Source: Kribbella jiaozuonensis (GTDB lineage Bacteria > Actinomycetota > Actinomycetes > Propionibacteriales > Kribbellaceae). Taken from it: DNA of 64,000 nucleotides. The notes beneath the pieces are model-generated. The model worked only from the letters and a program-made list of their open reading frames with translations, had not been told where the DNA came from and searched no databases. Each line of letters opens with the position of its first letter. Position 1 is the first letter of the stretch. The position numbers were made by a program, and so were the translations under genes. The stretch lies in contig NZ_SZPZ01000002.1 of assembly GCF_005233875.1 (NCBI RefSeq), positions 1,364,001-1,428,000 on the forward strand, in the 5' to 3' direction. This document shows positions 1-64,000 of the stretch, piece after piece.

Positions 1-117
1 CTTGCGGTAGCTGCGCGGCGCGAACCGGAGGGTGTAGTCCTCCAGCGTCTCGCGCGTCGCGGTGTTCTGACTCGGGGGAGCGGTACTGCGGTGATCGAGC
101 GAGGGTTCAACAGTCAT
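1..117 (-). CDS. NCS1-family nucleobase/vitamin permease, N-terminal fragment
   Basis: Only the first 39 codons are in the window. The ATG at 117 is preceded on the minus strand by GCAGGAGTTCCGCC, a good ribosome site. The segment ETLEDYTLRFAPRSYRK is very like the conserved cytoplasmic N-terminus just before the first membrane helix of NCS1 permeases (purine, cytosine, allantoin or thiamine symporters). That is known of the family; the substrate cannot be told from this piece. The neighbouring MarR gene runs the same way and a cytosolic amide-type binding protein lies beyond it, so uptake of a nitrogen compound is a reasonable guess. The gene continues left of the window. Confidence 0.65.
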   Translation of the reverse strand, partial: MTVEPSLDHRSTAPPSQNTATRETLEDYTLRFAPRSYRK

Positions 118-218
118 GGCGGAACTCCTGCGGCACCTTCGGGCGAGCGGTGCTCCGGCGTACCGGCGACGCTGCCGGCGGGGATGCACCCGAATGGAAG
201 GAACCTAGGAACGCCGTG

Positions 219-614
219 TTACCTGCGTGTTGCCGAACCGCTACGTTCGTGTATTTCCATCTGGAAGTAATCCGCGAGGTCGGCCTCGAGCGTGTGCTGG
301 GCGGTGCCGAGGCGGTCGGCGACGGTGGCGCCGACGGGGGAGAGGGCGGTGACGATCCGCCGCTTGTCGTCCGCGTGGACGCGGCGCAGCACGAGTCCGC
401 GCTCGACCAGCTTGTCCACGTGCCGGGTCAGGCTGGCGGCCGGCAGTACGGCGGACTCCGCGAGCAGCGACATCGGCTGACCGGGCTCGTCGTGCAGCGC
501 GGCCATGATCCGCCACTGCTCGATCGTCAGCCCGAACTCGTCGAGCAACGGCTGCAGACCGAGCTCGATCTCCCGCTCGACCCGCTTCAGCAGCAGGAGC
601 AGGCTCGACGCCAT
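219..614 (-). CDS. MarR-family transcriptional regulator
   Basis: A 131-residue winged-helix regulator, the usual MarR length. The recognition region reads LAESAVLPAASLTRHVDKLVERGLV (helix-turn-helix, about residues 51-75), followed by the wing RRVHADDKRR with the typical D-x-R-R motif. The ATG at 614 is chosen because GGAGGAGGGG lies a few bases before it; the open frame runs much further upstream but only as a shadow of the gene on the other strand. It lies between an NCS1 permease gene on the same strand and a divergently read binding-protein gene, so it probably controls one or both. MarR proteins normally respond to small aromatic or metabolite ligands; the ligand here is unknown. Confidence 0.85.
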   Translation of the reverse strand: MASSLLLLLKRVEREIELGLQPLLDEFGLTIEQWRIMAALHDEPGQPMSLLAESAVLPAASLTRHVDKLVERGLVLRRVHADDKRRIVTALSPVGATVADRLGTAQHTLEADLADYFQMEIHERSGSATRR

Positions 615-722
615 CCGCACCCCTCCTCCGATCCGGCGCTGTTCAGGTGCTGGGAAATATAGCTGTTCGCTCGAAGTTGCGCCTCCGATTCGTCCACACT
701 GGGTGGCGACCAGGAGGTGATC

Positions 723-1769
723 GTGCGGGGTTCCGACGTACTGCCGATCGCTTTCGTGGTGCCGCTGCAGGGGCCGACCGGGATCTACGGGCCGTCCTGT
801 CTCGCCTGCGGTCAGCTGGCCGTCGAGCAGCTCAACGCGCGCAACGGCATCGCCGGACGACCGGTCGAGCTTGTGCAGGTCGACGCGGGGCGTCCACCCG
901 AGGTGGTCGCCGAGGAGGTCGGGCGGCTGGTCGACGCCGGACGGGTCGAGGCGGTGGCGGGGTGGCACATCTCCGCGGTACGCGTGGCGCTGACGCGGCG
1001 GATCGGCGGACGGGTCGTGTACGCGTTCGCCGCGATGCACGAGGGCGGCGACGACACGCCCGGGGTGTTCATGCTCGGTGAGCGTCCGGTGAACCAGCTG
1101 CTTCCGGCCGCGCGCTGGCTCCGTGAACATCACGGGGCTCGCCGTTGGGTTGTCGTCGGCAACGACTACGTGTATCCGCGGGTGACGGGATCCGTTGCGG
1201 AGGAGGCGCTGGACATCGTCGAGTCGGCTTATGTTGCCCTCGGCACCTCCGACTTCAGCGAGGTGATCAACGGGCTCAAGGCAACCAAAGCCGACGGGGT
1301 GATCATGCTGCTGATGGGCCAGGACGCGGTGCACTTCAACCGTCAGTTCGCCCGCGCCGGACTCAGCGAAGACCTCCTCCGCCTCAGCACGGCGATCGAG
1401 GAGAACACCCTGCTCGGCGCCGGGCCCGCCGCGAACCACGGCGTCTACGCGGCCGCGGCGTACTTCGACGGCCTGTCGACCGTGGAGAGCAACGAGTTCG
1501 CCCAGCAGTACTACGCCCGCTTCGGCCCCTTCGCCCCGGCCCTGAACGCGGTCGGCGAGTCGTGCTACGAGGCGATCCGCTTCCTGGCACGCCTGGGCGA
1601 GATCACCGGATCCATCGCCACCACGGCTGCCCTCCCGACCGGCCACTTCTACGACAGCCCCCGTGGTCTGCTCCGCCTCGACGGCAACCTCGTCGACCAG
1701 GACGTCTACCTCGCGGCGGCCGACGGCCTCGAATTCCGCATCGAAGAACAGATCGCCCGCACGAACTGA
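723..1769 (+). CDS. AmiC-like periplasmic-binding-fold protein without signal peptide
   Basis: A type I periplasmic-binding fold of the amide/urea/branched-chain family (Peripla_BP_5/6). The N-terminal strand PIAFVVPLQGPTGIYGPS and the hinge segment near residue 140 (RRWVVVGNDYVYPR) fit AmiC/UrtA-type proteins. No signal peptide precedes the domain, so it is probably a cytosolic ligand sensor like Pseudomonas AmiC rather than a transporter subunit. I place the start at GTG 723, five bases after CAGGAGG (711-717), rather than at the GTG at 717 that overlaps this ribosome site. It is divergent from the MarR gene. No AmiR-like partner is next to it; the output partner is unknown. Ligand specificity is inference only. 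Confidence 0.75.
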   Translation: MRGSDVLPIAFVVPLQGPTGIYGPSCLACGQLAVEQLNARNGIAGRPVELVQVDAGRPPEVVAEEVGRLVDAGRVEAVAGWHISAVRVALTRRIGGRVVYAFAAMHEGGDDTPGVFMLGERPVNQLLPAARWLREHHGARRWVVVGNDYVYPRVTGSVAEEALDIVESAYVALGTSDFSEVINGLKATKADGVIMLLMGQDAVHFNRQFARAGLSEDLLRLSTAIEENTLLGAGPAANHGVYAAAAYFDGLSTVESNEFAQQYYARFGPFAPALNAVGESCYEAIRFLARLGEITGSIATTAALPTGHFYDSPRGLLRLDGNLVDQDVYLAAADGLEFRIEEQIARTN

Positions 1770-1805
1770 CTGTATTTCTGACGGCTGGAGGGACCTCTCT
1801 ACATC

Positions 1806-3002
1806 GTGACGAGATCAGCGGTGGTGGTGGGCGGCGGGATTGTCGGCCTCGCGGTGGCGCGTGCCCTGCAGAAGCAGGACCCGGGTACGCCGGTCGTCGT
1901 GCTCGAGAAGGAACCGTCCGTCGCCGCGCATCAGACCGGCAACAACTCGGGTGTCGTGCACTCCGGCCTGTACTACCGGCCCGGCTCGCTCAAGGCGCGG
2001 TTCGCCGTGTCCGGCGGGGCCGCGCTGAAGGAGTACTGCGAGGAGAAAGGCATCCCGCTCGACGTACCAGGCAAGCTGGTCGTGGCCACGACCGAGGCCG
2101 AGCTGCCGCAGCTCGATCGGCTGTTCGGCATCGGCCAGGAGAACGGCGTACCGGTCCGGCGGCTGACCCTCGAAGAGGTCGCCGAGCGTGAACCGCACCT
2201 GCGCGTGAAGGGTGCCCTGGCCGTGGACTCCACCGGCCGCGTGGACTTCAAGCTGGTCGCCGCAGCCCTGGCCGAGGACATCAAGGCCGCCGGCGGCGAG
2301 ATCCGTACCGGGATCTCCGTGACCTCGGTCGAGAACGCAGGCTCTGTGGTCCGGGTGCACACGACCGATGAGGTGATCGAGGCAGATCGCGTCGCGGTCT
2401 GCGCCGGACTGCACAGCGACCGTCTTGCCCGCGCCTCCGGGCTCGAGCCCGGCGTTCGGATCCTCCCGTTCCGCGGCGAGTTCAGCGAGATCGTTCCCGA
2501 GCGCGACTTCCTGGTGAAGGGCCTGGTCTACCCGGTGCCCGACCCCGACCTGCCGTTCCTCGGCGTACACCTGACCCGCGGCATCGACGGCGGCGTCCAC
2601 GTCGGCCCGAACGCCGTACCCGCGCTGTCCCGCGAGGGCTACAAGTGGTCGAAGATCGCCCCGAAGGACGTGTGGGAGGCCGCGACGTACCGAGGAACGT
2701 GGCGCCTGGCCCGCCGGTACGCGCGGACCGGTGCGAAGGAGATCGTCCGCTCGCTCACCGGCCGCGCCCTGGTCCGCGAGGCCCGCCGCATGCTCCCGGA
2801 GCTCGAGGTCAAGGACGTACGCCGCTCCGGCGCCGGCGTCCGCGCCCAGGCCGTCACCCGCGACGGCAAACTGGTCGACGACTTCCTGTTCCTCCGCGAC
2901 GGGCGCGCCCTCCACATCCTCAACGCGCCGTCACCCGCAGCGACCGCCTGCCTAGTCATCGGCAACCGGATCGCCGAGGAGCTCTCCGCCGACCGAGCCT
3001 GA
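1806..3002 (+). CDS. lhgO: L-2-hydroxyglutarate oxidase (FAD-dependent, DAO family)
   Basis: 398 residues, full length for LhgO/L2HGDH. The N-terminus VVVGGGIVGLAVARAL is the dinucleotide-binding Rossmann motif for FAD, followed by the family signature TGNNSGVVHSGLYYRPGSLKA and a C-terminal substrate region ending AAPSPAATACLVIGNRIAEEL-like (here NAPSPAATACL). The enzyme oxidises L-2-hydroxyglutarate to 2-oxoglutarate and passes electrons to the quinone pool or to oxygen, a metabolite-repair function. Start GTG 1806 lies after GGAGGG at a somewhat long spacing. It lies 36 bases after the binding-protein gene and could be co-transcribed, although no functional link is obvious. Confidence 0.9.
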   Translation: MTRSAVVVGGGIVGLAVARALQKQDPGTPVVVLEKEPSVAAHQTGNNSGVVHSGLYYRPGSLKARFAVSGGAALKEYCEEKGIPLDVPGKLVVATTEAELPQLDRLFGIGQENGVPVRRLTLEEVAEREPHLRVKGALAVDSTGRVDFKLVAAALAEDIKAAGGEIRTGISVTSVENAGSVVRVHTTDEVIEADRVAVCAGLHSDRLARASGLEPGVRILPFRGEFSEIVPERDFLVKGLVYPVPDPDLPFLGVHLTRGIDGGVHVGPNAVPALSREGYKWSKIAPKDVWEAATYRGTWRLARRYARTGAKEIVRSLTGRALVREARRMLPELEVKDVRRSGAGVRAQAVTRDGKLVDDFLFLRDGRALHILNAPSPAATACLVIGNRIAEELSADRA

Positions 3003-3029
3003 ACGTCACAGCGGGGCAACGACGGGGCA

Positions 3030-3869
3030 ATGTCCGTCGGTCACGCTGTGAACATGGATTCGTTGCGTACGACGCTCACCGGCGGCACAGCCTGTGACGT
3101 ATGTGGGCGGCTGCCTCATCCCCGGCGGCTGCGCTTGACCCTGGCGAAGCTCGTGGCCGTGGCACCCGTCGAGCTGGCTCTGCACGCGGCGGTGCTGGCC
3201 GCTCATCCGCCGTACCTCGTGTCGGTTGCGGTGCTGGCGACTGTGACGACCGCGCTGGTGATCTGGGTGATCGAGCCCTCCGCGATGCGGCTGCTCCGGT
3301 CGTGGTTGCATGCGCCGAAGGTCCGGCCCCGGCAGGGGATCGGCACGTTGTGGCGGATCCGGGTCACGCTCGACGATCGCGCGGGCTCGCTGGAGAACAT
3401 CACCCGCCGCCTCGCAGACCTGGACGCCAACATCCTCGGCCTGCATGTCCACCCGATCGACGACGGCGTACGCGACGAACTGGTCGTCTCGACACCCGAC
3501 GACATCACCGCACCCGACCTGGAGGCGGCGATCAAGGCAGGCGACGGTCGCCACACCCACGTCTGGCCGACGACCGCACTGGCCCTGGTCGACGGCCAGA
3601 CGAAGGCGTTGAGCCTGTCCGCGCGGGTGGTCGCGGATCCGGCGGAGCTCCCGCACGCGATCGCCGAGCTGCTCGGCGCACAGCTCGTGACCGACCGCGC
3701 AACGTTGGCGGGAGAGCTCCGAGGCGACGTCCTGAAGGTGCCGTCGCCGTGGACCGGCCTGTTCGCATTCACCAGGCCGGGCGAACCCTTCACACCGGCC
3801 GAGTCAGCCCGGGCGCATCGGCTGGCCGAACTGGCGGAAGCAGCACAGACCCTCGGGGCGCCCTGCTGA
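3030..3869 (+). CDS. Membrane-anchored ACT-domain protein
   Basis: About 279 residues. Two hydrophobic segments near residues 45-85 (ELALHAAVLAA and YLVSVAVLATVTTALVIWVI) are probably membrane helices. They are followed by a regulatory ACT domain (RIRVTLDDRAGSLENITRRLADLDANI, about residues 110-170), the fold that binds amino acids or other small ligands, and a second alpha/beta region with possible ACT-like topology. A CDVCGRLPHPRR segment with two cysteines sits near the N-terminus. Family members are annotated only as ACT-domain proteins; the ligand is unknown. The start could also be the ATG at 3054, which gives a protein eight residues shorter. It converges with the subtilase gene four bases downstream. 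Confidence 0.7.
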   Translation: MSVGHAVNMDSLRTTLTGGTACDVCGRLPHPRRLRLTLAKLVAVAPVELALHAAVLAAHPPYLVSVAVLATVTTALVIWVIEPSAMRLLRSWLHAPKVRPRQGIGTLWRIRVTLDDRAGSLENITRRLADLDANILGLHVHPIDDGVRDELVVSTPDDITAPDLEAAIKAGDGRHTHVWPTTALALVDGQTKALSLSARVVADPAELPHAIAELLGAQLVTDRATLAGELRGDVLKVPSPWTGLFAFTRPGEPFTPAESARAHRLAELAEAAQTLGAPC

Positions 3870-3872
3870 GTC

Positions 3873-6038
3873 TCAGCGCACAACCAAGGTTGCCGTCAGC
3901 TGGTGGGTCAGTGTCCCGCTGGTGGCGGTGATCTTGAGGGTGGAGGTCCCGCGGGCTGTCCCGGAGGTGGTCCGGATCTTCAGCACCGCGTTGCCAGAGG
4001 TGGTCACCGGGTTACCCGTCCACGTCGGTGTGGCGTTCGATGGCTGTCCGGACACCTTGAGCGTCACAGATCCCGTGAATCCGCCCGTGGGCGAGACGTT
4101 CACCGTGTACGTCGCAGTCTGCCCACGAGTCACCGTGCTCGAGGCCGGGCTGACTGCGATTCCGAAGTCCGGCCGGTTGACGACCAGCGTCAGGGTGACC
4201 TGATGGCTGAGTGACCCGCTGGAACCCGAGACCGTGAAGGTATAGGTGCCGGCGGGAGCTGATCCTGACGTCACCACATTGACCTGCGCGCTGCCGCTGC
4301 CGTGCAGGACGGCAGGAGTGACGGCGACCGTGCCGACGGCGGACGAAAGACCGCCGGCGGCCAGCGACACATCGCCGGCGAAGCCGTTCGCCGGGCTGAC
4401 CGCGATCGTGTACGCCGTCGACGCGCCTGCCGCAACAGTGCGGGTGAGCGGCGTCGAGGAGAGACCGAAGTCCGGCGGCGGCACGACAGTCAGCGTCGCG
4501 GTCGCGCTATGGCTGATCGCGCCGCTCGAACCTGTCACAACCAGCGCGGTCGAACCCGCGGTCCCGGGAGCGACCACGGTCAGCGTCGACGTCCCCGCAG
4601 CTGCCACCACCTGCGGATCGAAGCTCCCCGGCAGGCCACTGACCGACAGCGCGACGTCGCCGCTGAAGCCGCCACTCGCACTGACCGTCACGTTGTACGT
4701 CGCCGTTCCGCCGGGAAGCACATTGACCGTGGCAGGCGACACGACCACCCCGAAGTCCGGCGTACTACGGAGCCAGTTGTACGACGCCAGCACGTCGAGG
4801 CGACCGTAGCCGTAGTCGTTGTCGGCTCCGGCCGGCCCGAGATCCGCCGCACCGGCCTGCAGCGCGGACTGCTGCCTATCGGCGGACACACCCGGCGACG
4901 CCTGCAGCAGCAACGCGAGCGCACCGGCGACGTGCGGAGCGGCCAGCGACGTGCCCGAGACGTCGAGGTAGCCGCCGTACAGGTCAGTAGTCCGGATGTC
5001 CGTGCCTGGGGCAACCAGTTGCGGGTACGCCGACTGGGTGCAGGCCGACGGGCCGCGGCTGGAGTACGGATCGATCAGGCCGGTGTCGTCAACCGAACCG
5101 ACCGCCAATGCCTCCGGGTTGTTCGCCGGACTGGCCGAGCTACCGGCCACCGGACCGTAGTTGCCAGCAGCAAAGACCGGCAGGATCCCTGCCGCGCGGA
5201 GGTTGCGTAGGTCGGGCTGGAACTCCAGGCTGCAAGTTCCGGCGCTCATCGTCCAGGAGTTGTTCACCACGTTCGGCGCGTCCGCTGTCGCCGGGTTCCC
5301 GTCCGGGTCGAGCAGCCACTGGTACCCGAGATGGATCGCGGTCGACGACGCCTGTCCGCGATCGTTGAACATCTTGACGGCGATCCACCGCGCGTCCGGC
5401 GCGATGCCGATCGACGAGCCGCCGCCGTCACCGCCGACCATCACCCCCATCGTCTGCGTTCCGTGACCGGTCAGATCGACCGGTGCCGACGGGTGCTGAC
5501 CGTTCGGGTCGTACCAACTGTTGGTCCCACCACGCCACCGGGAAGCCAACTCGGGGTGGCTGATATCCACGCCGGTGTCCATCGATGCGACGACCATGCC
5601 CTGGCCGCGATACCCGAGATCCCACATCGCCGGTGCGTTCACCTGGGCCACGTTCGGCTCGACGGCGCTTGCAACCTCTGCAGTCGGAGCCTGGATCGTC
5701 GTACTCGGCCGCACCTCGCGCACCTCGGGCCGCCGCGCCAGTTCCGCGGCGACACTCGAGCGGACCCGGGCACCGATCGCGTTGGTGATCCACAGCGGCA
5801 CCACAGACGTCACGAGGCCCTGCTTCCGCCGTACGGCGAGCAGATCCCGGGCACCGCGCTGTGTGGCATCGGCGTGGTCCCGCAACGCCCTCTCGAGCCG
5901 GCCGGGTGCGGCGGCCGCAGGCGTCACCTGCGACTTCAGCACGACGATGACGTCGACGAAGGGATCGGCCGGTGGCGCGGCGACTGCCGATCCGGGCACC
6001 ACGAGCGCAAGAACCACGCTGAACGCAAAGGACCTCAT
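3873..6038 (-). CDS. Secreted subtilisin-like serine protease with three Ig-like repeats
   Basis: 721 residues from the ATG at 6038, which overlaps the stop of the CopCD gene (ATGA) and follows GGGAGGTCGACG. Signal peptide MRSFAFSVVLALVVPGSAVA, an inhibitor_I9-like propeptide, then the S8 catalytic domain with Asp in SMDTGVD, His in LTGHGTQTMGV, oxyanion Asn in FAAGN and Ser in SGTSLAAPHVAGAL. The C-terminal ~260 residues are three tandem Ig-like domains, each opening with PDFG-(x)3-SP and ending in TLxVV. These resemble bacterial pre-peptidase/adhesion-type beta domains and probably hold substrate or cell wall. Translational coupling to CopCD puts an extracellular protease in a copper operon; maturation of the secreted oxidases nearby is a possible role, by inference. 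Confidence 0.88.
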   Translation of the reverse strand: MRSFAFSVVLALVVPGSAVAAPPADPFVDVIVVLKSQVTPAAAAPGRLERALRDHADATQRGARDLLAVRRKQGLVTSVVPLWITNAIGARVRSSVAAELARRPEVREVRPSTTIQAPTAEVASAVEPNVAQVNAPAMWDLGYRGQGMVVASMDTGVDISHPELASRWRGGTNSWYDPNGQHPSAPVDLTGHGTQTMGVMVGGDGGGSSIGIAPDARWIAVKMFNDRGQASSTAIHLGYQWLLDPDGNPATADAPNVVNNSWTMSAGTCSLEFQPDLRNLRAAGILPVFAAGNYGPVAGSSASPANNPEALAVGSVDDTGLIDPYSSRGPSACTQSAYPQLVAPGTDIRTTDLYGGYLDVSGTSLAAPHVAGALALLLQASPGVSADRQQSALQAGAADLGPAGADNDYGYGRLDVLASYNWLRSTPDFGVVVSPATVNVLPGGTATYNVTVSASGGFSGDVALSVSGLPGSFDPQVVAAAGTSTLTVVAPGTAGSTALVVTGSSGAISHSATATLTVVPPPDFGLSSTPLTRTVAAGASTAYTIAVSPANGFAGDVSLAAGGLSSAVGTVAVTPAVLHGSGSAQVNVVTSGSAPAGTYTFTVSGSSGSLSHQVTLTLVVNRPDFGIAVSPASSTVTRGQTATYTVNVSPTGGFTGSVTLKVSGQPSNATPTWTGNPVTTSGNAVLKIRTTSGTARGTSTLKITATSGTLTHQLTATLVVR

Positions 6039-7630
6039 CGTCGACCTCCCGGACCGCGAATCAACCACCACGCACCCACCCCGACACCCAGCTCCAACAG
6101 CAACAGCGCCGCCCCATCGACGTACGGCGCGAGCCTCAGCCCCGGCGCGAGTGAGACAGCAGGCGATGAGACATTCCAATCAAGCGGTACGGCGTACTCG
6201 CGCCCGCCGCGATGCAGTACGGCGACCATCCGCACCGCGCCCGCCGACGCGGCCCGGTACGTCGCGAAGTACCGGGTGTCGGTCAGACGCTGCAGCGGGA
6301 CGGCCTGATCGCCGATCCGCAGGTCCACGCCGCCGAGTGGCGCCGGCGCCGGTCGCCGGCTGCTGTCGGCGATCACTGTCAACCAGTTCACCCCGGGCTG
6401 GTTGGGTGTCGCCGACACAGTGACCACCAGGTCCGCCACGAACCCGCTGCGTGCCAGGGCGGGAGGGACGTCGGCCCTGGCACCCGCCGGAGGAGACTGT
6501 CCGACAAGCGCAGCAACCGCGACCAGCAACAGTGCACCGACCGTGGCTTCGGCCGCGATGGTGTGACGAGGTACGGACCGCCGGCGCAGCCGCCATGCGT
6601 TGAGCAGGCCCAGGAGGCCGATCACGCCAAGCAAGGCAGTCTTGAGCAGCAGCAGGCGTCCATAAGTGGAGGCAATGAGCCAGCGCGGGGTGGCGACCTG
6701 GAGACCCGCGCTGTAGAGTCCGGACACGAGGACAAGTAGCACGCTGCCGGCAGCCACGACCGAGAACGGCCGTCGCAGACTACGTGCCAGTTCGGTCCGC
6801 GGGCCGTGCCAGAACACCAACAACAGCGCCGGCACCGCACCGAGCCACAGCAGACCGGCGAACGCATGGACCGCATCGGCCAGGAGCGCGGCGAAGTGTC
6901 CCGATGACAGCGCGGCAGCATGACTTCCGGTTGCCTCCAGCCACATCAATCCGCCGATCGGCACCAGCAGTACGACAGACGCCACGCGCTCGGTCAGCAC
7001 AAGCCCCACCAGCGCGCACAAGACCACCAGACACACCAGTCGAAGGCCGGTGCGATGTATGCCGATGGCAACGACCGCGGAGCACGCCGCGGCGATCAGC
7101 AATCGCTGCCGTGCAGCCAAGGCGATCGGGTCGGACGGCACGCGTAGAACGAAGACGACGAGCGCGAGGGGACCGACAATGCCCGCCAGTGCGAGCAACC
7201 AGACCCACCGCACCAGCACGCCACCCGAAGTACTCGGTCGATGGACAGACAAGGCCCCGGAGTGCCCGACCGAGAAGGTGACCGTCCCGCTCGTCGTGTG
7301 GCTGTCCCGAGCGGCGACTGCTTCCCACAACAATCCGTACGTCCCGTCAGCCAGCCGCGGAAGCTGTACTGCGATCACCCGCGGATCGCCCGACCCGGCC
7401 ACCACGCCGGCCCCCAGAACCATGACACCGTGCTCGTCGACCAGTCGCGCCGTACTGCGCGAGGCGGTGATGTCACCGCTGAACCACAGCCGGGCGAGGC
7501 CGGGGGACTCCGCGAGGACTGCGCCGTCGGCCGGGTCCGCCCGGACCAGCTCGGTGTGGGCAACCGCGACCGACGGCAGCGCGCACAGCAGGAGCACGCC
7601 GGCCAGCAGGAGCAGACAGCGGTGCCGCAC
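6035..7630 (-). CDS. CopC-CopD fusion, copper binding/import protein (YcnJ-like)
   Basis: 531 residues from GTG 7630, preceded by GGGAGGGGGAGCCC. The signal peptide ends ...LPSVAVA, so the mature protein would begin with His (HTELVRADPADGAVL). With Asp and His in ARDSHTTSG this gives the His-brace copper site of CopC. The CopC domain is followed by eight or so membrane helices of the CopD family, including GSHAAAL and DAVHAFAGLLWLGAVPAL, and a C-terminal YtkA/FixH-like beta domain (about residues 390-500) before a last helix. This CopC-CopD-extra-domain layout matches YcnJ-type copper uptake proteins. It heads the minus-strand operon with the subtilase, and its upstream region carries the ATGAC-N6-GTCAT dyads described separately. 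Confidence 0.9.
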   Translation of the reverse strand: MRHRCLLLLAGVLLLCALPSVAVAHTELVRADPADGAVLAESPGLARLWFSGDITASRSTARLVDEHGVMVLGAGVVAGSGDPRVIAVQLPRLADGTYGLLWEAVAARDSHTTSGTVTFSVGHSGALSVHRPSTSGGVLVRWVWLLALAGIVGPLALVVFVLRVPSDPIALAARQRLLIAAACSAVVAIGIHRTGLRLVCLVVLCALVGLVLTERVASVVLLVPIGGLMWLEATGSHAAALSSGHFAALLADAVHAFAGLLWLGAVPALLLVFWHGPRTELARSLRRPFSVVAAGSVLLVLVSGLYSAGLQVATPRWLIASTYGRLLLLKTALLGVIGLLGLLNAWRLRRRSVPRHTIAAEATVGALLLVAVAALVGQSPPAGARADVPPALARSGFVADLVVTVSATPNQPGVNWLTVIADSSRRPAPAPLGGVDLRIGDQAVPLQRLTDTRYFATYRAASAGAVRMVAVLHRGGREYAVPLDWNVSSPAVSLAPGLRLAPYVDGAALLLLELGVGVGAWWLIRGPGGRR

Positions 7631-7709
7631 GGGCTCCCCCTCCCGTCGACGCCGGGACACCGCGCCGACAGCTCGACGATAGGAACCGCCGCGGCGTACT
7701 GCTCGCTTC

Positions 7710-7747
7710 ATGACACGACCGTCATCAGATGACCCGACCGTCATCTG
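7710..7747. promoter_or_regulatory. Two tandem dyads ATGAC-N6-GTCAT (putative response-regulator operator)
   Basis: Dyad one is ATGAC-ACGACC-GTCAT at 7710-7725. Dyad two is the longer CAGATGAC-CCGACC-GTCATCTG at 7726-7747, and the two abut directly. Both half-site pairs are 11 bases apart start to start, one helical turn, as expected for an OmpR/PhoB-type regulator. They lie between the divergent CopCD gene (start 7630) and the large secreted protein gene (start 7901). An identical-spacing copy lies upstream of the OmpR-type regulator gene at 19759. Function is inferred from position and recurrence. Confidence 0.72.
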
Positions 7748-7759
7748 TCACACCACGGC

Positions 7760-7799
7760 GGATGACCGCCGGATGACGTGGGGATGACAGAGCCGTCAT
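7760..7799. promoter_or_regulatory. Three 11-bp-phased GGATGAC direct repeats ending in a third ATGAC-N6-GTCAT dyad
   Basis: GGATGAC occurs at 7760, 7771 and 7782, exactly 11 bases apart. The last copy is also the left half of ATGAC-AGAGCC-GTCAT (7784-7799). Head-to-tail half-sites at one-turn spacing are the classical binding pattern of OmpR/PhoB-family regulators. The block is on the side of the plus-strand secreted-protein/oxidase operon, whose ATG is at 7901, so it probably serves that promoter, while 7710-7747 is nearer CopCD. Confidence 0.7.
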
Positions 7800-7900
7800 G
7801 CACCGCGCCGGGACACGTGAGTCGCCGGATGATCACTCACAGATGTCCAGGCACCAGGCGGCGGCCTGTTCAGGTCGTGCCGCCGGGGAGGGTGGGACCG

Positions 7901-10900
7901 ATGTCTGCTGCAACGAGTTCGTTCCGGCTCGTCCGCCGTACCCGAGCGGCGGTGGCCCGGGTCGCCGTACTCGGACTGATCGCGGCGAGCCTGGCCGGGG
8001 TGGCGATGACCAGATCCGCGCCCGAGGCGCAGGCGGCTACAGCCTGTCCGGCGGCAGGCTGCTCGGTCACCGTCGACGCGCGTGACTTCCCGACCGGGAA
8101 CCCGCTGGCCGACTTCACGTACATCGTCAACCAGGACAACACCAAGCTGCCGAACGATCCGAAGGCGCTCAGCACCGAGAGCAACAGCCCGATCGTCCGC
8201 GAAGGCGACCAGACCCGGAAGACCGTGACCCTGCCGGCCGGGCGGTACCTGATCTCGGTCCGCTCGCTCGATCACAAGATGTGGGGCAAGTACATCAACC
8301 TGCCCGCCGACGCCGCCGCGGACGGTTCTCTGACCGCGCGCGTCGACCTGACCGTGCAAAGCGCCGAGCATCCGCTGCCACTCGGGAAGATCCGCGTGTT
8401 CGTGTTCGAGGACAACGCCTGGGCGAACGGTGCGCCCGACACCGAGGAGGCCGGCTTGTCCGGTTTCCAGGTCGGGCTCGAGGAACAGACGCACAGTGCC
8501 GTGACGGTCGACTACAACAACCACCCGCTGTGCGGCGGTCTGTGCCTGACCAATGGAGACGGCTTCAACCAGATCGACAACCTCGGCCCGGCGACGTACC
8601 TCATCGACGTCCACCCGCCGGACCGGCCCTGCAACAGCGACCCCAACAGCCGCTGGTACCAGACGACCACGATCGACGGCGGACTGCAGCTGCTGGCGCC
8701 GACCGAAGAAGGTGCCGACGGCACCGGTGCGCCCGGCGAGCAGTTGTGGGAGCCGCCGACGGCCCGGACCGCGTACTGGTTCGGCTTCGTCTGCGCCCCG
8801 CAGCCGTTCGCGGCCGCCGGCACCGGCGAGGTCACCGGTACGGCGCGCAACTGGCAGGGCTGGCCGCCGTTCGACCAGTTGACACTGGGCGAGCCGGTCG
8901 AGAACCCGTTCGTCGCATTGAGCGACAGCAGCACCGACCGGACCGTGTACATCGGCCAGGGCGATGCCAGCGGCAACTTCGACATCCAGAACGTCCCGGC
9001 GGGCAGCTACAACCTGTCGATCTGGGACGAGCAACTCAGCTACATCATGCGAATCCTGCCGGTTGATGTCGCCGCAGGCGGCACGGTCACGGTCGAGGAC
9101 CCTGATCCGGTCCATCCCGACGAGCATGGTGTGGGGGTGTCGCGCTGGTTCGGCTGGCTGGACGGTCACGTCTACAAGGACCTGAACGGCAACCAGCTCC
9201 GCGATCCCGGTGAGCCCGGTATCGGGAACACCGACATGGACCAGCGCTGGCGCGACGGCTCGATCAAGGAAGCGACCACCACCGACCCGACCGGGTACTA
9301 CCAGTACCCGACCGCCGAGGGCGGCCCGCTCGGTCGCTGGATCGTCAACGAGCAAGGCTTCGCGCGCTTCGGCGTCAGCGGTGCGTCCCAGCACGACGAG
9401 TTCGACCCGGGCGTCGTGACGCCGATCCCGACCGATCAGGGCGGCGCGCTGCTCACCAACCAGTTGCTGACCGAAGGCCACCGGGCCACGGTCGACTGGG
9501 GCAAGACCGACTACCCGGCCGGTACGCCGGGACAGATCGTCGGCATCACGTACTTCTCGACCACCCGCAACGAGTTCGACGCGCGCATGCAGGCGCACGA
9601 GGACTACGAGCCGGCCATCCCGGACGTGACGGTGTACCTGGAGACTCTCGGTCCCGACGGGCAGCCGAACACGGCCGACGACGTGATCGTGAACAAGTAC
9701 GTGACCGATCACTGGGTCCAGCCCAGTGGAACCCCGCCCGCGGACCCGGCGACGTACGCTCCGGGCTGTGCCGTCCGCGACGCGACCGGCGCGGACATCA
9801 GCTCGCAGCTCAACCCGGGCATCGGGCCGAACTGTCTCGAGGTTCCGATCACCGGTCAGCAGACCAAGGACGGCGCCTTCGACGGTGGCTACGCGTTCGC
9901 CGACTACTGCCCGAGCGGGTACGACCTGACGACAGACAACGGCACCTGCAGCGGCAACACGCAGCCGGTCGCACTCACCGCCGGCACCTACATCACCCAC
10001 GTCGTGATGCCGACCGACAGCACCGACAGCCGCCTGTGCAACCCGGCAGATGCTTCCCAGCGGGTCAGCCACCCGAAGGGGACCACGATCCCGGGTGACG
10101 GCACCGGCTGTCTCTACCGCCCGGTCCGCGAGGAGGACGTGAACGTTGACCTAGGCAACAAGTTCACGCCGGCCATCCCGCCGCCGCCGTGCACCGGTGA
10201 CGACCACCTGATCGACAAGTCGTCGCTGACCCCGCGGAGCAACTACTTCAACGTCGCGGGCGCCCACGCGCCGCTGTGCGACAAGCGGCTGGTGGTTCTG
10301 CAGAACAGCCAGAACGCCAACGCGGACTTCAACCTGATGACGAACTTCCGTACCGACCCGAACGGCGAGGACCCGGCCGACACGCGCACCGGTGACGTCG
10401 CCGAGCCAGGCCGCCTCGTCGGCCAGGTGTTCAACGACATCTACTTCGAGCGCGACCCGAACTCGCCCTGGTACGGCGAACCGCGCCCGATCGGCAACGT
10501 TCCGGTCGGCATCTACGCCCGCGTCGACACGGCCGGGCCTGGCGGCAACGTGAACCTGCCGTACGACGCGAACAACTGGCGCCTGCTGACGACCGTGACG
10601 ACCAGCCCGGACGGTTCGTTCGAGGCCCTGGTCCCGTCGACCGAGACGCTGAACTGTCCCATCCCGCAAGGCCCGTGCCCCGGCATGTACCTGGTGAAGG
10701 TCGATGACCCCGGCTCCAAGACGGCGCCGAACCCCACCTACAACCCGAATTTGCTGACAGCAACGACTCCGGCCGAAGCGTGGCCGGGCCTGACCACTCA
10801 GCTCGACCTGCCGCTGGACCCGATCTCGGGGACCGGCTGCGAGGATCCCGCCGTACCGGCGCGGCCCGAACTGCTGCAGGTCGACACCCCGGTCCGGACC

Positions 10901-13075
10901 GCCGGCCAGGTGATGACGATCCAGGCAGACTTCATCGGCGCACAGGGAACCGCCACCGGCGCGGCCGGCGTACGGGCAACCCTGACCGACGACCGCACCG
11001 GAACGAGCGTCACGCTCACCCGGGCCAACGGCGGGATCGTGAGCTGGACGCCCGGCACGTCCGGGACCACCGGCGTACCCGACCGGGTGCAGATCCGGAT
11101 CCCTGCCTTCGGTACGACGTTCCGCCCCGGACCGAAGCAGCTGACGCTGATCACGTCCGACGCCAGTGGGGGAGTGCCGACCGTGAACGGCATCACCGTT
11201 CAGGTCACCGGATCGTCCGGCGGCATCAACTACAACCCGAACGTCGTGAACGTCGCCGCTCCGACGCTGACCGGCCACCAGTTGCAGGCCGCCATCGACG
11301 CCGCTCCGGCACGCAGCCTGCTGGTGCTGAAGCCCGGTACGTACAACGAGAACGTGGTGGTCTGGAAGCCGCTGAAGATCCAGGGTGTCGGCCCGGGCGG
11401 CATCATCGGCGCCCATGAGGCCCAGGCCCGTGACCCGGAGGACCCGCGCTTCCACGTCCTCGGCTCGGTCATCGACGGCCGCTACTTCCAGCAGAACGCA
11501 ACCGCGTACGACGCCACGATCGCCGCTCACGGCCCGTACGTCGACTCCGCACATCCGGTACTGCGTGGCGCCGACGTCACCGTGGTCGCGCAGACGGCGG
11601 CGGCGTATGACCTGACCGGTACGACGACCGCGGTCAACCAGACGCAGTTCAACCGCTCCCGGGTCGACGGTGTCGCACTGATGACCGGCGGCTCCGGTGA
11701 GGGCGCGGGCGGCATCCAGCTCCAGGCCTCGATCAACAACGAGCAACTCACCAACAACGTGCTCGAGAACAACGCCGGCGTCGTCGCCGGCGGGATCGGC
11801 ATCGGTCAGCCCTACGACCACGCCAGCCACAACTACACCGTCAAGGTCGCGAACAACCGGCTGCTCGGCAACGGCGGCCTCACGCAGGCGGGCGGCCTCG
11901 GGATCTTCTACGGCTCGAACGACTACGAGGTCACCGGCAACATCGCCTGCTCGAACTTCAGCGTCAACTACGGCGCCGGCATCTCCCACATCGGGCTCAG
12001 CCCGGGCGGGAACATCCACGACAACCAGATCTACTACAACGACTCGGTCGACTCCGGCGCGGGCGTCGCGATCGAGTCCGAGCTGCCGGTCGGCGGCGGG
12101 ACACTCGGTGACGGCACTGGTGCGGTCTCGCTGGACAAGAACCTGATCCAGAGCAACTACTCCGGTGACGACGGCGGCGGCCTGTTCGTGCTCGACGCGC
12201 TGAACGCGGTGGTGAACATCCGCGACAACCAGATCGTCGACAACGGCTCGGCCGACATCGGCGGCGCGATGATGCTCGACGACTCGTCCAATGTGCGGAT
12301 CGTCAACAACACCGTGGCCAACAACGTGTCCACCGCGTCGTCGGAGAACTCGGCGATCGGCGTACCGCACTCGGCCGGACTCGCTGCCGAGGGCAACGAT
12401 CCGCTGTGGCAGAGCGATCCGCGGTACGTCGCCCAGTACCCGAACGCGGCGACCCGGCCGGACTTCGCCCGTCCGGTGGCGCAGTTCAACGACATCTTCT
12501 GGAACAACACGGCGTTCACGCTGGACAGCTTCGGCCCGGGTGCGGCGCTGGTGAACCAGGGCGTGATCGACTTCGAGGTGCACGGTACGACGAACAACGC
12601 CGACACGTTCATCCCGCGGTACTCCGATCTGAGCAACGGGCAGATCCTCGGTCCGAACGGCGTCCAGCACGCGGTACCGGCGGGCCAGGGCAACATCATC
12701 GGCTCGAATCCCACGTTCGTCACGCCGTTCACGCTGGAGCTGACGGTGTCCGGGTCGCGGCTGGATCCGCAGACCGCGGCCGTGACGATCACCGGCGCCG
12801 ATCCGCCGGTGGGGCTGACCGGGAACTATCACCTGCAGACGACGAGTCCGGTCGTGGACCGTGGGGTCCGCTGTTCGAACACGCCGGCGCCGATCCCGAA
12901 CCTTGCCGCATGCTCCGCGGCCGCGGTCCCGGCCCCGACCGGAAGCCCGGCGGTGAACGGCGGTCTCGGCGATTACGACAGCCAGTTCCGCCCACAGCTG
13001 CGGACGCTCCGGGTCCTCACGCCGTGGGACCTGGGTGCGGACGAGCTGCCCGGCATCCCGGTTCCGTTGCCATGA
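7901..13075 (+). CDS. Very large secreted protein with SdrD/Cna-B-like domains and a parallel beta-helix
   Basis: 1724 residues from ATG 7901 (GGGGAGGG upstream). Starts further upstream would place operator DNA inside the gene. Long signal peptide (hydrophobic VAVLGLIAASLAGVAM, cleavage near AQAATA). The first ~1000 residues are several SdrD-B/Cna-B-like beta domains: GHVYKDLNGNQLRDPGEPGI near residue 420 (calcium-binding-loop style D-x-N-x-N), an IVGITYFSTTRNEFDARM domain near 542 and a GQVFNDIYFERDP domain near 836. An Ig-like domain lies near 1010-1110. From about 1120 to 1550 comes a right-handed parallel beta-helix (QLQAAIDAAPARSLLVLKPG, then Asn-rich PbH1 coils such as NNVLENNAGVVAGGI). 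The stop overlaps an ATG and the multicopper oxidase gene follows at once, so it is the first gene of the oxidase operon. A surface scaffold or glycan-binding role is inference. Confidence 0.85.
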   Translation: MSAATSSFRLVRRTRAAVARVAVLGLIAASLAGVAMTRSAPEAQAATACPAAGCSVTVDARDFPTGNPLADFTYIVNQDNTKLPNDPKALSTESNSPIVREGDQTRKTVTLPAGRYLISVRSLDHKMWGKYINLPADAAADGSLTARVDLTVQSAEHPLPLGKIRVFVFEDNAWANGAPDTEEAGLSGFQVGLEEQTHSAVTVDYNNHPLCGGLCLTNGDGFNQIDNLGPATYLIDVHPPDRPCNSDPNSRWYQTTTIDGGLQLLAPTEEGADGTGAPGEQLWEPPTARTAYWFGFVCAPQPFAAAGTGEVTGTARNWQGWPPFDQLTLGEPVENPFVALSDSSTDRTVYIGQGDASGNFDIQNVPAGSYNLSIWDEQLSYIMRILPVDVAAGGTVTVEDPDPVHPDEHGVGVSRWFGWLDGHVYKDLNGNQLRDPGEPGIGNTDMDQRWRDGSIKEATTTDPTGYYQYPTAEGGPLGRWIVNEQGFARFGVSGASQHDEFDPGVVTPIPTDQGGALLTNQLLTEGHRATVDWGKTDYPAGTPGQIVGITYFSTTRNEFDARMQAHEDYEPAIPDVTVYLETLGPDGQPNTADDVIVNKYVTDHWVQPSGTPPADPATYAPGCAVRDATGADISSQLNPGIGPNCLEVPITGQQTKDGAFDGGYAFADYCPSGYDLTTDNGTCSGNTQPVALTAGTYITHVVMPTDSTDSRLCNPADASQRVSHPKGTTIPGDGTGCLYRPVREEDVNVDLGNKFTPAIPPPPCTGDDHLIDKSSLTPRSNYFNVAGAHAPLCDKRLVVLQNSQNANADFNLMTNFRTDPNGEDPADTRTGDVAEPGRLVGQVFNDIYFERDPNSPWYGEPRPIGNVPVGIYARVDTAGPGGNVNLPYDANNWRLLTTVTTSPDGSFEALVPSTETLNCPIPQGPCPGMYLVKVDDPGSKTAPNPTYNPNLLTATTPAEAWPGLTTQLDLPLDPISGTGCEDPAVPARPELLQVDTPVRTAGQVMTIQADFIGAQGTATGAAGVRATLTDDRTGTSVTLTRANGGIVSWTPGTSGTTGVPDRVQIRIPAFGTTFRPGPKQLTLITSDASGGVPTVNGITVQVTGSSGGINYNPNVVNVAAPTLTGHQLQAAIDAAPARSLLVLKPGTYNENVVVWKPLKIQGVGPGGIIGAHEAQARDPEDPRFHVLGSVIDGRYFQQNATAYDATIAAHGPYVDSAHPVLRGADVTVVAQTAAAYDLTGTTTAVNQTQFNRSRVDGVALMTGGSGEGAGGIQLQASINNEQLTNNVLENNAGVVAGGIGIGQPYDHASHNYTVKVANNRLLGNGGLTQAGGLGIFYGSNDYEVTGNIACSNFSVNYGAGISHIGLSPGGNIHDNQIYYNDSVDSGAGVAIESELPVGGGTLGDGTGAVSLDKNLIQSNYSGDDGGGLFVLDALNAVVNIRDNQIVDNGSADIGGAMMLDDSSNVRIVNNTVANNVSTASSENSAIGVPHSAGLAAEGNDPLWQSDPRYVAQYPNAATRPDFARPVAQFNDIFWNNTAFTLDSFGPGAALVNQGVIDFEVHGTTNNADTFIPRYSDLSNGQILGPNGVQHAVPAGQGNIIGSNPTFVTPFTLELTVSGSRLDPQTAAVTITGADPPVGLTGNYHLQTTSPVVDRGVRCSNTPAPIPNLAACSAAAVPAPTGSPAVNGGLGDYDSQFRPQLRTLRVLTPWDLGADELPGIPVPLP

Positions 13076-13104
13076 ACATCTACCAGTCCAGTCAGGGGGA
13101 CGCG

Positions 13105-14376
13105 ATGAGCTCGCAGCCGACCGGCGTCGGACGCCGGGACTTCCTGAAGGCCACCGGCCTGGGTGCCCTGGGCACCCTCGCCCTCGGCGGTCTCGGCGCG
13201 GGCCTCGTCCGCGGGACCGGCGCCGCCGCGGCGGCCACGACCACGCTCGCCCTGGCCGCGACCGACGGATACATCACCGTGCCGGGGCGGGAGGACGACC
13301 CGTTGTACATCTTCGGGTTCATCCCGGTCAGCACGACCGCGACGGTCGACCAACTGGTCACGCAGTACAAGGGCCATGCCCGGACGAGTGCGCCGACGCT
13401 GGACGTGAAGCAGGGCGACGACGTCCGGATCACGTTGACCAACCTCGGTCTCGTCCAGCGTCCCGACCTGACCGATTCGCACACCGTCCACTGGCACGGT
13501 TTCGACATCCCGTCGCCGCTCAACGACGGCGTACCCGAAGTGTCGGTGGCAGTGCCGATCGGGAAGCAGCTGACGTACTTCTACCGCCCGCACCGTGAGG
13601 GCACGTACATGTACCACTGCCACTTCGAGGACGTGGAGCACGTCCAGATGGGGATGACCGGGATCGTCTTCGTCCGCCCCACCCAGGACGGTACGACGAT
13701 CGCCGGCTTCTCGAGGTTCGCCTACAACGACGGGGACGGCTCGACCGGCTACCACCGGCACTTCGCGATCCTGCTGAACGAGTACTGGCGCGAGTTCCAC
13801 GACGGCGACCGGGACATCCAGGAGTCGATCGCGACCGACTACGACCCGGAGTGGTTCGTGCTGAACGGGCGTTGCTACCCGCAGACGACGCTGCCGAACG
13901 ACGACCCGTCGCTGGCGGCCCCGCTGCGGATCGCCACACCGAACCCGAACTACGACGACGCACCCGACTACAGCCTGCCCAACTCTGCACTCGTCCAGGT
14001 GAACCCCGGCGAACGGGTTCTGCTGCGGCTGGCGAACCTGGGCTACCAGCAGCACGCGATGCAACTGCCCGGGATCCCGATGCATGTGATCGGGCAGGAT
14101 GCGTCGCTGCTGCGCACCACGTCGTACTGGACGAACACGCTGTACATCGGTCCCGGCGAGGCCCGGGACGTGCTGTTCGACGCACCGGCGTACTCGGCAC
14201 TCAAGCCGTCGGGGAGCGACGGCCGGGGCAGCTACAACGTCTACTACTTCAAGAACCGGGACTGGCGGCGGTTGTCCAGCCTCGGCGCACCCGGCCCGAG
14301 CGGAATGATGACCGAGGTACGGGTGTACCAGAACCCGCTGCCCGCGCAGTCCGTCGTGAGCCAGACCTATGTCTGA
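13105..14376 (+). CDS. Tat-exported multicopper oxidase, first part: type 1 copper plus half of trinuclear site
   Basis: 423 residues from ATG 13105 (AGGGGGACGCG before it). Twin-arginine signal GRRDFLKATGLGALGTLALGG. Two cupredoxin domains. Domain 1 carries H126-T-V-H129-W-H131-G, the HxxHxHG motif, and H171-C172-H173 followed by H179 and M182/M184. Together these supply a full type 1 copper site (H126, C172, H179, Met) and four trinuclear-cluster histidines (H129, H131, H171, H173). Domain 2 (about 285-410) lacks copper motifs. The second HPxHxHG/HxH set of a laccase is missing here and appears in the next gene. The motif YHCH-x5-H-x-x-M recalls, from memory, OmpB/MofA-like oxidases. The gene is 29 bases after the beta-helix protein gene. 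Confidence 0.88.
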   Translation: MSSQPTGVGRRDFLKATGLGALGTLALGGLGAGLVRGTGAAAAATTTLALAATDGYITVPGREDDPLYIFGFIPVSTTATVDQLVTQYKGHARTSAPTLDVKQGDDVRITLTNLGLVQRPDLTDSHTVHWHGFDIPSPLNDGVPEVSVAVPIGKQLTYFYRPHREGTYMYHCHFEDVEHVQMGMTGIVFVRPTQDGTTIAGFSRFAYNDGDGSTGYHRHFAILLNEYWREFHDGDRDIQESIATDYDPEWFVLNGRCYPQTTLPNDDPSLAAPLRIATPNPNYDDAPDYSLPNSALVQVNPGERVLLRLANLGYQQHAMQLPGIPMHVIGQDASLLRTTSYWTNTLYIGPGEARDVLFDAPAYSALKPSGSDGRGSYNVYYFKNRDWRRLSSLGAPGPSGMMTEVRVYQNPLPAQSVVSQTYV

Positions 14377-14389
14377 GCAGGAGGCGACG

Positions 14390-16375
14390 ATGACAAGCAA
14401 CAGCTCGCGGATCCGCCGGTCGCTGGCCGGCCTGGTGCTGGCCGCCGGTCTCCTCGTCCCGGTCGCCTCGCCCAGCGCCGACGCGCAGTCCGAGGCCGTC
14501 CCACCGGTAGGCATGATCTGTACGGCGGGCACGTTGGCCGGCTCGATCCGGACGTTCGACCTGGTGGCGTCCGCGGGCACGATCGACACCCCGGACGGCA
14601 ACAGCGTCTTCATGTGGAGCTACTCGCCGGCCGGCGGGCACTTCCAGAGTCCCGGCCCGGTGCTGTGTGCGAACCAGGGCGAGTCCGTGGTCGTGCACCT
14701 GCAGAACAATTTGCCTGAGGCAACATCTATCGTCTTCCCCGGTCAGGACGCGACGGTCGCCGCGACCGGTGGCGCACCCGGCCTGCTGACCACCGAGGCG
14801 GCCGCCGGGGGCAGCGTCACGTACTCGTTCACTGCCGGTCAGCCCGGCACCTACCTGTACGAGAGCGGGACGGACATCGCCAAGCAGATCGAGATGGGCC
14901 TCGCCGGTGCCCTGGTGGTCCGGCCGACGCTCGGCGCGGACTTCGCGTACGCCGACGCAAGTACCCGGTTCGCACCTGCCCGGGAGTACCTGCTGCTGCT
15001 CAGCGACATCGACTCCGACCTCCACCACGCGGTCGAGACCGGTGCGCCGTACGACCTGAACGCGCTGCGGAACCGGTACTTCTCCATCAACGGACGGGAG
15101 TTCCCGGACACGATCCAGGACAACGGCTCGGCCCTGCTGCCGAACCAGCCGTACGGCGCCCTGGTCCGCCTGCAACCGAATTCGCCGACCGACAACAGGC
15201 CGGCGCTGATCCGGATGATCAACGTCGGCGCGGTGAACCACCCGTTCCACCCGCACGGCAACCACACCACGGAGATCGCGCAGGACGGCCGGCTGATCGC
15301 GTCCACCGAGCACTTCGGCGAGACGATCGGCTCCGGGCAGACCGAGGACTTCCTGCTTCGCTGGGACGACACGGACAACTGGAACCCCACCACGAACCCG
15401 CTGCCGGTGGCGCAGCCGAACTACCGCAACCTGTTCTTCAAGGACGGCAACACCTGGTACAGCGGGTCGCCGTACCTCGGTTACAAGGGCACGCTGCCGG
15501 TCGGTACCACCTCGCAGAACGCCTGCGGCGAGTGGTACTTCCCGCTGCACAGCCACGCGTTGAACGAGTTCACCAACTACGACCAAGGCTTCGGCGGCAT
15601 GGGCACTCTGCTCCGCGTCGACCCGGCGGGTGGTTGCTTCGGCTCGGCCACCTCGACCTCGATCCTCGGCGGCACGCTGAAGTCCGGCTCGGTCGCCGCG
15701 CTCGGCCAGGCCGACGGCACCTACTACCAGGTCAACCCGAAGACCACCACGCGCCCGACCGCGACCACCGCCGCACAGACGTCCATCACAGTCGCCTCGG
15801 CCGCCGGATTCCCCATCACCGGTTCGTACTTCGTTCGCATCGACAACGAGGTCCTGCAGGTGACCGGCGGCCAGGGCACCACCACCTGGACGGTCTCCCG
15901 CGGCCAGCTCGGGACAGCGGCCGCCAGCCACGTCAGTGGTTCGGTGGTCACGGGACTGGCGACGGACTGGTACGGCTCGTTCGGCGGCGTTCCGGCCGGC
16001 AGCTCGAACCTCAAGGTCGTCTACCAGGGCCGCAACTGCACCGGCACGACCGGGACCGCCTGTGCGGCACTGACCACGAACCTGCCACAGCAGACCGTCA
16101 AGATCTGCAACTGGACGGTGCCCGCCGGCTGCAGTACGGCGACATCCGCCGGCTGGACCACCTTGCCGGCCCCACCGGCCCAGCCGCAGAGCGTCGGCTC
16201 CACCGACATCAGCTCGACCTGGACATTGCCCGGTCCGTCGAGCGCGTACGTCGGCACCGGCTCGTACGCCGGACAGGTCCGGGTACTCGTCCACACCCAA
16301 CGGTGGACAGCCTCCGCGCCGGTGGCGTTCTCGACCTGGGGCGACCTGATGAAGATCGTGTACGACGCGCCATGA
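14390..16375 (+). CDS. Secreted multicopper oxidase, second part: remaining trinuclear motifs, no type 1 copper
   Basis: 661 residues from ATG 14390, six bases after AGGAGG. Sec-type signal (SLAGLVLAAGLLVPVASPSADA). A cupredoxin domain without ligands (about 85-180) is followed by one with H284-P-F-H287-P-H289-G-N-H292 and L386-H387-S388-H389. The first is the HPxHxHG motif and the second corresponds to HCHxxxH with Cys replaced by Ser, so no type 1 copper can form. H287, H289, H387 and H389 would complete an eight-histidine trinuclear cluster with the preceding protein. The last ~250 residues add a beta region; YFVRIDNEVLQVTGGQGTT there resembles short repeats found in phage tail and surface proteins. 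The gene starts 13 bases after the previous stop. Confidence 0.85.
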   Translation: MTSNSSRIRRSLAGLVLAAGLLVPVASPSADAQSEAVPPVGMICTAGTLAGSIRTFDLVASAGTIDTPDGNSVFMWSYSPAGGHFQSPGPVLCANQGESVVVHLQNNLPEATSIVFPGQDATVAATGGAPGLLTTEAAAGGSVTYSFTAGQPGTYLYESGTDIAKQIEMGLAGALVVRPTLGADFAYADASTRFAPAREYLLLLSDIDSDLHHAVETGAPYDLNALRNRYFSINGREFPDTIQDNGSALLPNQPYGALVRLQPNSPTDNRPALIRMINVGAVNHPFHPHGNHTTEIAQDGRLIASTEHFGETIGSGQTEDFLLRWDDTDNWNPTTNPLPVAQPNYRNLFFKDGNTWYSGSPYLGYKGTLPVGTTSQNACGEWYFPLHSHALNEFTNYDQGFGGMGTLLRVDPAGGCFGSATSTSILGGTLKSGSVAALGQADGTYYQVNPKTTTRPTATTAAQTSITVASAAGFPITGSYFVRIDNEVLQVTGGQGTTTWTVSRGQLGTAAASHVSGSVVTGLATDWYGSFGGVPAGSSNLKVVYQGRNCTGTTGTACAALTTNLPQQTVKICNWTVPAGCSTATSAGWTTLPAPPAQPQSVGSTDISSTWTLPGPSSAYVGTGSYAGQVRVLVHTQRWTASAPVAFSTWGDLMKIVYDAP

Positions 16376-16407
16376 CCGAGTCGATCGAGTCGCAGAGGAG
16401 ACCTGTG

Positions 16408-17370
16408 ATGCGTACATCCGTTCACCGCGGGACGCGGGTCCTGCTGGTGCTCGCGCTGGCCGTGTTCGGCCTGACCTGTGTGGTCAGCTCCGCCACCGCG
16501 GCCACGGTATCGATCGAGCTGTGCGCCGTACCGGGGACCGCACCGCTGCCGGGCGGCGGCCTGGTGCCGATCTGGGGGTTCGGCAAGCCGACGACGCCCG
16601 GCGATTGCGCCACGGCGAGCGCGGGTCTGCCGGGTCCGCAGCTCGAGGCGGTGCAGGGGGACCTGGTCACGATCACCGTACGGAACGCCTTGCCTGCCGG
16701 GCATGTGGTGTCGTTCGAGATTCCCGGAGTGGCGTTCGACCCCGGGCCGACCGACGCCGCACCGGGTGCGGCCGTGTCCCGGTCGTTCACGGCACAGGCC
16801 GGCACCTACCTGTACCAGAGTGGCGGCGACGCCGGGCGCCAGGAGGCGATGGGACTGTCCGGAGCCTTGCTGGTGCGCTCACTCCCCCCGAACCAGGCCT
16901 ACGCGTCCGCGACCACGGCGTACGACATCGAATCGGTGCTGGTGCTGACAGCGGTGGACCCGGCGTTCAACGCCGCGCCGGAGACGTACGACGTGCACAG
17001 CTACAAGGCGACGTACTGGCTGATCAACGGGAAGTCGTACCCGGACGTGCCGGCGATTACTACGGCCGCAGGGCAGCGGGTGCTGCTGCGGTACCTCAAT
17101 GCCGGCTACGACAACACCTCGCTGACGTTGCTCGGCACGCACCAGCAGGTCGTCGCTCGTGATGCCCGGCTGCTGACCAATCCGTTCAGCGCGAGCACGG
17201 AGACGATTCCGGCCGGCGGCACCGAGGACACGATCGTCGTCGTACCCGCGGGCGCACCGCCGAGCACGCACGGCTTCCCGCTGTTCAACCGTCAGCTCCA
17301 CCTGACCAGTGGGCCGCAGACCGGCACGTCGCCGATCGGCAACGGCATGCTGGTCTTCATCCAGCCATGA
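16408..17370 (+). CDS. Secreted two-domain cupredoxin-fold protein without copper ligands
   Basis: 320 residues from ATG 16408, seven bases after GAGGAG. An in-frame ATG at 16372 overlapping the previous stop is less likely. Signal peptide RVLLVLALAVFGLTCVVSSATA. Two cupredoxin-like domains align by eye with the ligand-free domain of the preceding oxidase: GPQLEAVQGDLVTITVRNAL mirrors GPVLCANQGESVVVHLQNNL, and AGTYLYQSGGDAGRQEAMGL mirrors PGTYLYESGTDIAKQIEMGL. No HxH or Cys-His pairs are present. It looks like the third piece of a six-cupredoxin-domain assembly, giving structure rather than chemistry. The stop overlaps the next gene's ATG. Confidence 0.78.
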   Translation: MRTSVHRGTRVLLVLALAVFGLTCVVSSATAATVSIELCAVPGTAPLPGGGLVPIWGFGKPTTPGDCATASAGLPGPQLEAVQGDLVTITVRNALPAGHVVSFEIPGVAFDPGPTDAAPGAAVSRSFTAQAGTYLYQSGGDAGRQEAMGLSGALLVRSLPPNQAYASATTAYDIESVLVLTAVDPAFNAAPETYDVHSYKATYWLINGKSYPDVPAITTAAGQRVLLRYLNAGYDNTSLTLLGTHQQVVARDARLLTNPFSASTETIPAGGTEDTIVVVPAGAPPSTHGFPLFNRQLHLTSGPQTGTSPIGNGMLVFIQP

Positions 17371-17837
17371 AGCTCAGGATTCTGGGCATCCTCACCGGGA
17401 TTGCTCTGGTCGCCGCCGCATTGACGGCCTGGGTTCTGATTCGTCAGGACCCGACCGCGGCGGCGCCGGCGCCGGTCGCGCAGATCGCCTGGGGGCGTAC
17501 GACGGTCGACGCCGACGGCCTCGCGGCGCGCAGCGGCGTACGCCTCACCCAGGTCGCAGTCACCGGGGGAGGAGGCCTGCTCGACCTGCGGTTCCAGGTG
17601 CTCGATCCCAACCGCGCGAACAGCCTGCACGACGCCTCGACGCCGCCGGCCGTGATCGACGAGACCAGTGGACTCGTCGTCCGCGACCTGCTGATGAGCC
17701 ACGCGCACACCGGCAAGTTCACCACCGGCGAGACGTACTACCTGGTCTTCGAGAATCCCGGCAACTGGATCCGGCGCGGGTCGAACGTGACCGTGCTTCT
17801 GGGACAGGCACAGGTCGAGCACGTCGTCGTTCGCTGA
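17367..17837 (+). CDS. Small membrane-anchored protein at the end of the oxidase operon
   Basis: 156 residues, ATGA overlap with the cupredoxin gene. An N-terminal helix (ILGILTGIALVAAALTAWVLI) looks like an uncleaved anchor or signal. The rest is an all-beta extracytoplasmic domain with a conserved-looking core LLDLRFQVLDPNRA, a LLMSHAHTGK segment whose two histidines could bind metal, and TGETYYLVFENPGNWIRRGS. No family is recognised. Tight coupling to the oxidase genes suggests an accessory role, such as holding the complex at the membrane or delivering copper. It converges with the sensor kinase gene, with three bases between the stops. Confidence 0.7.
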   Translation: MKLRILGILTGIALVAAALTAWVLIRQDPTAAAPAPVAQIAWGRTTVDADGLAARSGVRLTQVAVTGGGGLLDLRFQVLDPNRANSLHDASTPPAVIDETSGLVVRDLLMSHAHTGKFTTGETYYLVFENPGNWIRRGSNVTVLLGQAQVEHVVVR

Positions 17838-17840
17838 CGA

Positions 17841-18935
17841 TCAGCCGCTCCGCGGAATCGTCAGCACGAACCGAGCGCCGCCCTCGTCGCTGTGGGCCGC
17901 GACCAGCGTGCCGCCATGCGCCTCGGCAACGGCACGCGCCATCGACAGCCCGAGACCGCTGCCCATCGGTCCGTGCTCCGGCCGCCGGTGCCAGAACCGG
18001 TCGAACACGAACGGCAGGTCGTCGGGCTCGATCCCCGGCCCCGAGTCGTCGACGATGATCGCGATCCGGCCGGGCGACGCCGTACAGCCGATCCTTATCG
18101 TGTCGCCAGACGAGGTGAAGTGCACCGCGTTCTCGACCAGGGCGTCGAGCGCGAGCTCCATCCAGTCGTGGTCGATCCGCGCGCGGCCGGCCGGCCCGCA
18201 ACCGATAAGCCAGACCCGATCGGTGTTCGCGGTCCAGTTGCGGCCGATCTCGGCGACCAGCGCGGCAACGTCGGTCGGCCGCCGGTCCAGCGCCTCACCC
18301 GCATCCAGCCGGGCCAGCGCGAGCAACCGGTCGGACAACGCGGACATCCGATCGAGCTGCCGCAACGCAACCTCGACGTGCGGGTGTACGGCGTGCAGCG
18401 CCGTCGCGTCACCTGCCAACTCGAGATGGCCACGCGCGATCGTGATCGGTGTGCGGATCGCGTGTGAGGTGTCCCGGAAGAACCCGCGCTCCCGCTCCAG
18501 GCTGGCGCGGCGCTCATCGGCCATCCGTTCGACCTGCTGCTGCGCGGCGGCCCGGCGGCGGGCGTGCCACATCATCGCGACGAACAGCGCGGGCATCAAC
18601 GGCACCTCGGCGAGCTCCGCGTTGTCGATGACGCCGTCGACGACGCGGCCGAGCAGGACCGCACCGGTCGCACCGGTTACGGCCAGGGCCACGAGCAGGG
18701 TCGGCAGCAGCGGCCAGACCCGGAAGCCGTAGACGATCGTGAGGCTCAGGAACAGGAAGTGGTACGGAATCGTCTCCTCGCCCGGCAACCGGATCATCAG
18801 CCCGAGCATCGCCAGCATGAATGCGGCGAGCAGGCTGTCGATGACCAGGCCCCGGTTCAGGCCCAGGCGGCGGACAGCCGGCTCGGTCCGGACGCCGGTC
18901 GCGCTCTCACGCGGTTTGTAGCTGATAACCGACAT
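17841..18935 (-). CDS. Membrane sensor histidine kinase of the copper/oxidase island
   Basis: 364 residues. Three to four membrane helices occupy residues 28-125 with almost no extracytoplasmic sensor loop. A short coiled linker follows, then HisKA with phospho-acceptor H158 in FRDTSHAIRTPI, and a HATPase_c domain with N box LVENAVHF, G1 DDSGPGIEPDDL and G2 GSGLGLSMARAV. The start at 18935 overlaps the response-regulator gene by 29 bases, so the pair is co-transcribed. The near absence of a sensor loop suggests signal detection in or at the membrane. A link to copper or oxidase function is inferred from position and from the operator shared by the regulator gene and the island. Confidence 0.87.
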   Translation of the reverse strand: MSVISYKPRESATGVRTEPAVRRLGLNRGLVIDSLLAAFMLAMLGLMIRLPGEETIPYHFLFLSLTIVYGFRVWPLLPTLLVALAVTGATGAVLLGRVVDGVIDNAELAEVPLMPALFVAMMWHARRRAAAQQQVERMADERRASLERERGFFRDTSHAIRTPITIARGHLELAGDATALHAVHPHVEVALRQLDRMSALSDRLLALARLDAGEALDRRPTDVAALVAEIGRNWTANTDRVWLIGCGPAGRARIDHDWMELALDALVENAVHFTSSGDTIRIGCTASPGRIAIIVDDSGPGIEPDDLPFVFDRFWHRRPEHGPMGSGLGLSMARAVAEAHGGTLVAAHSDEGGARFVLTIPRSG

Positions 18936-19581
18936 TGCGCACCGTCCGGATGACGTCGTTGCGGAGCTTGGACCGGAGTCGGCCGATACACACGTCGACG
19001 AGGTTGGTGCTCGGATCGAAGTCGTAACCCCACACCTCGGACAGCAGCTCCTGCCGGGAACAGACGGTGTCCGGATTGCGCATCAGGTGCTGCAGCAACA
19101 GGAACTCGCGCTGCGGCAGCTCCGCGGTCCGTTCACCCACCTGGAGCCGGCGCGTCCGGGTGTCGAGGACGATCTCGCCGACCCGCAGTACCTCGGGCAG
19201 CCAGGCTGCGCCCGCCGGCGCGGGCGCCAGCAGCCGCGAACGCACCCGGGCCAGCAGCTCCCGGACCACGAACGGTTTCGCCAGGAAGTCGACCGCGCCC
19301 TGCTCCAGGCAGGCGACCCGCACCTGCCGGTCCTCGGTCGCGGACAGCACCAGGATCCGGGTCGACCGGTCGTGCGTCAGCAGTGCGGTCAGCACCGCCT
19401 GGCCGTCCAGACCGGGCATCAACAGGTCCAGGATCACCAGATCGGGCTTGGTGGTCAGGGCGAGCCGGAGTCCCTCGGTCCCGTCCGTGGCCGTGATCAC
19501 GTGGAAGCCTTCCGCCTCCAGCGCGCTGCGGACGAAGCCGAGCAGGTCGGGTTCGTCGTCGACAACGAGAATCCTGGTCAT
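18907..19581 (-). CDS. OmpR-family response regulator
   Basis: 224 residues from ATG 19581, with AAGGGGG upstream. The receiver domain opens ILVVDDEPDLLG, with phosphorylated D52 in VILDLLMPG, the Thr/Ser switch in LVLSAT and Lys in FLAKPF. The C-terminal winged helix has the OmpR signature LPQREFLLLQHLMRNPDTVCSRQELL and ends DVCIGRLRSKL...VRNVGYQL. It forms an operon with the kinase. Its upstream region carries an ATGAC-N6-GTCAT dyad identical in layout to those between CopCD and the oxidase operon, so I infer autoregulation and control of the whole island. Confidence 0.9.
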   Translation of the reverse strand: MTRILVVDDEPDLLGFVRSALEAEGFHVITATDGTEGLRLALTTKPDLVILDLLMPGLDGQAVLTALLTHDRSTRILVLSATEDRQVRVACLEQGAVDFLAKPFVVRELLARVRSRLLAPAPAGAAWLPEVLRVGEIVLDTRTRRLQVGERTAELPQREFLLLQHLMRNPDTVCSRQELLSEVWGYDFDPSTNLVDVCIGRLRSKLRNDVIRTVRNVGYQLQTA

Positions 19582-19758
19582 CGAACCCCCTTCAGGCCTT
19601 GACGGCCTACCCCCGGGGCACGGGTGTCCGGCTGCTGCACCCCACAGCCTCCGGACCGGGACCCCACCGGCGCGCACCCCAACGACATTGTCGGACGACC
19701 GGGTGTCCGGCGGAAGAGGTGAGCGCTCTCCGCCGAACCGTCCCAGAGCGCTGATCAG

Positions 19759-19774
19759 ATGACAGTCCTGTCAT
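19759..19774. promoter_or_regulatory. ATGAC-N6-GTCAT dyad upstream of the response-regulator gene
   Basis: ATGAC-AGTCCT-GTCAT lies 178 bases upstream of the regulator ATG and 45 bases past the ackA stop. The left flank CAG matches the longer dyad at 7726 (CAGATGAC). Ten fixed bases in a fixed frame would be expected about 0.06 times by chance in 64 kb; four copies are seen, all next to genes of this island. Confidence 0.65.
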
Positions 19775-19804
19775 GTTCGCGGCGTCCACAGCCTCAGGCT
19801 CCGT

Positions 19805-20989
19805 CTAGCTGCGGACTACTTCCAGCGCTTCCCGGGCGATCTGCCATTCCTCGTTGGTGGGGATGACGAGGACGGCGACCGGGCTGTCGTCGGTGGAGGC
19901 GAAGGTTTCGGAGCCGGCGTTGCGGTCGGGGTCGAGGTGGATGCCGAGGGAGTCCAGGCCGTGGAGGGCGGCAGCGCGTACTTCGGCGGAGTGCTGGCCG
20001 ACGCCGGCGGTGAAGACGATCGCGTCGACGGTTCCGAGGACGGCGTAGTACGCGCCGATGTACTTCTTGATCCGCTGGCAGTAGATGTCGAACGCCAGCT
20101 GCGCCCGCTCGTCACCGGCCGCGCGCCGTCGCGAAACCTCGCGGAAGTCGTTGGCGCCGGTGAGGCCCTTCAGGCCCGACTCCGAGTTCAACGTGCGGTC
20201 GGTCTCCTCGGCGGTTCGTCCCGCGACCCGGGCGAGGAGCCCGTGGATCGCCGGATCGAGGTCGCCCGAGCGGGTGCCCATCACGAGACCTTCCAGTGGC
20301 GTGAGGCCCATCGACGTGTCGACCGACTCCCCGCCGCGGATCGCCGCCGCCGAGCAGCCGTTGCCCAGGTGCAGCACGATCATGTTCACCTCGCTCGGCG
20401 AACGACCGAGCAGCCGGGCGGCCTCGGCCGAGACGAACGAGTGCGACGTACCGTGAAACCCGTACCGGCGGACGCCGTACTTCTCCTGCCATTCGTAAGG
20501 CACCGCGTAGGTATAGGCGTACGGCGGCAGCGTCTGGTGGAACGCGGTGTCGAACACGGCGACGTGCGGCAGATCCGGCAGCAGCCGCCGCGCAACCTCG
20601 ATGCCCTCCAGGTTGGCCGGATTGTGCAGCGGAGCAAGCGGCACCAGATCCGTCACGGCCGCGATCAGCTCATCGTCAACCAGCGCCGGTGCCGCGAACC
20701 GATCGCCACCGTGCACGACCCGATGCCCGACCGCCACGATGTCCACGTCGGCAAGCGCAGGCCCTTGCGTTTCGAATGCGTGTACGGCGGCCTCGAGCGC
20801 GGCCTCGTGGTTGGCGATCGGTTGATCCTCGTTCCAATCGCCCTTCGGCCCGTGGTGCACGTGATGGCTGGTGTCCTCGCCGATCTGCTCGACGAGTCCC
20901 GTCGCCGTGGCCTCACCCGACGCGGCGTCGACGAGGCTGTACTTGAGGGACGACGATCCCGCGTTGATGACCAACACATGCTCTGTCAT
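19805..20989 (-). CDS. ackA: Acetate kinase
   Basis: 394 residues, full family length. N-terminal nucleotide-binding strand VLVINAGSSSLKYSL, substrate loop VFDTAFHQTLPPYAY, signatures YGFHGTSHSFV and HLGNGCSAAAI, and C-terminal TAGVGQHSAEVR. Converts acetyl phosphate and ADP to acetate and ATP in the cytosol. The ATG at 20989 overlaps the pta stop (ATGA), giving the usual pta-ackA pair. Acetyl phosphate can also come from the phosphoketolase encoded about 21 kb away in this window. Confidence 0.96.
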   Translation of the reverse strand: MTEHVLVINAGSSSLKYSLVDAASGEATATGLVEQIGEDTSHHVHHGPKGDWNEDQPIANHEAALEAAVHAFETQGPALADVDIVAVGHRVVHGGDRFAAPALVDDELIAAVTDLVPLAPLHNPANLEGIEVARRLLPDLPHVAVFDTAFHQTLPPYAYTYAVPYEWQEKYGVRRYGFHGTSHSFVSAEAARLLGRSPSEVNMIVLHLGNGCSAAAIRGGESVDTSMGLTPLEGLVMGTRSGDLDPAIHGLLARVAGRTAEETDRTLNSESGLKGLTGANDFREVSRRRAAGDERAQLAFDIYCQRIKKYIGAYYAVLGTVDAIVFTAGVGQHSAEVRAAALHGLDSLGIHLDPDRNAGSETFASTDDSPVAVLVIPTNEEWQIAREALEVVRS

Positions 20990-23061
20990 CGCGCGCCGCC
21001 CTGCTGAGCCTGGATCGCGGTGATCGCGACCGTGTTGATGATGTCCCGCACCGTTGCCCCTCGCGACAGGTCGTTGACCGGTTTGCGCAAGCCCTGCAGG
21101 ACCGGGCCGACCGCGACCGCGTTGGCCGAGCGCTGCACCGCTTTGTACGTGTTGTTGCCGGTGTTGAGGTCCGGGAAGATGAAGACCGTCGCGCGGCCGG
21201 CGACGGGGGAGTCCGGCAGCTTGGTCCGGGCCACGGCGCTGTCGATCGCGGCGTCGTACTGGATCGGTCCCTCGACCGGCAGTTGCGGCATCCGTTCGCG
21301 GACGAGATTGGTTGCCTTTGACACCTTTTCGACGTCGGTCCCGGTGCCGGAGCTGCCGGTGGAGTACGACAGCATCGCGACCCGCGCGTCGACCCCGAAC
21401 GCGACCGCGGTCTCGGCGGACGAGATCGCGATGTCCGCGAGCTGCTCGGCGTTCGGATCCGGGTTCACCGCGCAGTCGCCGTACACGAGGACGCGGTCCT
21501 GCAGACACATGAAGAACACCGACGAGACGACGGACATGTCCGGCACGGTCTTGACCACCTCGAGTGCCGGCCGGATCGTGTGCGCGGTGGTGTGGACGGC
21601 GCCCGACACCATCCCGTCCGCGAGGCCGAGCTGGACCATCATCGTGCCGAAGTACGAAACGTCCCGGACCAGTTCGCGGGCCCGGTCGAGGTCGACGCCG
21701 CGATGCTGCCGCAGCCGGTGGTACTCCGCCGCGAACCGCTCGGTCAGCTCGCTGTGCTCCGGATGTACGACGGTCGCCGCGGACACGTCCACGCCGAGGG
21801 ACGCGGCCTTCGCGCTGATCGTGGTCGGATCGCCGAGCAGGGTCAGGTCGGCGACACCGCGCCGGAGGAGTACGTCGGCGGCCCGGAGGATCCGCTCCTC
21901 CTCGCCCTCCGGCAGCACGATGTGCCGACGGTCGGAGACTGCCCGGTCGACCAGTTGGTGCTCGAACATCAGCGGCGTCACCGCATTGCTCCGCGCGAGG
22001 GCGAGCTGGTCGAGCAGCGCCGGCCCGTCGACGTACTGATCGAAGAGAGCGAGTGCCGTGTCGATCTTGCGCGGCGCGTCCTTGGTGAGGCGGCCGCGGA
22101 CCGCGGTGAGCTTGGTCGAGACAGCCTGTGTACCGAGGTCGGTCTCGATGATGGGCAGCGTGACGCCGAGTCCCTCGATCAGTCGTTGCACCTGCGGCGG
22201 CAGCTCGAATCCGCCGTTGAGCACGATCGTCGAGATCTGCGGGAAGTTGCGGGACGCGTGCGCATTCAGTACGCCGAGAACCACCTCCGGCCGGTCGCCC
22301 GCCGTCACGACCGCGGCGCCTTCGAACAGCCGGTCCAGCACGTTCGGCATGGTCATGCCGGCGATCATCAATCCGGTGACCTCGCGGTTCAGCAGTTGCG
22401 GATCACCGCTCACCAGCCGGCCGTCGATCGGGGCCAGCAGGTCGGCGACCAGCGGCTGGTTGAGCAGCGGCTCCTCGGGGATCGCGAACGCCGGCGCGCC
22501 GATGCCATCCAGCGCGGCGACGAGCGGCGCGCCGTCGCTGACCCGGTTGACGATCACTGCGAACAGCGAGCCGTGGTTGGCGGCGAGTTCGGCGGCGGCC
22601 ATGTCGGCGATCGCTCGTACGTCGTGCGGCGTACGGGCGAAGCCGTTCAGTACCAGCAGGACCGGTGCGCCGAGGTTGGCGGCGATCTTGGCGTTGAACG
22701 AGAACTCGGTCGGCGTGCCGACGTCCGTGTAGTCGCTGCCGACGACAACGACCGCATCGGCGTGCTCGGCGACCGCGTGGTAGCGCTGCACGATCGTGTC
22801 GAGCGCTGCGTCCGGGTCGTTGTGCACCTCGTCGTACCTGACGCCGACGCCTTCGTCGTACGAGTGCGTGACCGCATCCTGCGAGATCAGCAGATCGAGC
22901 ACGTAGTCCCGACCGCCGTGGGTCGCGGTGTCCGCACGAACGATCGGCCGGAACACCGCCACCCGTCCGACCCGCCGCGACAACTGATGAAGAACCCCGA
23001 GAGCGACTGTCGACTTCCCAGTAGTCCCCTCAACCGAGGCGACGTACACGCTGCTACCCAT
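20986..23061 (-). CDS. pta: Phosphate acetyltransferase, long DRTGG-domain form
   Basis: 691 residues, the long form seen in enterics and actinomycetes. The N-terminal P-loop-like domain opens SVYVASVEGTTGKSTVALGV (residues 4-23), a DRTGG regulatory domain follows in the middle, and the catalytic PTA_PTB domain starts near residue 380 (RHIVLPEGEEERILRAA) and contains SYSTGSSGTG and FIFPDLNTGNNTYKAVQR. Interconverts acetyl-CoA and acetyl phosphate. It overlaps ackA downstream, and a TetR gene on the same strand ends 13 bases upstream, so read-through from that gene is possible. Confidence 0.96.
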   Translation of the reverse strand: MGSSVYVASVEGTTGKSTVALGVLHQLSRRVGRVAVFRPIVRADTATHGGRDYVLDLLISQDAVTHSYDEGVGVRYDEVHNDPDAALDTIVQRYHAVAEHADAVVVVGSDYTDVGTPTEFSFNAKIAANLGAPVLLVLNGFARTPHDVRAIADMAAAELAANHGSLFAVIVNRVSDGAPLVAALDGIGAPAFAIPEEPLLNQPLVADLLAPIDGRLVSGDPQLLNREVTGLMIAGMTMPNVLDRLFEGAAVVTAGDRPEVVLGVLNAHASRNFPQISTIVLNGGFELPPQVQRLIEGLGVTLPIIETDLGTQAVSTKLTAVRGRLTKDAPRKIDTALALFDQYVDGPALLDQLALARSNAVTPLMFEHQLVDRAVSDRRHIVLPEGEEERILRAADVLLRRGVADLTLLGDPTTISAKAASLGVDVSAATVVHPEHSELTERFAAEYHRLRQHRGVDLDRARELVRDVSYFGTMMVQLGLADGMVSGAVHTTAHTIRPALEVVKTVPDMSVVSSVFFMCLQDRVLVYGDCAVNPDPNAEQLADIAISSAETAVAFGVDARVAMLSYSTGSSGTGTDVEKVSKATNLVRERMPQLPVEGPIQYDAAIDSAVARTKLPDSPVAGRATVFIFPDLNTGNNTYKAVQRSANAVAVGPVLQGLRKPVNDLSRGATVRDIINTVAITAIQAQQGGAR

Positions 23062-23074
23062 GGGGTGAACCCTA

Positions 23075-23680
23075 CTAACGGGTCAATGCGTGCAGGTGCT
23101 CGATCATCGTGTCGACGGCGATCCGCAGCGGCGCGGGATCACGGCGTACCTGGCTGAGGAGCAGACCACCCTGTACGGCGGCGAGCATCGCGACGGCGAG
23201 GTCGGCCGGGTCCGCGGCTGCGGCCAGTTCCCCGCGCTCCTGCATCTGGACCAGGCCGTCGCGGATCAGCCCCTCCCACTGCTCGAAGGCGCCGGCGAGC
23301 TGAACCCGCGCGACCGGGTCGCTCTCGGACAGGTCGCTGGCCAGCGAGCCGAGCGGGCAGCCGCCGGCGCACTGCATCTCGGTCAGGATGCCGACCATCA
23401 GATCCCGCCATTTCGTCAGCGAGTCGATGGTGTCGAGGCTGCCCAGACCGATGTGCTGGATCTCGAGCACCTGGGCGGTCTGCTGATCGATGACCGCCGA
23501 CACCAGCGCGTCCTTGCCCGGGAAGTAGTGGTAAAGCTGCGACGGGCTCACGCCGGCGGCCGCCTGGATGTCCTCGATCGTGGTGCGGGCGACGCCCTGC
23601 TCGATCATCAACCGTGCCGCCGCCGCGACGATCCGGTCCCGGGTCGCCTCGCCCTTCCTGGTCAGTCGCTGAGTGGTCAC
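23075..23680 (-). CDS. TetR-family regulator (LmrA/YxaF-like)
   Basis: 201 residues starting at GTG 23680; the ribosome site GGAGG lies unusually close, so the start is uncertain. Helix-turn-helix TTIEDIQAAAGVSPSQLYHYFPGKDALV near residues 35-60. The C-terminal domain contains the CAGGCPLGSLASDLSESDP segment typical of the YxaF/LmrA branch, which usually represses a nearby oxidoreductase or efflux gene and is relieved by flavonoid-like or other hydrophobic ligands. It is divergent from an SDR gene, and two 18-base dyads lie between them, so self and SDR control is very likely. Confidence 0.85.
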   Translation of the reverse strand: MTTQRLTRKGEATRDRIVAAAARLMIEQGVARTTIEDIQAAAGVSPSQLYHYFPGKDALVSAVIDQQTAQVLEIQHIGLGSLDTIDSLTKWRDLMVGILTEMQCAGGCPLGSLASDLSESDPVARVQLAGAFEQWEGLIRDGLVQMQERGELAAAADPADLAVAMLAAVQGGLLLSQVRRDPAPLRIAVDTMIEHLHALTR

Positions 23681-23698
23681 ACCTCCACGGTAGCGATT

Positions 23699-23716
23699 TT
23701 GGAGTTGATACTCCAA
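23699..23716. promoter_or_regulatory. TetR operator 1, TTGGAGT-TGAT-ACTCCAA
   Basis: A perfect 7-base inverted repeat with a four-base centre, 18 bases after the GTG of the TetR gene on its upstream side. Its arms TTGGAG/CTCCAA recur in a second copy 34 bases away. Position between divergent regulator and SDR genes supports operator function. Confidence 0.75.
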
Positions 23717-23732
23717 TTTCTCCGGCGAACTA

Positions 23733-23750
23733 TTGGAGCAATCACTCCAA
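23733..23750. promoter_or_regulatory. TetR operator 2, TTGGAG-CAATCA-CTCCAA
   Basis: A perfect 6-base inverted repeat of the same 18-base length as operator 1 and with the same arms, 20 bases before the SDR start codon. Start-to-start distance from operator 1 is 34 bases, about three helical turns, so two dimers could bind on the same face. Confidence 0.75.
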
Positions 23751-23770
23751 CAAGTGGATGGGGAATCGAT

Positions 23771-24520
23771 ATGACGCAGGACTTCGCCGGCCGGACCGCG
23801 CTCGTGACCGGCGGCAACAGCGGGATCGGGCGGGCCGTGGCCGAGCAGCTCGCGCGGCGTGGCGCGCACGTCGTGATCAGCGGCCGGGACGCTGCGCGCG
23901 GGAACAAGGCGGTCGAGGAGATCCGGGCCGACGGCGGTACGGCGGACTTCGTCCAGGCCGAGCTGGCTGATCTGGACGAAGTCCGTGCGCTGGCCAAGCA
24001 GGCGATCGAGCTCGGCGGCGGGCACGTCGACGTACTCGTCAACAACGCGGGGATCTTCCCGTTCGGGCCGACGGCCGAGGTGGCCGGCAGCGACTTCGAC
24101 GCGGTGTTCGCCGTGAACGTGCGGGCGCCGTTCTACCTGGTCGCCGAGCTGGCTCCGCTGATGGCGGCTCGCGGATCGGGCGCGATCGTCAACGTGACGA
24201 CGATGGTCGCGTACTTCGGGATGAGCGGCATGGCGGCGTACGGGTCGAGCAAGGCGGCGGTGGAGCTGCTGACCAGGTCCTGGGCGGCGGAGTTCGGGCC
24301 GGCCGGCGTGCGGGTGAACGCGGTCAGCCCGGGGCCGACGCGGACCGAGGGTACGGCGGTGATGGGCGAAGGACTGGACGGCCTGGCCGGGACGACGCCG
24401 CTGCAACGGGTCGGCCGCCCGGAAGAGGTTGCCGCCGGCATCGTCTTCCTCGCCTCCGACGAGGCCTCCCTGATCCACGGCGCCACCCTCCCGATCGACG
24501 GCGGCCGCCTGGCCGTCTGA
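23771..24520 (+). CDS. Short-chain dehydrogenase/reductase
   Basis: 249 residues, classical SDR. Cofactor motif TGGNSGIG (residues 14-21), NNAG in VLVNNAGIFPFG, catalytic Tyr and Lys in AAYGSSKAAVELL, and C-terminal GATLPIDGGRLAV. Substrate unknown. The coding frame is open well upstream through the divergent regulator, but only the part from ATG 23771 has SDR homology. It is almost certainly repressed by the divergent TetR protein through the two dyads in the 90-base gap. Confidence 0.92.
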   Translation: MTQDFAGRTALVTGGNSGIGRAVAEQLARRGAHVVISGRDAARGNKAVEEIRADGGTADFVQAELADLDEVRALAKQAIELGGGHVDVLVNNAGIFPFGPTAEVAGSDFDAVFAVNVRAPFYLVAELAPLMAARGSGAIVNVTTMVAYFGMSGMAAYGSSKAAVELLTRSWAAEFGPAGVRVNAVSPGPTRTEGTAVMGEGLDGLAGTTPLQRVGRPEEVAAGIVFLASDEASLIHGATLPIDGGRLAV

Positions 24521-24546
24521 CGCGCGTCACGATCGTTCCCGCGGGA

Positions 24547-24565
24547 GTTACGCCGTACGGGTAAC
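24547..24565. terminator. Weak hairpin between convergent genes
   Basis: GTTAC and GTAAC flank an inner palindrome CCGTACGG, forming a bulged stem in the 88-base gap between the convergent SDR and VOC genes. No T-run follows, so termination is only a possibility. Confidence 0.25.
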
Positions 24566-24608
24566 AGCCCTTGACCGCCCACGACCGCCGGACCTGGCTC
24601 CTTTCGAG

Positions 24609-25001
24609 TTAAGCAGCGGCCGGCGGGGTGAAGACGCCGAACTGGTTGCCGGACGGGTCGCGGAGGTAGGCGAAAGGTGGGGTGCCGGGGCCGGGGTCGA
24701 CGTTCTTGTTGATGACCGTGCCGCCCAGTTTCTCGGCCTCGGCACAGGTCGCCTCGAGGTCGTTGACGAGGATGTAGAAGACGGCGTGGTTGGGCAGTTC
24801 CCCGTTCGTGCCGAAGATGCCGCCCATCGGCCGCTGCCCGCCGGAGGCGGTGATGTTGCGGTAGTCCAGGCCGCCCGAGGTGAGGCTGCCGGACGACTCG
24901 AACGTCCAGTCGAACAGGCTGCCGTAGAACTTCTGTGCAGCCTCCGGGTCGTCGCTCGCGACCTCGAACCAGGCCAGTGTGCCGGCGGCGGGAATCGTCA
25001 T
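24609..25001 (-). CDS. VOC/glyoxalase-fold protein
   Basis: 130 residues, one vicinal-oxygen-chelate module pair. The N-terminal WFEVASDDPEAAQKFYGSLFDW and C-terminal YLRDPSGNQFGVF are the standard VOC half-motifs. The protein resembles the small stand-alone VOC proteins (CFP32 type) with unknown substrate. ATG 25001 follows GGAGAGATCCC. A WYL-domain regulator gene lies 61 bases upstream on the same strand and may control it. Confidence 0.85.
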   Translation of the reverse strand: MTIPAAGTLAWFEVASDDPEAAQKFYGSLFDWTFESSGSLTSGGLDYRNITASGGQRPMGGIFGTNGELPNHAVFYILVNDLEATCAEAEKLGGTVINKNVDPGPGTPPFAYLRDPSGNQFGVFTPPAAA

Positions 25002-25062
25002 GGGATCTCTCCTTCATCGAATGAATCGGTAGAACCCACGGTTTCAGCGGTTGGCGACAGCC

Positions 25063-25797
25063 CTATGTCGGTGTTGGAAAAAGTTCCTCGGGACGCAGTG
25101 CGGCAGCCGGCAGCTTGGTCTCGAAGCCGTCGACGTGTACGTCGCCGGTCGCGGCCGGCCGGTGCGGCGCTGTCGGGGTGCGCTCGGCCTTCGTGATGCG
25201 GTCCATCCGGAAGACCCGCTCCTCCTGACGCAGCTGGCACCAGGCTGTCAGGTACGAGCCGTTCGGCCCGACGACGACGTGTTGCGGCTCGACCTCCCGG
25301 ACGCTTTCGACGCCGTCGCCATTGGTGTAGAAGATCCGCAGTACGTGGTTGTCGCGTACGGCGCGCCAGATCTGCTCGGCGACTTCGCCGTCCGGATCAG
25401 GCGTCGGCCGGACCAGCAACCGGACCTTCGCGGCCGCCGTCCGTGCCTCGTCGAGGGCCTGTTTCGGCATCGCGGCGACGATCTTCTGCAGCGCCGTACG
25501 AGAGTCGCGGGAGAACAGCACGTGCTCGCTGCCGCTGAGGGCGACCGCAACTGCCATCGCCTCCCGGGCGGTGAAGTTCAGCGGCGGCAGACTCATCGAC
25601 CGGTCCACGCTGTAGCCGCCCGTGCGGCCCTGTTTCGTTGCCAGTGGCACCCCAGCCTGACCGAGCGCGCTCAGATCGCGCTCGATCGTCCGGACACTGA
25701 CCTCGAAACGGGCCGCCAACTGTCGCGCCGTACGTCCCCTCGGCCCAGCTGCCCGTAGTTCCTCGGCGAGGGCGTACAGCCGATCGATCCGGTTCAT
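25063..25797 (-). CDS. YafY-type WYL-domain transcriptional regulator
   Basis: 244 residues. N-terminal HTH_11 winged helix (RTARQLAARFEVSVRTIERDLSALG, about residues 22-46) is followed by a WYL domain in the second half, here with the variant HVLRIFYTNGDG and QHVVVGPNGSYLTAWCQLRQEERVFRMDRI. WYL domains bind nucleic acid or nucleotide ligands; members of this YafY branch usually regulate an adjacent small gene. Downstream on the same strand is a VOC gene; upstream is another VOC gene, also on the same strand. Confidence 0.88.
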   Translation of the reverse strand: MNRIDRLYALAEELRAAGPRGRTARQLAARFEVSVRTIERDLSALGQAGVPLATKQGRTGGYSVDRSMSLPPLNFTAREAMAVAVALSGSEHVLFSRDSRTALQKIVAAMPKQALDEARTAAAKVRLLVRPTPDPDGEVAEQIWRAVRDNHVLRIFYTNGDGVESVREVEPQHVVVGPNGSYLTAWCQLRQEERVFRMDRITKAERTPTAPHRPAATGDVHVDGFETKLPAAALRPEELFPTPT

Positions 25798-25835
25798 ACG
25801 GGCAGGCTAGGTGTCTCCATCGACAGTTTCTGCGA

Positions 25836-26459
25836 CTACTGCGGAAGCTCGGTCCCGGTGCGCTCGGCGACCATGTAGGCGGCGTACCAGGCAGGCCAGT
25901 TCGCGTCCGCCTCGCCGGTGCGCGCCTCGTGCTCACCGTGGGCCGCGGCGGCGCGCTTCAGCGCCTCCTCGAGGTCCTCGACCGACTTGTACGTCGAGTC
26001 GGTGACCCGCCCGGGTAGCCGCGTCGTGACCTCCTGCAGCAGCCAGGTGTTGCCGTCGGGGTCGCTGAACGTCGCGAACGAGCTGTAGCTGGACCGGTCG
26101 TCCGCCGTACCGTCCACGCGCCCGCTGGTGTCGCCGGCCTCGAACTGCGCGCCGGGCGCAGTCGGGTGGAAGACCTCGGTCACCTTCGCGCCGTGCGCGA
26201 GCAGCTCGGACCGTGCCGCCTCGACATCGGTGACGACCAGGTACAGCCCCTGCGCGCTGCCAGGCGTGGCCGACGTGATGTTCGTGCCGAACTGGACCGA
26301 GGCAAGGGAACCCGGCGGCGTGAACTGGACGACGCGGAACCCGTTGTCGAACGCGAAGTCCGCATCCAGTCGCCAGCCGAGCCCGTTGTAGAACTCCTTC
26401 GCCCGGTCGGCGTCTGCCACCGGAATGACGACCGCTTCGAACTTCAGGTCGGTGCTCAT
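25836..26459 (-). CDS. VOC/glyoxalase protein with C-terminal helical extension
   Basis: 207 residues. The VOC domain covers about residues 6-145 (VVIPVADADRAKEFYNGLGWRL at the start, FSDPDGNTWLLQEV at the end). A ~60-residue Ala/Glu-rich extension, SVEDLEEALKRAAAAHGEHEARTGEADAN..., ends in WPAWYAAYMVAERTG, a pattern common in actinobacterial members. Substrate unknown. ATG 26459 follows CTGGAGGAAGTT. It is divergent from a sodium/proton antiporter gene across a short region with two strong inverted repeats. Confidence 0.82.
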   Translation of the reverse strand: MSTDLKFEAVVIPVADADRAKEFYNGLGWRLDADFAFDNGFRVVQFTPPGSLASVQFGTNITSATPGSAQGLYLVVTDVEAARSELLAHGAKVTEVFHPTAPGAQFEAGDTSGRVDGTADDRSSYSSFATFSDPDGNTWLLQEVTTRLPGRVTDSTYKSVEDLEEALKRAAAAHGEHEARTGEADANWPAWYAAYMVAERTGTELPQ

Positions 26460-26500
26460 AACTTCCTCCAGGGATCAATTCGTTCTGTCGATGACCAATC

Positions 26501-26553
26501 TGCCGCCTGGAGGCGGCAATGACACCAGTGGGAGTCCCTGGTCCTCCCACTGG
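26501..26553. promoter_or_regulatory. Two adjacent strong inverted repeats between divergent genes
   Basis: The first is TGCCGCCT-GG-AGGCGGCA (26501-26518), arms of eight bases. The second is CCAGTGGGAG (26525-26534) with CTCCCACTGG (26544-26553), perfect ten-base arms and a nine-base loop. They are in the 123-base gap between the VOC gene and the antiporter gene. No T-run follows either, and neither gene ends here, so operators or transcript-leader structures are more likely than terminators. Confidence 0.5.
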
Positions 26554-26582
26554 GCGCGATGAAAACGCTTTAAGGTCGTCGG

Positions 26583-28298
26583 GTGGATCATCAGTTCGTT
26601 CTGATTGCCGGTGTTGGGCTTGCGATCATGATTGCCGCGTCGGTGTTCGCGCGGCGGACGGGTGTCGCGGCGCCGTTGTTGCTGGTTGCGTTGGGGATCG
26701 GGGCGAGCTACCTGCCGGGTACGCCGGTGATCCACATCGAGCCCGAGATCATTCTCGCGGGCGTGCTGCCGCCGCTGCTGTACGCGTCCGCGGTCCAGTT
26801 GCCGGTTCTCGACGTACGGCGGAACTTCGGGCTGATCTCGTGGTTGTCGGTCGTCATGGTGATCGTGTCGGCGCTGGTGATCGGGGCGCTCGTACACGCG
26901 CTGTTCCCGAGCATCTCGTTCGCGCTGGCAACCGCGCTCGGCGCTGTGGTCAGCCCGACAGACGCGGTCGCGGCAACCGCGATCGGGCACCGGGTCGGGC
27001 TGCCGCCACGGCTGATGACCGTGCTGGAGGGTGAGAGCCTCGTCAACGATGCGTCGGCCCTCGTCGTGCTCCGTACGGCGGTCGCCGCGCTCGCCGTCAC
27101 CACCCACTTCAGCCTCGGCGACACCGTCCTCGACTTCGCCTGGGCCGTCGTCGGCGCGATCTTGATCGGGCTGGTCGTCGGCGTACTCACGGCGCGGCTC
27201 CGGCACCGCCTCGACGATCCGGTGCTGAACACGACGATCTCGTTCGCCGTACCGTTCCTCGCCTACTTCCCGGCCGAGGAGCTGCACGCGTCCGGCGTAC
27301 TCGCGGTCGTCATCGCCGGCCTGCTCACCGGCGCACTCGGCAGCCGGAAGTTCAGTGCCCGCGACCGACAGACCCAGGCCACCACCTGGACCACGATCAG
27401 CTTCATCCTGGAGAGCGGCGTCTTCCTCGCGATGGGCTACGAGCTGCCGCAGCTCGTCGACGACGCCCGCGCCGAGACCACCGCCGGCGAGATCGCGGGG
27501 CTCGTCTTGCTCGTGGTCGGCCTGCTGGTCGTACTGCGGTTCATCGGGCTCGCCTGGCCGGCGCTGATCGGCCGGATCGGCTCCGGCGAGCGGAGTGACC
27601 AGCTCCGGGCCAGGCTGAGCCAGATGGAGGAACATCTCGACTCGATGGAGCCGTCGGGGGAGCGCGAGGAGACCCGTCTCGCCTGGGCTCGGAAGCGGCT
27701 CGCGCGCAGCCAGGCGGACGTGGACTTCGAGGAGCGGGAGCCGATCACCGGCCGCGGTCTGGTGGTGCTGGCCTGGGCCGGGATGCGTGGTGTCGTCACG
27801 GTTGCGGCCGCCCAGACCATCCCGGCCGGTACGCCGCACCGCGCGACCGTCGTACTCGCCGCGTTCGTCGTCGCGCTGATCACGCTCGTGCTGTTCGGAC
27901 TCTCGCTGCCCGCGGTGATCGCGCGGATGCGGTTCAGTTCGGAGAGCGCCGAGGACAAGCGCGACTCGGTCCAGGCGCTGATGCGGCAGATCGGCGAGGC
28001 GGCGATCGACGCCGTCGGCCCGCTCGATCAGCAGACCGTCGACGGCGAGGCACTCGATCCGGTCGTGGTCAGCACGCTGAAGGACCGGATCGTGCCCCGC
28101 CTGGTCTCCGGCAGCCGGCAACTCCTGGAAACCAAGCCGGACCACCGCGACCAGATGACGATCATCCAGAACCGCTACCTGGACGCGATGCGCGATGCTC
28201 TCGGGACCGAACGCAGCATCGGCGTCTACAGCTCCGACACCTACCGCGAGGTCGAAGGCTTCCTCGACACCGTCGAGCAGCGCTTCAGCTCGGCATAG
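26583..28298 (+). CDS. CPA1-family sodium/proton antiporter
   Basis: 571 residues with about twelve membrane helices. Family signatures are VVSPTDAVAATAI (the ion-binding helix with Asp) and LEGESLVNDASALVV. A charged cytoplasmic stretch (RLSQMEEHLDSMEPSGEREETRLAW, near residue 345) precedes the last helices (GLVVLAWAGMRGVVTVAAAQ). A C-terminal soluble tail of ~110 residues may be regulatory. It exchanges sodium or potassium for protons at the cell membrane. The GTG start at 26583 has no clear ribosome site and may be leaderless. Confidence 0.9.
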   Translation: MDHQFVLIAGVGLAIMIAASVFARRTGVAAPLLLVALGIGASYLPGTPVIHIEPEIILAGVLPPLLYASAVQLPVLDVRRNFGLISWLSVVMVIVSALVIGALVHALFPSISFALATALGAVVSPTDAVAATAIGHRVGLPPRLMTVLEGESLVNDASALVVLRTAVAALAVTTHFSLGDTVLDFAWAVVGAILIGLVVGVLTARLRHRLDDPVLNTTISFAVPFLAYFPAEELHASGVLAVVIAGLLTGALGSRKFSARDRQTQATTWTTISFILESGVFLAMGYELPQLVDDARAETTAGEIAGLVLLVVGLLVVLRFIGLAWPALIGRIGSGERSDQLRARLSQMEEHLDSMEPSGEREETRLAWARKRLARSQADVDFEEREPITGRGLVVLAWAGMRGVVTVAAAQTIPAGTPHRATVVLAAFVVALITLVLFGLSLPAVIARMRFSSESAEDKRDSVQALMRQIGEAAIDAVGPLDQQTVDGEALDPVVVSTLKDRIVPRLVSGSRQLLETKPDHRDQMTIIQNRYLDAMRDALGTERSIGVYSSDTYREVEGFLDTVEQRFSSA

Positions 28299-28301
28299 GG
28301 C

Positions 28302-28871
28302 TCAGCGGAGGTCGAGGCGCATCAGGATGCGGGGATGGCCTGCCAAGGTCGAGGTGGTGTCGGCGGACTTGGTGAAGCCGGCCTGTTCGAAGTTCTTGCG
28401 GAGGCCGGCGTACGCCATCGTGAGGTCGACCTTGGTGTCACCGTTGTCGAGGGGATAGGCCTCGACGACCGGGGCGTTGTTCGTACGGGCGAAGTCGACG
28501 GCGGCGGCGATGAGCGCGTGGGAGATGCCCTGACCGCGATGCCCGGGGCGAACTCGGATGCACCACAGGGACCACACCGGGAGGTCGTCGACGTGCGGGA
28601 TCTTCCGGTTGCGGGCGAACGTCGTCGCTGCGCGCGGGGCGATCGCGGCCCAGCCGACGGGCGTGTCCCCGTCGTACGCGAGGACTCCAGGCGCGGGCTT
28701 CTCCTTGCAGAGCTTCTCGACGTACTCGCTACGCTCCGGGCCGCGGAGCGTGTTGTTCAGCTTGGACGGGATGCGGTAGCTCAAGCAGAAGCAGACCGTG
28801 GAGGTGGGTTTCTTGGGCCCGATGACCGCGCGGACGTCCTCGAAGACAGTGGCCGGACGTACGTCGATCAC
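28302..28871 (-). CDS. GNAT-family N-acetyltransferase
   Basis: 189 residues from GTG 28871, which overlaps the recQ stop (GTGA). Acetyl-CoA-binding motif A is seen as LWCIRVRPGHRGQGISHALIAAAVDFAR, with the R/Q-x-x-G-x-G/A loop. An N-terminal CFCLSYR segment with two cysteines matches a subgroup annotated as GNAT acetyltransferases of unknown substrate. Translational coupling to recQ is seen; a functional tie to repair is not evident. Confidence 0.85.
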   Translation of the reverse strand: MIDVRPATVFEDVRAVIGPKKPTSTVCFCLSYRIPSKLNNTLRGPERSEYVEKLCKEKPAPGVLAYDGDTPVGWAAIAPRAATTFARNRKIPHVDDLPVWSLWCIRVRPGHRGQGISHALIAAAVDFARTNNAPVVEAYPLDNGDTKVDLTMAYAGLRKNFEQAGFTKSADTTSTLAGHPRILMRLDLR

Positions 28872-30472
28872 TCGGCCTCCAGCAGCTGGTTGTGGATCAT
28901 GAACGCTGTACGGAGTTCCTTGTAGCCAACGCGATCGAACAGGACGGTCATCGTCGTACCGTCGTAGTGCTCGACCAGTCCGCCGCCGAACGTGCGGTGC
29001 TTGACCCGGCTGCCGATCGGGAACGGCTCCTCCTCCGGCGGCGCCGCCGTGCGGCCGGCGAGGTCGTTGTCGCAGTTGCCGCACGGCCCTTCGTAGTGCT
29101 CGCCGAAGTAGCTCAGCAACCACTCGCGTCGGCAACCGCCGTACTCCGCGTACGTTGACATCATCTCGACCCGCGACCGAGCGACCTCACGCCGATCGTG
29201 CTCGACCGCCGACGCAGCGGCGACAGCCTTGTCGACGTCGACCCGCCGGGCCAGGTGGAACTGGTGGCCGATGGCAACGACCCGCGCGTCGGTCAGCCGG
29301 CCGAGCGCACGTTCGACGCGGGCCGCGCTCAGGTTGGTCGCAGTGGTCAGGTCGGCGATGTTGGCCGGCCGGTGCTCGGCGATGGCACTCGCGACGGCGA
29401 GGAGATCCTCGTCGGTGACACCGCCGGAGGCGAAGAAGCGGTTCAGGCCGAGGTCGGCATGCCGGAAGAACAGCTCGATGTCGGCCGGTTCGCCGTCGCG
29501 ACCCGCGCGGCCGATCTCCTGGTAGTACGCGTCGATCGAGCCCGGCACCTCGGCATGACTGACCCAGCGGATGTCGGGCTTGTCGATCCCCATCCCGAAC
29601 GCGATCGTCGCCACGACCACCCGGCAGTCTCCGGCCAGGAACGTGTCCTGGACCTCGCGACGCTGCTTGGCCGACAGGCCGGCGTGGTAGGCCTGCGCGG
29701 ATACGCCGGCGGTGTTGAGGTCGGAGGCGAGATCCTCGGCGTGCCGGTGCGTGGCGACGTACACGATGCCCGGGCCGCGGGACGATCGGACGTGGCTGAG
29801 CAGCCGACGGTTCTTGGTGTCGTCGTCGGCGAAGGGAAACACAGCGAGGTTGAGATTCGGTCGGTCGAAACCGCCGACGACAACAGCGGGGTCGTCCATC
29901 TCGAGCCGGTGCACGATCTGCTTGCGCACCGGCGGAGCAGCCGTCGCGGTCAGCGCGAGCACCGGCGGACGTCCCATCGCCTGGATCGCCGCGGCCAGAC
30001 GGAGGTAGTCCGGCCGGAAGTCCTCACCCCACTCACTGACCAGATGCGCCTCGTCCACCGCAAGCAACCGCGGCCGGGACTTCGCCAACAGCTCGAGTAC
30101 GTCGGCATGCGTCAGCTGCTCGGGCGACATCAGCACGAACCCGGGCCGCCCGTCCGTGAGCAGCTCACGAGCCACCCGCCCGCCGGCCCGATCGGACGCG
30201 TTCAGCTCGGCAACCTCCACGCCGGCAGGATGCTTCGCCAACGCCCGCAGCTGATCCCGCTGCAATGCCACCAGCGGACTGACCACCACGGTCACCCCAC
30301 CGAGAGCGAGGCCCGCGAGCTGATAGATCGCCGTCTTCCCGGTCCCGGTTGCGAGCACGGCCAACGTGTCCCGCCCGTCCAGCACCGCCCGGACGGCATC
30401 CTCCTGCCCCGGCCGCAGCGACTCGTACCCCAGCCACTCGCGAGCGAGCGCGACGATGTCCCTCACGGTCAC
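28868..30472 (-). CDS. recQ: RecQ-family ATP-dependent DNA helicase
   Basis: 534 residues. Helicase motifs: 0 region YESLRPGQEDAV, I LATGTGKTAIYQL, II AVDEAHLVSEWG, V/VI GMGIDKPDIRWVSH and YYQEIGRAGRDG. The RecQ-C-terminal zinc-binding region is seen as CRREWLLSYFGEHYEGPCGNCDN. No HRDC domain; instead a short C-terminal beta domain (IGSRVKHRTFGGGLVEHYDG) like that found in short actinobacterial RecQ proteins. It unwinds DNA during repair. GTG 30472 is two bases from the end of an AlkA-type glycosylase gene, so the two repair genes form an operon. Confidence 0.93.
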   Translation of the reverse strand: MTVRDIVALAREWLGYESLRPGQEDAVRAVLDGRDTLAVLATGTGKTAIYQLAGLALGGVTVVVSPLVALQRDQLRALAKHPAGVEVAELNASDRAGGRVARELLTDGRPGFVLMSPEQLTHADVLELLAKSRPRLLAVDEAHLVSEWGEDFRPDYLRLAAAIQAMGRPPVLALTATAAPPVRKQIVHRLEMDDPAVVVGGFDRPNLNLAVFPFADDDTKNRRLLSHVRSSRGPGIVYVATHRHAEDLASDLNTAGVSAQAYHAGLSAKQRREVQDTFLAGDCRVVVATIAFGMGIDKPDIRWVSHAEVPGSIDAYYQEIGRAGRDGEPADIELFFRHADLGLNRFFASGGVTDEDLLAVASAIAEHRPANIADLTTATNLSAARVERALGRLTDARVVAIGHQFHLARRVDVDKAVAAASAVEHDRREVARSRVEMMSTYAEYGGCRREWLLSYFGEHYEGPCGNCDNDLAGRTAAPPEEEPFPIGSRVKHRTFGGGLVEHYDGTTMTVLFDRVGYKELRTAFMIHNQLLEAE

Positions 30473-30473
30473 A

Positions 30474-31121
30474 TCATGCCTCGCCCCGCTGGACCGCCCG
30501 CCAGCGCCAGAGGTACAGCCCCGCCAGCGTCCGCTGCGGCCGCCACACCTCGCCCAGCTTCTCGACTTCGGCCGGCTTCGGGATCTCGGGCAGCCCGTAC
30601 GCCGATTCGACGGTCCGCCGGATCTCGAGATCCCCGACCGCGAGCACGTCCGGCCGGAGCAGGTGGAAGATCAGGAAGATCTCCGCCGTCCACCGCCCGA
30701 TCCCTTTGATCGCCGTGAGCTGGGCGACCACCTCGTCGTCCGGCAGATCCGGCAGCCGCTCCAGCTCGAGTTCGCCCGAGATCACGTGCTCCGCCAGCGA
30801 CCGCAGCGAAGCGGTCTTCGCGTGCGACAACCCCACCGCGGTCCTCAGCGCGTCAGGTTCGTCCGCGAGCAGCTCCTCCGGCGCCGGCGCGTGTCCGCCG
30901 TACCGCTCGACGATCCGTCCGTAGATGGCCCGAGCGGAGATGTTCGAGATGTTCTGCCCGACGATGGCCCGCACCAGCACGCCATAATGCTCCGAGGGCA
31001 GATCGGGCACCCCGGTGTCCCGGCTCTCCGACAACGGCACGCCAACAGCCCGAACCACATCGTCGATCACGCCGCCGAGCACCGAATCAGCCCGCCGCAG
31101 GTAGTCCTCAGGCGTCCCCAT
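30474..31121 (-). CDS. HhH-GPD DNA-3-methyladenine glycosylase (AlkA-like)
   Basis: 215 residues. A helix-hairpin-helix (LTAIKGIGRWTAEIFLIF) is followed by the catalytic Asp in LAVGDLEIRRTV, the AlkA/MAG2 arrangement; an iron-sulphur cluster loop is absent. It excises alkylated purines. First gene of the glycosylase-recQ-GNAT operon. Confidence 0.9.
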   Translation of the reverse strand: MGTPEDYLRRADSVLGGVIDDVVRAVGVPLSESRDTGVPDLPSEHYGVLVRAIVGQNISNISARAIYGRIVERYGGHAPAPEELLADEPDALRTAVGLSHAKTASLRSLAEHVISGELELERLPDLPDDEVVAQLTAIKGIGRWTAEIFLIFHLLRPDVLAVGDLEIRRTVESAYGLPEIPKPAEVEKLGEVWRPQRTLAGLYLWRWRAVQRGEA

Positions 31122-31142
31122 GACGGAACCGTAGTACAGCGG

Positions 31143-31718
31143 TCAGTTGTTGACGTCGTAGACGAGTTTCTGGATGCCGTTGGGGTAGGAGGCGCTGTCC
31201 TTGAGGGTCAGGGCCAGCTTGTCGCGGTCGGTGTCGCTGAACAGGCGCTTGCCGGCGCCGAGCAGGACCGGGAAGACGAGCAGGTTGTAGCGGTCGATGA
31301 GGCCGGCGTCGGAGAGGTTGCGGTTGAGGGTGGCGCTGCCGTGGACGATGATCGGGCCGCCCTCGGTCTCCTTCAGCGCGGCGACGTCGTCGAGTGACCG
31401 CAGGATCGTGGTCTCGCCCCAGTTCGTCACCAGGTCGCTGTCCTGCAGCGTGGACGACACGACGTACTTCGGCATCGCGTTGTAGCCGGCGAATTCCTCG
31501 ACCATCCCCGGCCAGACCGGCGAGAACGCCTGGTAGCTGACCCGGCCGACCATCAGCGCGGTCGCCTCGGTCTGCTCGGTGCCCTTCAGCTCGTAGGCCG
31601 CCTCGTCGAACGGGATGCCCTTGAAGGTCCAGCCCGAGTTCCGGTAGCCCGGCTCGCCGCCCGGACCCTCGATGACACCATCGAGAGAGACGAACGCGGT
31701 GGTGATGAGGGTACGCAT
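31143..31718 (-). CDS. RibD/DHFR-like dihydrofolate-reductase-family protein
   Basis: 191 residues, RibD C-terminal fold. MRTLITTAFVSLDGVIEGPGG, ALMVGRVSYQAFSPVWPG and GGPIIVHGSATLNRNL are the standard segments for NADPH binding. Most such proteins have no assigned substrate and are not true folate enzymes. It follows the glycosylase operon with a 21-base gap on the same strand but its own ribosome site (AAGGAGCATCAG). Confidence 0.87.
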   Translation of the reverse strand: MRTLITTAFVSLDGVIEGPGGEPGYRNSGWTFKGIPFDEAAYELKGTEQTEATALMVGRVSYQAFSPVWPGMVEEFAGYNAMPKYVVSSTLQDSDLVTNWGETTILRSLDDVAALKETEGGPIIVHGSATLNRNLSDAGLIDRYNLLVFPVLLGAGKRLFSDTDRDKLALTLKDSASYPNGIQKLVYDVNN

Positions 31719-31784
31719 CTGATGCTCCTTGATCGGTTGGTTATGCCTCTGCGTCGAGCCGGGCCGCCGCGATGCGACACCTCA

Positions 31785-32510
31785 TTATGTGACCCCCGTC
31801 ACAATCCAGGCGGAGGACTCGAAGTGCACACCCGAGCCGGTCTGATGTGCGGCGAGCATCTCGCGAAGGGCGGTCTGGGCCCTCTCAGCGGCGGCTGCGT
31901 CAAGCTCCGCAAGCAGCGCTTGAGGCTCGCGAAGCCTGAGGACGTTGGCGTACGCCGTCTCCGCGTCGGGACCGTAGTAGAGCAACTCATGCACGGCCGT
32001 GAACGTCGGGTCAACGAACCCCGCAGACGTGAGGATGTCCCGCGTCACGTCCTCCGAGCCGAGCGCGAACGCCGACTCGTCGCGGTACGTCCCGCCGATC
32101 ACTTCCGGAATCACCCGCGCCCACTCGTTCTCTGCCCGCGGCTGCCAGACCAGCACCACCAGCCGGCCACCCGGTCGCAGCGCCCGCCGCAGATTGGTGA
32201 ACGCGCCGACCAGATCGTCGAAGAACATCACCCCGAACCGGCTGATGCACAGGTCGAACGACGGCTCGAAGGCGTACGTCGCGGCGTCGGCCAGCAGGTA
32301 GTCGACATTCGGAAGCGGCTGCCGGCGAGCGTGCTCGAGCATCCGCTCGGAAACATCGACACCGAGCACGTGCGCAGCATCAGCCGCCGCATCGCGCGTC
32401 GTCTGCCCGCCGCCGCACCCGACGTCGAGCACCCGATCCCCGTCGCGGACGCCGCACGCCTCGCGGAACCGCGGGCGATAGAACCGCATCTCCGCGTCGT
32501 AGTCGAACAT
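31785..32510 (-). CDS. Class I SAM-dependent methyltransferase
   Basis: 241 residues. SAM-binding motif I VLDVGCGGGQTTRDAA, acidic loop near DVSERMLEHAR, and motif near FDLCISRFGVMFFDDLVGAFTNLRRALRPGGRLVVLVW. Substrate unknown; the layout resembles UbiE/arsenite-type small-molecule methyltransferases. ATG 32510 is divergent from the HD-domain gene. Confidence 0.85.
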   Translation of the reverse strand: MFDYDAEMRFYRPRFREACGVRDGDRVLDVGCGGGQTTRDAAADAAHVLGVDVSERMLEHARRQPLPNVDYLLADAATYAFEPSFDLCISRFGVMFFDDLVGAFTNLRRALRPGGRLVVLVWQPRAENEWARVIPEVIGGTYRDESAFALGSEDVTRDILTSAGFVDPTFTAVHELLYYGPDAETAYANVLRLREPQALLAELDAAAAERAQTALREMLAAHQTGSGVHFESSAWIVTGVT

Positions 32511-32560
32511 TGCCCAAGGCTAAGGGCGGACGTTCACCTGGCCTGCCTAGTCTGCACGGC

Positions 32561-33103
32561 ATGTCGATCAGAACCGTCGATGACCTGATGAACCTGCTCG
32601 CGGACTGCGAGGACGCGTGGGACATGCCCGACCGCAGCGGCGATCCGGTCGACATCCTCGACCACGACCGCCAGTGCGCCGAGTTGTTGCGCCGCGACTT
32701 CCCCGACGACGAGGAGCTCCAGGTCGCCGGGCTCGTGCACGACATCGGGCACCTGCTCCGGCCGGGTGACGATGCGGGTCATGGCCGGCACGGCGCGGAC
32801 GCAGTACGAGATCTGCTGGGGGAGCGGGTCGCTCGGCTCGTCGAGCTGCACGTGGTCGCCAAGCGTTATCTGGTGGCGACGGACGCGGTGCATGCGGGGC
32901 AGCTGTCGGCGTCGAGTCGCCGCACCCTCGTCGCCCAGGGCGGGGCGATGTCGGACGATGAGGTGCAGGTGTTCCGCGGCGATCCCGAGTTCGCCGCGGC
33001 GGTCGCATTACGACGGGCGGACGACGCGGGGAAGGTTGTCGGACTCGAGGTCGGACCGCTCGAGTCGTGGCGGCCGGTCCTCGAGCGGGTCGCGCGCGGT
33101 TAG
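32561..33103 (+). CDS. HD-domain protein of the PhnZ/MIOX-like dioxygenase group
   Basis: 180 residues from ATG 32561. Metal-binding residues include H35 (DILDHDRQCAELL), the HD pair H60-D61 followed by H64 (GLVHDIGHLL), H75/H78 (AGHGRHGADAV), and H97 in ELHVVAKRYLVATD. The strings HDIGHLL, HGADAV and HVxAKRYL are those of the phosphonate-linked HD proteins (PhnZ-type), mixed-valence diiron oxygenases rather than phosphohydrolases. No phosphonate genes are nearby, so the substrate is open. Its last four bases overlap the convergent VOC gene. Confidence 0.75.
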   Translation: MSIRTVDDLMNLLADCEDAWDMPDRSGDPVDILDHDRQCAELLRRDFPDDEELQVAGLVHDIGHLLRPGDDAGHGRHGADAVRDLLGERVARLVELHVVAKRYLVATDAVHAGQLSASSRRTLVAQGGAMSDDEVQVFRGDPEFAAAVALRRADDAGKVVGLEVGPLESWRPVLERVARG

Positions 33104-33747
33104 GCGGCGGGCAGGAAGACCACGCGGTTGCCGTCCGGGTCCTGCGCGTCGGCGCCGGGCTCCGCGGCGGTGAGGCCGAGGTGGTCGATCGAGGACGCGG
33201 CCTGCGGTACGAGCTTGACGGCGTCCGCGCCGATCCGGAACGTGTCGTCGGCGACGCGTTCCATGCCCAGATGCGTGCCGTAGAACTCGATCGCCGCGTC
33301 GACATCCGGCGCGGCCAGGGCGACGTACGACAGCCCGTGCACCGGACCGGCCGTGATCGGCGGGACGCGGAGCTCCTCCGACCGCTGCAACAGCTCGACC
33401 CGCACGCCGTTCGGATCGGACAGGAACGCCAGGCGACCCTGACCGCTGCCGGCGACCCGCGGCGACGAGATCTCGCCGTACCCGAGCGCCATCAGCCGGG
33501 CGTAGTCGCCGTCGAGGTCGTCAGTCATGAAGCCGACATGATTCAGCCCGTACGCCGCCTGCGGGTCGGACGCCTCGTGGTGGAGCAGCTCGACCAGACC
33601 CGTGGCGACCTGGAGATGCACGCGATGAACACGCGAACTGGTCATGAACAACCGATCGACCACCTCCGCACCGAGGCCGTCGTAGAACGACAGGCTCGCA
33701 TCGAGATCCCGTACCCGGCCGCCGACGTGGTTCAGCTCGTAGATCAC
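33100..33747 (-). CDS. Tandem VOC-domain protein
   Basis: 215 residues with two VOC domains: LNHVGGRVRDLDASLSFYDG to FLSDPNGVRVELLQ, then LSYVALAAPDVDAAIEFYGTHL to AQDPDGNRVVFLPA. His and Glu metal ligands occur in the first (NHVG, VELL) and are less clear in the second. Extradiol-dioxygenase or glyoxalase-like; substrate unknown. ATG 33747 faces an AraC gene about 70 bases away, which may regulate it. Confidence 0.82.
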   Translation of the reverse strand: MIYELNHVGGRVRDLDASLSFYDGLGAEVVDRLFMTSSRVHRVHLQVATGLVELLHHEASDPQAAYGLNHVGFMTDDLDGDYARLMALGYGEISSPRVAGSGQGRLAFLSDPNGVRVELLQRSEELRVPPITAGPVHGLSYVALAAPDVDAAIEFYGTHLGMERVADDTFRIGADAVKLVPQAASSIDHLGLTAAEPGADAQDPDGNRVVFLPAA

Positions 33748-33815
33748 CCGAACACCCTAGCAAGCGCTTTCCGCTGATGTGCGTCCCCGGGCGTGTGGTG
33801 AAGTGCCAGGACGGC

Positions 33816-34766
33816 ATGCACTATGGGCCGATGGAATCGATGCTGTTCGAGAGCCGGGACCTCGCCAGGACGGAGGAGTTCCTCAACCGCGCCTACACCA
33901 AGATGCAGATCGGCGGCCGGGCGACGGACGTCCGGACCCGGATCTCGCGGGCGGCCGCGGACTCGATCAGCATCGACCGGATCGAGATCGGCTTCGAGAT
34001 GAGCTACGACGCCGATCCGCTCGGGAAGATCTGTCTGTGCGAGGTGACCTCGGGCAGTATCACCGACCACGCCACGGACGGCTGGGAGGACGAGTTCCGG
34101 CCGGGCGACCTGGTCTCGTTCGCGCCGGCCGATCGCCCGTTCGCCGGGACGATCCGCCGGTCGACGTACACGATCACGATGTTCGATCCGGTGCTGCTGG
34201 CCCAGGTCACCGGAGCCGGCCGGAAGGACGACGCGACGGTCCGGTTGCTCTCGCACCGGCCGCATTCGCGCGCTGCGGCGTATCAGCTGTCCAAGACGAT
34301 CGCGTACGTCGACCACGTGCTGCCGAACCCCGCCGTACGGACTTCGCCGCTGGTGCTCGCGTCCCTCTCGCAGCTGCTCGCCTCGAGCGTCCTCGCCGCG
34401 TTCCCGAACAGCGCGACGACCGACGGTGACGGTCCCGACGCCCGTCCGCCGACGGTCCGGCGGGCGATGGCGTTCATGGAGTCGAATCTCGACCAGCCCA
34501 TCACGATCGCCGACATCGCAACCGCGGCCGGGGTGACCGTCCGGGCGGTGCAGACGGCCTTCCAGCGCCACCTCGGCACGACGCCGCTCGCCCAGCTGCG
34601 ACTCCTGCGGCTGGCCGAGGTGCATTCGGAGCTGCAGGCCGCCGATCCGACCAGGCACACCGTCGCCGAGATCGCCGCGCGGTGGGGATTTCACCATCAC
34701 GGCCGGATGGCAGCGGCGTACCTCGAGCTGTACGGCGAGCTGCCGAGCACCACGCTGGCGCGCTAG
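33816..34766 (+). CDS. AraC-family transcriptional regulator
   Basis: 316 residues. N-terminal cupin-like AraC_binding_2 domain (FESRDLARTEEFLNRAYTKMQ, the pattern of AraC_binding_2 proteins) and a C-terminal HTH_18 (residues ~220-315: MESNLDQPITIADIATAAG, first helix-turn-helix; TVAEIAARWGFHHHGRMAAAYLELYGELPS, second). I favour ATG 33816, five bases after CCAGGA; ATG 33831 is also possible. Divergent from the tandem VOC gene. Its end overlaps the ANTAR gene by four bases. Confidence 0.85.
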   Translation: MHYGPMESMLFESRDLARTEEFLNRAYTKMQIGGRATDVRTRISRAAADSISIDRIEIGFEMSYDADPLGKICLCEVTSGSITDHATDGWEDEFRPGDLVSFAPADRPFAGTIRRSTYTITMFDPVLLAQVTGAGRKDDATVRLLSHRPHSRAAAYQLSKTIAYVDHVLPNPAVRTSPLVLASLSQLLASSVLAAFPNSATTDGDGPDARPPTVRRAMAFMESNLDQPITIADIATAAGVTVRAVQTAFQRHLGTTPLAQLRLLRLAEVHSELQAADPTRHTVAEIAARWGFHHHGRMAAAYLELYGELPSTTLAR

Positions 34767-35464
34767 GGGAGTTTGCGGGTGTTGATGAGCTGTTCGGCGA
34801 CGTCCCGCAGCTTGGTGTTGGTGTCCTGCGAGTAGCGCTTCAGTACGGCGAACGCACGGTCGGCGTCGATGTCGAAGCGTTCCATCAGGATGCCCATCGC
34901 CTGCCCGACGAGCTTCCGCGCATCGATCGCCTGCGCCATCGAGGCCTCGTGGCGGGCGGACGCGAGCGCCACGGACGCGTGCCGGGCCAGAATGTGTGCG
35001 ACCGCCTCGTCATCAGCCGCGAATGCGTCCGGATCCGGGCTGTACAGGCCCATCACACCGACGCTGGGACTCCGTACGTGGCCGGTGGCCAGCGGTACGT
35101 CGAGAACGCTGCGGACCCCGAGCGTCGCGACCTTCGCCGCCCACTCCGGCCAGCGCTGGTCGGTGGTCGTGTCGCGGATCAGCACCGGTTGACGCTCCCG
35201 CATGGCTGTCACCAGTGGTCCGCTCTGATTGCCGATCTGGAGCTCGTAGACCTCGGCGACGACCGGGTCGGTCACCGCCGCGATCTCCGGGCGTGAACCG
35301 CGTACCGACAGTGCGATGCCGGCGTACGTGCAGTTGAGAGCCTGCAGGGCGAACTGGACGACCGCGTCGACGGTCTCCTCGACCCCCGGAGCGTCGTGCA
35401 ACTCGACGGCGAGACGAGCGAACGCCGTGGCAGCACTGTCTTTGCTCGGATCGAGCATCGTCAT
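34763..35464 (-). CDS. GAF-ANTAR antitermination regulator
   Basis: 233 residues. GAF sensor domain about residues 30-165, then an ANTAR RNA-binding domain (RKLVGQAMGILMERFDIDADRAFAVLKRYSQDTNTKLRDVA). ANTAR proteins bind paired-hairpin RNA and prevent transcription termination. The GAF ligand is unknown. ATG 35464 follows GGGAGTCACCAGA. This GAF+ANTAR form is common in actinomycetes; the RNA targets cannot be placed from this window. Confidence 0.9.
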   Translation of the reverse strand: MTMLDPSKDSAATAFARLAVELHDAPGVEETVDAVVQFALQALNCTYAGIALSVRGSRPEIAAVTDPVVAEVYELQIGNQSGPLVTAMRERQPVLIRDTTTDQRWPEWAAKVATLGVRSVLDVPLATGHVRSPSVGVMGLYSPDPDAFAADDEAVAHILARHASVALASARHEASMAQAIDARKLVGQAMGILMERFDIDADRAFAVLKRYSQDTNTKLRDVAEQLINTRKLP

Positions 35465-35643
35465 TCTGGTGACTCCCTGGTGCAACGGGCACGGGGTTCC
35501 GGGTGGTCCCCCTCCGGACCACCCGGCAGCCGTGCTCACATGATGCGGCGCGAAGGCGGGATTCGGCGCGTCTCCCAGCGCAGTTGTTGCAAAAGTTGCG
35601 TTGCGCGGACGGACCGGTTTCGTCGTACGGATAAGTTGGTCAG

Positions 35644-36300
35644 GTGCAGGTGGCGAAGCGCTGGTCATGGGTGGCGGTCGGGGTCCTCCTGGTCGGGGTG
35701 TGGGCCGCCTGCTCGGACAAGGACGCCAAGCCCACGTCGGCGCCGAAGACCCAACCGACAGTCACCAAGCCGAAGCCCGCGCCCACCCCGACGAGCACCA
35801 AGCCGTGGTACGACGACTACGACCCGGCCCGGTTCGCTCCCGAGGTACGCCGCTACGCCAAGCAAGCGGGGATCAACCCACAGTTGCTGATGGCAATCTT
35901 GTACAACGAGGACTACAAACCGCACGACCCGAAGTTCGAACGGCAGTGGGCCGAGGTCGACTCCGACCCGGCGTTCGGGATCGCGAACATGCACCGCCCG
36001 GCGTTCGACGAGACCAAACGCGGCCGCGACTTCGCCAAGCGGAAGTGGGAGGAGCTGCCGGACAACCCCGCGCTGGCGATCGAGGCCGCCGCCTGGCACC
36101 TGCACGACCTCGCGAAACGGCTGCCCAGCAAGCGCGCGGAACTGTACACCAAGGACGAATTGCTTGCCCTCGGCTACAACGCCGGCGGCGGCAACATGCG
36201 GATCTTCGCCCGCGGTCGCAAGGCCGGCTCGCAGGCCCAGTCGTACCTGGACCGCCTGCACACCAACTGGGCCAAGTCCGCCGAAGCCCTCAAGAGCTAA
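35644..36300 (+). CDS. Lytic-transglycosylase-like lipoprotein
   Basis: 218 residues. Lipoprotein signal with lipobox VWAAC (Cys 23), then a Thr/Pro/Lys-rich linker of about 30 residues. The SLT-like domain has the catalytic Glu candidate in LLMAILYNEDYKP, the AFGIANMH segment in place of the usual S-x-G-x-x-Q, and LALGYNAGGGNMRIFARG in place of the A-Y-N-x-G motif. It would act on peptidoglycan outside the membrane. GTG 35644 or GTG 35650 could be the start. DUF1684 gene 12 bases downstream is probably in the same operon. Confidence 0.82.
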   Translation: MQVAKRWSWVAVGVLLVGVWAACSDKDAKPTSAPKTQPTVTKPKPAPTPTSTKPWYDDYDPARFAPEVRRYAKQAGINPQLLMAILYNEDYKPHDPKFERQWAEVDSDPAFGIANMHRPAFDETKRGRDFAKRKWEELPDNPALAIEAAAWHLHDLAKRLPSKRAELYTKDELLALGYNAGGGNMRIFARGRKAGSQAQSYLDRLHTNWAKSAEALKS

Positions 36301-36311
36301 CGGGAGACATC

Positions 36312-36926
36312 GTGGAATTCGCATCGCCAGCACTGGCTGTCGCCGACTGGCGCCGGCGCGTGTTCGCGCTCTACCAATCCGTCCGCGCCGAATCCGATCC
36401 GGCGGCGGGCCACGCGCTGTGGAAGGCCGGGCGCGACGACCTGCTCAGGCACCATCCCGCCTCGCCGGTGCCGGTCGACGAGCGGGCGGCGTACGGCGGT
36501 GCTCGGATAGGGGAGTACCGGCCGGAGTTGCGCTTCGACGCGGTGATCGACACCGACGTGAAACCGGACCGGTGGGAGTTCGAGTCGGCGACCGACGGCG
36601 TGATCCCGTTCTCGCTGATCGGCGTACTGCACCTGCCGGCCGTCGGGGACCTCGACGTGTGGTGGCTCGAGTCGTACGGCGGTGGCATCTTCGTCCCGCT
36701 CAAGGACGCGCTGGCCGGCAGATCGACGTACGGCGGCGGCCGCTACCTGATCGACACCGTCAAGGGTGCCGACCTCGGCAGCGACCTGCAGGCGGGCAGG
36801 CTCGTCGTCGATCTGAACTTCGCGTACAACCCGTCGTGCGCCTACAGCCCGGAATGGACCTGCCCGCTCGCACCGGCAACCAACAAGGTGGATGTCGAGT
36901 TGCCGGTGGGCGAGCTGTCAGGCTAG
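36312..36926 (+). CDS. DUF1684 family protein
   Basis: 204 residues from GTG 36312 after CGGGAGACATC. Contains the family core LLRHHPASPVP, ESATDGVIPFSLIGVLHLP and the C-terminal DLNFAYNPSCAYSPEWTCPL, whose two Cys and P-x-N end (APATNKVDVELPVGE) are diagnostic. Function unknown; in many genomes these proteins are cytosolic. The stop is two bases from the convergent SNF2-type gene's stop. Confidence 0.85.
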   Translation: MEFASPALAVADWRRRVFALYQSVRAESDPAAGHALWKAGRDDLLRHHPASPVPVDERAAYGGARIGEYRPELRFDAVIDTDVKPDRWEFESATDGVIPFSLIGVLHLPAVGDLDVWWLESYGGGIFVPLKDALAGRSTYGGGRYLIDTVKGADLGSDLQAGRLVVDLNFAYNPSCAYSPEWTCPLAPATNKVDVELPVGELSG

Positions 36927-36927
36927 A

Positions 36928-39096
36928 TCAGGCAGCAGCTTCCAAGGCCTGCGTGAGGAGGGCGGCGAGGGCCTCGAGCTGGAAGTCGGCCGAGGCGCCT
37001 ACCTCCTCGTCGGAGCCGTCCAGGGCCTTGGCCGCGAGGCCGGCCTTGGCGTCGATGAGGTCGGCGATGCGGGTGTCGATCGTCTGCGCGGCGATGATCC
37101 GCCACGCGGTGACCGGCTCGTCCTGACCGATCCGGTGGACGCGGTCGATCGCCTGCGTCTGCTCGGCGTTCGTCCACGACAGCTCGGCGAGCACGACGTT
37201 CGAGGCGACCTGCAGGTTCAGGCCGACACCTGCGGTCAGCAGCGAGCAGACCGCGATCGAGACGTCGGGATCGTTGACGAAGGCATCGATGTTCTTCTGC
37301 CGGGTCCGCGCGGTCTGGTCGCCGCGGATCGACGAGAACTGGATGCCGCGCTCGGCGAACAGCTCCTCGGCGGCGTCCATCACCTCGATGTGCCGGGCGA
37401 AGAACACCACCTTGCCGACGTTCTGCGCCAGCTGGGCCGCGTAGTCCGCAGCCAGGCCGGCCTTGGCCTGACCGATCCGGCGGAACAGGCTGAACACGTT
37501 CTCGCCGGTCTTCTTCGTCGCCATCTCGGCCCGCTCCCAGCCGGCCACCTGGCGGACCAGGTCGTGGTCGATACCGTCCACGACGATGCCGGAGCGGCGG
37601 GTCTCGAGCGCGGTGTTGTACCGCGCGACGAGGCGGTCGGCGAGCTCGCGCTCGGCGGCCCGGATCGAGCGGCCGACGGCGCCGTCCAGCTCGACCGGCA
37701 GGTCGGCGATCCGGCGGGCCGGGATGTCCGCGGCCACGTCCACCTTGCGGCGGCGGACGATACCCATGTCGATCACGCTCGCCCGCGCGGCGGCGGAGAA
37801 GCCCGGGTCGGCCGGCGTCAGGTCGGTGTCGTCGAGCTTCTCCATCAGCTCGGCGCGGGGCGCCTTCTCGTCGACCCAGCCGAGGTACTCCCAGATCGCG
37901 GTGAAGTCCTCGATCGAGTTGATCAGCGGCGTCCCGGTCAGCGCCATCAGCAGCGGACGGACCGTGCGGTTGCGGATCCGGTTCGACAGCTCGAGCACGT
38001 TGCGTGACCGCTGGGACTTCTTGTTCTTGATGAAGTGCGCCTCGTCGACCACCATGCCGCGGAAGCCGAGGTCGCCGAGCCAGCCGACGTGCCGGTCGAG
38101 CACCTCGTAGTTGACGACGACGATATCGGCGAAGCCGTCGATCGTGTCGCCGTCACCGTGGATGACGGTCGGCGTACGGCGCGGGGTCCACAGGTTGGCC
38201 TCGCGGGCCCAGTTCGTCTTGACGACGTTCGGTACGACGGCGAGCAGCGGGTAGGCCTCGGCGGCCTGGGCGGCGAGCAGGGCCTGGGCGGTCTTGCCGA
38301 GGCCGGGCTCGTCGGCGAGGAGGAAGGTCCGGTGCCCGGCGGCCGCGGCCGCGATCACACCGGCCTGGTGCGGCATCAGCTCGAGGCCGCGCAGGCGCAG
38401 CGAGTCGATCCCGCCGGCCAGCTGGAGGGAGGTCGGGTCGGGCAGCTTCATGCTCGCGGAGGCGCCGGCGTGCTCGAACGACCTCAGCAGCGGCCCGATC
38501 AGCTCCCAGCCCGCCAGGCGGCTGGCATGGACCGGGCGGGGCGGGGCGCTGGAGAAGTCCGGAGCGAGGAACGGGTTGGCGAGCTGCCGGGACACGACGG
38601 CCTGCGGCACCACGCGCCGGGTCTGGGTATCCGGGGGAGCGACCGGCTGGACCGGCTCTGGCTCCTCGGGCAGCTCCATCCCGGCGTCCTCGAGCATCTG
38701 CCGCTTGAGGGCGGCCGCGGCCTCGGAGATGACCGCGTCCTCGGCGAGCAGGCCGAGCAGGGTCGGGTCCAGCGCGGCGGTCTTCGCCAGGATCGTGGCG
38801 ATGCCGTCGAGCCGCCGGAGCTGCTCGGTGCGGTACGCCTCGGTGGCCGACTCCGCGCCGTTCACCCGGGCCCGCTCCTCGCGGACCAGCAGCGCGACGA
38901 CCTGGAACTTCGTCCGGGTCGACGGTTTGCTCGCGCCGCGGGTGACGGCACCCTCGACCTCGCGCACGGCCTGTGCGAGGACCTGGATCAGACCGTCTGA
39001 CTCACCGTCGCGGACACGACGCCGTCGACGGGGAGCGGAACGGGTAGCGCCGGGCTGGCGCTGACCTCGTCGGGCCAACTGTTCCTCCTGTGTCAT
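36928..39096 (-). CDS. SNF2-family DEAD/DEAH ATPase (helicase-like)
   Basis: 722 residues from ATG 39096. A basic N-terminus (RRGQRQ...RRRRRVRDGE) and ~210 helical residues precede the ATPase core. Motif I LLADEPGLGKTAQALLA, II GMVVDEAHFIKNKKSQRS, III LMALTGTPLINS, and the helicase C half with SIRGDQTARTRQ, SLLTAGVGLNLQVA and IDRVHRIGQDEPV. The spacing matches SMARCAL1/HepA-like remodellers. Probably acts on stalled forks, RNA polymerase or nucleoid proteins. The N-terminal region has no recognised domain. It stands alone, with a 202-base untranslated gap upstream. Confidence 0.88.
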   Translation of the reverse strand: MTQEEQLARRGQRQPGATRSAPRRRRRVRDGESDGLIQVLAQAVREVEGAVTRGASKPSTRTKFQVVALLVREERARVNGAESATEAYRTEQLRRLDGIATILAKTAALDPTLLGLLAEDAVISEAAAALKRQMLEDAGMELPEEPEPVQPVAPPDTQTRRVVPQAVVSRQLANPFLAPDFSSAPPRPVHASRLAGWELIGPLLRSFEHAGASASMKLPDPTSLQLAGGIDSLRLRGLELMPHQAGVIAAAAAGHRTFLLADEPGLGKTAQALLAAQAAEAYPLLAVVPNVVKTNWAREANLWTPRRTPTVIHGDGDTIDGFADIVVVNYEVLDRHVGWLGDLGFRGMVVDEAHFIKNKKSQRSRNVLELSNRIRNRTVRPLLMALTGTPLINSIEDFTAIWEYLGWVDEKAPRAELMEKLDDTDLTPADPGFSAAARASVIDMGIVRRRKVDVAADIPARRIADLPVELDGAVGRSIRAAERELADRLVARYNTALETRRSGIVVDGIDHDLVRQVAGWERAEMATKKTGENVFSLFRRIGQAKAGLAADYAAQLAQNVGKVVFFARHIEVMDAAEELFAERGIQFSSIRGDQTARTRQKNIDAFVNDPDVSIAVCSLLTAGVGLNLQVASNVVLAELSWTNAEQTQAIDRVHRIGQDEPVTAWRIIAAQTIDTRIADLIDAKAGLAAKALDGSDEEVGASADFQLEALAALLTQALEAAA

Positions 39097-39298
39097 GCCA
39101 CGACGGAGCCGTGGCGGAACGCCAGACCGCACAAGGACCGAACCGCCGACGAGACGCCACGCTGTGACATGCAGTGGGCCGTCCAGAGGGTCCCCCAGGA
39201 ACACGGCTCAGAATTCACCGCTCCTGATTGCGCGATCGAGAACCCATCCTACCCTCTGTCAGCACCAACGACCGCTACCGGGACCCACCCCGGTCTCG

Positions 39299-40276
39299 TT
39301 ACTCAGCGGAATGGTTCTTGCGGAGGCGGAGTTCGGGGAGGATCTCGGTGCGGTAGAGGTTCATCATGTCGACGGTGTGCGGCCCCATGTTGGCGACGTA
39401 CACCTCGTCGAATCCCGCCTTCAGGTACGGCGTGAACGCGTCGACGTGGACGTCGGCCTCCGGGCCGCAGGCGACGGACTGCGCCGTGGCCTCCTTGGTC
39501 ACCAGCTGGCTGGCCTGCTCGAAGTGCCGGGGTGAGGGCAGCACCTGGGCGAGCTCGCCGGGGAGGCCGGAGTTGGCCCAGATCCGGTGGGCCTGCTCGA
39601 CGCCCTCGGCCTCGGTCGGCGCGTAGCTGACCTTGAAGCCGGACTGGGCGGGCTTGTCGCTGCCGCCGTGGTCGCGGAACCGCTGGAGCAGCTCCCGGTC
39701 CGGCGAGGTGGTCAGATACCCGTCCGCGATCCGCGCCGCGACGTCGGTCGCCTCGGGTCCGAACCCGGACATGTAGATCGGCAGCGGCTCCTGCGGCCGG
39801 GTGTAGATCCGGGCCGTGTCGACGGTGTAGTGCTTGCCGTGGTGGCTGACGAAGTCGTCCTCGGTCCACAGCCGGCGCATGATCTCGACCGCTTCCTCGA
39901 GCATCTCCAGCCGTACGTCGACGGTCGGCCAGACCGAGCCGAGGACGTGTTCGTTCAGCGCCTCACCGGTCCCGACGCCGAGCCGGAACCGGCCGTTCAG
40001 CAGTACGGCGCTGGTCGCGGCCGCCTGCGCGATCACGGCCGGATGGATCCGCACGGTCGGGCAGGTCACCGCCGTGGTCACTGGCAGCTCACACACCTGG
40101 GAGATCGCGCCGATCGTGGACCAGACGAACGCGCTCTGGCCCTGCTCGTCGTTCCATGGATGGAAATGGTCGCTGATCCACAACCCGTCGAACCCGGCCT
40201 CCTCGGCCATCTGTGCGTGCTCGATCAGCTCGGCGGGCGTGTACTCCTCGCTGGAGAGGAAGTATCCGATCTTCAC
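39299..40276 (-). CDS. F420-dependent luciferase-like oxidoreductase (G6PDH-related TIGR03557 type)
   Basis: 325 residues, LLM fold. MKIGYFLSSEEYTPAELIEHAQMAEEAGF and LWISDHFHPWNDEQGQSAFVW give the F420-binding pocket; RFRLGVGTGEALNEHVLG and PIYMSGFGPEATDVAARIADG follow. These match the group related to F420-dependent glucose-6-phosphate dehydrogenase but usually with other substrates. Lies 9 bases downstream of an SDR gene on the same strand, so the pair forms an operon. Implies the host makes coenzyme F420. Confidence 0.9.
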   Translation of the reverse strand: MKIGYFLSSEEYTPAELIEHAQMAEEAGFDGLWISDHFHPWNDEQGQSAFVWSTIGAISQVCELPVTTAVTCPTVRIHPAVIAQAAATSAVLLNGRFRLGVGTGEALNEHVLGSVWPTVDVRLEMLEEAVEIMRRLWTEDDFVSHHGKHYTVDTARIYTRPQEPLPIYMSGFGPEATDVAARIADGYLTTSPDRELLQRFRDHGGSDKPAQSGFKVSYAPTEAEGVEQAHRIWANSGLPGELAQVLPSPRHFEQASQLVTKEATAQSVACGPEADVHVDAFTPYLKAGFDEVYVANMGPHTVDMMNLYRTEILPELRLRKNHSAE

Positions 40277-40285
40277 GCAGACCTC

Positions 40286-41278
40286 CTAGCGCCGGCCGCG
40301 GGTCAGGAGGACGGTCGCGGCCGCGGCTGCGCCGGTGGCGAGTCCGGTGACCAGGCCGCGGTGGCGTGAGGCCCAGACCTGGTAGCTGCGGCCGGTGGAG
40401 CGGTCGTCGAAGGCGCCGTGGGAGCCGTAGTCACGGTTCTCATCGGCCGGCTCCCAGAGATTGGCCGCCTTCTCGGCGGGTTCGTCGGCCTGCTGTGATT
40501 TGTATCCGGTGCGGGCGAGGTAGCGGTCCAGCAGACCGGCGGCGAACTTGTTCGCGACGATGGTGGCGACGGTCGGCATACCGACCCAGTACTCGCGGCG
40601 GTGTGGGTGATCGGCGGCGTACACGACGGCGTCCGCGGCGACCTCCGGCTGGAAGATCGGCGGCACCGGTTGCGGATGCTTCGGCAGCCGGGACAGCACC
40701 CACGAGAACTGCGGGGTGTTGACCGCGGGCATCTGCACCATCGTGGCGTGCACGTTGGACTTGTCGTGGAGCAGTTCGCAGCGCAGCGAGTCGTGGAACC
40801 CCTGGATCGCGTGCTTCGCCCCGCAGTACGCCGATTGCAGCGGGATGCCGCGATAGGCCAGCGCCGATCCGACCTGGACGATCGTCCCGTGATCGCGCGG
40901 CTTCATCCGGTCGAGCGCGGCGCGCGTGCCGTACACGTACCCGAGGTAGGTCACGTCCGTCGTCCGCCGGAACTCGCTCGGCTCGATCTCCAGGAACGGC
41001 GCGAAAACCGAGCTGAAGGCGACGTTCACCCACACGTCGATCGGCCCGAGCTCCTTCTCGGCCGTCCCCGCCGCGGCCTCGACCTGCTCGTAGTCGGCGA
41101 CGTCGACCTCGATCGGCAGCGCCGTACCGCCCGCTTCCTCGACGTCGCGGACGGCGGCCGCAAGACCGGACTCCCCCCGCGCGAGCAACGCCACCCGCGC
41201 CCCACGTCGCGCGAACGCCACCGCAGTCGCCCGCCCGATCCCGCCACTGGCTCCGGTTACCACTACGACCTGTGCCAC
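40286..41278 (-). CDS. Short-chain dehydrogenase with C-terminal membrane tail
   Basis: 330 residues from GTG 41278 after GAAGGAGGAACAG. Cofactor motif VVVTGASGGIGRATAVAFARRG, catalytic residues YCGAKHAIQGF. After the SDR domain (to about residue 250) a linker leads to a short hydrophobic C-terminus (GLVTGLATGAAAAATVLLT) that probably anchors it to the membrane. Substrate unknown. Operon with the F420 oxidoreductase. Confidence 0.9.
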   Translation of the reverse strand: MAQVVVVTGASGGIGRATAVAFARRGARVALLARGESGLAAAVRDVEEAGGTALPIEVDVADYEQVEAAAGTAEKELGPIDVWVNVAFSSVFAPFLEIEPSEFRRTTDVTYLGYVYGTRAALDRMKPRDHGTIVQVGSALAYRGIPLQSAYCGAKHAIQGFHDSLRCELLHDKSNVHATMVQMPAVNTPQFSWVLSRLPKHPQPVPPIFQPEVAADAVVYAADHPHRREYWVGMPTVATIVANKFAAGLLDRYLARTGYKSQQADEPAEKAANLWEPADENRDYGSHGAFDDRSTGRSYQVWASRHRGLVTGLATGAAAAATVLLTRGRR

Positions 41279-41334
41279 CTGTTCCTCCTTCGGCTCACCT
41301 TCCCGGTGACCGCTGCGGCGCGGCCGAAACCCGT

Positions 41335-41666
41335 TCAGTGTCGCCAGAAGCCCAGACGGATCGTGGCGTGGTTGAAGGTGGCGGGCATCGGTCCGGTGAG
41401 TTTCGCGCGGGTCGTCGGGTCGACGTCGAGGTCGTAGCGGTCCGCGATGTGACTGACCGCGGTGCTGGTGGCCAGCAGTACGACGTTGCGGCCCGGGCAC
41501 TCAGCGCGTCCAGTTCGTCGCGAACGACCTCGAGGATGCGGTGACCGTGCTGGTGTACTGGCTGATGACTGCCGAGCGCGTGCTCGTTCAGCTCACGCCG
41601 GGGACCGTCGCCGTAGCTGCGGCGGAACTTGCGGACCAGCGAGGCTGTCGACAGCTCAGCTGGCAT
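41335..41666 (-). pseudogene. Small gene with a one-base frameshift, function unknown
   Basis: From ATG 41666 the frame reads MPAELSTASLVRKFRRSYGD and continues to VVRDELDALSA near 41500. In the next frame it continues PGRNVVLLATSTAVSHIADR to a stop at 41335 (ending LGFWRH). The two halves join smoothly if one C is added to the CCC run near 41496, giving about 110 residues. Both halves have sensible composition, unlike the out-of-frame continuation (YCWPPAPRSVTSRT). I recognise no family; the C-terminal half has strand-helix alternation. Either a real disabling mutation or a homopolymer error in the assembly. Confidence 0.6.
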
Positions 41667-41759
41667 GTGCTTCCGGTGTCCTCGCGCGGGACCCCCAAAC
41701 GCGGGTGAATGCGGGCAGTGGGGTCGGGTACCGGGCGGAAGGGTGAAAGGAGCAACGAC

Positions 41760-42083
41760 ATGCCGGCAGGATCGAGTCCGAAGCGGGAGCGGCAGTACGA
41801 GCACATCAAGTCCGGGCTGAAGAAGCGCGGCCGCAGCGAGGACGTCGCCGAGGAGATCGCGGCGCGGACGGTGAACAAGGAACGCGCGCGGTCGGGTGAG
41901 GCGAAGGAGAAGAGCCGTACGTCGACGCACGACATCTCGTCGGGCCGGCGCGGCGGGCTCCGTTCGCACAGTGGCTCCAAGGGCCGCACCAAGGAGCAGC
42001 TCTACAATGAGGCGAAGCAGAAGAACGTCAAGGGTCGCTCGAAGATGACGAAGGCCGAGCTCGCGAAGGCGGTCGGCCGCTAG
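41760..42083 (+). CDS. Small basic Rho-N/SAP-like protein (annotated elsewhere as plasmid stabilisation protein)
   Basis: 107 residues from ATG 41760, after AAAGGAGCAACGAC. Very charged: the N-terminal ChaB-like helix region KRERQYEHIKSGLKKRGRSEDVAEEIAARTVNK, a Ser/Gly/Arg linker, and a C-terminal Rho-N/SAP-like motif KGRTKEQLYNEAKQKNVKGRSKMTKAELAKAVGR. Such proteins are widespread in actinobacterial chromosomes and probably bind nucleic acid; the plasmid name is historical and nothing plasmid-like lies nearby. Fifteen bases upstream of the phosphoketolase gene, so possibly co-transcribed. Confidence 0.82.
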   Translation: MPAGSSPKRERQYEHIKSGLKKRGRSEDVAEEIAARTVNKERARSGEAKEKSRTSTHDISSGRRGGLRSHSGSKGRTKEQLYNEAKQKNVKGRSKMTKAELAKAVGR

Positions 42084-42098
42084 CTGGGGGAGCCAGCC

Positions 42099-44468
42099 GT
42101 GCAGCAGACCGACACCAGACCACTGACCGACGACGAGCTGCAGGGCATCGACGCCTACTGGCGGGCAGCGAACTACCTGTCCGTCGGGCAGATCTATCTC
42201 CTCGCCAATCCGCTTCTCCGTGAGCCGCTGCGGCCGGAGCACATCAAGCCCCGGCTGCTCGGCCACTGGGGTACGACGCCCGGCCTCAACCTGATCTACG
42301 CGCACTTCAACCGCGTGGTCAGGCAGCGCGACCGTGAGGTCCTGTTCGTCACCGGCCCCGGCCACGGCGGCCCGGCGCTCGTTGCGAACACCTGGCTCGA
42401 GGGCAGCTGGACGGCGGCGTACCCGAACACCACGCAGGACGAGGTCGGCATGGGCCGGCTGTTCAAGCAGTTCTCGTTCCCCGGCGGCGTACCGAGTCAC
42501 GTGGCGGCCGACGTGCCGGGGTCGATCAACGAGGGCGGCGAGCTCGGCTACTCGCTCAGTCATGCGTACGGCGCAGCCGCGGACAACCCGGGGCTCGTCG
42601 TGGCGTGTGTCGTCGGCGACGGTGAGGCGGAGACCGGTCCGCTCGCGGCGTCCTGGCACTCGAACAAGTTCCTCGATCCGGTGCGGGACGGCGCCGTACT
42701 GCCGATCCTGCATCTGAACGGGTACAAGATCGCGAACCCGGCGGTGCTGGCGCGGATCGGCGACGAGGAGCTGTCCGCACTGCTGCAGGGGTACGGATAC
42801 GAGCCGTATCTCGTCGAGGGATCGGAGCCGGCCGAGGTACACCAGGCGCTGGCCGCGACGCTCGACCGCTGCATGGACCGGATCGAGGAGATCCAGATCG
42901 AGGCACGATCCGCGCCGGAACCGCCGCCACGACCGGCGTGGCCGATGATCGTGCTGCGTACGCCGAAGGGCTGGACGGGTCCGCAGGTTGTCGACGGTGA
43001 GCCGGTCGAGAACACGTGGCGGGCCCACCAGGTCCCGCTGTCCGGCGTACGGACGAACGAGGACCATCTGCGCCAGCTGGAATCATGGATGCGCAGCTAC
43101 CGACCCGAGGAATTGTTCGACGACTACGGCCGTCCGATCGCGGCGCTGGTCGAGCTCGCGCCGGGTCCGGACCTGCGGATGGGGTCGAACCCGCATGCCA
43201 ACGGTGGCGCGCTGAGCCGTGATCTCGAGCTCCCGGCGGTCGACGAGTACGCCGTACCGGTGAAGATTCCCGGCGCCGAGGACGGGGAGCCGACCCGGGT
43301 CTTCGGCGAGTTCCTGCGGGATGCCTTCCGGCTGAACGCGGACAATCTGCGACTGTTCGGCCCGGACGAGACCGAGTCCAACCGGTTGACCGCGGTCTAC
43401 GAGACGACCGGCAAGCAGTGGCAGGCCGACCTGCTCGACACCGACAACCACCTCGCCCGCGACGGCCGGGTGCTGGAGATCCTCAGCGAGCACACCTGCC
43501 AGGGCTGGCTCGAGGGGTACCTGCTGACCGGGCGGCACGGACTGTTCTCGTCGTACGAGGCGTTCGTCCACATCGTGGACTCGATGGTCAACCAGCACGC
43601 GAAATGGCTGAAGACGATCAACCGGCTGGAGTGGCGCCGGCCGATCCCCTCGCTGAACTACCTGCTCACGTCGCATGTCTGGCGCCAGGACCACAACGGC
43701 TTCTCGCACCAGGACCCGGGCTTCATCGACCACGTGGTGAACAAGAAGGCCGAGGTCGTCCGCGTCTACCTGCCGCCGGACACCAACACGCTGCTGTCCA
43801 CGATGGACCACTGCCTGCGGACCCGGAACTACATCAACGTCGTTGTCGCAGGCAAGCAACCGCAACCCAACTGGCTGGACTGGGAGGCGGCCGCGCTGCA
43901 CTGCGCGCGGGGTGTCGGCGCCTGGGAGTTCGCCAGCAACGACGAGGGTGAGCCGGATGTGGTGATGGCGTGCGCCGGCGACGTACCGACGATGGAGACG
44001 CTGGCCGCGGTCGACCTGCTCCGCGAACACCTTCCCGACCTGCGGATCCGGGTCGTCAACATCGTCGACCTGATGCGGCTGCAGTCCGAGGGCGAGCATC
44101 CGCACGGGCTGCCGGACGCCGAGTTCGACGCGCTGTTCACCACGGACAAGCCGGTGATCTTCGCGTACCACGGCTATCCGTGGCTGATCCATCGCCTCAC
44201 CTACCGCCGGCACGGGCACGACAACCTGCACGTCCGCGGCTACCTCGAGGAGGGTACGACGACCACGCCGTTCGACATGGTCGTCCGCAACAACCTCGAC
44301 CGGTACCACCTGGCGATGGACGTGATCGATCGCGTCCCGTCGCTCGGCAGCCGGGCGGTGTCGACGCGGCAGTACTTCGCCGACCAGCGCGCTCGTCACC
44401 ACGCGTACGTCACGACGTACGGCGAGGATCTGCCGGAGGTCCGGGACTGGCGATGGACGCCGCGCTAG
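42099..44468 (+). CDS. xfp: Xylulose-5-phosphate/fructose-6-phosphate phosphoketolase
   Basis: 789 residues, full length. Thiamine-diphosphate enzyme: signature [21 protein letters not shown], cofactor-binding [16 protein letters not shown], and the C-terminal [27 protein letters not shown] typical of Xfp. Cleaves xylulose 5-phosphate or fructose 6-phosphate with phosphate to acetyl phosphate plus a smaller sugar phosphate. With ackA and pta in the same window it gives a route from sugar phosphates to acetate with ATP or to acetyl-CoA. GTG 42099 follows GGGGGAG. Confidence 0.96.
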
Positions 44469-45082
44469 TCGAGTAGCGCGACGGCGGCGCGGAGGTCGTC
44501 GACGAACAGACCGAGATCGCGAGTGAAGTCCTGCGAGCGGACCACGGCAGAGGGATGGACGGTCGCGATCGCGGTGCCGCCGTCGGGGAGTTCGACCTTC
44601 TCGCCTCGGTGCTGCGTCACCTTGAAACTCGGGCCCATCAGGGTCCGTGCGGCGACGGCTCCCATGATCACGACCAGCGCGGGCTTCACGATGTCGAGTT
44701 CACGCGCCAGCCACGGGTGGCAGGCGGTGATCTGACCGGCGGACGGCGTCTTGTGGATCCGCCGCTTGCCCTCGCGCTCGAATCGGAAGTGCTTGACCGC
44801 GTTGGTCAGGTAGATGTCCGACCGCTTGATGCCCGCCTCGTCCAGCGCCCGGTCGAGCAGCCGCCCGGCGGGACCGACGAAGACATGGCCTTCCTTGTCC
44901 TCGTGGTCGCCGGGCGTCTCGCCGACCAACATCATCCGCGACCGAACCGGCCCTTCACCCGCGACGGCCTGCTCGGCGTCCTCCCACAGCTCACACCCGC
45001 GGCAGTCCCCGAGGGTGGCACGCACCTTGCGCATACCACCGTCGTGCGGCACCCATTTCTCGGCCCCGGGTTCCTTGCTCAT
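44465..45082 (-). CDS. udgX: UdgX-type uracil-DNA-binding glycosylase
   Basis: 205 residues. Motif [21 protein letters not shown] (residues 54-73) and the UdgX-specific loop KRRIHKTPS containing H110, which in the studied mycobacterial enzyme forms a covalent link with uracil-containing DNA. Cys 27, Cys 30 (DCRGCELW) and Cys 121 are candidate iron-sulphur ligands. C-terminal [10 protein letters not shown] is the family 4/5 DNA-intercalation region. Same strand and 29 bases after the VKOR gene, so it ends a three-gene operon. Confidence 0.92.
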
Positions 45083-45111
45083 GGCGCCCCGGTACCCCTC
45101 GTGGCGCTAAT

Positions 45112-45582
45112 TCATGATGCCGGCGGGATGAGCGCCTGTCGGATGATCACGAGCGCGAACAGGATCAGCGTGAGGCCGTGGACGACCGTGCACCACAGGC
45201 AGATCGCGTTGATCTGGAACAGCTCCGCCCAGATCAGGTAGCAGATGAACACGACGCCGATGAGTACGGCGGCCAGTCGCAGCCGGCCCGGCCACGGTGA
45301 CGACGTACGCCACAGCGGAGGCACCGACAGCGCCGTCATGCCGACGAAGAAGCCGAGTCCGAGCAGTGCGACCGGGATGCCGAAGACCTTCGAGTACTGA
45401 CTGCTGGTGACCTTCGCGCAGTTGACCACGCCGGTGTCCGGGCATGCCAGCGTCGTACCCGCCGTGAAGTGCTCATAGGTCAGGTACCCGGCCACTGCCA
45501 GGCCGGCGATCGACACCACCAAGGTGGCCCATGGGATCCAGCCCAGTGATGTCTGGGAGGACCGCTGTGCTGTGTCGCTCAC
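45112..45582 (-). CDS. Vitamin K epoxide reductase (VKOR) family protein
   Basis: 156 residues from GTG 45582, two bases after the DUF929 gene. Four to five membrane helices. The outer Cys pair is CPDTGVVNCAKVTSSQYSKVFGIP (CP...NC...S motif) and the inner quinone-linked pair is AICLWCTVVH. It reoxidises a thioredoxin-like partner by passing electrons to menaquinone, driving disulphide formation outside the cell. Its partner is probably the CxxC protein encoded just upstream. Confidence 0.92.
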   Translation of the reverse strand: MSDTAQRSSQTSLGWIPWATLVVSIAGLAVAGYLTYEHFTAGTTLACPDTGVVNCAKVTSSQYSKVFGIPVALLGLGFFVGMTALSVPPLWRTSSPWPGRLRLAAVLIGVVFICYLIWAELFQINAICLWCTVVHGLTLILFALVIIRQALIPPAS

Positions 45583-45584
45583 GC

Positions 45585-46493
45585 TCAGCTGTTCCCGCCG
45601 CCGAGCTTTGAGGCCGCCGCGGTGACGGCGGAGCTGGTGCACACGTTGGCGGGCTGGTTGTTGGTGATCTTGCAGATCGCGGCCGTGTAGACGTTGGCCG
45701 AGGCGATGACCGCCTTGGAGATGTCGTTCGACGGGTCCTTCAGCGCGTCCGCGACCTGCGCCTGGGTCTTACCGGCCAGCAGTTGCGGGCTGTACGTCGC
45801 ACCGGACGACACGAACTTCCCGCCGATGTCGATGAACGGGATCGACCCTTCACTCGAGACGTACGGCGGCTTGTTGTACGTCTCGAACGTCTTCTCGTCG
45901 TCCGCAGCTGGGGTGTCGAGCGGCTTGTACCCGTTGCCCTGCTGCTCGTTCGTCGTCGTCTCGACGCCGGTGAAGGCGAGGTACTGACTCGTGAACGTCG
46001 CGCCGTGGAACGAGAGCGTCGGCGTGTTCGGGAACTCGTCCGCGGACGCGGAGTGCGTCGTACCGAGGTTGCTGAAGGTCCCGAACCGGGACAGGGCGAC
46101 CGTCACGGGCCAGCGCTCGGCGGCGCAGAACGGGCAGAACTCGGCGCCGATGTAGAGCACCTTCGGCTTGCCGTTCGCGGTCAGCGCCGGCGCGTCGATC
46201 GCGGACGGCGCCGCCTTCACACCCTCGGTCCCGACCGTGGAGAACGTCGACTCCGGGATCGAGGAGAGGGCGGTGATCAGGGCCGCGTCGGCAGCGCCGG
46301 TCGGACCGGTCGCCGTCTTCTTGCCGCCGCCCACCAGCCGGATCGTCACCAGCCCGCCGACGATCACGATGACCAGGACGACCGCACCGACCGCGAGCAG
46401 AAGGCGCCGCCGTCGCTCCGCCGCCTGCTGCGCGGCGAGCTGCGCTGCGATCCGCTCCCGGGCCGCAGCCTTCTGTTCGACACGCCTTGCCAT
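45585..46493 (-). CDS. DUF929 thioredoxin-fold membrane protein
   Basis: 302 residues from ATG 46493 (AGAGGAGAGTC upstream). Basic cytosolic N-terminus ([28 protein letters not shown]), one membrane helix ([19 protein letters not shown]), then a thioredoxin-like extracytoplasmic domain with the active pair in [15 protein letters not shown]. Another Cys pair near the C-terminus ([13 protein letters not shown]) may form a structural disulphide. DUF929 and VKOR are regular neighbours in actinomycetes; together they are the likely oxidative-folding pair for secreted proteins. Confidence 0.9.
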
Positions 46494-46628
46494 GACTCTC
46501 CTCTGATCGTGCACGGGCTCCGGAAAGACAACTATCCATCGGTCCCGGAAGTTCCTGTCCTTCTGTCACCGCGAGATTACAGATCGCTGAAATCCTGGCT
46601 GTCGGTGGTGCCGTTTAAGGTTCCCGCC

Positions 46629-47243
46629 ATGGATTGGCAGCGATGGCATCAACGGTACGACGACCCCAAATCCGAGCTGTCCCGCCGGCTGGAGACAGTG
46701 CAGGAACATGTCCGCGCCGCGCTCGATCGCGCGCCGGCCGGTCCGGTGCCGGTGGTGAGCCTGTGTGCCGGCCAAGGGAGGGATCTGCTCGAGGTGCTGG
46801 CGGATCATCCGCGTCGGGCGGACGTGCAGGCGAGACTCGTCGAGCTCGATCCGGTGCTGTCCGCATCCGCACGCGAGCGCGCCGCGGAGTTCGGTCAGGT
46901 CGAGGTCGTCACCGGCGACGCGTCCCTGACCGATCAGTATGTCGGCCTGGTCCCGGCGGAGCTCGTCCTGTTGTGCGGGATCTTCGGCAACATCTCCGAC
47001 GAGGACATCCGGCGGACGGTCGACGCGAGTCCGCAGTTGTGCCGTACCGGCGGAACGGTGATCTGGACCCGTCATCGGGAAGACCCGGACCTGGCGCCGT
47101 CGATCTGCGACTGGTTCGAGGCCCGTGGCTTCGAACGCATCTGGCTGTCCGATCGCGACGCCGGCTTCGGTGTCGGCGTGCACCGCTTCGCCGGCGTGCC
47201 CGAGCCGTTGATCACCGGCGAGAGTCTGTTCAGCTTCGTCTGA
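46629..47243 (+). CDS. Class I SAM-dependent methyltransferase (DUF-type, small)
   Basis: 204 residues from ATG 46629. Glycine motif VVSLCAGQGRDLLEVLADHPRR, acidic VELDPVLSASARERAA, and VTGDASLTDQYVGLVPAELVLLCGIFGNIS. This is an actinobacterial methyltransferase of unknown substrate, seen in several genera. N-terminal WQRWHQRYDDPKSELSRRLETVQ is typical. Stands alone between the divergent DUF929 operon and the AurF operon. Confidence 0.82.
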   Translation: MDWQRWHQRYDDPKSELSRRLETVQEHVRAALDRAPAGPVPVVSLCAGQGRDLLEVLADHPRRADVQARLVELDPVLSASARERAAEFGQVEVVTGDASLTDQYVGLVPAELVLLCGIFGNISDEDIRRTVDASPQLCRTGGTVIWTRHREDPDLAPSICDWFEARGFERIWLSDRDAGFGVGVHRFAGVPEPLITGESLFSFV

Positions 47244-47271
47244 CGCCTCTTGCGTGCGGTTTAGACAGAGA

Positions 47272-47284
47272 CTATGTTACATAG
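47272..47284. promoter_or_regulatory. Dyad CTATG-TTA-CATAG upstream of the AurF-type gene
   Basis: A perfect five-base inverted repeat 29 bases before the start codon at 47314. It is followed by a related half-site in GATGTCATA. Such AT-rich dyads in GC-rich DNA are often TetR operators or overlap the promoter; TAGACGATGTCATAT just after may hold the -10 region. The regulator gene is not in the window. Confidence 0.5.
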
Positions 47285-47313
47285 ACGATGTCATATCGCG
47301 CGGGAGGTGTCGG

Positions 47314-48180
47314 ATGAACGAGACCGCTCAACGGTTGCTCGGGTCGGCGGACCGGTTGTCCCGGGATCCGGAGACCGAGATCGACTGGGACGCGCCGATC
47401 GGGGACGGGTACGGGATGTCGCCGGAGTGGAGCACGCTCTACGGCGCGCCGTACTGGGATGAGCTCACCGAGGCACAGCAGCGGGAGCTGACCCGGCACG
47501 AGTCCGCGTCGGTCGCGACCACCGGGATCTGGTTCGAGCTGATCCTGCAGCAGTTGGTCCTGCGGGACGTGTACGACAAGCCGGCCCGGAGCGCCGAGTT
47601 CCAGTGGGCGCTGACGGAGATCGCCGACGAGTGCCGGCACTCGATCATGTTCGCCCGGGCGACGGAGCGGATGGTCGAGCCGTCGTACCAGCCGCGGTTG
47701 CTGGCGCGCGAGCTCGGGCGGATGTTCAAGACGGTCGCCACGGGCGAGTCGGCGTACGCCGCGATCCTCGTGGCTGAAGAGGTCCTGGACGTGATGCAAC
47801 GCGACTGGATGCGGGACCGGCGGGTCGAGCCGTTGGTGCGCACGGTCAACCACATCCATGTGGTGGAGGAGTCGCGGCACATGGTGTTCGCCCGCGAGGA
47901 GACCCGGGAGCGGCTGGCCGGGGCGGGTCGTGGACGGCGCTGGGTGAGTGCGCTGGTGATCGCGATCGCGGCGGACATGATCGTGTCGAGCATGGTCGGT
48001 CCGGCGGTCTATGCGAACGTCGGTCTGGACGTGGATCGGGCCGTCCGTGAGGCGCGGCGGAACGAGCATCACCGGTCGTTGCTGCGGACAAGCTGTGCGA
48101 ACTTGATGGACTTCCTCGGGTCGCTCGGGCTGCTGACGCCGGCCGCGTCCCGGGTGTATCGGCGGACCGGGCTGCTGTGA
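47314..48180 (+). CDS. AurF-family diiron N-oxygenase-like protein
   Basis: 288 residues from ATG 47314, after GGGAGGTGTCGG. Diiron ligand motifs: TRHESASVATTGIWFE, EIADECRHSIMFARATE (ExxRH), and HIHVVEESRHMVFAREE (second H...ExxRH). These match the p-aminobenzoate N-oxygenase family (AurF, CmlI). Members oxidise aromatic amines or hydroxylate other substrates. Its stop overlaps the start of a ferredoxin-NADP reductase-like gene, a natural electron donor. No natural-product genes are next to it, so the substrate is unknown. Confidence 0.88.
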   Translation: MNETAQRLLGSADRLSRDPETEIDWDAPIGDGYGMSPEWSTLYGAPYWDELTEAQQRELTRHESASVATTGIWFELILQQLVLRDVYDKPARSAEFQWALTEIADECRHSIMFARATERMVEPSYQPRLLARELGRMFKTVATGESAYAAILVAEEVLDVMQRDWMRDRRVEPLVRTVNHIHVVEESRHMVFAREETRERLAGAGRGRRWVSALVIAIAADMIVSSMVGPAVYANVGLDVDRAVREARRNEHHRSLLRTSCANLMDFLGSLGLLTPAASRVYRRTGLL

Positions 48181-49415
48181 GCTACGCGATCTCGGGGGAG
48201 TGCTGCTCGGACGCGAGTTGTGTCGCGGTGTGTCCGATGAACAGCATTCATCCGTCGCCGGGTGAGCCGGGGTTCGGGACCGGGGCAAGTCTGTTCATCG
48301 ATCCGCGGACGTGTATCGACTGCGGGGCGTGTGCCGACATCTGTCCGGTCGACGCTGCTCAACCGGCCGATCAGGCTGCGGCTGAGGATATCGAGCGGAA
48401 CGCGGCGTACTTCGCCGAGCAGGAGCCGCTGGACGCGATGGACCTCGACAGTTGGGGCGAGCCGTCGTACCAGGTCTGGGGCGGTGGACCGCGACGAGTG
48501 CTGGTCGTCGGAGCGGGGCCGGCCGGGATGTACGCGACGCGGGAGTTGTTGCTGCGGACAACGGCCGAGGTGACGCTGGTCGATCGGCTGGAGCAGGTCG
48601 GCGGCTTGGTGCGGTACGGCGTTGCGCCGGATCACCCGAGCACGAAGCAGATCATCAGCAGCTTCGAACGGATTGTCCGGCATGAGCGAGTGCGCTGGCT
48701 GCCGGGGACCGATGCAGCTGAGCTGCCGGATCAGTTCGACGCGGTGATTCATGCTGTCGGCGCTCGCCGGAGTCGGCGGTTGGGGATCGACGGCGAGGAC
48801 GCTGCCTGCACTGCCGAGGATTTTGTTGCCTGGTACAACGGTCGGCCGGATGCGCAGTTGCTGGTCGAGCTGGTCGGGCCGCGGGCGGTCATCGTGGGCA
48901 ACGGGAACGTCGCGCTGGATGTGACGCGGATTCTGCTGAGTGATGCGGACCGGCTGGACGTGCCCGCGGAGGTCAGGCGGACGCTCGCGGCGAGCGGGGT
49001 GAAGGAGGTTGTGCTGCTCGGGCGGCGTGGGCCGGAGGAGGCGGCGTACACGGAGTCGGCTTTGCGGGAGTTGATGGCCGCGGCTGGTGATCGGGTCGAG
49101 CTGCGGCATCATGCGCGGCCGACGGCGTGGACGTCCGAGGGGCTGACGCTGGACGACGGTACGACGATTGCTGCGGGCAACCTGTTTACCGCGATCGGGT
49201 TCGAGGGGACGCCGGTCGATGGGCTGCCGTTCGACCCGGAGCGGGGGATCGTGCCGAACGTCCGCGGCGCCGTCGTCGGCCGGCCCGGGCACTACGTGGC
49301 GGGCTGGATCAAACGCGGCGCGCGCGGCGGCATCGGCGTGAACAAGGCCTGTGCGCAGGAGACCGTGATGACGCTGGTCAGTTCGTCCAGGGCCCTAGTT
49401 TCTCCGGGTTCCTGA
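48177..49415 (+). CDS. Ferredoxin-ferredoxin-NADP reductase fusion (FprB-like)
   Basis: 412 residues, GTG overlapping the previous stop. An N-terminal 2x[4Fe-4S]-type ferredoxin domain (CCSDASCVAVCPMNSIHP and CIDCGACADICPVDAA) is followed by an FAD/NAD(P) reductase of the adrenodoxin-reductase type (RVLVVGAGPAGMYATREL, GGLVRYGVAPDHPSTK, AVIVGNGNVALDVTRIL, YVAGWIKRGARGGIG). Moves electrons from NADPH to the ferredoxin module. As second gene of the operon it is the obvious reductase for the AurF-type oxygenase. Its end overlaps the convergent sigma-factor gene by 38 bases. Confidence 0.93.
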   Translation: MSYAISGECCSDASCVAVCPMNSIHPSPGEPGFGTGASLFIDPRTCIDCGACADICPVDAAQPADQAAAEDIERNAAYFAEQEPLDAMDLDSWGEPSYQVWGGGPRRVLVVGAGPAGMYATRELLLRTTAEVTLVDRLEQVGGLVRYGVAPDHPSTKQIISSFERIVRHERVRWLPGTDAAELPDQFDAVIHAVGARRSRRLGIDGEDAACTAEDFVAWYNGRPDAQLLVELVGPRAVIVGNGNVALDVTRILLSDADRLDVPAEVRRTLAASGVKEVVLLGRRGPEEAAYTESALRELMAAAGDRVELRHHARPTAWTSEGLTLDDGTTIAAGNLFTAIGFEGTPVDGLPFDPERGIVPNVRGAVVGRPGHYVAGWIKRGARGGIGVNKACAQETVMTLVSSSRALVSPGS

Positions 49416-50277
49416 TCGCCCAGATGTTCGTGATGTGATCGTCGTCCACGTCGAAGGCGATCACGGTCTCGATCACACCCTCGAACTGGATCACCAGACC
49501 CGGCTGGCCGTTGACCGTGCGCTCGATGAGCTCACGTCCGAGCATGAACACCGGAAGGTTGGCGAAGTACTCCGCGACGTCGGTGCCACCGTGCACCGGC
49601 TCGAGGGCCGCCGTCACGATGCCACCGCCGTCCGCGACCGCGGTGACGTCGGGGTCGAGCAGGCTGACGAGCTTGGCGATGTCGGTCGCCTCCCAGGCCT
49701 GCTTGAACTCCCGGATGAGCTCGGCCCGATGTGCCGACGGCGCGGCCGGGAGCTGTGCGTCGCGGATCCGCCGACGCGCCGAGGAGGCGAGCTGCCGGCA
49801 GGCCGCCGGAGTACGCCCGACGATCTCGGCCACCTCAGGGAACGGGTACCGGAAGACGTCGTGCAGGATGAACGCGACCCGCTCGGCCGGCGTCATCGCG
49901 TCGAGTACGACGAGGAACGCCATGTTGACCGACTCGTCCAGCGTCACCCGGTCCGCTGGATCAGCGGTACCGCCGGGCTGACCGGTGTGCCACTCGGTGC
50001 TCTCCGGGAGCGGCTCCGGGATCCACTCACCGACGTACCGCTCGCGCCTGGACCGGGCGGAGCGCAGCAGATCGAGGCAGATCCGGCTGGCGACCTTGGT
50101 CAGCCACGCGGCCGGGTTGTCGATCGCCTGCTGCTCGGCCGGCGTCATCGCGTACCAGCGCGCGTACGTCTCCTGGACCACGTCCTCCGCGTCCGCCAGC
50201 GACCCGAGCAGCCGGTAGGCGAGGTTGATCAGCTGCCGCCGCTCGCTCATGATCGCGCTCAGGCCGGGCTCGCTCAT
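49378..50277 (-). CDS. ECF41-type RNA polymerase sigma factor (SigJ-like)
   Basis: 299 residues from ATG 50277, after GAGGAGAGGACTGAC. Sigma region 2 (RRQLINLAYRLLGSLADAEDVVQETYARWY) and region 4 (LDAMTPAERVAFILHDVFRYPFPEVAEIVGRTPAACRQLASSARRRI) are followed by a SnoaL-like C-terminal domain of ~100 residues ending IWAIRNPEKLGPW. That extension is the mark of the ECF41 group, where it both helps and restrains the sigma factor in place of an anti-sigma factor. The usual COE partner (carboxymuconolactone decarboxylase, oxidoreductase or epimerase) is absent; a stand-alone SnoaL gene faces it. Confidence 0.93.
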   Translation of the reverse strand: MSEPGLSAIMSERRQLINLAYRLLGSLADAEDVVQETYARWYAMTPAEQQAIDNPAAWLTKVASRICLDLLRSARSRRERYVGEWIPEPLPESTEWHTGQPGGTADPADRVTLDESVNMAFLVVLDAMTPAERVAFILHDVFRYPFPEVAEIVGRTPAACRQLASSARRRIRDAQLPAAPSAHRAELIREFKQAWEATDIAKLVSLLDPDVTAVADGGGIVTAALEPVHGGTDVAEYFANLPVFMLGRELIERTVNGQPGLVIQFEGVIETVIAFDVDDDHITNIWAIRNPEKLGPWTN

Positions 50278-50306
50278 GTCAGTCCTCTCCTCGTTCATAC
50301 CCGTAC

Positions 50307-50333
50307 GACGGAACTGCCCGGCGAACTGTGAGG
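50307..50333 (-). promoter_or_regulatory. Candidate ECF41 promoter for the sigma-factor gene
   Basis: Read on the minus strand: CCTCACA, 16 bases, CGTC, then 29 bases to the ATG at 50277. The remembered ECF41 consensus is TGTCACA and CGTC. Five of seven -35 bases and all four -10 bases match. Autoregulation is typical of the group. Confidence 0.5.
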
Positions 50334-50360
50334 TCTGACAGTCCGCGCTGCTGTCTCGTC
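50334..50360 (+). promoter_or_regulatory. Candidate ECF41 promoter for the SnoaL gene
   Basis: TCTGACA, 16 bases, CGTC, ending nine bases before the ATG at 50370. Same spacing and -10 as the divergent candidate, with weaker -35 agreement. If real, the mRNA would be nearly leaderless. Confidence 0.4.
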
Positions 50361-50369
50361 GTACCGATC

Positions 50370-50819
50370 ATGACCACAAACAACACAAACAACGCTGTAG
50401 CCGAAGTAGATATCCGTGAGCGTATCGAGAGCCTGCTGAACGCCGTCCGGACCGGTGACGTGGAGACGCTGAGGACGATCTTCGCCCCGAACATCGTCTC
50501 GTTCGACATCGAGGCGCCGCTGCGGCACCTCGGCGCGGAGAAGAAGATGGCGAACTGGGCGCAGGTCTTCACCGTGTTCCAGCTGCCGCTCGAGTACGAG
50601 ACCCGCGACCTGACCGTGCTCGTCGATGGCAGCCTCGCGGTCGTCTACAGCCTCAACCACATGAACGCGAGCATGGGCAACGGCGGCAAGATCGACTACT
50701 GGCTGCGCTGGACCTCGGCGTGGCAGAAGCTCGACGGCGAGTGGAAGATCGTGCACGACCAGGTATCGGTGCCGATCTACTTCCCGGAGGGTCGTCCGGC
50801 GATGGACCTCATGCCCTGA
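50370..50819 (+). CDS. SnoaL/NTF2-like protein
   Basis: 149 residues from ATG 50370. NTF2 fold: IRERIESLLNAVRTGDVETLRTIFAPNIVSFD, then LEYETRDLTVLVDGSLAVVYSLNHM and WTSAWQKLDGEWKIVHDQVSVPIYF. Proteins of this subgroup are annotated as SnoaL-like or ketosteroid-isomerase-like, with no assigned substrate. The odd N-terminus MTTNNTNNAVAE is probably flexible. Divergent from the ECF41 sigma gene, whose own C-terminal domain has the same fold. The stop overlaps the kinase gene by eleven bases. Confidence 0.83.
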   Translation: MTTNNTNNAVAEVDIRERIESLLNAVRTGDVETLRTIFAPNIVSFDIEAPLRHLGAEKKMANWAQVFTVFQLPLEYETRDLTVLVDGSLAVVYSLNHMNASMGNGGKIDYWLRWTSAWQKLDGEWKIVHDQVSVPIYFPEGRPAMDLMP

Positions 50820-51612
50820 GCCAGGCCGGCCACGGCCGGAGCTCACCGGCGGCATCGGCCAGCGCAGTGAGTGCACGCTGGGCCGTCGGATGCGGGTCCA
50901 GGAGGAAGCGGAGGCCGTCGGGCAGCTCGCCACAGGCCTCGGCGAGGGTCCGGCCGAGGCTGTAGAGGTCCATCTCGGCGGACACCGGCTCGCACGCCTC
51001 CTGTGCGGGGGACGCGTACCCCTCGGTCCCCACCGGATGACCAGCCGGCTGCTCGCTCCCGATCCGACGGGTGCTGCCGAAGTCGATCAGTACCGGCCGA
51101 CTGTCCCGCAGTACGACGTTCTCGGGCTTCACATCCAGGTGGGCCAGCTCGCGGGAGTGCAGGGCCATGAGGGCGGGGAGCAGTTGGGCGCCGAGATTCG
51201 CCGTCTCGGGGACGGTGAGGAGCCCGTTGTCCTCGAGTTCGTCGGCGAGCGATGGGCCGTCGACGTACTCGACGAGGATGTGGGGGATCGGGTCGTCGGT
51301 GCCGTCGGTGCCGTCGGTGCCGTCGGTGCCGTCGGCGAGCAGGCGTGGGAGGGCCGGGTGCAGGTTGCCGGCGAGCGCGGCGGTCTCGCGGCGGAGGGAC
51401 TTGACCGCGCGGGGGTGATGGATCTGGTGTGGGCGTGCGGCCTTGAGTACGGCGGGCGCCCAGAGCCGGACCGACCAGACCAGCCAGGTCTCGCACCGGT
51501 GGCCGACGCCGAGGCGCTCGATGGCGAAGGTCCCGCCGGGCAGCTCGCAGCCTTCGGCCCAGTCCCAGACGGCCAGCCCGTCCACATCGTCAGTCGCGGT
51601 ATCGACAAGCAT
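50809..51612 (-). CDS. Small Ser/Thr protein kinase encoded beside the RS-repeat peptide
   Basis: 267 residues, kinase domain only. Visible catalytic residues: K57 (PAVLKAARP), E76 (LRRETAAL), H158-L-D160 with K162 and N165 (LAHLDVKPENVVL), D177-F-G (LIDFGSTR), and a degenerate APE region (YASPAQE). The glycine loop is weak (IERLGVGHRCETWLV). All residues needed for phosphotransfer are present. Residues 94-107 are an acidic repeat (DGTDGTDGTDGTDD), coded by a 9-base DNA repeat and placed in the N-lobe before the hinge. ATG 51612 follows GGAGACCGACC. Third gene of the exporter-peptide-kinase operon; I infer that it phosphorylates the serines of the RS peptide or a cell-surface partner. Confidence 0.85.
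   Translation of the reverse strand: MLVDTATDDVDGLAVWDWAEGCELPGGTFAIERLGVGHRCETWLVWSVRLWAPAVLKAARPHQIHHPRAVKSLRRETAALAGNLHPALPRLLADGTDGTDGTDGTDDPIPHILVEYVDGPSLADELEDNGLLTVPETANLGAQLLPALMALHSRELAHLDVKPENVVLRDSRPVLIDFGSTRRIGSEQPAGHPVGTEGYASPAQEACEPVSAEMDLYSLGRTLAEACGELPDGLRFLLDPHPTAQRALTALADAAGELRPWPAWLRA
51295..51330. repeat. Four tandem copies of a 9-base unit inside the kinase gene
   Basis: GTCGGTGCC repeated four times without error, with a partial fifth copy after it. Read on the minus strand it codes Gly-Thr-Asp units. Exact repetition points to recent slippage; copy number may differ between strains and would lengthen or shorten the acidic loop of the kinase. Confidence 0.95.
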
Positions 51613-51638
51613 GGTCGGTCTCCTATAAAAGAGGTGAA

Positions 51639-51670
51639 GCCTGCCGCCGGGATGCGCCCCGGCGGCAGGC
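51639..51670 (-). terminator. Strong hairpin between RS-peptide and kinase genes (attenuator-like)
   Basis: A perfect 13-base stem, GCCTGCCGCCGGG with CCCGGCGGCAGGC, and a six-base loop. On the minus strand it is followed by TTCACCTCTTTTAT and then by the kinase ribosome site. A stem this strong plus a nearby T-rich stretch would stop or slow part of the transcription, giving more peptide than kinase message. Confidence 0.75.
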
Positions 51671-51677
51671 TGGTGGG

Positions 51678-51770
51678 TCAGCCGCGCGAGCGGCTGCGGG
51701 AACGGCTACGGCTGCGCGAACGGGACCGGCTACGGGACCGTCCGTGGTGCATGACGGGCTTGATACGCAT
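51678..51770 (-). CDS. 30-residue Arg-Ser repeat peptide
   Basis: Sequence plan: ten-residue leader MRIKPVMHHG, then nine Arg-Ser dipeptides, then Arg-Gly. ATG 51770 has a near-ideal ribosome site (AAGGAGGTGAATCCC). Arg codons vary (CGG, CGT, CGC) and Ser codons vary (TCC, AGC, TCG) from unit to unit, so the repeat is kept at protein level and is not simple DNA slippage. The gene lies five bases after the exporter gene and 65 before the kinase gene, on the same strand. RS repeats are known from eukaryotic SR proteins, where kinases phosphorylate each serine. I know of no bacterial family like this. Export, phosphorylation or nucleic-acid binding are all inferences. Confidence 0.8.
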   Translation of the reverse strand: MRIKPVMHHGRSRSRSRSRSRSRSRSRSRG

Positions 51771-51775
51771 GGGAT

Positions 51776-53485
51776 TCACCTCCTTCCGGCGAGGTCGTGG
51801 TCGAGAGTGACGACCCGGTCGGCGATCGCCGCCAGGTCGCGATCGTGGGTGACCATCAGCACCGTGCGGCGCGACGGTCCGGTGGTCATGGCCCGGATGG
51901 CCTGGATCACGGTGCCGGCCGAGACCGGGTCGAGCGAGGCGGTGGGCTCGTCGAGCAGCACCATCGGCGCGGGCGAGACCGCGGCCCGGGCGAGCGCGAC
52001 CCGGCGGCGCTGACCGCCGGAGAGCCGTACGCCGCCTTCGCCGAGCGGAGTGTCGTAGCCGAACGGCAGCCGGTCGGCGAACTCGTCCACCAGCGCGGTC
52101 CGGCCGGCCGCGACGACGCCGGCCCGGGTCGCGTTCTGGTTGCCAAAGGCAATGTTTTCGGCGACCGTTGCGTCCAGCAACCACGGGTCCTGCGGGACGA
52201 ACGCGAACCGGTCGCGCAGGCTGCGCTGGTCGCAGTCGCGGAGATCCACGCCGTCGATCAGGATCCGCCCGGCGTCGACGTCGTACAGGCGGAGGAGCAG
52301 GTGGAGCGTGGTGCTCTTGCCGATTCCGCTCGGACCGAGCAGGCACGCGGTCTCGCCGGCGGTGATGTCGAGGTCGAAGTGGTCGAGGACGGGTCGCCCG
52401 GGTTCGTAGCCGAACGACACCTGCTCGAAGCGGACGCCGGAGCGCAGCCGCGGAGCCGGGCGGGCGTCGTACCGATCCTCGACAGCCTCGTCGCAGTCGA
52501 GGACCTCGCGGACCCGGACCGCGCTGGCGCCGGCCTTGGCGAGTACGACGGACAGCCGGGTCAGGCCGCGGACGGGGGAGTAGAGGTCGCGGAGGTACGC
52601 CAGTACGACGAGGAGCTCGCCGACGGACAGGGAACCGGTCAGGACGTGGCGGCCGCCGACGACCAGGACGAGGGCGGTACCGATCGCGAGGACGATATCG
52701 GCCATCGGGGTCCAGCGGGCGTCGACGTCGATGGCACGGAGCTCGACGTCGAGGACGGCGCGGTTGCGGGTGCCGAAGATCGCGGCGGCGCGGTCGATCC
52801 GGCCGAACGCCTGCACAGCGCGGACGTTGCGGAGCAGGTCGGTCGTTGCTCCGGCCAACCGTCCGGACTCGGTCCGGGCGGCGTGCTGCGCGGCGCGGAT
52901 CCTCCGGCGTTGGCGGACCGCGAGTACGGCGAGGACCGGGGCGACGGTGAGGCCGATGAGCGCGAGCTGCGGGTCGAAGGCAACGAGGAGGGCGAGTACG
53001 CCGGCCAGCATCACCGCATCGGGGAGGAAGGAGGTCGTCACCGCGACGACTGCGTCGAGCAGGCGGCCGACGTCGGTGGTTAGGCGCGATACAAGCTCAC
53101 CGCTCCGCATGCGGTCGTGCCAGCGGAGCGAGCGCGTCATCGTGCGCTGGAACATGTCCGCTCGAAGCGAGGCTCCGATGCGCTCCGCCGCACCTTCGAC
53201 CGTCCGCAGGCTAGCCATGTCGAGCAGCCCGACGACGGCCGACAGCAAGACGCTGGCGACAGCGGCAAGCACAAGCACCGCAACCGGGCTCGCCCAGATG
53301 CCCGAGCCCACGCCGGAGCCCGATGCGGTGGGCCGGAGGGCGTGGTCCACGGCCAGGGCGAGAGGCCACGGGCGGAGGAGAACCGCGCCGACTCGCAGGA
53401 CGACCAGGCCGGACGCGGCGGCGAGAGCGGGTAGCTCCGGTCGTGCGGCGGGCCCGGCGACTGCGAGCGACAGCGGAAGTTTCAT
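51776..53485 (-). CDS. ABC exporter, fused membrane and ATPase domains
   Basis: 569 residues from ATG 53485; a start further upstream would cover the operator. Six membrane helices (residues ~20-300, type I exporter layout) and an ATPase with Walker A LLGPSGIGKSTTLHLLL, Q loop FVPQDPWLLDATVAENI, signature RLSGGQRRRVALARA, Walker B MVLLDEPTASLD and H loop VTHDRDL. No peptidase C39 domain, so any leader removal would need another protease. It heads the operon with the RS peptide and kinase and is the natural candidate for peptide export. Confidence 0.9.
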   Translation of the reverse strand: MKLPLSLAVAGPAARPELPALAAASGLVVLRVGAVLLRPWPLALAVDHALRPTASGSGVGSGIWASPVAVLVLAAVASVLLSAVVGLLDMASLRTVEGAAERIGASLRADMFQRTMTRSLRWHDRMRSGELVSRLTTDVGRLLDAVVAVTTSFLPDAVMLAGVLALLVAFDPQLALIGLTVAPVLAVLAVRQRRRIRAAQHAARTESGRLAGATTDLLRNVRAVQAFGRIDRAAAIFGTRNRAVLDVELRAIDVDARWTPMADIVLAIGTALVLVVGGRHVLTGSLSVGELLVVLAYLRDLYSPVRGLTRLSVVLAKAGASAVRVREVLDCDEAVEDRYDARPAPRLRSGVRFEQVSFGYEPGRPVLDHFDLDITAGETACLLGPSGIGKSTTLHLLLRLYDVDAGRILIDGVDLRDCDQRSLRDRFAFVPQDPWLLDATVAENIAFGNQNATRAGVVAAGRTALVDEFADRLPFGYDTPLGEGGVRLSGGQRRRVALARAAVSPAPMVLLDEPTASLDPVSAGTVIQAIRAMTTGPSRRTVLMVTHDRDLAAIADRVVTLDHDLAGRR

Positions 53486-53531
53486 GACGACAACGCTCGC
53501 CGTCGGCTGGTCGGCTTCGGTAGTGCACCTT

Positions 53532-53543
53532 GGTACTAGGACC
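53532..53543. promoter_or_regulatory. Operator-like dyad GGTACTAGGACC before the exporter operon
   Basis: One mismatch from the palindrome GGTACTAGTACC found at 55530. The flank extends the likeness: TTGGTACTAGGACC here against TTGGTACTAGTACC on the other strand there. It lies in the 105-base gap between exporter and sensor kinase genes, so could control both. Confidence 0.6.
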
Positions 53544-53590
53544 GTTGTCGGGCTGCCTTCCGGCGGTTGGCGCACCATACGATCCCAGGC

Positions 53591-54910
53591 ATGGGCAGAC
53601 TCCGACGCGCGGACCGCGGGCCAATCTCAACGGTTGGCCTGCTGGTGCGCTTCACAGCAGCCGGGTTGATCGTGCTGCTTTCGCTGGCTGCGCTGATCGC
53701 GTTCGTCGCGCGGCAGGCCGGCATCGAGCAGGCGACCGAATCCGCGCGGCAGGTGACCTACGTAACCGCCCGCGGCGTGGTCGAGCCGCGCCTGGACGCA
53801 GCCGTCATCGCCGGCCAGCCCGCAGCGCTCACAGCATTCGACCAAGCGATGCGCAAATACGTCCTGCAAGGCTCGCTCGTCCGCGTGAAGCTGTGGAACG
53901 CCGACGGCCGCATCGTGTACTCCGACGAGCCGCGCCTGATCGGTCAGCAGTTCCCGCTCGGACCCGAGGAGCAGGAAGCACTCCAGCGCCAAGGCAGCAG
54001 CGCCTCCGAGGTCAGCGACCTGAGCCGCCCCGAGAACAAGTTCGAGATCCCGTACAAGAAGCTGCTCGAGGTGTACGTCGGCGTCCGCGGCACGAACGGC
54101 GAACCGATGCTGTTCGAGGCGTACTTCGAGTACCAGGCCGTCACCGAAGCGGGACAGGCCGCCTGGCGCCGATTCGCGCCACCGTCGCTCGGCGCGTTGC
54201 TCGTGCTGGAGCTGGTGCAGATCCCGTTCGCCTGGTCGCTGGCTCGACGGGTGCAACGGCAGCAGCGGGATCGCGAGCGGTTGCTGCAGCATGCGGTGGA
54301 CGCGTCGGACGCCGAGCGTCGGCGGATCGCGGGGGAGTTGCACGACGGGGTCGTACAGGAGTTGACCGGGTTGAACTACGCGCTGGACGCGATGCGGCTC
54401 GGGCATCCGACGGAAGGCCAGCGGGCGGAGTTGATCGCGGACAGCGCGAGCAGGCTGCGGGGGAGTATCGGGTCGCTGCGGTCGTTGCTGGTCGACATCT
54501 ACCCGCCGAACCTTGCCGAAGAGGGCCTGACGTCGGCATTGGCCGAGTTGGCGGCCGGGCTGGAGCGCGCGGGGATCGAAGTACGGCTGGAGACCGATGG
54601 TGCGGAGGAGTTGCCGCCGGCGGTCGCGGCGTTGTTGTTCCGTACGGCGCAGGAGGTCGTGCGGAACGTCGCCGCGCACAGCGGAGCCAGCGAGGTACTC
54701 ATCAAGGCCGGCCGTAGTGACGGGCATGGCGTGCTGATCGTGGACGATGACGGGCGTGGATTCGACGAGTCGCGGCTCGGGGAGCGCAGCAGCAACGGGC
54801 ACCTCGGGCTACGCTCGATCGGCGACCTGCTCGCGGAGTCGGGTGGCACGCTGACGGTCCGGGCCGCGCCCGGTCAGGGGACACGGGTGGAAGCCGAGGT
54901 ACCGATGTGA
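53591..54910 (+). CDS. NarL-type sensor histidine kinase
   Basis: 439 residues from ATG 53591. Helix one (VGLLVRFTAAGLIVLLSLAALIAFV), an extracytoplasmic sensor domain of ~150 residues (dCache/single-Cache-like, with VRVKLWNADGRIVYSDEPRLIG), helix two (SLGALLVLELVQIPFAWSLA), then HisKA_3 with the phospho-His in ERRRIAGELHDGVVQELTG and HATPase_c (AQEVVRNVAAHSGAS, DDDGRGFDE, GHLGLRSIGDLL). The sensor domain suggests detection of a small molecule or cell-envelope signal. Stop overlaps the regulator start. Confidence 0.92.
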   Translation: MGRLRRADRGPISTVGLLVRFTAAGLIVLLSLAALIAFVARQAGIEQATESARQVTYVTARGVVEPRLDAAVIAGQPAALTAFDQAMRKYVLQGSLVRVKLWNADGRIVYSDEPRLIGQQFPLGPEEQEALQRQGSSASEVSDLSRPENKFEIPYKKLLEVYVGVRGTNGEPMLFEAYFEYQAVTEAGQAAWRRFAPPSLGALLVLELVQIPFAWSLARRVQRQQRDRERLLQHAVDASDAERRRIAGELHDGVVQELTGLNYALDAMRLGHPTEGQRAELIADSASRLRGSIGSLRSLLVDIYPPNLAEEGLTSALAELAAGLERAGIEVRLETDGAEELPPAVAALLFRTAQEVVRNVAAHSGASEVLIKAGRSDGHGVLIVDDDGRGFDESRLGERSSNGHLGLRSIGDLLAESGGTLTVRAAPGQGTRVEAEVPM

Positions 54911-55530
54911 TCCGGGTGTTGATTGCGGACGATCATGCGATCGTCCGCACCGGGCTGTCCCAGCTGCTCGGTACTGCGGATGACATCGAGCTCGTCGGCG
55001 CTGCGGGCGACGGGGCCGAGGCGGCGACGATGGCGGCGGAGTTGCGGCCGGACGTCGTACTGATGGATCTGTCGATGCCGGGCACCGACGGGATCTCGGC
55101 GACGGAGCGGATCGTGGCGGCGTCGCCGGAGGTGCATGTGCTGGTGCTGACGTCGTTCAGCGATCAGGCGCGCATTCTGGACGCGCTGCAGGCCGGCGCT
55201 GAGGGGTATCTGCTGAAGCACAGCGAGCCTGAGGTGATCCTGGCGGGTATCCGGGAGATCGTGTCGGGTGGTTCGCCGCTGGATCCGAAGGCGGCGCGGG
55301 TATTGCTGACGAACCGGCGGTCGCCGGGTCCTGAGACCAAGCTGACCGACCGCGAGCAGGAGGTGCTCGACATGGTCGGCGCCGGCCTCCCGAACAAGAC
55401 GATCGCCCGACGCCTGGGGATCAGCGAGCGCACGGTCAAGGCGCACCTCACCAACGTCTACCAGCGTCTGGGCGTCACCGACCGCACCCAAGCGGCCCTC
55501 TGGGCCCAGCGCCAACAGCGCGACAACTAG
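54907..55530 (+). CDS. NarL/LuxR-family response regulator
   Basis: 207 residues, GTG overlapping the kinase stop. Receiver domain RVLIADDHAIVRTGLSQLL with phosphorylated Asp in VVLMDLSMPGTDG and Lys in GYLLKHSEPE; LuxR helix-turn-helix LTDREQEVLDMVGAGLPNKTIARRLGISERTVKAHLTNVYQRL. Binding sites for the family are short inverted repeats, and one (GGTACTAGTACC) begins at the last base of this gene. Confidence 0.93.
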   Translation: MIRVLIADDHAIVRTGLSQLLGTADDIELVGAAGDGAEAATMAAELRPDVVLMDLSMPGTDGISATERIVAASPEVHVLVLTSFSDQARILDALQAGAEGYLLKHSEPEVILAGIREIVSGGSPLDPKAARVLLTNRRSPGPETKLTDREQEVLDMVGAGLPNKTIARRLGISERTVKAHLTNVYQRLGVTDRTQAALWAQRQQRDN

Positions 55531-55541
55531 GTACTAGTACC
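55530..55541. promoter_or_regulatory. Perfect palindrome GGTACTAGTACC upstream of the Thr/Ser-rich membrane protein gene
   Basis: Twelve bases, fully self-complementary, 44 bases before ATG 55586. A one-mismatch copy precedes the exporter/RS-peptide operon. Both flank the NarL-type two-component genes, which makes that regulator the likely binder. Confidence 0.65.
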
Positions 55542-55585
55542 AACGTCCGATACCCCCGGCCCGCCTGCGGCGACACGATAGAGCC

Positions 55586-56131
55586 ATGGACGACCAGGCG
55601 CGCGACGCGCAGACCACGGGTGGGGCTAGCGCCGATCACGTGGGCGACGTACGGCGGCGGCCTGTTGTGCTGCACACGGGACGTGCTGACGACGCGGCGC
55701 CGCGGCGGTCTGCTCGGTATCTCGCGTGGGCGGGTAGCGGGGTGCTCGGGCTGGTGGCTGCCGCAGGGTTGGTAGCTGGCGGTACTGCGGTGTGGTCGGC
55801 TTTCGACCCGGGGACGCCGGGGCGGTCGCCGGCTCCGTTGTGGTTTCCGCCGCCGGAGACGATCACGCCGCAGAGCGAGCGGATCACGCCGACGCCGACT
55901 GTGGACGACCACGGGGGCGACCGCACTCGTACGCCGACATCGAGCAGCACGACCGAGCCCGGGGACGACAAGGGCGGGACTCGCAGGACCACCGGGAACA
56001 CCACGACCGGGAAGACCACGACCGGGAGGACCACCTCGGGGAAGTCGAGCACCGTGAAGCCGTCCTCCGGCAAGCAGGGCTCGGGTGGCTCCGGGAAGTC
56101 GGGTTCAGACGACGGGCTCAACCACAACTGA
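55586..56131 (+). CDS. Single-pass membrane protein with Thr/Ser/Lys/Gly-rich outer tail
   Basis: 181 residues. Cytosolic N-terminus of about 45 residues, one helix (YLAWAGSGVLGLVAAAGLVAGGTAVW), and a low-complexity C-terminal tail with repeated TTTGK/TTSGK units (GNTTTGKTTTGRTTSGKSS) ending SGKSGSDDGLNHN. No family is recognised. The tail could be glycosylated or phosphorylated, or span the wall. It lies 55 bases after the regulator gene and behind the palindromic site, so it is probably part of the same regulon as the RS-peptide operon. Confidence 0.7.
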   Translation: MDDQARDAQTTGGASADHVGDVRRRPVVLHTGRADDAAPRRSARYLAWAGSGVLGLVAAAGLVAGGTAVWSAFDPGTPGRSPAPLWFPPPETITPQSERITPTPTVDDHGGDRTRTPTSSSTTEPGDDKGGTRRTTGNTTTGKTTTGRTTSGKSSTVKPSSGKQGSGGSGKSGSDDGLNHN

Positions 56132-56746
56132 CCGGGCTCGACCGAGGATGTGTGGTCGCGCCGGATTCGGCTGATCGGCCGGGAAGTCGAACCGCTCGAG
56201 CTCCTCGATCACGAACCCCGCGGCCTCGATCGCAGCCGCGGTATCGCGATGCACATGACACCCACCAGCGAACAGCGACCAGACAGTCGCATCCGCGATC
56301 TTCTGCACCGTCTCCAACCGCCCGCCGTCCGCGGCGACATGCTCGTAGAACCTGAGCTCCCCACCCGGCTTCAGCACCCGCGCCGCCTCAGCGAGCGCCA
56401 CCTGCTGATCCGGCACCGAACACAGCACGAGCGACACCACAAGCACGTCAGCTGACGCATCAGCAGCCGGCAACCGATCCGCCGTACCCTCGACAACCTC
56501 AACCGGCACAGAGGCTGTCGCAGCTGACCTAGAAGCCTGAGCGCGCAGATAAGGCTCCGGCTCAACCGCGAGAACGCTCACGACCTCAGCCGGATAATGC
56601 GCGAAGTTGCCGCCATCGCCCGCGCCGATCTCGATCACCCGGCCGGCCGCCCCGGCCAGCAGCCGCCGCCGGTGCTCGGCCGCGCCTTCGCGGTCCATCG
56701 CAGGGCGGACTCGCGCGTACATCCGGGCAAAGATCGGCCGCTTCAT
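56105..56746 (-). CDS. Class I SAM-dependent methyltransferase
   Basis: 213 residues from ATG 56746. N-terminal FARMYARVRPAMDREGAAEHRRRLL, SAM motif RVIEIGAGDGGNFAHYP, acidic VEPEPYLRAQA, then VVSLVLCSVPDQQVALAEAARVLKPGGELRFYEHV. This is the methyltransferase-11 type related to METTL7/phospholipid methyltransferases; substrate unknown. Overlaps the end of the convergent membrane-protein gene by 27 bases. Confidence 0.85.
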   Translation of the reverse strand: MKRPIFARMYARVRPAMDREGAAEHRRRLLAGAAGRVIEIGAGDGGNFAHYPAEVVSVLAVEPEPYLRAQASRSAATASVPVEVVEGTADRLPAADASADVLVVSLVLCSVPDQQVALAEAARVLKPGGELRFYEHVAADGGRLETVQKIADATVWSLFAGGCHVHRDTAAAIEAAGFVIEELERFDFPADQPNPARPHILGRARSVVVEPVV

Positions 56747-56764
56747 GGGCACACGATGTCAGAG

Positions 56765-56792
56765 TGTCGGATTGAGCATGACCCGGATCGTC
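56765..56792 (+). promoter_or_regulatory. Candidate ECF42 promoter before the DGPF gene
   Basis: TGTCGG, 18 bases, CGTC, ending 33 bases before GTG 56826. The remembered ECF42 pattern is TGTCGA and a CGTC-like -10. Match is good but short, so the call is tentative. Confidence 0.4.
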
Positions 56793-56825
56793 ATCAGGCT
56801 GAAGCTATCTACTGGAGGTGTACGG

Positions 56826-57173
56826 GTGAAGTACGTGCTGATGTTCATCGAGACCGAGGACTACCTCAAGGAGCTCGACGCGATGACGCCGGGCGAGCGC
56901 GAGCAGGCGTACCAGCGGGTGTACCAGTGGTTCGACGACCACCGCGACAAGATCAGCGACCGCGGAAATAAGCTGCAGGGGGCAGAGACCGCGACCACGG
57001 TCCGTCTGGACGGCGGGGTGGCGATGACCACCGATGGGCCGTTCATCGAGGGCAAAGAGGTCGTGTCGGGGTTCACCGAGATCGACGTCGCGGACCTGGA
57101 CGAGGCGCTGCGGATGGTCAGGACGTGGCCGGCCTGCCCCGTCGTCGAGATCCGTCCGGTCGCCGAAATGTGA
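56826..57173 (+). CDS. YCII/DGPF-domain protein
   Basis: 115 residues from GTG 56826, after GGAGGTGTACGG. MKYVLMFIETEDY... and the family motif MTTDGPFIEGKEVVSGF (D-G-P-F) followed by EIRPVAEM. Ferredoxin-like fold related to YCII. DGPF proteins are regular partners of ECF42 sigma factors; the reaction or ligand is unknown. Its stop overlaps the sigma gene's GTG. Confidence 0.92.
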   Translation: MKYVLMFIETEDYLKELDAMTPGEREQAYQRVYQWFDDHRDKISDRGNKLQGAETATTVRLDGGVAMTTDGPFIEGKEVVSGFTEIDVADLDEALRMVRTWPACPVVEIRPVAEM

Positions 57174-58372
57174 ACGCAGATGTGAGTACCGAGGACGAGC
57201 TGGCCCGCGTGGTGCGTGACCACGCGGGCCGGCTGGCCGGATCGTTGGTGTCGCTGCTCGGGGACTTCTCCGCGGCCGAGGACCTGGTCCAGGACGCGGT
57301 CGAGATCGCGCTCCGGCGCTGGCCGGTCGAGGGCATCCCGGATCGGCCGGACGCCTGGCTGTTCACGGTCGCCAAGCGGCGCGGTCTCGACGTACTGCGT
57401 CGTCAGCAGAACTACCGCGCCAAGCTGGCCGAGCTCCAGCACCAGGACGAGCAACCAGCTGCGTCGGATGATCGACTGCGGCTGATCTTCACCTGCTGCC
57501 ACCCGGCCCTCGCGCGCGAGGCGCAGGTTGCCCTCACGCTGCGGGTCGTGTGCGGCCTGACGACCGCACAGATCGCGGCGGCGTTGCTGGCCAAGGAGAC
57601 CGCCGTCGCGCAACGCATTACGCGGGCGAAGCGCAAGATCACCGACGCCGGCATCCCGTACCGGATCCCGCGCGACGACGAGCTGCCCGAGCGCCTCACC
57701 GAAGTACTGACCGTCATCTACCTGCTCTTCAACGAGGGCTACCTCTCGAGTACGGCGGAGCGCGCGCACTCCCGCGACCTGGTCGACGACGCCGAATGGC
57801 TGACCGCGCTACTCCACGGGCTCCTGCCCAACGAACCCGAGGCCGCCGGTCTGCTCGCTCTGATCCGCCTGCACCGAGCCCGTACGGCGGCCCGCTTCAC
57901 ACCCGCCGGCGAACTCGTCCTGCTCGAGGACCAGGACCGTACGCTCTGGGACCAAACCGCCATCGCCGAGGCGACAGCCCTCCTCACAAGGACGGCCCAC
58001 CGTCACCACGCGCCCGGCCCGTATCAGTTGCAGGCCGCCATCGCCGCCTGCCACAGCGAGGCGCCGACCTGGGCCGAGACCGACTGGCGGCAGATCCTCG
58101 TCCTGTACGACATGCTGCTCACTCTGCAGCCGAGTCCCGTGACCTGCCTGCACCGCTCGGTCGCGCTCTCCTTCGTAGAGGGTCCGGCGGTCGCTCTCGC
58201 GGAAGTCGACCGGCTCGCACTCGACACGTATCCGTTGTTCCACGCGACCCGCGCGCAGTTCCTCCGCGACCTCGGCCGCGACGCCGAAGCACACGTCGCC
58301 GACGAGCGTGCCGCGGAGCTGACCGCCAATCCGGCGCAACTCGACCTGTTGCGCGAGCGCCTGGCCCGCTGA
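57170..58372 (+). CDS. ECF42-group RNA polymerase sigma factor
   Basis: 400 residues from GTG 57170. Sigma region 2 (GRLAGSLVSLLGDFSAAEDLVQDAVEIALRRWP) and region 4 (QVALTLRVVCGLTTAQIAAALLAKETAVAQRITRAKRKI). The long C-terminal extension of about 200 helical TPR-like residues (LTEVLTVIYLLFNEGYLSS...) is the mark of ECF42 and is needed for activity in studied members. No anti-sigma factor gene is present, as usual. Co-transcribed with the DGPF gene. Confidence 0.94.
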   Translation: MNADVSTEDELARVVRDHAGRLAGSLVSLLGDFSAAEDLVQDAVEIALRRWPVEGIPDRPDAWLFTVAKRRGLDVLRRQQNYRAKLAELQHQDEQPAASDDRLRLIFTCCHPALAREAQVALTLRVVCGLTTAQIAAALLAKETAVAQRITRAKRKITDAGIPYRIPRDDELPERLTEVLTVIYLLFNEGYLSSTAERAHSRDLVDDAEWLTALLHGLLPNEPEAAGLLALIRLHRARTAARFTPAGELVLLEDQDRTLWDQTAIAEATALLTRTAHRHHAPGPYQLQAAIAACHSEAPTWAETDWRQILVLYDMLLTLQPSPVTCLHRSVALSFVEGPAVALAEVDRLALDTYPLFHATRAQFLRDLGRDAEAHVADERAAELTANPAQLDLLRERLAR

Positions 58373-58389
58373 ACCAGCATCCTTGCTCC

Positions 58390-59553
58390 ATGGGAGCTCA
58401 GGGGCGGGGCGAACGGTTGTGGTTTCTCGACTGGTTGCGGGTGCTGGCGGTTCTCGGGGTGTTCGTGTTTCACACCCTGCGGCCGTTCGACGACGGCGAC
58501 TGGCACGTGAAGAACGCGGAGACCAGCGAGGGGATCTCGATCGCGATCGCCTTCCTCGGTCTGTGGGGGCTGGCGTTCTTCTTCATGATCTCCGGATCGG
58601 CTGCCTGGCTGGCGTTACGGTGGCGGACCGCGGTGCAGTTCCTGAAGGAGCGGTCGCTCCGCTTGCTCGTACCGTTCGTGGTCGCGTACGTGCTGCTCTC
58701 ACCGTTGCAGTACTTCATCGAGGAGCGCCACAAGGGCCGATCGACGCAGTCGTTCTGGACATTCTTCAGTGATCTCGCCGGAGATGCACCGCTATGGTTG
58801 CGCGACACCTACCACCTCTGGTTCCTCGTCTATCTCATCCAGTTCGCCGTCCTCGGGCTGCCGTTGTTCGTCCTGCTGCGCGGCCGGACGGACTGGATCG
58901 CGCGTCGATGTCAGCGGCGCGGTTCGATCCTGCTCCTCGCCGTACCGCTGGTGCCGGTGCATCTGCTGCTGCTCGCCGCGCCGGGGCCGGAGCACGGGTG
59001 GGGCGAGTTCGTGTTCTTCTTCGACTTCTTCGTCGTCGGGTATCTGGTGATGTCGGACGAGCGGCTGATGGCAGCGGTACGACGGGACGCCGCACCCGGG
59101 CTGATCCTCGGCCTGGGCGCCTTCCTGATCGGCGTCTTCACCGGGATCATCGACTTCCTCGACGGGTGGTGGCCGGACCCCGGGTACTCGTGGCAGTACC
59201 TGTGGTACTCACCACTGATCACGTTCGCCGTCTGGGGCTGGCTGGTCGCCGTCCTCGGTTTCGGCATGCGCGCGGCCGCCTTCCAGCGCGCAGTCCCGAC
59301 CCCGCTCGCCCGCGCCGCGATGCCGTACTTCATCGTCCACCAGCCGGTCATCCTCGCGATCGCGTTCTTCGTCGTGCAGTGGGACGCCGCGATCTGGACG
59401 AAGTACGCCGTACTCCTACCGTCCGCCTTCGTCGTCTCCGCCGCACTGGCCCTGCTCGTCTCGTCCCTGCCCGGAGTCCCGGTCCTGTTCGGCGTCAAGC
59501 GTGTCGAATCCACGGCCGCGCCGATCGTCAACAGGTCGGAAGCATCCGACTGA
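58390..59553 (+). CDS. Acyltransferase-3 family membrane protein
   Basis: 387 residues from ATG 58390. Ten to eleven membrane helices. N-terminal ERLWFLDWLRVLAVLGVFVFHTLRPFDDGDW gives the family D-x-x-R and H; later MPYFIVHQPVILAIAFFVV. Acyltransferase-3 proteins O-acylate sugars, antibiotics or wall polymers. This branch (with RDTYHLWFLVYL) is often annotated as glucans biosynthesis/acyltransferase. Follows the sigma factor by 17 bases and may be in its operon. Confidence 0.88.
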   Translation: MGAQGRGERLWFLDWLRVLAVLGVFVFHTLRPFDDGDWHVKNAETSEGISIAIAFLGLWGLAFFFMISGSAAWLALRWRTAVQFLKERSLRLLVPFVVAYVLLSPLQYFIEERHKGRSTQSFWTFFSDLAGDAPLWLRDTYHLWFLVYLIQFAVLGLPLFVLLRGRTDWIARRCQRRGSILLLAVPLVPVHLLLLAAPGPEHGWGEFVFFFDFFVVGYLVMSDERLMAAVRRDAAPGLILGLGAFLIGVFTGIIDFLDGWWPDPGYSWQYLWYSPLITFAVWGWLVAVLGFGMRAAAFQRAVPTPLARAAMPYFIVHQPVILAIAFFVVQWDAAIWTKYAVLLPSAFVVSAALALLVSSLPGVPVLFGVKRVESTAAPIVNRSEASD

Positions 59554-59569
59554 CTAGGAGACTGGGGCA

Positions 59570-60007
59570 ATGGGAACGATCGTCACGAAGATCGAGGTCG
59601 AGCGGAAACCGGACGAGGTGTTCGCCTACGTCACCGATCCGAACCACTTCACCGAGTGGCAGGCCAACGTCACCGGCGGACACCTCGAAGGCGGGGAACC
59701 GGTCGTCGGCGCGAAGTGCCTGACGCGGCGCAAGATCGGCGGCCGGGAGCGGGACGTGACGTCGCGGCTGACCGAGTTCGACCCGCCGCGGGCGTGGGCG
59801 GTGCACGGTGACGAGGGACCGATCCGTTCCACGGTCAGGGTGTCGGTCGAGCCGATCGCCGGCCGCGACGCCAGCACGGTGACGATCGACCTCGACTTCC
59901 AGGGTCACGGCATCGGCAAGCTGATCGTGCCGCTGATGGTGATTCCGCAGTCGCGCAAGGAGATGGTGCAGAACATGGCCCGGTTGAAGACCAACCTGGA
60001 GCGCTAG
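59570..60007 (+). CDS. SRPBCC/polyketide-cyclase-fold protein
   Basis: 145 residues; ATG 59570 after AGGAGACTGGGGCA. Starts TKIEVERKPDEVFAYVTDPNHFTEWQANV, the START/SRPBCC opening, and ends with the long C-terminal helix SRKEMVQNMARLKTNLE. A hydrophobic-ligand cavity protein of unknown ligand. Its stop overlaps the convergent lexA-like gene by four bases. Confidence 0.88.
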   Translation: MGTIVTKIEVERKPDEVFAYVTDPNHFTEWQANVTGGHLEGGEPVVGAKCLTRRKIGGRERDVTSRLTEFDPPRAWAVHGDEGPIRSTVRVSVEPIAGRDASTVTIDLDFQGHGIGKLIVPLMVIPQSRKEMVQNMARLKTNLER

Positions 60008-60657
60008 ACGCTGCGCAGTACCGACACGACGATGCCGAGGATCGATGCGTTGTCGCCGTCGATGACCTCGTACGCCGGGTTGCGCGGCTCGAGGTACACG
60101 TGGCCGTTGCGGCGACGGTAGACCTTGACCGTCGCCTCTTCGTCGATCATCGCGGCGACGATCTGGCCCGAGTGCGCCTCGGTCTGCTGGCGGACGACGA
60201 CGATATCGCCGTCGCAGATCGCAGCGTCGATCATCGACTCACCACGGACGCGCAGCCCGAACACCGTGCCGCGTCCGGTCAGCCCGCGGGGGAGTTGCAT
60301 GACGTCGTCGACGTGCTCGATTGCGGAGATCGGCGTACCGGCCGCGATGTCGCCGACCACCGGCACCGGGACGTTGTCGTCACTCGTGGCCTGCGTGCCC
60401 GACTCCTGCAGGAACATCCGGACGTCGATCGGCCGCGACACCGACGGACTCCGGCGGAGGAAGCCCTTCTCCTCGAGGCTGGCCAGGTGCTTCGACACCG
60501 AGGACGACGAGCGCAGCCCGACCGCGTCACCGAGCTGCCGGCTGCTCGGCGGGTACCCGTGCCGCGTCACCCAGTCGCGGATCACCACCAGGATCCGTTG
60601 CTGCCGCTCCGGAAGAGCCGCGGTGTCGAGGTCGCCGAACAGGTCGAGATCAGTCAC
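60004..60657 (-). CDS. lexA: LexA-type repressor (self-cleaving, SOS family)
   Basis: 217 residues. Winged helix: RQQRILVVIRDWVTRHGYPPSSRQLGDAVGLRSSSSVSKHLASLEEKGFLRR. Cleavage site A106-G107 (DIAAGTP), catalytic Ser 141 (RGESMIDAAI) and Lys 178 (ATVKVY), all in family positions. It would repress DNA-repair genes until RecA filaments trigger self-cleavage. I see no actinobacterial SOS box (CGAAC-N4-GTTCG type) in the 70 bases upstream, so it may be a second LexA-like protein or be expressed without autoregulation. The symbol is therefore given with some caution. Confidence 0.9.
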   Translation of the reverse strand: MTDLDLFGDLDTAALPERQQRILVVIRDWVTRHGYPPSSRQLGDAVGLRSSSSVSKHLASLEEKGFLRRSPSVSRPIDVRMFLQESGTQATSDDNVPVPVVGDIAAGTPISAIEHVDDVMQLPRGLTGRGTVFGLRVRGESMIDAAICDGDIVVVRQQTEAHSGQIVAAMIDEEATVKVYRRRNGHVYLEPRNPAYEVIDGDNASILGIVVSVLRSV

Positions 60658-60727
60658 CGCAGAACCCTATAGCTCCCCGACCTAAAACCTGGTGAGCCCC
60701 GCGCGCAGTTCGTGGCAGGGTGCGGGC

Positions 60728-61525
60728 ATGGTTGGTCCTTCGGCTGAAGTCCTCGATGCGTTCGCGCTCACCGAGCCCGCGGTCCTGCTGCCGGGTGGGC
60801 AGGGGGAGACGTGGCGCTCCGGATCCGTCGTGCTGAAGCGCGCAGAGTCGGAGAGCGTGTGGCGGGCTGAGGTGTTGGCCAAGCTGCCGGAGTCCTCGCT
60901 GTTTCGCGTACCTCGGCCGGTGCAGAGTCGGAGTGGCGAATGGGTCGCGTTCGGGTGGGAGGGCTCCGAGCTGCTGGCTGGGGCGACCGATGTCCGGCGA
61001 CAAGATGAGGTGTTGCGGGCGGCCGAGGCTTTCCATGCGGCTGTCGCCGACCTGCCGCGGCCCGACTTCCTCGACGGGCGGAGCGATCCATGGTCCGACG
61101 GCGATCGGGTCGCGTGGGGCGAGCAGTCGTACGACGGGAGTCCGGCGTACGTCGAATTGGCCGGGCCGCTGGTCGATGCCTGGCGACCGGTCGAGCTGGT
61201 GGACCAGGTGGTGCACGGGGATCTGCCGGGGAACGTGATGTTCGCCGACGGGCTCCCGCCAGCGATCATCGACTGGCCGGTGTACTGGCGACCGCCTTCG
61301 TGGGCGTCGGCGGTCGCCGTAGCCGACGCGCTGTGCTGGTACGACGCCGAACCGGCCCTCGCGGAACGGTGGTCGCATCTGCCGGAGTGGGGGCAGATGC
61401 TGATCCGCGCGCTCATCTATCGGATGGCGACCGACGACCTGGCCGGCGGCGCCGCGACCTGGACCGAGGCCCGGCGCTCGGGTTACGCGCCGGTGATCGA
61501 GCTCGCGCTCTCGTACGCCGGCTGA
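60728..61525 (+). CDS. Aminoglycoside-phosphotransferase-fold protein
   Basis: 265 residues from ATG 60728. APH/choline-kinase fold: GQGETWRSGSVVLKR (nucleotide loop and Lys), VHGDLPGNVMF (catalytic HGDxxxxN) and PAIIDWPVYW in place of the usual I-D-W-E/D metal motif, so the second acidic residue is replaced by Pro. This D-W-P form is common in actinobacterial TIGR02569-type proteins. Resistance function should not be assumed. Overlaps the convergent MFS gene by 43 bases. Confidence 0.85.
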   Translation: MVGPSAEVLDAFALTEPAVLLPGGQGETWRSGSVVLKRAESESVWRAEVLAKLPESSLFRVPRPVQSRSGEWVAFGWEGSELLAGATDVRRQDEVLRAAEAFHAAVADLPRPDFLDGRSDPWSDGDRVAWGEQSYDGSPAYVELAGPLVDAWRPVELVDQVVHGDLPGNVMFADGLPPAIIDWPVYWRPPSWASAVAVADALCWYDAEPALAERWSHLPEWGQMLIRALIYRMATDDLAGGAATWTEARRSGYAPVIELALSYAG

Positions 61526-62685
61526 TCAACAGCCGACCGCCGCGCGCGCCCGGCCGCGCAGACCGCGAGCGGAATGGTGCCGAAGGCAAGTACTCCGAGT
61601 CCGGCGCCGATCCACCCGACCGACGAATACCCGGCGCCCGCGTCCAGCGCGAGCCCGCCGAGCCACGGACCGACCGTGATCCCGACGTTGAACGCGGAGA
61701 TGTTGAACGCCGCGGCCAGTGTCGGCGCGGAGCCGGCGACGCTGAACACCCGCGAGTTCACCGCTGGGTTCGTTGCGAACCCGAACGTGCCGACCGCGAT
61801 AATCGCCGGTACGGCGAGCCACGGCGTACCCGTCGCGAGTGCGAGCACGACCGCCGCGACGATCACCCCGGTCAGGCTGAGGACCAGCGTGCTGAACGGA
61901 CGCCGGTCCGCCGTCCGTCCGCTGACCGTGATGCCGATCAGCGCGCCGACGCCGTACAGCGCCAGGATCGCGGGGACCCAGCCGTCCGACAGTCCTGTGG
62001 TCTCGGTGAGCAGGGGAGCGAGGTAGCTGAAGATCACCAGGATCGCGCCGGTCGACAATGCCGTGGTGCCGTACGCGAGCCACAGCTGCGGATTCGCCAT
62101 GCTGCGTACCTCGTGCCGCAGCTCGGGAGTGCGCTCCGCCCGGCCGCGCGGGATCGTCGCGACGATGCCGATGATGGAGAGCGCCGACAGTACGGCGACC
62201 GCCCAGAACGCGGACCGCCAGCCGAGGTGCTGGCCGAGCAACGTTCCCGCGGGCAGGCCGACGATCGTGGCGACGGTGAGTCCGCCGGCCAGGATGCTCA
62301 TCGCCTTGGCCCGCGCCTCCGGGCCGGCGAGTTCGATCGCGGTCACCGATGCGACCGCCCAGAACCCGGCGTACACGAACGCGCCGGCGACGCGGGTCGC
62401 GAGGAGTACGCCGTACGACGAGGTCAGTGCGCCGGCGACGTGGGTGAGCGCGAAGATCGCCAGGAACGCGAGCATCGCCGCGCGGCGGGACCAGCGCAGG
62501 GTGGTGACGGCCAGGATCGGCGCGCCGACGAGCATGCCGACGGCGAACGCCGAGATCAGCAGGCCGGCGGCCGGGATCGACACGCCCAGGTCGGTCGAGA
62601 TCTCGGGAAGCAGGCCGGCCAGCATCAGCTCGGACGTGCCCTGGGCGAAGATCGCCAGGCCGAGCAGATAGACAGCGCGAGGCAT
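61483..62685 (-). CDS. MFS drug efflux transporter (DHA1, chloramphenicol-type)
   Basis: 400 residues, twelve helices. FAQGTSELMLAGLLPEISTDLGVSIPAAGLLISAF at helix 1-2 and the motif A region APILAVTTLRWSRRA, then motif C-like AGGLTVATIVGLPAGTLLGQHLGWRSAFW. Closest in style to Cmx/CmlR and AraJ-type proton antiporters. TetR gene upstream on the same strand, 52 bases away; a near copy of that regulator's operator precedes this gene. Confidence 0.9.
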   Translation of the reverse strand: MPRAVYLLGLAIFAQGTSELMLAGLLPEISTDLGVSIPAAGLLISAFAVGMLVGAPILAVTTLRWSRRAAMLAFLAIFALTHVAGALTSSYGVLLATRVAGAFVYAGFWAVASVTAIELAGPEARAKAMSILAGGLTVATIVGLPAGTLLGQHLGWRSAFWAVAVLSALSIIGIVATIPRGRAERTPELRHEVRSMANPQLWLAYGTTALSTGAILVIFSYLAPLLTETTGLSDGWVPAILALYGVGALIGITVSGRTADRRPFSTLVLSLTGVIVAAVVLALATGTPWLAVPAIIAVGTFGFATNPAVNSRVFSVAGSAPTLAAAFNISAFNVGITVGPWLGGLALDAGAGYSSVGWIGAGLGVLAFGTIPLAVCAAGRARRSAVDQPAYESASSITGA

Positions 62686-62701
62686 GAGGTCCCTCTCGTA
62701 G

Positions 62702-62717
62702 TGGATCGTTCAGTGCA
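62702..62717. promoter_or_regulatory. TetR operator copy before the MFS gene
   Basis: TGGATCGTTCAGTGCA agrees at 13 of 16 positions with the reverse complement of the dyad at 63335-63350. It lies 17 bases before the MFS ATG. Confidence 0.6.
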
Positions 62718-62737
62718 AAAGTGGGCAGAAATGATGC

Positions 62738-63313
62738 TCAGAAGCTGCGCAGGGTCGCTTCGACGACCGCCTGCTGCTCGGCGCGGTCGGCGCCACGCCG
62801 AGCGGCGACCCGCAGGCCGCCGAGAACAGTGAAGACGTATGTCGCGAGCCCGTTCGGGTCCTGCTCCGGGTCGACCTCACCATTGGTCTGCGCCGCGCGA
62901 ATCGCGTTCGTCAGGGCGGCCAGCTTGGCCTCGTGGTCCCGGTCCAGCAGGTCGACGATCTCGGCGTCCTTCGGGCCGAGCTCCACGATCGTGTTGATGA
63001 CGAAGCAGCCGGTCGGGTCGTCGGGCTCCGGCTCGACGGCGGTCCACAGGATCCGCCGGACCCGTTCCCGGATCGGTACGGCGGCGTCCTCGATCACCTC
63101 GAGCTGGGCCGCGGTGAACTGGTCGACGTACCTGCGGAGGGCGCGGTCGAACAGATCGCGCTTGCTGCTGAACGTGTTGTAGATGCTGCTCCGGCCGAGG
63201 CCGGTCGCCTCGCACAGGTCCTGCGTCGAGGTCGCTTCGTAGCCGGCCGTCCAGAACACCCGCATCGCGGCGTCGACGGCGCGATCCTCGTCGAATGTCC
63301 TCGGTCTCGGCAT
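62738..63313 (-). CDS. TetR-family repressor of the MFS gene
   Basis: 191 residues from ATG 63313. N-terminal MPRPRTFDEDRAVDAAMRVFW and helix-turn-helix STQDLCEATGLGRSSIYNTFSSKRDLF; C-terminal TetR_C_16-like region with GCFVINTIVELGPKD. This is the AcuR/YcdC-like branch that usually controls its neighbour. The dyad TGGACCGATCGATCCA directly upstream and a near copy before the MFS gene support joint repression. Confidence 0.88.
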   Translation of the reverse strand: MPRPRTFDEDRAVDAAMRVFWTAGYEATSTQDLCEATGLGRSSIYNTFSSKRDLFDRALRRYVDQFTAAQLEVIEDAAVPIRERVRRILWTAVEPEPDDPTGCFVINTIVELGPKDAEIVDLLDRDHEAKLAALTNAIRAAQTNGEVDPEQDPNGLATYVFTVLGGLRVAARRGADRAEQQAVVEATLRSF

Positions 63314-63334
63314 GTCAGCCACCATAGCACGTTA

Positions 63335-63350
63335 TGGACCGATCGATCCA
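63335..63350. promoter_or_regulatory. TetR operator TGGACCGATCGATCCA
   Basis: A 16-base inverted repeat with one mismatched pair, 22 bases upstream of the TetR start codon. The centre CGATCG is symmetric. Confidence 0.68.
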
Positions 63351-63374
63351 AAATGGGGTGGCCAACGGGTGAAC

Positions 63375-63440
63375 CACCTGCGCCGATAGCATCCGGGCAT
63401 CGAGGCGAGTGCCGGATGCTCTTCGACAAGAGCGCAGGTG
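63375..63440 (+). promoter_or_regulatory. Structured 5' leader, possible cis-regulatory RNA
   Basis: An outer perfect stem CACCTGCGC (63375-63383) with GCGCAGGTG (63432-63440) encloses GCATCCGG (63389-63396) with CCGGATGC (63412-63419) and the small hairpin GCTCTT-CGAC-AAGAGC (63418-63433, which competes with the others at its ends). It lies 47 bases before a secreted-protein gene. Leaders of this size before actinobacterial cell-wall-acting genes are sometimes c-di-AMP riboswitches; I cannot match the class by eye. Confidence 0.5.
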
Positions 63441-63487
63441 CTCGCTTTCACTTGGGGGCTCTGATCGTCGATCATCTGGGGAGCACT

Positions 63488-64000
63488 GTGAGGTTGTTCA
63501 GACCTGGGGGGCTGGCACTCGCCCTCGCCCTGGTGGCGGGTCTCACCGCTACCACTTCAGCTGTCGCGGACGGGACCAAGACCGTCTCGTACCGCGGCTA
63601 CCAAGTAACAGTCCCGGCCAACTGGCCGGTGGTCGACCTGACCGCCGACCCGACCGCCTGCGTCCGGCTCGACCAGCCGGCCGTGTATCTCGGCCGCAGT
63701 ACGTCGCAGGCCAACTGCCCGGCGCATCTCGTCGGCCGCAGTTCCGGCCTGATCCTGGAGCCGCTGACGACGAACACGCCGTCCAGCGACGGTCTGCTCC
63801 GGCGTACGGTCACCGATGCCGGCGTGCTCGCGACCGCGTACTACGCACCGGGCGCGGAGAGCGCGGCGAGCGACGTACTCGCCACCGGTCGCGTCGTGAC
63901 GAAGACACCGTCTGCCCGGGTCGCGGCGCCTGCCGCGGTCACCCCATCGGTGGTTGCTACCGGCAACTTCGCGGGCAACGGGTTCGACACCTGCGCCGCG
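63488..64000 (+). CDS. Secreted DUF1906-like (glycoside-hydrolase-type) protein, N-terminal part
   Basis: 171 codons to the window edge, no stop. GTG 63488 after TGGGGAGCACT. Signal peptide LFRPGGLALALALVAGLTATTSAVADG. Mature part TVSYRGYQVTVPANWPVVDL, CVRLDQPAVYLGRSTSQANCPAHLVGRS, then an Ala/Val/Thr linker and GNFAGNGFDTCAA at the edge. The last string is like the opening of the DUF1906 lysozyme/peptidoglycan-related TIM barrel (GFDTC). Probably acts on or at the wall. Its leader is structured. Confidence 0.75.
   Translation, partial: MRLFRPGGLALALALVAGLTATTSAVADGTKTVSYRGYQVTVPANWPVVDLTADPTACVRLDQPAVYLGRSTSQANCPAHLVGRSSGLILEPLTTNTPSSDGLLRRTVTDAGVLATAYYAPGAESAASDVLATGRVVTKTPSARVAAPAAVTPSVVATGNFAGNGFDTCAA

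Follow-up and report, generated by a model that had tools for sequence, protein, structure and literature searches.

The island at positions 3873–19774 of the window (the whole 64-kb stretch of DNA analysed here) probably encodes a secreted multicopper oxidase built from MCO1, MCO2 and MCO3, paralogous two-domain cupredoxin proteins which would form a hetero-oligomer with one active site lying between two polypeptides, as indicated by sequence comparison together with a structure model; its stoichiometry is presumably 1:1:1. Nine genes, grouped in overlapping transcription units, are found in the island (Table 1), with neighbouring genes overlapping by 4 bp (ATGA) at the junctions and MCO1 and MCO2 by 8 bp. 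All the genes named in an earlier note on this DNA were present and the overlapping junctions it described were confirmed. The three cupredoxin proteins, however, are not separate oxidases and appear to be pieces of a single one, the copper ligands being split between MCO1 and MCO2 and absent from MCO3.

Table 1. Genes, copper-ligand motifs and control elements of the island (positions in the window; fractions refer to sequences or relatives in which the feature is conserved)
Feature	Position	Strand	Remarks
SUB, secreted subtilase	3873..6038	-	PF00082, 154 bits
COPCD, CopC-CopD fusion	6035..7711	-	PF04234 (63.8 bits) and PF05425 (46.1 bits), both above cut-off; alternative start GTG at 7630; ATGA overlap with SUB
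Divergent control region, three palindromes ATGAC-N6-GTCAT	7710..7799	.	palindromes at 7710, 7729 and 7784
SCAF, giant secreted protein with SdrD-B and fn3-like repeats, weak beta-helix match	7829..13075	+	alternative start 7901; 1748 or 1724 aa
MCO1, two-domain cupredoxin subunit, twin-arginine signal, T1 site and four trinuclear His in domain 1	13072..14376	+	
MCO1 motif HTVHWHG, residues 137-143: T1 His and two trinuclear His	13480..13500	+	81/81
MCO1 motif HCHFEDVEHVQMGM, residues 182-195: two trinuclear His and T1 Cys, His, Met	13615..13656	+	80-81/81, partly by search construction
MCO2, two-domain cupredoxin subunit, four trinuclear His in domain 2, without T1 site	14369..16375	+	
MCO2 motif HPFHPHG, ligands H294 and H296	15239..15259	+	77/77
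MCO2 motif HSH, ligands H394 and H396; Cys replaced by Ser or Asn	15548..15556	+	75/75
MCO3, two-domain cupredoxin subunit without copper ligands, putative structural role	16372..17370	+	
ACC, membrane-anchored Ig-like sandwich, no known family	17367..17837	+	AF2 pLDDT 91.8; 60/60 relatives
HK, sensor histidine kinase with membrane segments and without a sizeable outside domain	17841..18935	-	
RR, OmpR-type response regulator, putative palindrome binder	18907..19581	-	
Palindrome ATGAC-N6-GTCAT upstream of RR	19759..19774	.	

The first domain of MCO1 carries a complete type-1 (T1) copper set (H137, C183, H190 and M193 or M195) together with four trinuclear histidines (H140, H142, H182 and H184), and the four other trinuclear histidines (H294, H296, H394 and H396) were found in the second domain of MCO2, where no cysteine is present. 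The second domain of MCO1 and the first of MCO2 are without their trinuclear halves, and MCO3 is without both. The eight trinuclear histidines and the T1 Cys, His and Met are near-invariant in 81 MCO1 and 75–77 MCO2 sequences from about 80 genomes, although the scan patterns themselves account in part for the invariance of HCH..EHV.MGM in MCO1. In MCO2, the positions equivalent to the T1 ligands vary freely. Each half has its counterpart in one domain of the two-domain oxidase 2zwn, whose D1 motifs (HTIHWHG and HCH..EH..GM) correspond to MCO1 and whose D2 motifs (HSHGHD and HDH) correspond to MCO2; indeed, 3g5w and 2zwn were the best PDB sequence profile matches of MCO1. A single active site per set, and not three equal ones, is what these sequences predict.

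The oxidase would work in the manner of a homotrimeric type-C two-domain oxidase whose three identical subunits had become different, with the loss of all but one of its three active sites. The trinuclear cluster would then lie at the MCO1-D1/MCO2-D2 interface, and the subunits would therefore close in the ring order 1-3-2. Electrons would pass from the substrate to the T1 copper of MCO1, with O2 being converted to water at the shared cluster, while MCO3 would complete the ring and bind SCAF (the two are fused in Burkholderiales), which in turn would present the enzyme extracellularly. The loading or handling of copper may fall to CopC-CopD and the membrane-anchored ACC, the subtilase may process the exported parts and, in many Actinomycetota, the adjacent OmpR-type regulator would control the operon through ATGAC-N6-GTCAT. 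The signal is of the Tat type in MCO1 and mostly of the Sec type in MCO2 and MCO3, and assembly would therefore have to follow export. As for the substrate, the weakest step of the proposal, we lean towards an extracellular compound, either a phenolic or one of the metal ions Mn(II) and Fe(II), rather than copper detoxification.

Type-C two-domain oxidases are characterized by a T1 site in the N-terminal domain and by a trimer logic (PMC13151041). MCO1 likewise has its T1 site in the N-terminal of two cupredoxin domains (HTVHWHG and HCH..H..M in domain 1), and the island shares with the metagenome laccase 2zwn and the blue copper oxidase of Nitrosomonas europaea, 3g5w, the two cupredoxin domains per chain, the motifs of the trinuclear ligands (HxH/HCH for domain 1, HxHG/HxH for domain 2), their spacing and the fold. 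However, in those enzymes both halves are encoded by one gene, with three equal sites per homotrimer, whereas neither MCO1 nor MCO2 nor MCO3 supplies both trinuclear halves, these being divided here between separate genes, with a single predicted site and a third subunit that is dead. Type-B two-domain oxidases (SLAC), with the T1 site in the C-terminal domain, were rejected, since in none of MCO1, MCO2 and MCO3 does the domain-2 HxH motif contain a Cys. The manganese oxidase complex MnxEFG is also a multi-subunit, operon-encoded multicopper oxidase (PMC5622069), but MnxE and MnxF, of about 12 kDa, have no similarity to characterised proteins, whereas here the partners would be paralogous cupredoxin subunits giving active-site ligands, and a scaffold and an Ig-like anchored protein are also encoded. 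On balance, we favour an undescribed oxidase class in Actinomycetota, Chloroflexota and Burkholderiales, namely an obligate heterotrimer with one trinuclear centre between two polypeptides, a permuted ring and a giant surface protein as its mount. A literature search, thin in its coverage of subscription journals, retrieved only fungal laccase papers for heterotrimeric, split or heterodimeric multicopper oxidases, and found no description of this gene cluster, which is weak evidence of novelty.

Copper-resistance operons (CopC-CopD, CopA/CueO) resemble the island in having CopC-CopD beside oxidase genes and a twin-arginine signal on an oxidase subunit, but the oxidase here is not a three-domain CueO/CopA; we know of no counterpart of the scaffold and ACC in such operons. 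It is unlikely that the island is itself a copper-resistance system, in which a CueO/CopA-like cuprous oxidase would act with CopC-CopD and a Cop-type two-component system. CopC-CopD is indeed present, and RR resembles the copR subfamily, among others, but CopC-CopD was not found in 16 of 57 evaluable relatives, the two-component system, regulator included, is not constant among them, and the kinase is without an outside metal-binding domain. Moreover, the partial matches of MCO1-3 to the copper_res_A and CueO models lie far below cut-off (35–62 bits against 479 for copper_res_A), the giant scaffold is constant and MCO3 is inactive. As a family assignment, copper-resistance multicopper oxidase was discarded, the best scores (62.4 bits against 478.95 for TIGR01480 and 39.3 against 525 for CueO) not reaching the NCBIfam cut-offs.

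A naturally in-frame six-domain chain, its genes joined with the stop codons as Gly, was modelled with AF2 on an alignment of only 29 rows; single-subunit rows misaligned MCO1 and MCO3 onto MCO2, and only properly aligned rows were used. The model (pTM 0.81) gave a Foldseek list headed, by E-value, by ceruloplasmin, factor VIII and Bacillus MnxG (9bxa). This ranking and the total of six cupredoxin domains would suit a bacterial six-domain oxidase (MnxG/McoA/ceruloplasmin-like) simply cut into three genes, with its ring and active-site position unchanged. Such a reading is nonetheless quite improbable: linear superposition of the model on ceruloplasmin or MnxG fails (TM about 0.2, rmsd 33 Å), the MCO1 profile matches two-domain enzymes first and, in the bacterial six-domain proteins analysed, domain 2 carries T1 and the cluster lies between it and domain 3 (PMC3600357), whereas in the island the first domain has T1 and the fourth has the partner histidines. 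Ceruloplasmin and MnxG share with the hetero-oligomer six cupredoxin domains and, putatively, one trinuclear centre, but are single chains with other T1 and cluster positions. Assignment to the bacterial six-domain class was also rejected, that class having one polypeptide, with T1 in domain 2 and trinuclear ligands in domains 2/3, and the island having three genes, with the ligands in domains 1 (MCO1-D1) and 4 (MCO2-D2). A laccase-like fit of the model over MCO2 and MCO3 (386 residues, 2.9 Å), in which the VIA-align rows are dominated by the MCO3 part, is compatible with the permuted ring order 1-3-2.

Ceruloplasmin and the other six-domain blue oxidases are believed to go back to a two-domain oxidase that was triplicated (PMC3600357), and three diverged two-domain genes with one surviving site are the kind of intermediate expected under that scheme. 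If true, the heterotrimer would stand, as a living intermediate, between two-domain oxidases that form homotrimers and six-domain blue oxidases made of one chain, with the ring permuted in a way unused by the latter. The operon, common to many environmental bacteria, may represent a neglected machine for oxidising metals or phenols outside the cell; surveys aimed at one-gene laccases or at MnxG would either overlook it or score it wrongly.

Conservation was evaluated in 80 relatives from Actinomycetota and Chloroflexota, counting only loci where the contig reaches. The earlier note would have been contradicted by a gene set scattered in relatives, and the opposite was observed, the order scaffold-MCO1-MCO2-MCO3-anchored protein being kept in 66 of 66 testable loci, with SCAF present in 72/72, MCO2 in 75/75, MCO3 in 70/70 and ACC in 60/60. 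The copper supply and the protease of that note are common and not constant like the core genes (CopC-CopD in 41 and the subtilase in 33 of 57 evaluable relatives). Where testable, MCO1, MCO2 and MCO3 were never apart and always in one order, and no MCO1-MCO2-MCO3 fusion was seen, three separate genes occurring in all evaluable loci; in the tree, each formed a single clade with 100% support, the subtrees being largely parallel. It is very unlikely that MCO1 and MCO2 act independently, as enzymes or copper-binding proteins with homotrimers of their own, in an operon reflecting only a common pathway: each has the two-domain fold, and two-domain oxidases are normally homotrimers (PMC13151041), but neither has a complete trinuclear set, the missing half being exactly the other's retained half, and they do not occur apart. 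In Burkholderiales, a plasmid/chromid search retrieved the form MCO1, MCO2, MCO3::SCAF, with the scaffold naturally fused to MCO3. The constant core, this fusion and the cross-genus operator support the idea of one extracellular copper-enzyme machine with a scaffold. The Paraburkholderia copies of the operon genes are annotated as hypothetical.

The shared operator previously proposed is real. The pattern ATGACNNNNNNGTCAT, corresponding to the palindrome ATGAC-N6-GTCAT, has four matches in the window against 0.04 expected from shuffles, all four falling only inside the two control regions of the island, three in the divergent region and one upstream of RR. The whole 8.66-Mb genome contains nine sites, versus two for the reversed control; two further sites lie beside a GH2 gene, in stretches of identical open-frame layout on two contigs, and the remaining three appear inside coding frames, so that no wider regulon was seen among the other operator sites of this genome. 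Among the relatives, 23 loci have the operator at this operon and it is kept across genera, with 33 of 37 sites falling in control windows. Of the proposed sensor, the histidine kinase and the response regulator are present, but HK is at most a candidate copper sensor, because it shows hydrophobic segments without a sensor domain of any size on the outside and because, in Chloroflexota, at least one copy of the island adjoins a kinase of another type.

Concerning the non-oxidase proteins, the SdrD-like label of SCAF holds (PF17210, 36.7 bits, above cut-off), and that of beta-helix, with 22.4 bits against a cut-off of 25.9, is weak. The NosD copper-insertion family was rejected for SCAF (TIGR04247, 29.6 bits against a cut-off of 300, over profile positions 1–80 of 377 only). 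For ACC, examined for a relation to MnxE/MnxF, a PDB sequence search retrieved no match, and a fold search gave only generic Ig-like matches to unrelated domains (best Z 6.2). Finally, the MCO2 of Kribbella's clade has an extra C-terminal domain.

The earlier note had recognised a secreted-oxidase/copper island, and this observation was confirmed: nine genes are present (see table). The window is G000:C5:1364001-1428000 of an 8.66-Mb genome. Neighbouring genes overlap by ATGA at four junctions (SCAF-MCO1, MCO2-MCO3, MCO3-ACC and CopCD-SUB), and MCO1 and MCO2 overlap by 8 bp. The closest named relatives of MCO1 are those of Kribbella pratensis (94% identity) and Kribbella sp. VKM Ac-2568 (85%), which makes a Kribbella host very probable.

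Features of the island and of other loci
Feature	Position	Strand or orientation
Island, nine genes	window 3873-19774	both
SUB (subtilase), CopCD (CopC-CopD fusion)		minus
SCAF (giant scaffold protein), MCO1, MCO2, MCO3 (two-domain cupredoxin proteins), ACC (membrane-anchored protein)		plus, divergent from CopCD/SUB
RR/HK (response regulator, histidine kinase)		convergent to the plus-strand genes
Extra C-terminal stretch of MCO2	window 15660-16375	
SCAF copy with DUF11 repeats, Chloroflexota	L105 2325-9938	
MCO3/scaffold frame, Paraburkholderia	L148 11745-19017	
L039	G000:C1:2388767-2391782	
L040	G000:C5:186226-189241	

Two-domain multicopper oxidases are trimers, with the trinuclear cluster lying between domain 1 (D1) of one subunit and domain 2 (D2) of the next (PMC13151041). 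In alignments, the known type-C oxidase 2zwn carries HTIHWHG and HCHVNVNEH..GM in domain 1, and HSHGHD and HDH in domain 2. The first motif pair is found in domain 1 of MCO1 (HTVHWHG, HCHFEDVEHVQMGM) and is lost from that of MCO2; the second is lost from domain 2 of MCO1 (QHAMQLPG) and retained in that of MCO2 (HPFHPHG, HSH), and MCO3 keeps neither. The eight trinuclear histidines and the type-1 (T1) copper Cys/His/Met were essentially invariant (81/78/74 sequences, also by a regular-expression recount), the invariance of HCH..EHV.MGM being partly a product of the search patterns and that of MCO1 HWHG and the MCO2 motifs not, while MCO2 is variable at the positions equivalent to T1 (Y/H/F and S/N). 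The simplest mechanism would be a single complete active site built from MCO1-D1 and MCO2-D2. The earlier reading is revised from three oxidases to one split oxidase, and the idea of a single machine is supported. As judged from its sequences, the system is a multicopper oxidase of known kind, predicted to work like a type-C two-domain enzyme; it departs from the latter in not being encoded by one gene, and from six-domain oxidases both in not being a single chain and in the position of the site.

If MCO2-D2 contacts MCO1-D1, the order in the ring has to be 1-3-2. A 1-2-3 fused chain would have another order, and ceruloplasmin and MnxG-type proteins have another geometry, D1/D6 or D2/D3 (PMC3600357). 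In the Chloroflexota locus L132 the MCO1-3 genes share one frame by chance, with TAG codons between them, and this stretch was folded as a chain of 1160 residues with TAG read as Gly (pLDDT 76.9, pTM 0.81, disordered linkers). Foldseek placed ceruloplasmin, factor V/VIII and MnxG at the top by E-value; linear superposition of the model on these failed (TM about 0.2, rmsd 33 A). By VIA-align, the MCO3 part matched the type-C oxidases 3g5w (Z 30.6; 262 residues at 1.7 A) and 2zwn (Z 30.5; 1.8 A). MCO2 plus MCO3 (model range 435..1160) accommodated almost the whole of a three-domain laccase (2xu9/6w2k; 386 residues, 2.9 A). We read laccase D1-D2 as corresponding to MCO2 and D3 to MCO3-D2, which would therefore place MCO3-D2 beside MCO2-D1, as required by the ring 1-3-2; this is compatible evidence and not proof, because the aligned range is given by its ends, without coordinates.

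Scanning genomes with an alignment of nine MCO1 sequences gave 408 relatives, and the 80 best loci were analysed (about 52 from Actinomycetota, judged by record title, 26 from Chloroflexota and 2 from unassigned metagenome bins). Among these 80, SCAF (72/72), MCO2 (75/75), MCO3 (70/70) and ACC (60/60) were present wherever the contig reaches, and SCAF-MCO1-MCO2-MCO3 stood on the same strand in the same order in all 66 evaluable loci. CopC-CopD was found in at least 41/57 evaluable loci, the subtilase in at least 33/57, RR in at least 31/48 and HK in at least 26/48, these being lower bounds because detection rests on BLAST at 1e-5. CopCD and the subtilase, divergent in Kribbella, lie downstream of ACC on the same strand in many relatives. 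The distribution is patchy, with MCO2 in 8/394 genomes of the class and MCO1 above a strict threshold in 3/296 of the phylum; within Kribbella, three genomes have a close form and six a form at 53-54%. Kribbella pratensis (G010; L067 and L102) holds both, as two complete copies (the diverged one at 45-54%) at two places on one contig.

In a midpoint-rooted tree of 42 sequences, each paralogue is separated from the other two by a branch of 100% bootstrap, the closest pair being MCO2 and MCO3, and branching within the three subtrees is largely parallel. L073 (JAKOUW010000149.1, a Chloroflexota metagenome bin) is nested among actinomycete copies in all three, reflecting either horizontal transfer or misbinning. 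We infer that the triplication is older than the spread, and that the three genes have since moved as a set, partly via horizontal transfer.

On the chromids of Cupriavidus metallidurans CH34 (L147) and Paraburkholderia, MCO3 plus scaffold come after MCO1 and MCO2. In Paraburkholderia, where the genes are annotated 'hypothetical protein', MCO3 and SdrD/scaffold are one annotated frame directly after MCO1 and MCO2, encoding a giant polypeptide with cadherin/Ig domains, which is a natural tie of the oxidase ring to the scaffold. The N-terminal SdrD repeats of SCAF are retained and its C-terminal part varies, from a weak beta-helix in Kribbella to DUF11 repeats in a Chloroflexota copy. MCO1 bears a twin-arginine motif in 80/81 sequences; MCO2 and MCO3 are mostly without. 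Kribbella-type MCO2 continues at its C-terminus for about 230 residues that most relatives lack. In those relatives it is MCO3 that is long, with Ig-like tails, and the display domain may have moved from one subunit to the other. ACC, anchored in the membrane, is an Ig-like sandwich that belongs to no known family; its H114 is conserved in 48/53, and M110, H112 and H152 are common. That it handles copper is our guess.

The window contains four copies of the palindrome ATGAC-N6-GTCAT (0.04 expected), all of them in the two control regions, and the whole genome contains nine (two for the reversed control). Across 81 loci, the study window included, 33/37 matches fall within the 3.5% of the sequence taken up by windows at SCAF, RR or CopCD starts (binomial p 4e-44, relatedness ignored). 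Matches at gene starts occur in 23 loci, including Kribbella, Cellulomonas, Actinoplanes, Sphaerisporangium, Nonomuraea, Micromonospora and Amycolatopsis, and we infer that the neighbouring OmpR-type regulator binds this operator. None of the Chloroflexota loci of the set showed the exact motif, and one of them adjoins a GAF/HisKA_3 kinase. L039 and L040 lie on separate contigs of the assembly that holds the window. They share an identical open-frame layout and, next to a GH2 gene, the same perfect operator-like palindrome, a likeness that may come from assembly redundancy (contamination estimate 6.61) or from true duplication.

Follow-up and report, generated by a model that had tools for sequence, protein, structure and literature searches.

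The window, a stretch of 64,000 nucleotides from Kribbella jiaozuonensis, carries a gene island for a CopC-CopD fusion protein (CopCD), a giant secreted protein, three multicopper-oxidase-type proteins and a two-component system, with an array of short repeats between its divergent genes. The features are as follows.

6035..7630, minus strand: CopC-CopD fusion protein (Pfam CopC, CopD), a predicted target
7676..7681, minus strand: -10-like hexamer TATCGT of the putative CopCD promoter, at offset 37-42 after the centre of dyad A
7710..7725, no strand: dyad A, ATGAC-ACGACC-GTCAT, an exact match, kept in one relative (L065) and with one base changed in another (L066)
7729..7744, no strand: dyad B, ATGAC-CCGACC-GTCAT, an exact match, 19 bp from dyad A
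7762..7766, plus strand: direct half-site ATGAC, 22 bp upstream of dyad C
7773..7777, plus strand: direct half-site ATGAC, 11 bp upstream of dyad C and first member of the triple 7773-7799
7784..7799, no strand: dyad C, ATGAC-AGAGCC-GTCAT, an exact match
7828..7833, plus strand: -10-like hexamer GATGAT of a putative promoter, at offset 37-42 after the centre of dyad C
7901..13075, plus strand: secreted SdrD-B/beta-helix protein of 1724 aa (Pfam; weak NosD-family match)
13072..14376, plus strand: multicopper oxidase 1, 434 aa, with a twin-arginine-type signal (Pfam Cu-oxidase_3/_2; overlapping ORF)
14390..16375, plus strand: multicopper-oxidase-like protein 2
16405..17370, plus strand: multicopper-oxidase-like protein 3, whose locus counterparts match multicopper-oxidase protein 2 at about 34% (tblastn)
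17367..17837, plus strand: small membrane-anchored protein with no Pfam match and no named family, conserved in relatives
17841..18935, minus strand: sensor histidine kinase of 364 aa (Pfam HisKA, HATPase_c)
18907..19581, minus strand: OmpR-family response regulator (Pfam Response_reg, Trans_reg_C), the proposed array binder by co-occurrence with the motif
19759..19774, no strand: dyad D, ATGAC-AGTCCT-GTCAT, an exact match upstream of the regulator gene

The start of the CopCD gene is most likely the GTG at 7630, which has GGGAGGGGG before it, rather than the upstream ATG at 7744, and with this start the whole array is intergenic (7631-7900). An earlier note on this DNA had placed the array between CopCD and the oxidase operon; the intergenic position was upheld, but the first gene of the rightward operon is the SdrD-like gene, and the oxidase genes come after it. 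The SdrD-B/beta-helix gene is predicted to be the first gene of a target operon. Multicopper oxidase 1 matched the NCBIfam model copper_res_A below its cut-off. By eye, oxidase-like proteins 2 and 3 (14390-17370) matched parts of oxidase domains only, and protein 2 presented HSH at the position expected for the type-1 copper cysteine (LHSHALNEF); these two proteins may not be catalytic oxidases. A gene for a subtilase-family (S8) protease (3873-6038 in the window, 18945-20447 in the Nocardioides locus L096) adjoins CopCD in the type-1 loci described below and in the Nocardioides metagenome-assembled genome (MAG), and possibly belongs to the island. No publication joining Kribbella, multicopper oxidase and two-component systems was found, and a search for Kribbella and multicopper oxidase alone gave none relevant by title or abstract.

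Exactly four exact copies of ATGAC-N6-GTCAT were found in the window, with starts at 7710, 7729, 7784 and 19759. Dinucleotide shuffles of the window gave an expectation of 0.04, and none of 100 shuffles contained four. The earlier description of three dyads within 90 bases and a fourth before the response-regulator gene was therefore correct at every position. Eight ATGAC/GTCAT half-sites lie within 7710-7799. The halves of each dyad are 11 bp apart and the two left dyads (7710, 7729) are 19 bp apart; in the right part, ATGAC at 7762, 7773 and 7784 is followed by GTCAT at 7795, every step being 11 bp, as had been claimed. Three GGATGAC repeats had also been described, and these are present at 7760, 7771 and 7782, but conservation does not extend to the GG in front (L065 reads GAAATGAC), so the unit is ATGAC. 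Across the three species with a type-1 locus, 38 of 40 half-site columns were identical; in the spacers this held for 19 of 50 columns and in the flanks for 71 of 137. A search of the window for ATGAC-N6-GTCAT with two mismatches found 21 sites for 17.6 expected; this lack of an excess indicates that the motif is sharp, with no further weak copies. Dyads A and C are best read as the predicted promoter-proximal operators of the CopCD gene and of the SdrD-like/oxidase operon, respectively. Dyad D suggests autoregulation of the regulator gene. This is the least secure part of the reading, because dyad D was conserved in L065 and absent from L066 and lacks the fixed distance to a -10-like hexamer described below.

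The genome search that the earlier note had proposed returned nine exact dyads in the 8.66 Mb of the genome (two for the reversed-pattern control), rather than many copies away from promoters. Four of the nine are in the island, three are inside coding genes and two are copies of one sequence, ATGACAGCGCTGTCAT; outside coding sequence, and with this duplicate set aside, every exact dyad is in the island. The ATGACAGCGCTGTCAT site precedes a glycoside hydrolase gene, in a segment present on two contigs, and we take it to resemble a LacI-type operator. Contigs C1 and C5 of this assembly (G000; loci L087 and L083) share an apparently identical segment of several kilobases, which reflects either duplication or assembly redundancy. 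A relaxed search of the same genome for the triple unit defined below, with one mismatch allowed, gave 14 forward and 15 reverse matches against 10 and 10 for the control, and with counts so near the control no trans targets can be claimed in this genome.

Homologues of the regulator (E <= 1e-70) were present at 19 orthologous or paralogous loci in 13 of 38 Kribbella genomes. An exact dyad lay within about 15 kb at 13 of these loci; four of the others had a one-mismatch dyad, one had a degenerate dyad and one had none. The background in the 38 genomes was 143 exact dyads, or about one per 2.3 Mb, and 1.15 Mb of loci around unrelated kinases contained no exact dyad. Type 1 loci (the window, L065 and L066) had the same island. 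Type 2 loci (L067-L076) had the regulator and kinase, one dyad in nine of ten cases (the operator was absent from the paralogous locus L067) and then a secreted beta-helix protein and an operon of polysaccharide type, whose last gene encodes a giant beta-helix/PKD protein (L068: 1405 aa); tblastn detected no CopCD or oxidase genes near these loci. Type 3 loci (L077-L082) had a divergent oxidase island with an SdrD-like protein about 29-30% identical, and in L080-L082 the SdrD-like gene is preceded by a variant dyad, ATGAG-N6-GTCAT or its complement; in L080 and L081 the variant was also present between CopCD and the regulator. All nine loci for multicopper oxidase 1 in the genus Kribbella adjoin the regulator. 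An order-wide search of 391 genomes from 40 genera, at E <= 1e-65, returned homologues of the regulator from Kribbella and from no other genus. A kinase search added three Nocardioides MAGs, which had the regulator (59-62% identical), kinase, dyad and SdrD-like gene, in that order; the dyad between the kinase and SdrD-like genes was exact in L096 and L099 and had one mismatch in L097. These comparisons lend strong support to the proposed link, through the motif, between the two-component system and the island: the half-sites were conserved in three species and the spacers were not, and the motif recurred beside related regulators at other loci and in another genus and was nearly absent elsewhere.

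In L068 (6948-18878) and other type-2 loci a conserved operon was observed, encoding a beta-helix protein, a small HATPase protein, a LuxR-type regulator, a DegT aminotransferase, a Polysacc_synt_2 protein, an RtcB-family protein and the giant beta-helix/PKD protein. It is apparently a cell-surface or polysaccharide locus.

When the promoters were aligned on the dyad centre, most showed one more half-site (ATGAC, CTGAC, GTGAC or a close variant) at a distance of 11 bp on the upstream side. The usual unit is thus larger than a dyad, namely a direct-direct-inverted triple, (A/C/G)TGAC-N6-ATGAC-N6-GTCAT, with 11-bp phasing; the type-1 CopCD promoter is the exception, with a second dyad 19 bp away instead. 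A -10-like hexamer, NANNNT, was present 36-38 bases past the dyad centre in all 25 promoters (two of them added), a rule derived from the same, mutually related promoters that were counted; among 2,000 shuffles the highest count, whatever the offset, was 10 of 25. With a reduced promoter set the count was 10 of 10, against a shuffle maximum of 5. Because the rule had been found on the counted promoters, three type-3 SdrD promoters outside the loci used were fetched (L168-L170). All three had an 11-bp direct pair of ATGAC/GTGAC half-sites and the hexamer at the same offset, and two had the inverted half: L168 has GTGAC-N6-ATGAC-N6-GTCAT with the hexamer CACGCT, L170 has ATGAC-N6-ATGAC-N6-TTCAT with CAGTGT, and in L169, where the direct pair and CAGTGT are intact, a degenerate TTTAG stands in place of the inverted half. 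The window and type-3 promoters have poor -35 elements; type 2 has a TTGCCC-like -35 at offset 14, with a spacer of 17-18 bases.

The pattern TGAC-N6-RTGAC-N6-GTCAT occurred 14 times in the 38 Kribbella genomes (once for the control). The triple with a central ATGAC accounted for 11 of these, all beside the regulator family; in the genome of the window it occurs once. Three triples with a central GTGAC were found in G007, G008 and G014. They were rejected as sites of this regulator, being present also in a genome without it, and probably belong to another OmpR-type regulator. This conserved, 11-bp-phased triple, TGAC-N6-GTGAC-N6-GTCAT, lies at about 1501-1526 in L208, L209 and L213, upstream of an Mce/Yrb-like ABC operon; two of the three genomes have a PhoX-like gene on its other side (names by eye).

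Taken together, the array is very probably a composite operator, an activator site of the OmpR-family regulator at 18907-19581, for the CopCD and SdrD-like/oxidase promoters, and the best reading of the motif distribution is a narrow regulon. The phosphorylated regulator would bind, as monomers or dimers, to 5-bp ATGAC half-sites that recur at every helical turn (11 bp), with the phased molecules on a single face of the DNA. The leftward CopCD promoter would be served by four half-sites (two dyads), and the rightward SdrD-like/multicopper-oxidase operon by four others (direct, direct, direct, inverted). The inverted half of the promoter-proximal dyad would sit immediately upstream of the -35, where an activator site is expected, and this position, together with a -10-like hexamer 36-38 bases from the centre, suggests that the bound regulator activates two divergent promoters with poor -35 elements. 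Transcription would start about 7 bases past the hexamer, near 7840 on the plus strand and 7669 on the minus strand. Coincidence or a repeat artefact could be imagined for a short motif in DNA of high G+C content. It is excluded at the sequence level by the four dyads found for 0.04 expected, by the phylogenetic footprint and by the held-out promoters, and its probability is negligible.

OmpR-family proteins can both activate and repress, and tandem half-sites over 90 bp between two promoters could exclude RNA polymerase. The regulator, phosphorylated or not, might then repress both promoters until a signal releases them. This is unlikely, since the sites are upstream of the putative -35 and not over the -10 or the start, and since the near-constant distance to the -10 and the poor -35 (window and type 3) form the layout of an activator. 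It is more improbable still that a DNA-binding protein other than the neighbouring response regulator owns the motif. Several regulator families bind such dyads, and two of the nine genomic sites, the ATGACAGCGCTGTCAT copies, are LacI-like; however, the motif accompanied the regulator gene in two genera and in three paralogous types of locus, whose other neighbouring genes differ, and no other regulator was seen to be common to all locus types. If the array is an activator site of this kind, its code of half-site, phasing and distance to the -10, which was checked on the held-out promoters, predicts targets for an uncharacterised family of actinomycete two-component systems and connects this family with an island that encodes three multicopper-oxidase-type proteins as well as a giant secreted one.

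The kinase would respond to copper or to a copper-dependent envelope state, a reading of the signal that we favour slightly. CopCD and the three oxidase-type proteins in the island speak for it, and the kinase itself, with no large extracytoplasmic domain, speaks against it; the type-2 loci, in which CopCD and oxidase genes were not detected, weaken it further. A different role, which we consider possible but less probable, is that of a switch for very large secreted beta-helix/SdrD surface proteins, with CopCD and the oxidases maturing or cross-linking them. Every locus type examined had, as a predicted operator target, a gene for a secreted beta-helix or SdrD-like protein, and type 2 adds an aminotransferase, polysaccharide-biosynthesis genes and the 1405-aa beta-helix/PKD protein without CopCD or oxidases. 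Against this, CopCD too appears to be a target in types 1 and 3, and the regulator tree, whose deep forks inside the family are only moderately supported, places the SdrD-like/copper-gene contexts (Nocardioides, type 3 and type 1) around type 2. Type 2 is thus plausibly derived, a later re-use of the system.

The regulator has a receiver and a winged-helix domain (Pfam Response_reg, 97.3 bits; Trans_reg_C, 85.3 bits), and the acceptor Asp is conserved: D8, D9, D52 and K102 were invariant in 19 homologues. As expected for the OmpR/PhoB family, half-sites 11 bp apart were found upstream of the predicted target promoters. Scores against the CusR/CopR/SilR models were 161.3 bits for TIGR01387 (cut-off 279.2) and 132.7 bits for NF007346 (cut-off 420). 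In the tree the regulator family formed its own clade (100/100), outside the CusR/CopR/HprR clade, and the CusR clade joined other regulators from the same genome (98/92). The regulator as a CusR orthologue was ruled out by the sub-cut-off scores and the separate clade. The kinase scored 100.9 bits against the CusS-type model TIGR01386 (cut-off 292.55); by hydropathy it has a hydrophobic N-terminus and only short loops, and the large periplasmic metal-binding domain of that type was not seen. Among the proteins compared, a TN..DV....RLR.K pattern in the recognition region was common to the regulator family, CusR, SilR, HprR and two other copper-type regulators, and this may explain the common half-site.

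The direct-repeat operators of the OmpR family, such as those of PhoP and PhoB, are head-to-tail, with an 11-bp step, upstream of the -35. The Kribbella array likewise has one half-site per helical turn upstream of the putative -35, but its promoter-proximal half is inverted. A further comparable system is CopR of Corynebacterium glutamicum, also an actinobacterial OmpR-family regulator, which controls a multicopper oxidase by way of 11-bp-spaced repeats between divergent genes. Its operator, TGAAGATTTnnTGAAGATTT, is a direct repeat (PMC3353115), and it differs from the Kribbella array in having a direct repeat only, another half-site, no inverted half and a single binding site.

The nearest operator is that of CusR/SilR in E. 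coli and enterobacterial plasmids. The sequence bound by CusR of E. coli is AAAATGACAAnnTTGTCATTTT, with a palindromic consensus (PMC11195947), and the core ATGAC-N6-GTCAT is identical to that of Kribbella. The E. coli cus and plasmid sil/silE operators lie at 3513-3528 in L222 and at 13915-13930 and 16164-16179 in L223. The cus region has GTGAC-AGAAAA-ATGAC-AAAATT-GTCAT, with a third half-site 11 bp from the palindrome, the sil region has GTGAC-AGGATA-ATGAC-AATGTT-GTCAT and the silE region has ATGAC-AGGCTA-ATGAC-ATCTTT-GTCAT. This third half-site (ATGAC or GTGAC), which is outside the palindromic consensus quoted in PMC11195947 and is directly testable in the E. coli cus/sil operators, indicates that the Kribbella grammar is the copper/silver grammar. 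Both systems have very few targets and involve divergent copper operons. They differ in that the Kribbella regulator is 36% identical to CusR and in a different clade, and its targets are the CopCD and SdrD-like/oxidase genes, with no efflux pump. By eye, the third half-site of cusC, silC and silE is on the promoter side, whereas that of Kribbella is on the far side, and the distance from the centre to their -10-like hexamer is about 42 bases, compared with 36-38 in Kribbella. We propose tentatively, and with more doubt than confidence, that a regulator clade that is no close kin of CusR independently reached the CusR operator code (half-site, triple and recognition-helix residues), and that in Kribbella three paralogous two-component systems came to share this code, with one of the three driving genes for giant secreted beta-helix proteins and for polysaccharides in place of copper genes. 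Judged from its sequence, the array would work like a CusR box and belong to a different regulator clade.

Follow-up and report, generated by a model that had tools for sequence, protein, structure and literature searches.

The actinomycete Kribbella jiaozuonensis carries, between the genes for an ABC exporter and a Ser/Thr protein kinase, an open reading frame of 30 codons that includes nine consecutive Arg-Ser dipeptides. An earlier note on this DNA, made from the sequence alone, had pointed to the likeness of this repeat to the SR proteins of eukaryotes and had called a short, free RS peptide undescribed to its author's knowledge. Is this reading frame a gene, and what would a bacterium do with its product? 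Here, we describe a comparative analysis of the window, by which we mean the whole stretch of 64,000 nucleotides that was analysed (contig NZ_SZPZ01000002.1, positions 1,364,001 to 1,428,000), and of related loci in other genomes. The peptides matched no family in Pfam or NCBIfam, where two NCBIfam splicing-factor models scored far below cut-off, and the open-licence literature searched held no description of the RS peptide or its cassette, in keeping with the earlier note.

Results

The peptide gene and its translation signals

The gene occupies 51770..51678 of the minus strand, stop codon included, and encodes 30 amino acids of the plan MRIKPVMHHG(RS)9RG. Direct reading of the sequence places its ATG at 51770-51768 and its TGA at 51680-51678. 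The coordinates and the peptide plan had been given correctly before, the strand being left unstated; the opposite strand of the same interval translates as SAARAAAG... The good ribosome site that had been claimed is a Shine-Dalgarno sequence, AAGGAGGTGA, at 51785-51776, which includes the TGA stop codon (51778-51776) of the exporter reading frame, so that five bases separate the end of one frame from the start of the next. Since the Shine-Dalgarno sequence contains the exporter stop codon, translation of the peptide is probably coupled to that of the exporter. A GGAAGGRGGTGAA box is common to the peptide genes of relatives.

The codons of the window tract are mixed, CGG, CGT and CGC for Arg alternating with TCC, TCG and AGC for Ser. 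A degenerate (RS)6R codon pattern matched four times in the organism's own 8.66-Mb genome and not once in a reversed control, and four is the number of overlapping registers expected from a single (RS)9R tract. The mixed codons and the retention of the peptide in 24 further genomes, next to homologues of the exporter and kinase genes, rule out chance or a simple DNA repeat as the origin of the tract. Judged by these comparisons, 51678-51770 is a real peptide gene. A search for free RS tracts in 395 genomes with the degenerate codon pattern was too noisy to use.

The exporter and neighbouring genes

The exporter gene (53578..51776, minus strand) encodes fused membrane and ATPase domains in 600 amino acids counted from the first ATG, and the true start may be the ATG at about 53485. 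Its matches in Pfam and NCBIfam are confined to ABC_membrane and ABC_tran, with no C39 peptidase domain. The window peptide has no signal peptide and no double-glycine motif before the repeat, and the cassette includes no dedicated leader protease. Towards its end the exporter gene, like the peptide tract described below, is quiet at synonymous sites, less clearly so (compared in L018-L022).

Divergently from the exporter, on the plus strand, lie the genes for a sensor histidine kinase of the HisKA_3 type (53567..54910) and for its partner, a NarL-type response regulator (54907..55530). Exporter, peptide, kinase, histidine kinase and response regulator stand together in all nine genomes of the genus that bear the kinase. 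The two-component pair is conserved with the cassette in the window's genus and in family f2, and was not found with it in the other lineages examined. In the window's genus this divergent system probably controls peptide production.

At 49378-50819 a SigJ-type sigma factor with a SnoaL-like tail is encoded beside a SnoaL-fold protein, an arrangement that adjoins the cassette in five relatives. The sigJ, SnoaL and ferredoxin-reductase genes were considered as parts of the cassette and excluded, because they do not follow it into L023-L025.

Inheritance of the cassette

The distribution of the cassette was determined with kinase-only queries, which are unbiased as to the presence of the peptide. 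This search returned 17 loci, spread over two classes of the phylum and no fewer than four families, with a peptide gene at every one of them (16 clear, one loose); the earlier note had proposed a look beside homologous kinase and exporter genes as the check on its claim, and the claim came through it. The kinase is present in 9 of the 38 genomes of the window's genus, each time with the peptide between exporter and kinase. A peptide search of the remaining 29 genomes, which is blind to divergent peptides (those of G006 and G018, for example), gave no additional gene. Its sole extra match, L017:1501-1578 in genome G011, is nothing but the hexanucleotide CAGTCG repeated, which one frame translates as (RS)n, and has no gene context; it was rejected as a look-alike at the DNA level, in no plausible gene and in a genome without the RS kinase.

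Four loci came from two other families of the order, with kinase identities of 46-52%, and at all four the peptide gene lies between those of exporter and kinase. The peptides are MVKKAIRKHRTRTRSRSRSRSRSHG, MKAFHLGIKGLLSKRSHSRSRSRSRSRSRSRSRG, MIIIRIKGLVADRKHGRSRSRSRSRSYSRSRSRY and a pair at locus L119. There, upstream of the kinase, two RS-peptide genes, MIIRIKRLAADRKHG(RS)8 and MKIIRIKALVADRKHG(RS)8, stand in tandem some 180 bases from each other; each has a separate ribosome site, and the N-termini of their products differ slightly. One further Nocardioidaceae locus encodes MSTTHSSLIRGLAEAYPAQTSQRRTRTRTRGRTRTGHRRGHGRGHR between exporter and kinase. In another class of the phylum, all three loci place the peptide (MSRGRGRGRRVRGGHKVFSHHGGPSASSMSRSRTRTRTRTRG, a near copy of MSRGRGRGRRVRGGHKVFSHHGGPSASSMSRSRTRTRTRTRG, and a looser MSSAFRSGGVKGLAQVHAAGCGWRTSTTSRSCSSRSQSCD) directly between an exporter, 45-48% identical in its main part, and a kinase, 42-47% identical. 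The peptide at L196 is merely loosely rich in Arg, Ser, Thr and Cys. Beside the intact cassette of L025, positions 5100-6031 hold pieces of a second response regulator and a kinase C-terminus, apparently a decayed duplicate.

A scan of named genomes with the generic kinase motif HLDxKPxN found, among the matches listed, an adjacent full-length exporter at 8 of at least 80 kinase loci. All eight belong to Nocardioides (N. halotolerans, N. lacusdianchii, N. astragali, N. glacieisoli, N. cavernae and three others) and all have a peptide gene, here in the order peptide-exporter-kinase, with products of 44-52 amino acids such as MARSGILTALTPAVQARRGDSSSDDGRRRRRRRRRRNRSRSRSRSS. The trios seen thus number 25, of which 24 have a clear R-S/T repeat. 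This conservation of gene neighbourhood shows that exporter, R-S/T repeat peptide and stand-alone Hanks-type kinase are coinherited across great evolutionary distance, and that the peptide of the window, which had appeared as a lone oddity, is one member of an exporter/peptide/kinase cassette family.

Selection on the peptide

The N-termini of the peptides vary between lineages, with motifs such as RIxPTM retained within the window's genus, and the repeat still alternates Arg with Ser or Thr. Thr stands in the place of Ser, with Arg kept, in RTRTRTRGRTRT of the Nocardioidaceae locus, in RTRTRTRTRG of the other class, in TGTRTRTRTRG of Nocardioides and in RTRTRSRSRS of the other families of the order, and this exchange in several lineages preserves the hydroxyl. 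When nine RS genes were compared, frame 1 proved to be 95% Arg or Ser and the other frames were all less uniform. Codon make-up goes by lineage, L024 and L025 using almost exclusively AGC and the window a mixture of TCN and AGC. That the R-S/T alternation stays while codons change and Ser gives way to Thr argues for selection on the peptide, and the comparison supports a more specific view, in which the selected feature would be the Arg-flanked hydroxyl. Cys occurs, among the peptides read, only in L024, L025 and L196, the first two belonging to the window's genus and ending in Cys.

The earlier note had reasoned that, because codons differ from repeat to repeat within the gene, selection keeps the amino acids. 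Selection on the frame and on the RS plan is borne out, but the within-gene argument is insufficient: the codons of close relatives are near-frozen, and the support comes from the deep comparison instead. In a comparison of the six closest genomes, synonymous variation touches 2 of the 19 invariant Arg/Ser codons of the tract, versus 64 of 94 in the kinase and ABC genes (p = 4e-6). Codons so nearly frozen suggest that a second, nucleotide-level constraint may be present, possibly an RNA element overlapping the tract and the 3' end of the exporter gene.

The hairpin after the peptide gene

Between the peptide stop and the kinase start, in a spacer of 65 bases, lies a GC-rich hairpin of 14 bp (51638..51671, minus strand; -40.1 kcal/mol, z = -6.0), which by its predicted fold resembles an attenuator or the end of an mRNA. 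A GC-rich hairpin follows the peptide gene at all 25 loci (22 folded together and three more). Over those 22, z ranges from -1.6 to -6.6, and at three loci, with values of about -2.1 or higher, the hairpin stands out only weakly from shuffled DNA of such high GC content. The hairpin sequences are unrelated between lineages, and that of Nocardioides precedes the exporter gene. An Rfam search of the region returned no element. A small gene, a hairpin and then the gene for an enzyme or exporter is the usual plan of precursor-peptide operons, in which the peptide is made in excess of the enzyme; where such an excess is needed, a hairpin 3' of the peptide gene is to be expected.

The kinase and its relatives

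The kinase gene (51612..50809, minus strand) encodes 267 amino acids, and its product is the proposed modifying enzyme. The kinase domain is alone in this length, with no PASTA, transmembrane or other domains by Pfam and NCBIfam. The catalytic residues are present (K57, the beta-3 Lys; E76, the alpha-C Glu; HLD160; N165; D177-x-G) and conserved in the aligned relatives, with the exception of L119, which lacks the Lys of KPxN (K162). By profile and by predicted fold (pLDDT 81) the protein is closest, among the matches listed, to PknB and PknG; its N-terminal lobe is distinct, with an unusual Gly-loop, LGVGHRCETWLVW, and an RPHQ motif. The acidity of the kinase was considered as a sign of a preference for basic substrates and set aside as not distinctive, because the protein is no more acidic than its relatives and such a preference is therefore invisible from overall charge. 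A role in defence was likewise discarded, the PADLOC matches being generic kinase matches. At 51294-51335 the window's kinase gene has a 9-bp tandem repeat of 4.7 copies, encoding DGTDGTDGTDGTD, where relatives have a single unit; by this comparison the repeat is a recent expansion inside the kinase domain.

In a maximum-likelihood tree, which leaves out the three kinases of the other class, 14 RS/RT kinases and the eight Nocardioides kinases form one clade with support of 96/82. A sister clade is common in Nocardioidaceae (a match at E <= 1e-36 in 169 of 342 genomes), and its kinases are not paired with exporters. At 30 of 32 loci their genes lie directly 3' of a gene for a secreted SRD/TRD-rich protein, an arrangement seen at none of 11 loci of more distant kinases. 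The partner protein (L157-L191, L121) is 125-240 amino acids long, with acidic and SRD/TRD-rich stretches such as ...VSRDRDKSRGDKTRDWTRDGGDKTRDKTANNTNDRSRNDTRG, and in L161 and L162 it has long TRDPQTRD repeats; no Pfam or NCBIfam model matched these proteins. Because the sister clade, too, is paired with an SRD/TRD-rich partner, a gene partner rich in Arg-Ser/Thr seems to be characteristic of the kinase group at large.

Discussion

We consider it fairly probable, from the gene content and conservation described above, that this compact operon makes a repetitive basic peptide, phosphorylates it with its own PknB-like kinase and exports it. The short, variable N-terminus would serve as a docking or leader segment. 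The kinase would then phosphorylate Ser or Thr where Arg flanks it, at up to nine positions in the window's peptide, and full phosphorylation would turn a polycation of +12 into an acidic polyampholyte of about -6, which the exporter, having no peptidase domain, would secrete. RS tracts can be kinase substrates: SRPK1 phosphorylates every serine of the RS domain of the lamin B receptor, and Akt some of them (PMC4841541). In class III and IV lanthipeptide synthetases, precursor peptides are modified by kinase domains of the Hanks type (PMC10604976). As to purpose we can offer a guess, namely that phosphorylation keeps a cationic peptide that binds nucleic acids and membranes harmless within the cell, and that outside it the peptide, as such or dephosphorylated, serves as a peptide of the cell envelope or as an antimicrobial. 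The frozen synonymous sites of close relatives count against this model, which leaves that constraint unexplained. Other points against it are the unremarkable acidity of the kinase, the lack of a dedicated leader protease and of a double-glycine motif, the loose peptide of L196, and the absence of the two-component pair from the cassettes examined outside the window's genus and family f2.

How does the cassette compare with known systems? Class III and IV lanthipeptide loci (LanKC, LanL) share with it a short precursor gene, a Hanks-type kinase activity and often an ABC exporter, but the RS kinase is a stand-alone domain, no lyase or LanC-like cyclase is encoded, Cys is not consistently present, and the regular R-S/T repeat is unlike a ring-forming core. 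Lasso peptides of the paeninodin type are phosphorylated on Ser by a dedicated HPr-kinase-like enzyme, and so offer another small peptide with a kinase of its own, phosphorylation of the RS peptide being our proposal; they differ in that the RS cassette lacks the B protease and the asparagine-synthetase-like C cyclase, that its kinase belongs to another fold class, and that the potential sites are many and not one. The absence of a lyase or cyclase from the cassette rules out either known system. C39-type bacteriocin exporters are unlike the window's exporter in having the peptidase, and their substrates unlike the window's peptide in having the double-glycine leader. Actinobacterial PknB and PknG have the same fold and are the nearest solved structures among the matches listed, whereas the RS kinases lack PASTA and transmembrane domains and their genes are paired with repeat peptides.

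The resemblance to SR proteins, raised in the earlier note, holds for the sequence plan, an Arg-Ser dipeptide repeat, and in the SR pair as well a Ser kinase is matched to it. The RS peptides are free, of 25-52 amino acids and encoded beside an exporter, they have no RNA-recognition domain (no Pfam match), and the kinase is nearest to bacterial PknB, with SRPK absent among the matches listed and no homology shown. With RiPPs in general the cassette shares a ribosomal precursor gene linked to an exporter and a kinase, in 25 loci, and we infer a RiPP-like modifying role for the kinase. The cassette thus appears to work like a precursor-kinase-exporter pathway that lacks the defining features tested for lanthipeptides, lasso peptides and SR proteins. 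It could also be regarded simply as one more RiPP class.

The absence of a lyase or cyclase, the exchange of Ser and Thr, and the differing position of the unit with respect to exporter and kinase speak, in different ways, against three other readings: a regulatory kinase, dehydration and attenuation. The peptide might be secreted unmodified, with the kinase acting as a regulator of exporter, two-component system or immunity. Most bacterial Hanks kinases have regulatory roles, and the window's genus does have a two-component system in its cassette; but that pair is missing in lineages where kinase and peptide stay together, the exchange of Ser for Thr between Arg flanks fits a kinase substrate, and the sister kinases are likewise paired with S/T-R-rich proteins, not with exporters. 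We regard this reading as unlikely.

A rather doubtful case can be made for dehydration, in which an unlinked lyase would remove the phosphate added by the kinase and the exported product would be an (Arg-dehydroalanine)n peptide, with rings only in those members that contain Cys. Kinase domains take part in such dehydration in class III and IV synthetases (PMC10604976), there is a match between the RS kinase and the kinase region of LanL (E = 2e-16), and two relatives in the genus have the terminal Cys. The conserved cassette is nevertheless without lyase or cyclase, most of its peptides lack Cys, and the better matches of the kinase are of the PknB type, not LanL.

A short codon-biased reading frame followed by a strong hairpin, with synonymous sites frozen among close relatives, also recalls an attenuation leader: ribosomes stalling at Arg or Ser codons would control the hairpin and hence expression of the kinase, and the peptide itself would be functionless. 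This is quite improbable, as the Arg and Ser codons belong to several tRNAs and form lineage-dependent mixtures, not a run for one amino acid, Thr takes the place of Ser, the genus conserves N-terminal motifs such as RIxPTM, the Nocardioides peptide gene and hairpin precede the exporter and not the kinase, and the downstream genes encode a kinase or an exporter and never amino-acid synthesis. That the RS peptide is an intracellular pseudosubstrate or an RNA- or DNA-binding regulator, the exporter carrying other cargo, agrees with its lack of a signal peptide and with the binding of eukaryotic RS repeats to RNA and kinases, but is most improbable given that the exporter is a constant neighbour in all 25 trios and that the tandem copies of L119 and the hairpin suggest a bulk product.

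We see about an even chance that the cassettes represent a new class of Actinomycetota natural products, secreted and multiply phosphorylated (Arg-Ser/Thr)n peptides, each made by its own stand-alone Hanks kinase and released through its own ABC exporter. If this is true, bacteria would have a parallel to SR proteins and SRPK that arose from PknB-like kinases, with sister kinases paired with secreted SRD/TRD-repeat proteins. To our knowledge, most bacterial Hanks kinases have natural substrates that are unknown or disputed; in these cassettes, a kinase is genetically linked to its likely substrate, the two are coinherited across classes, and the pairing is therefore directly testable with a peptide of 30 amino acids. 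Peptides of the RS type are short enough for standard gene callers to miss. If confirmed, they would form a class of peptides whose defining mark is repetitive phosphorylation and which escapes genome mining aimed at cyclases, radical enzymes or Cys-rich cores, and RS-repeat chemistry would have been reached independently in bacteria.
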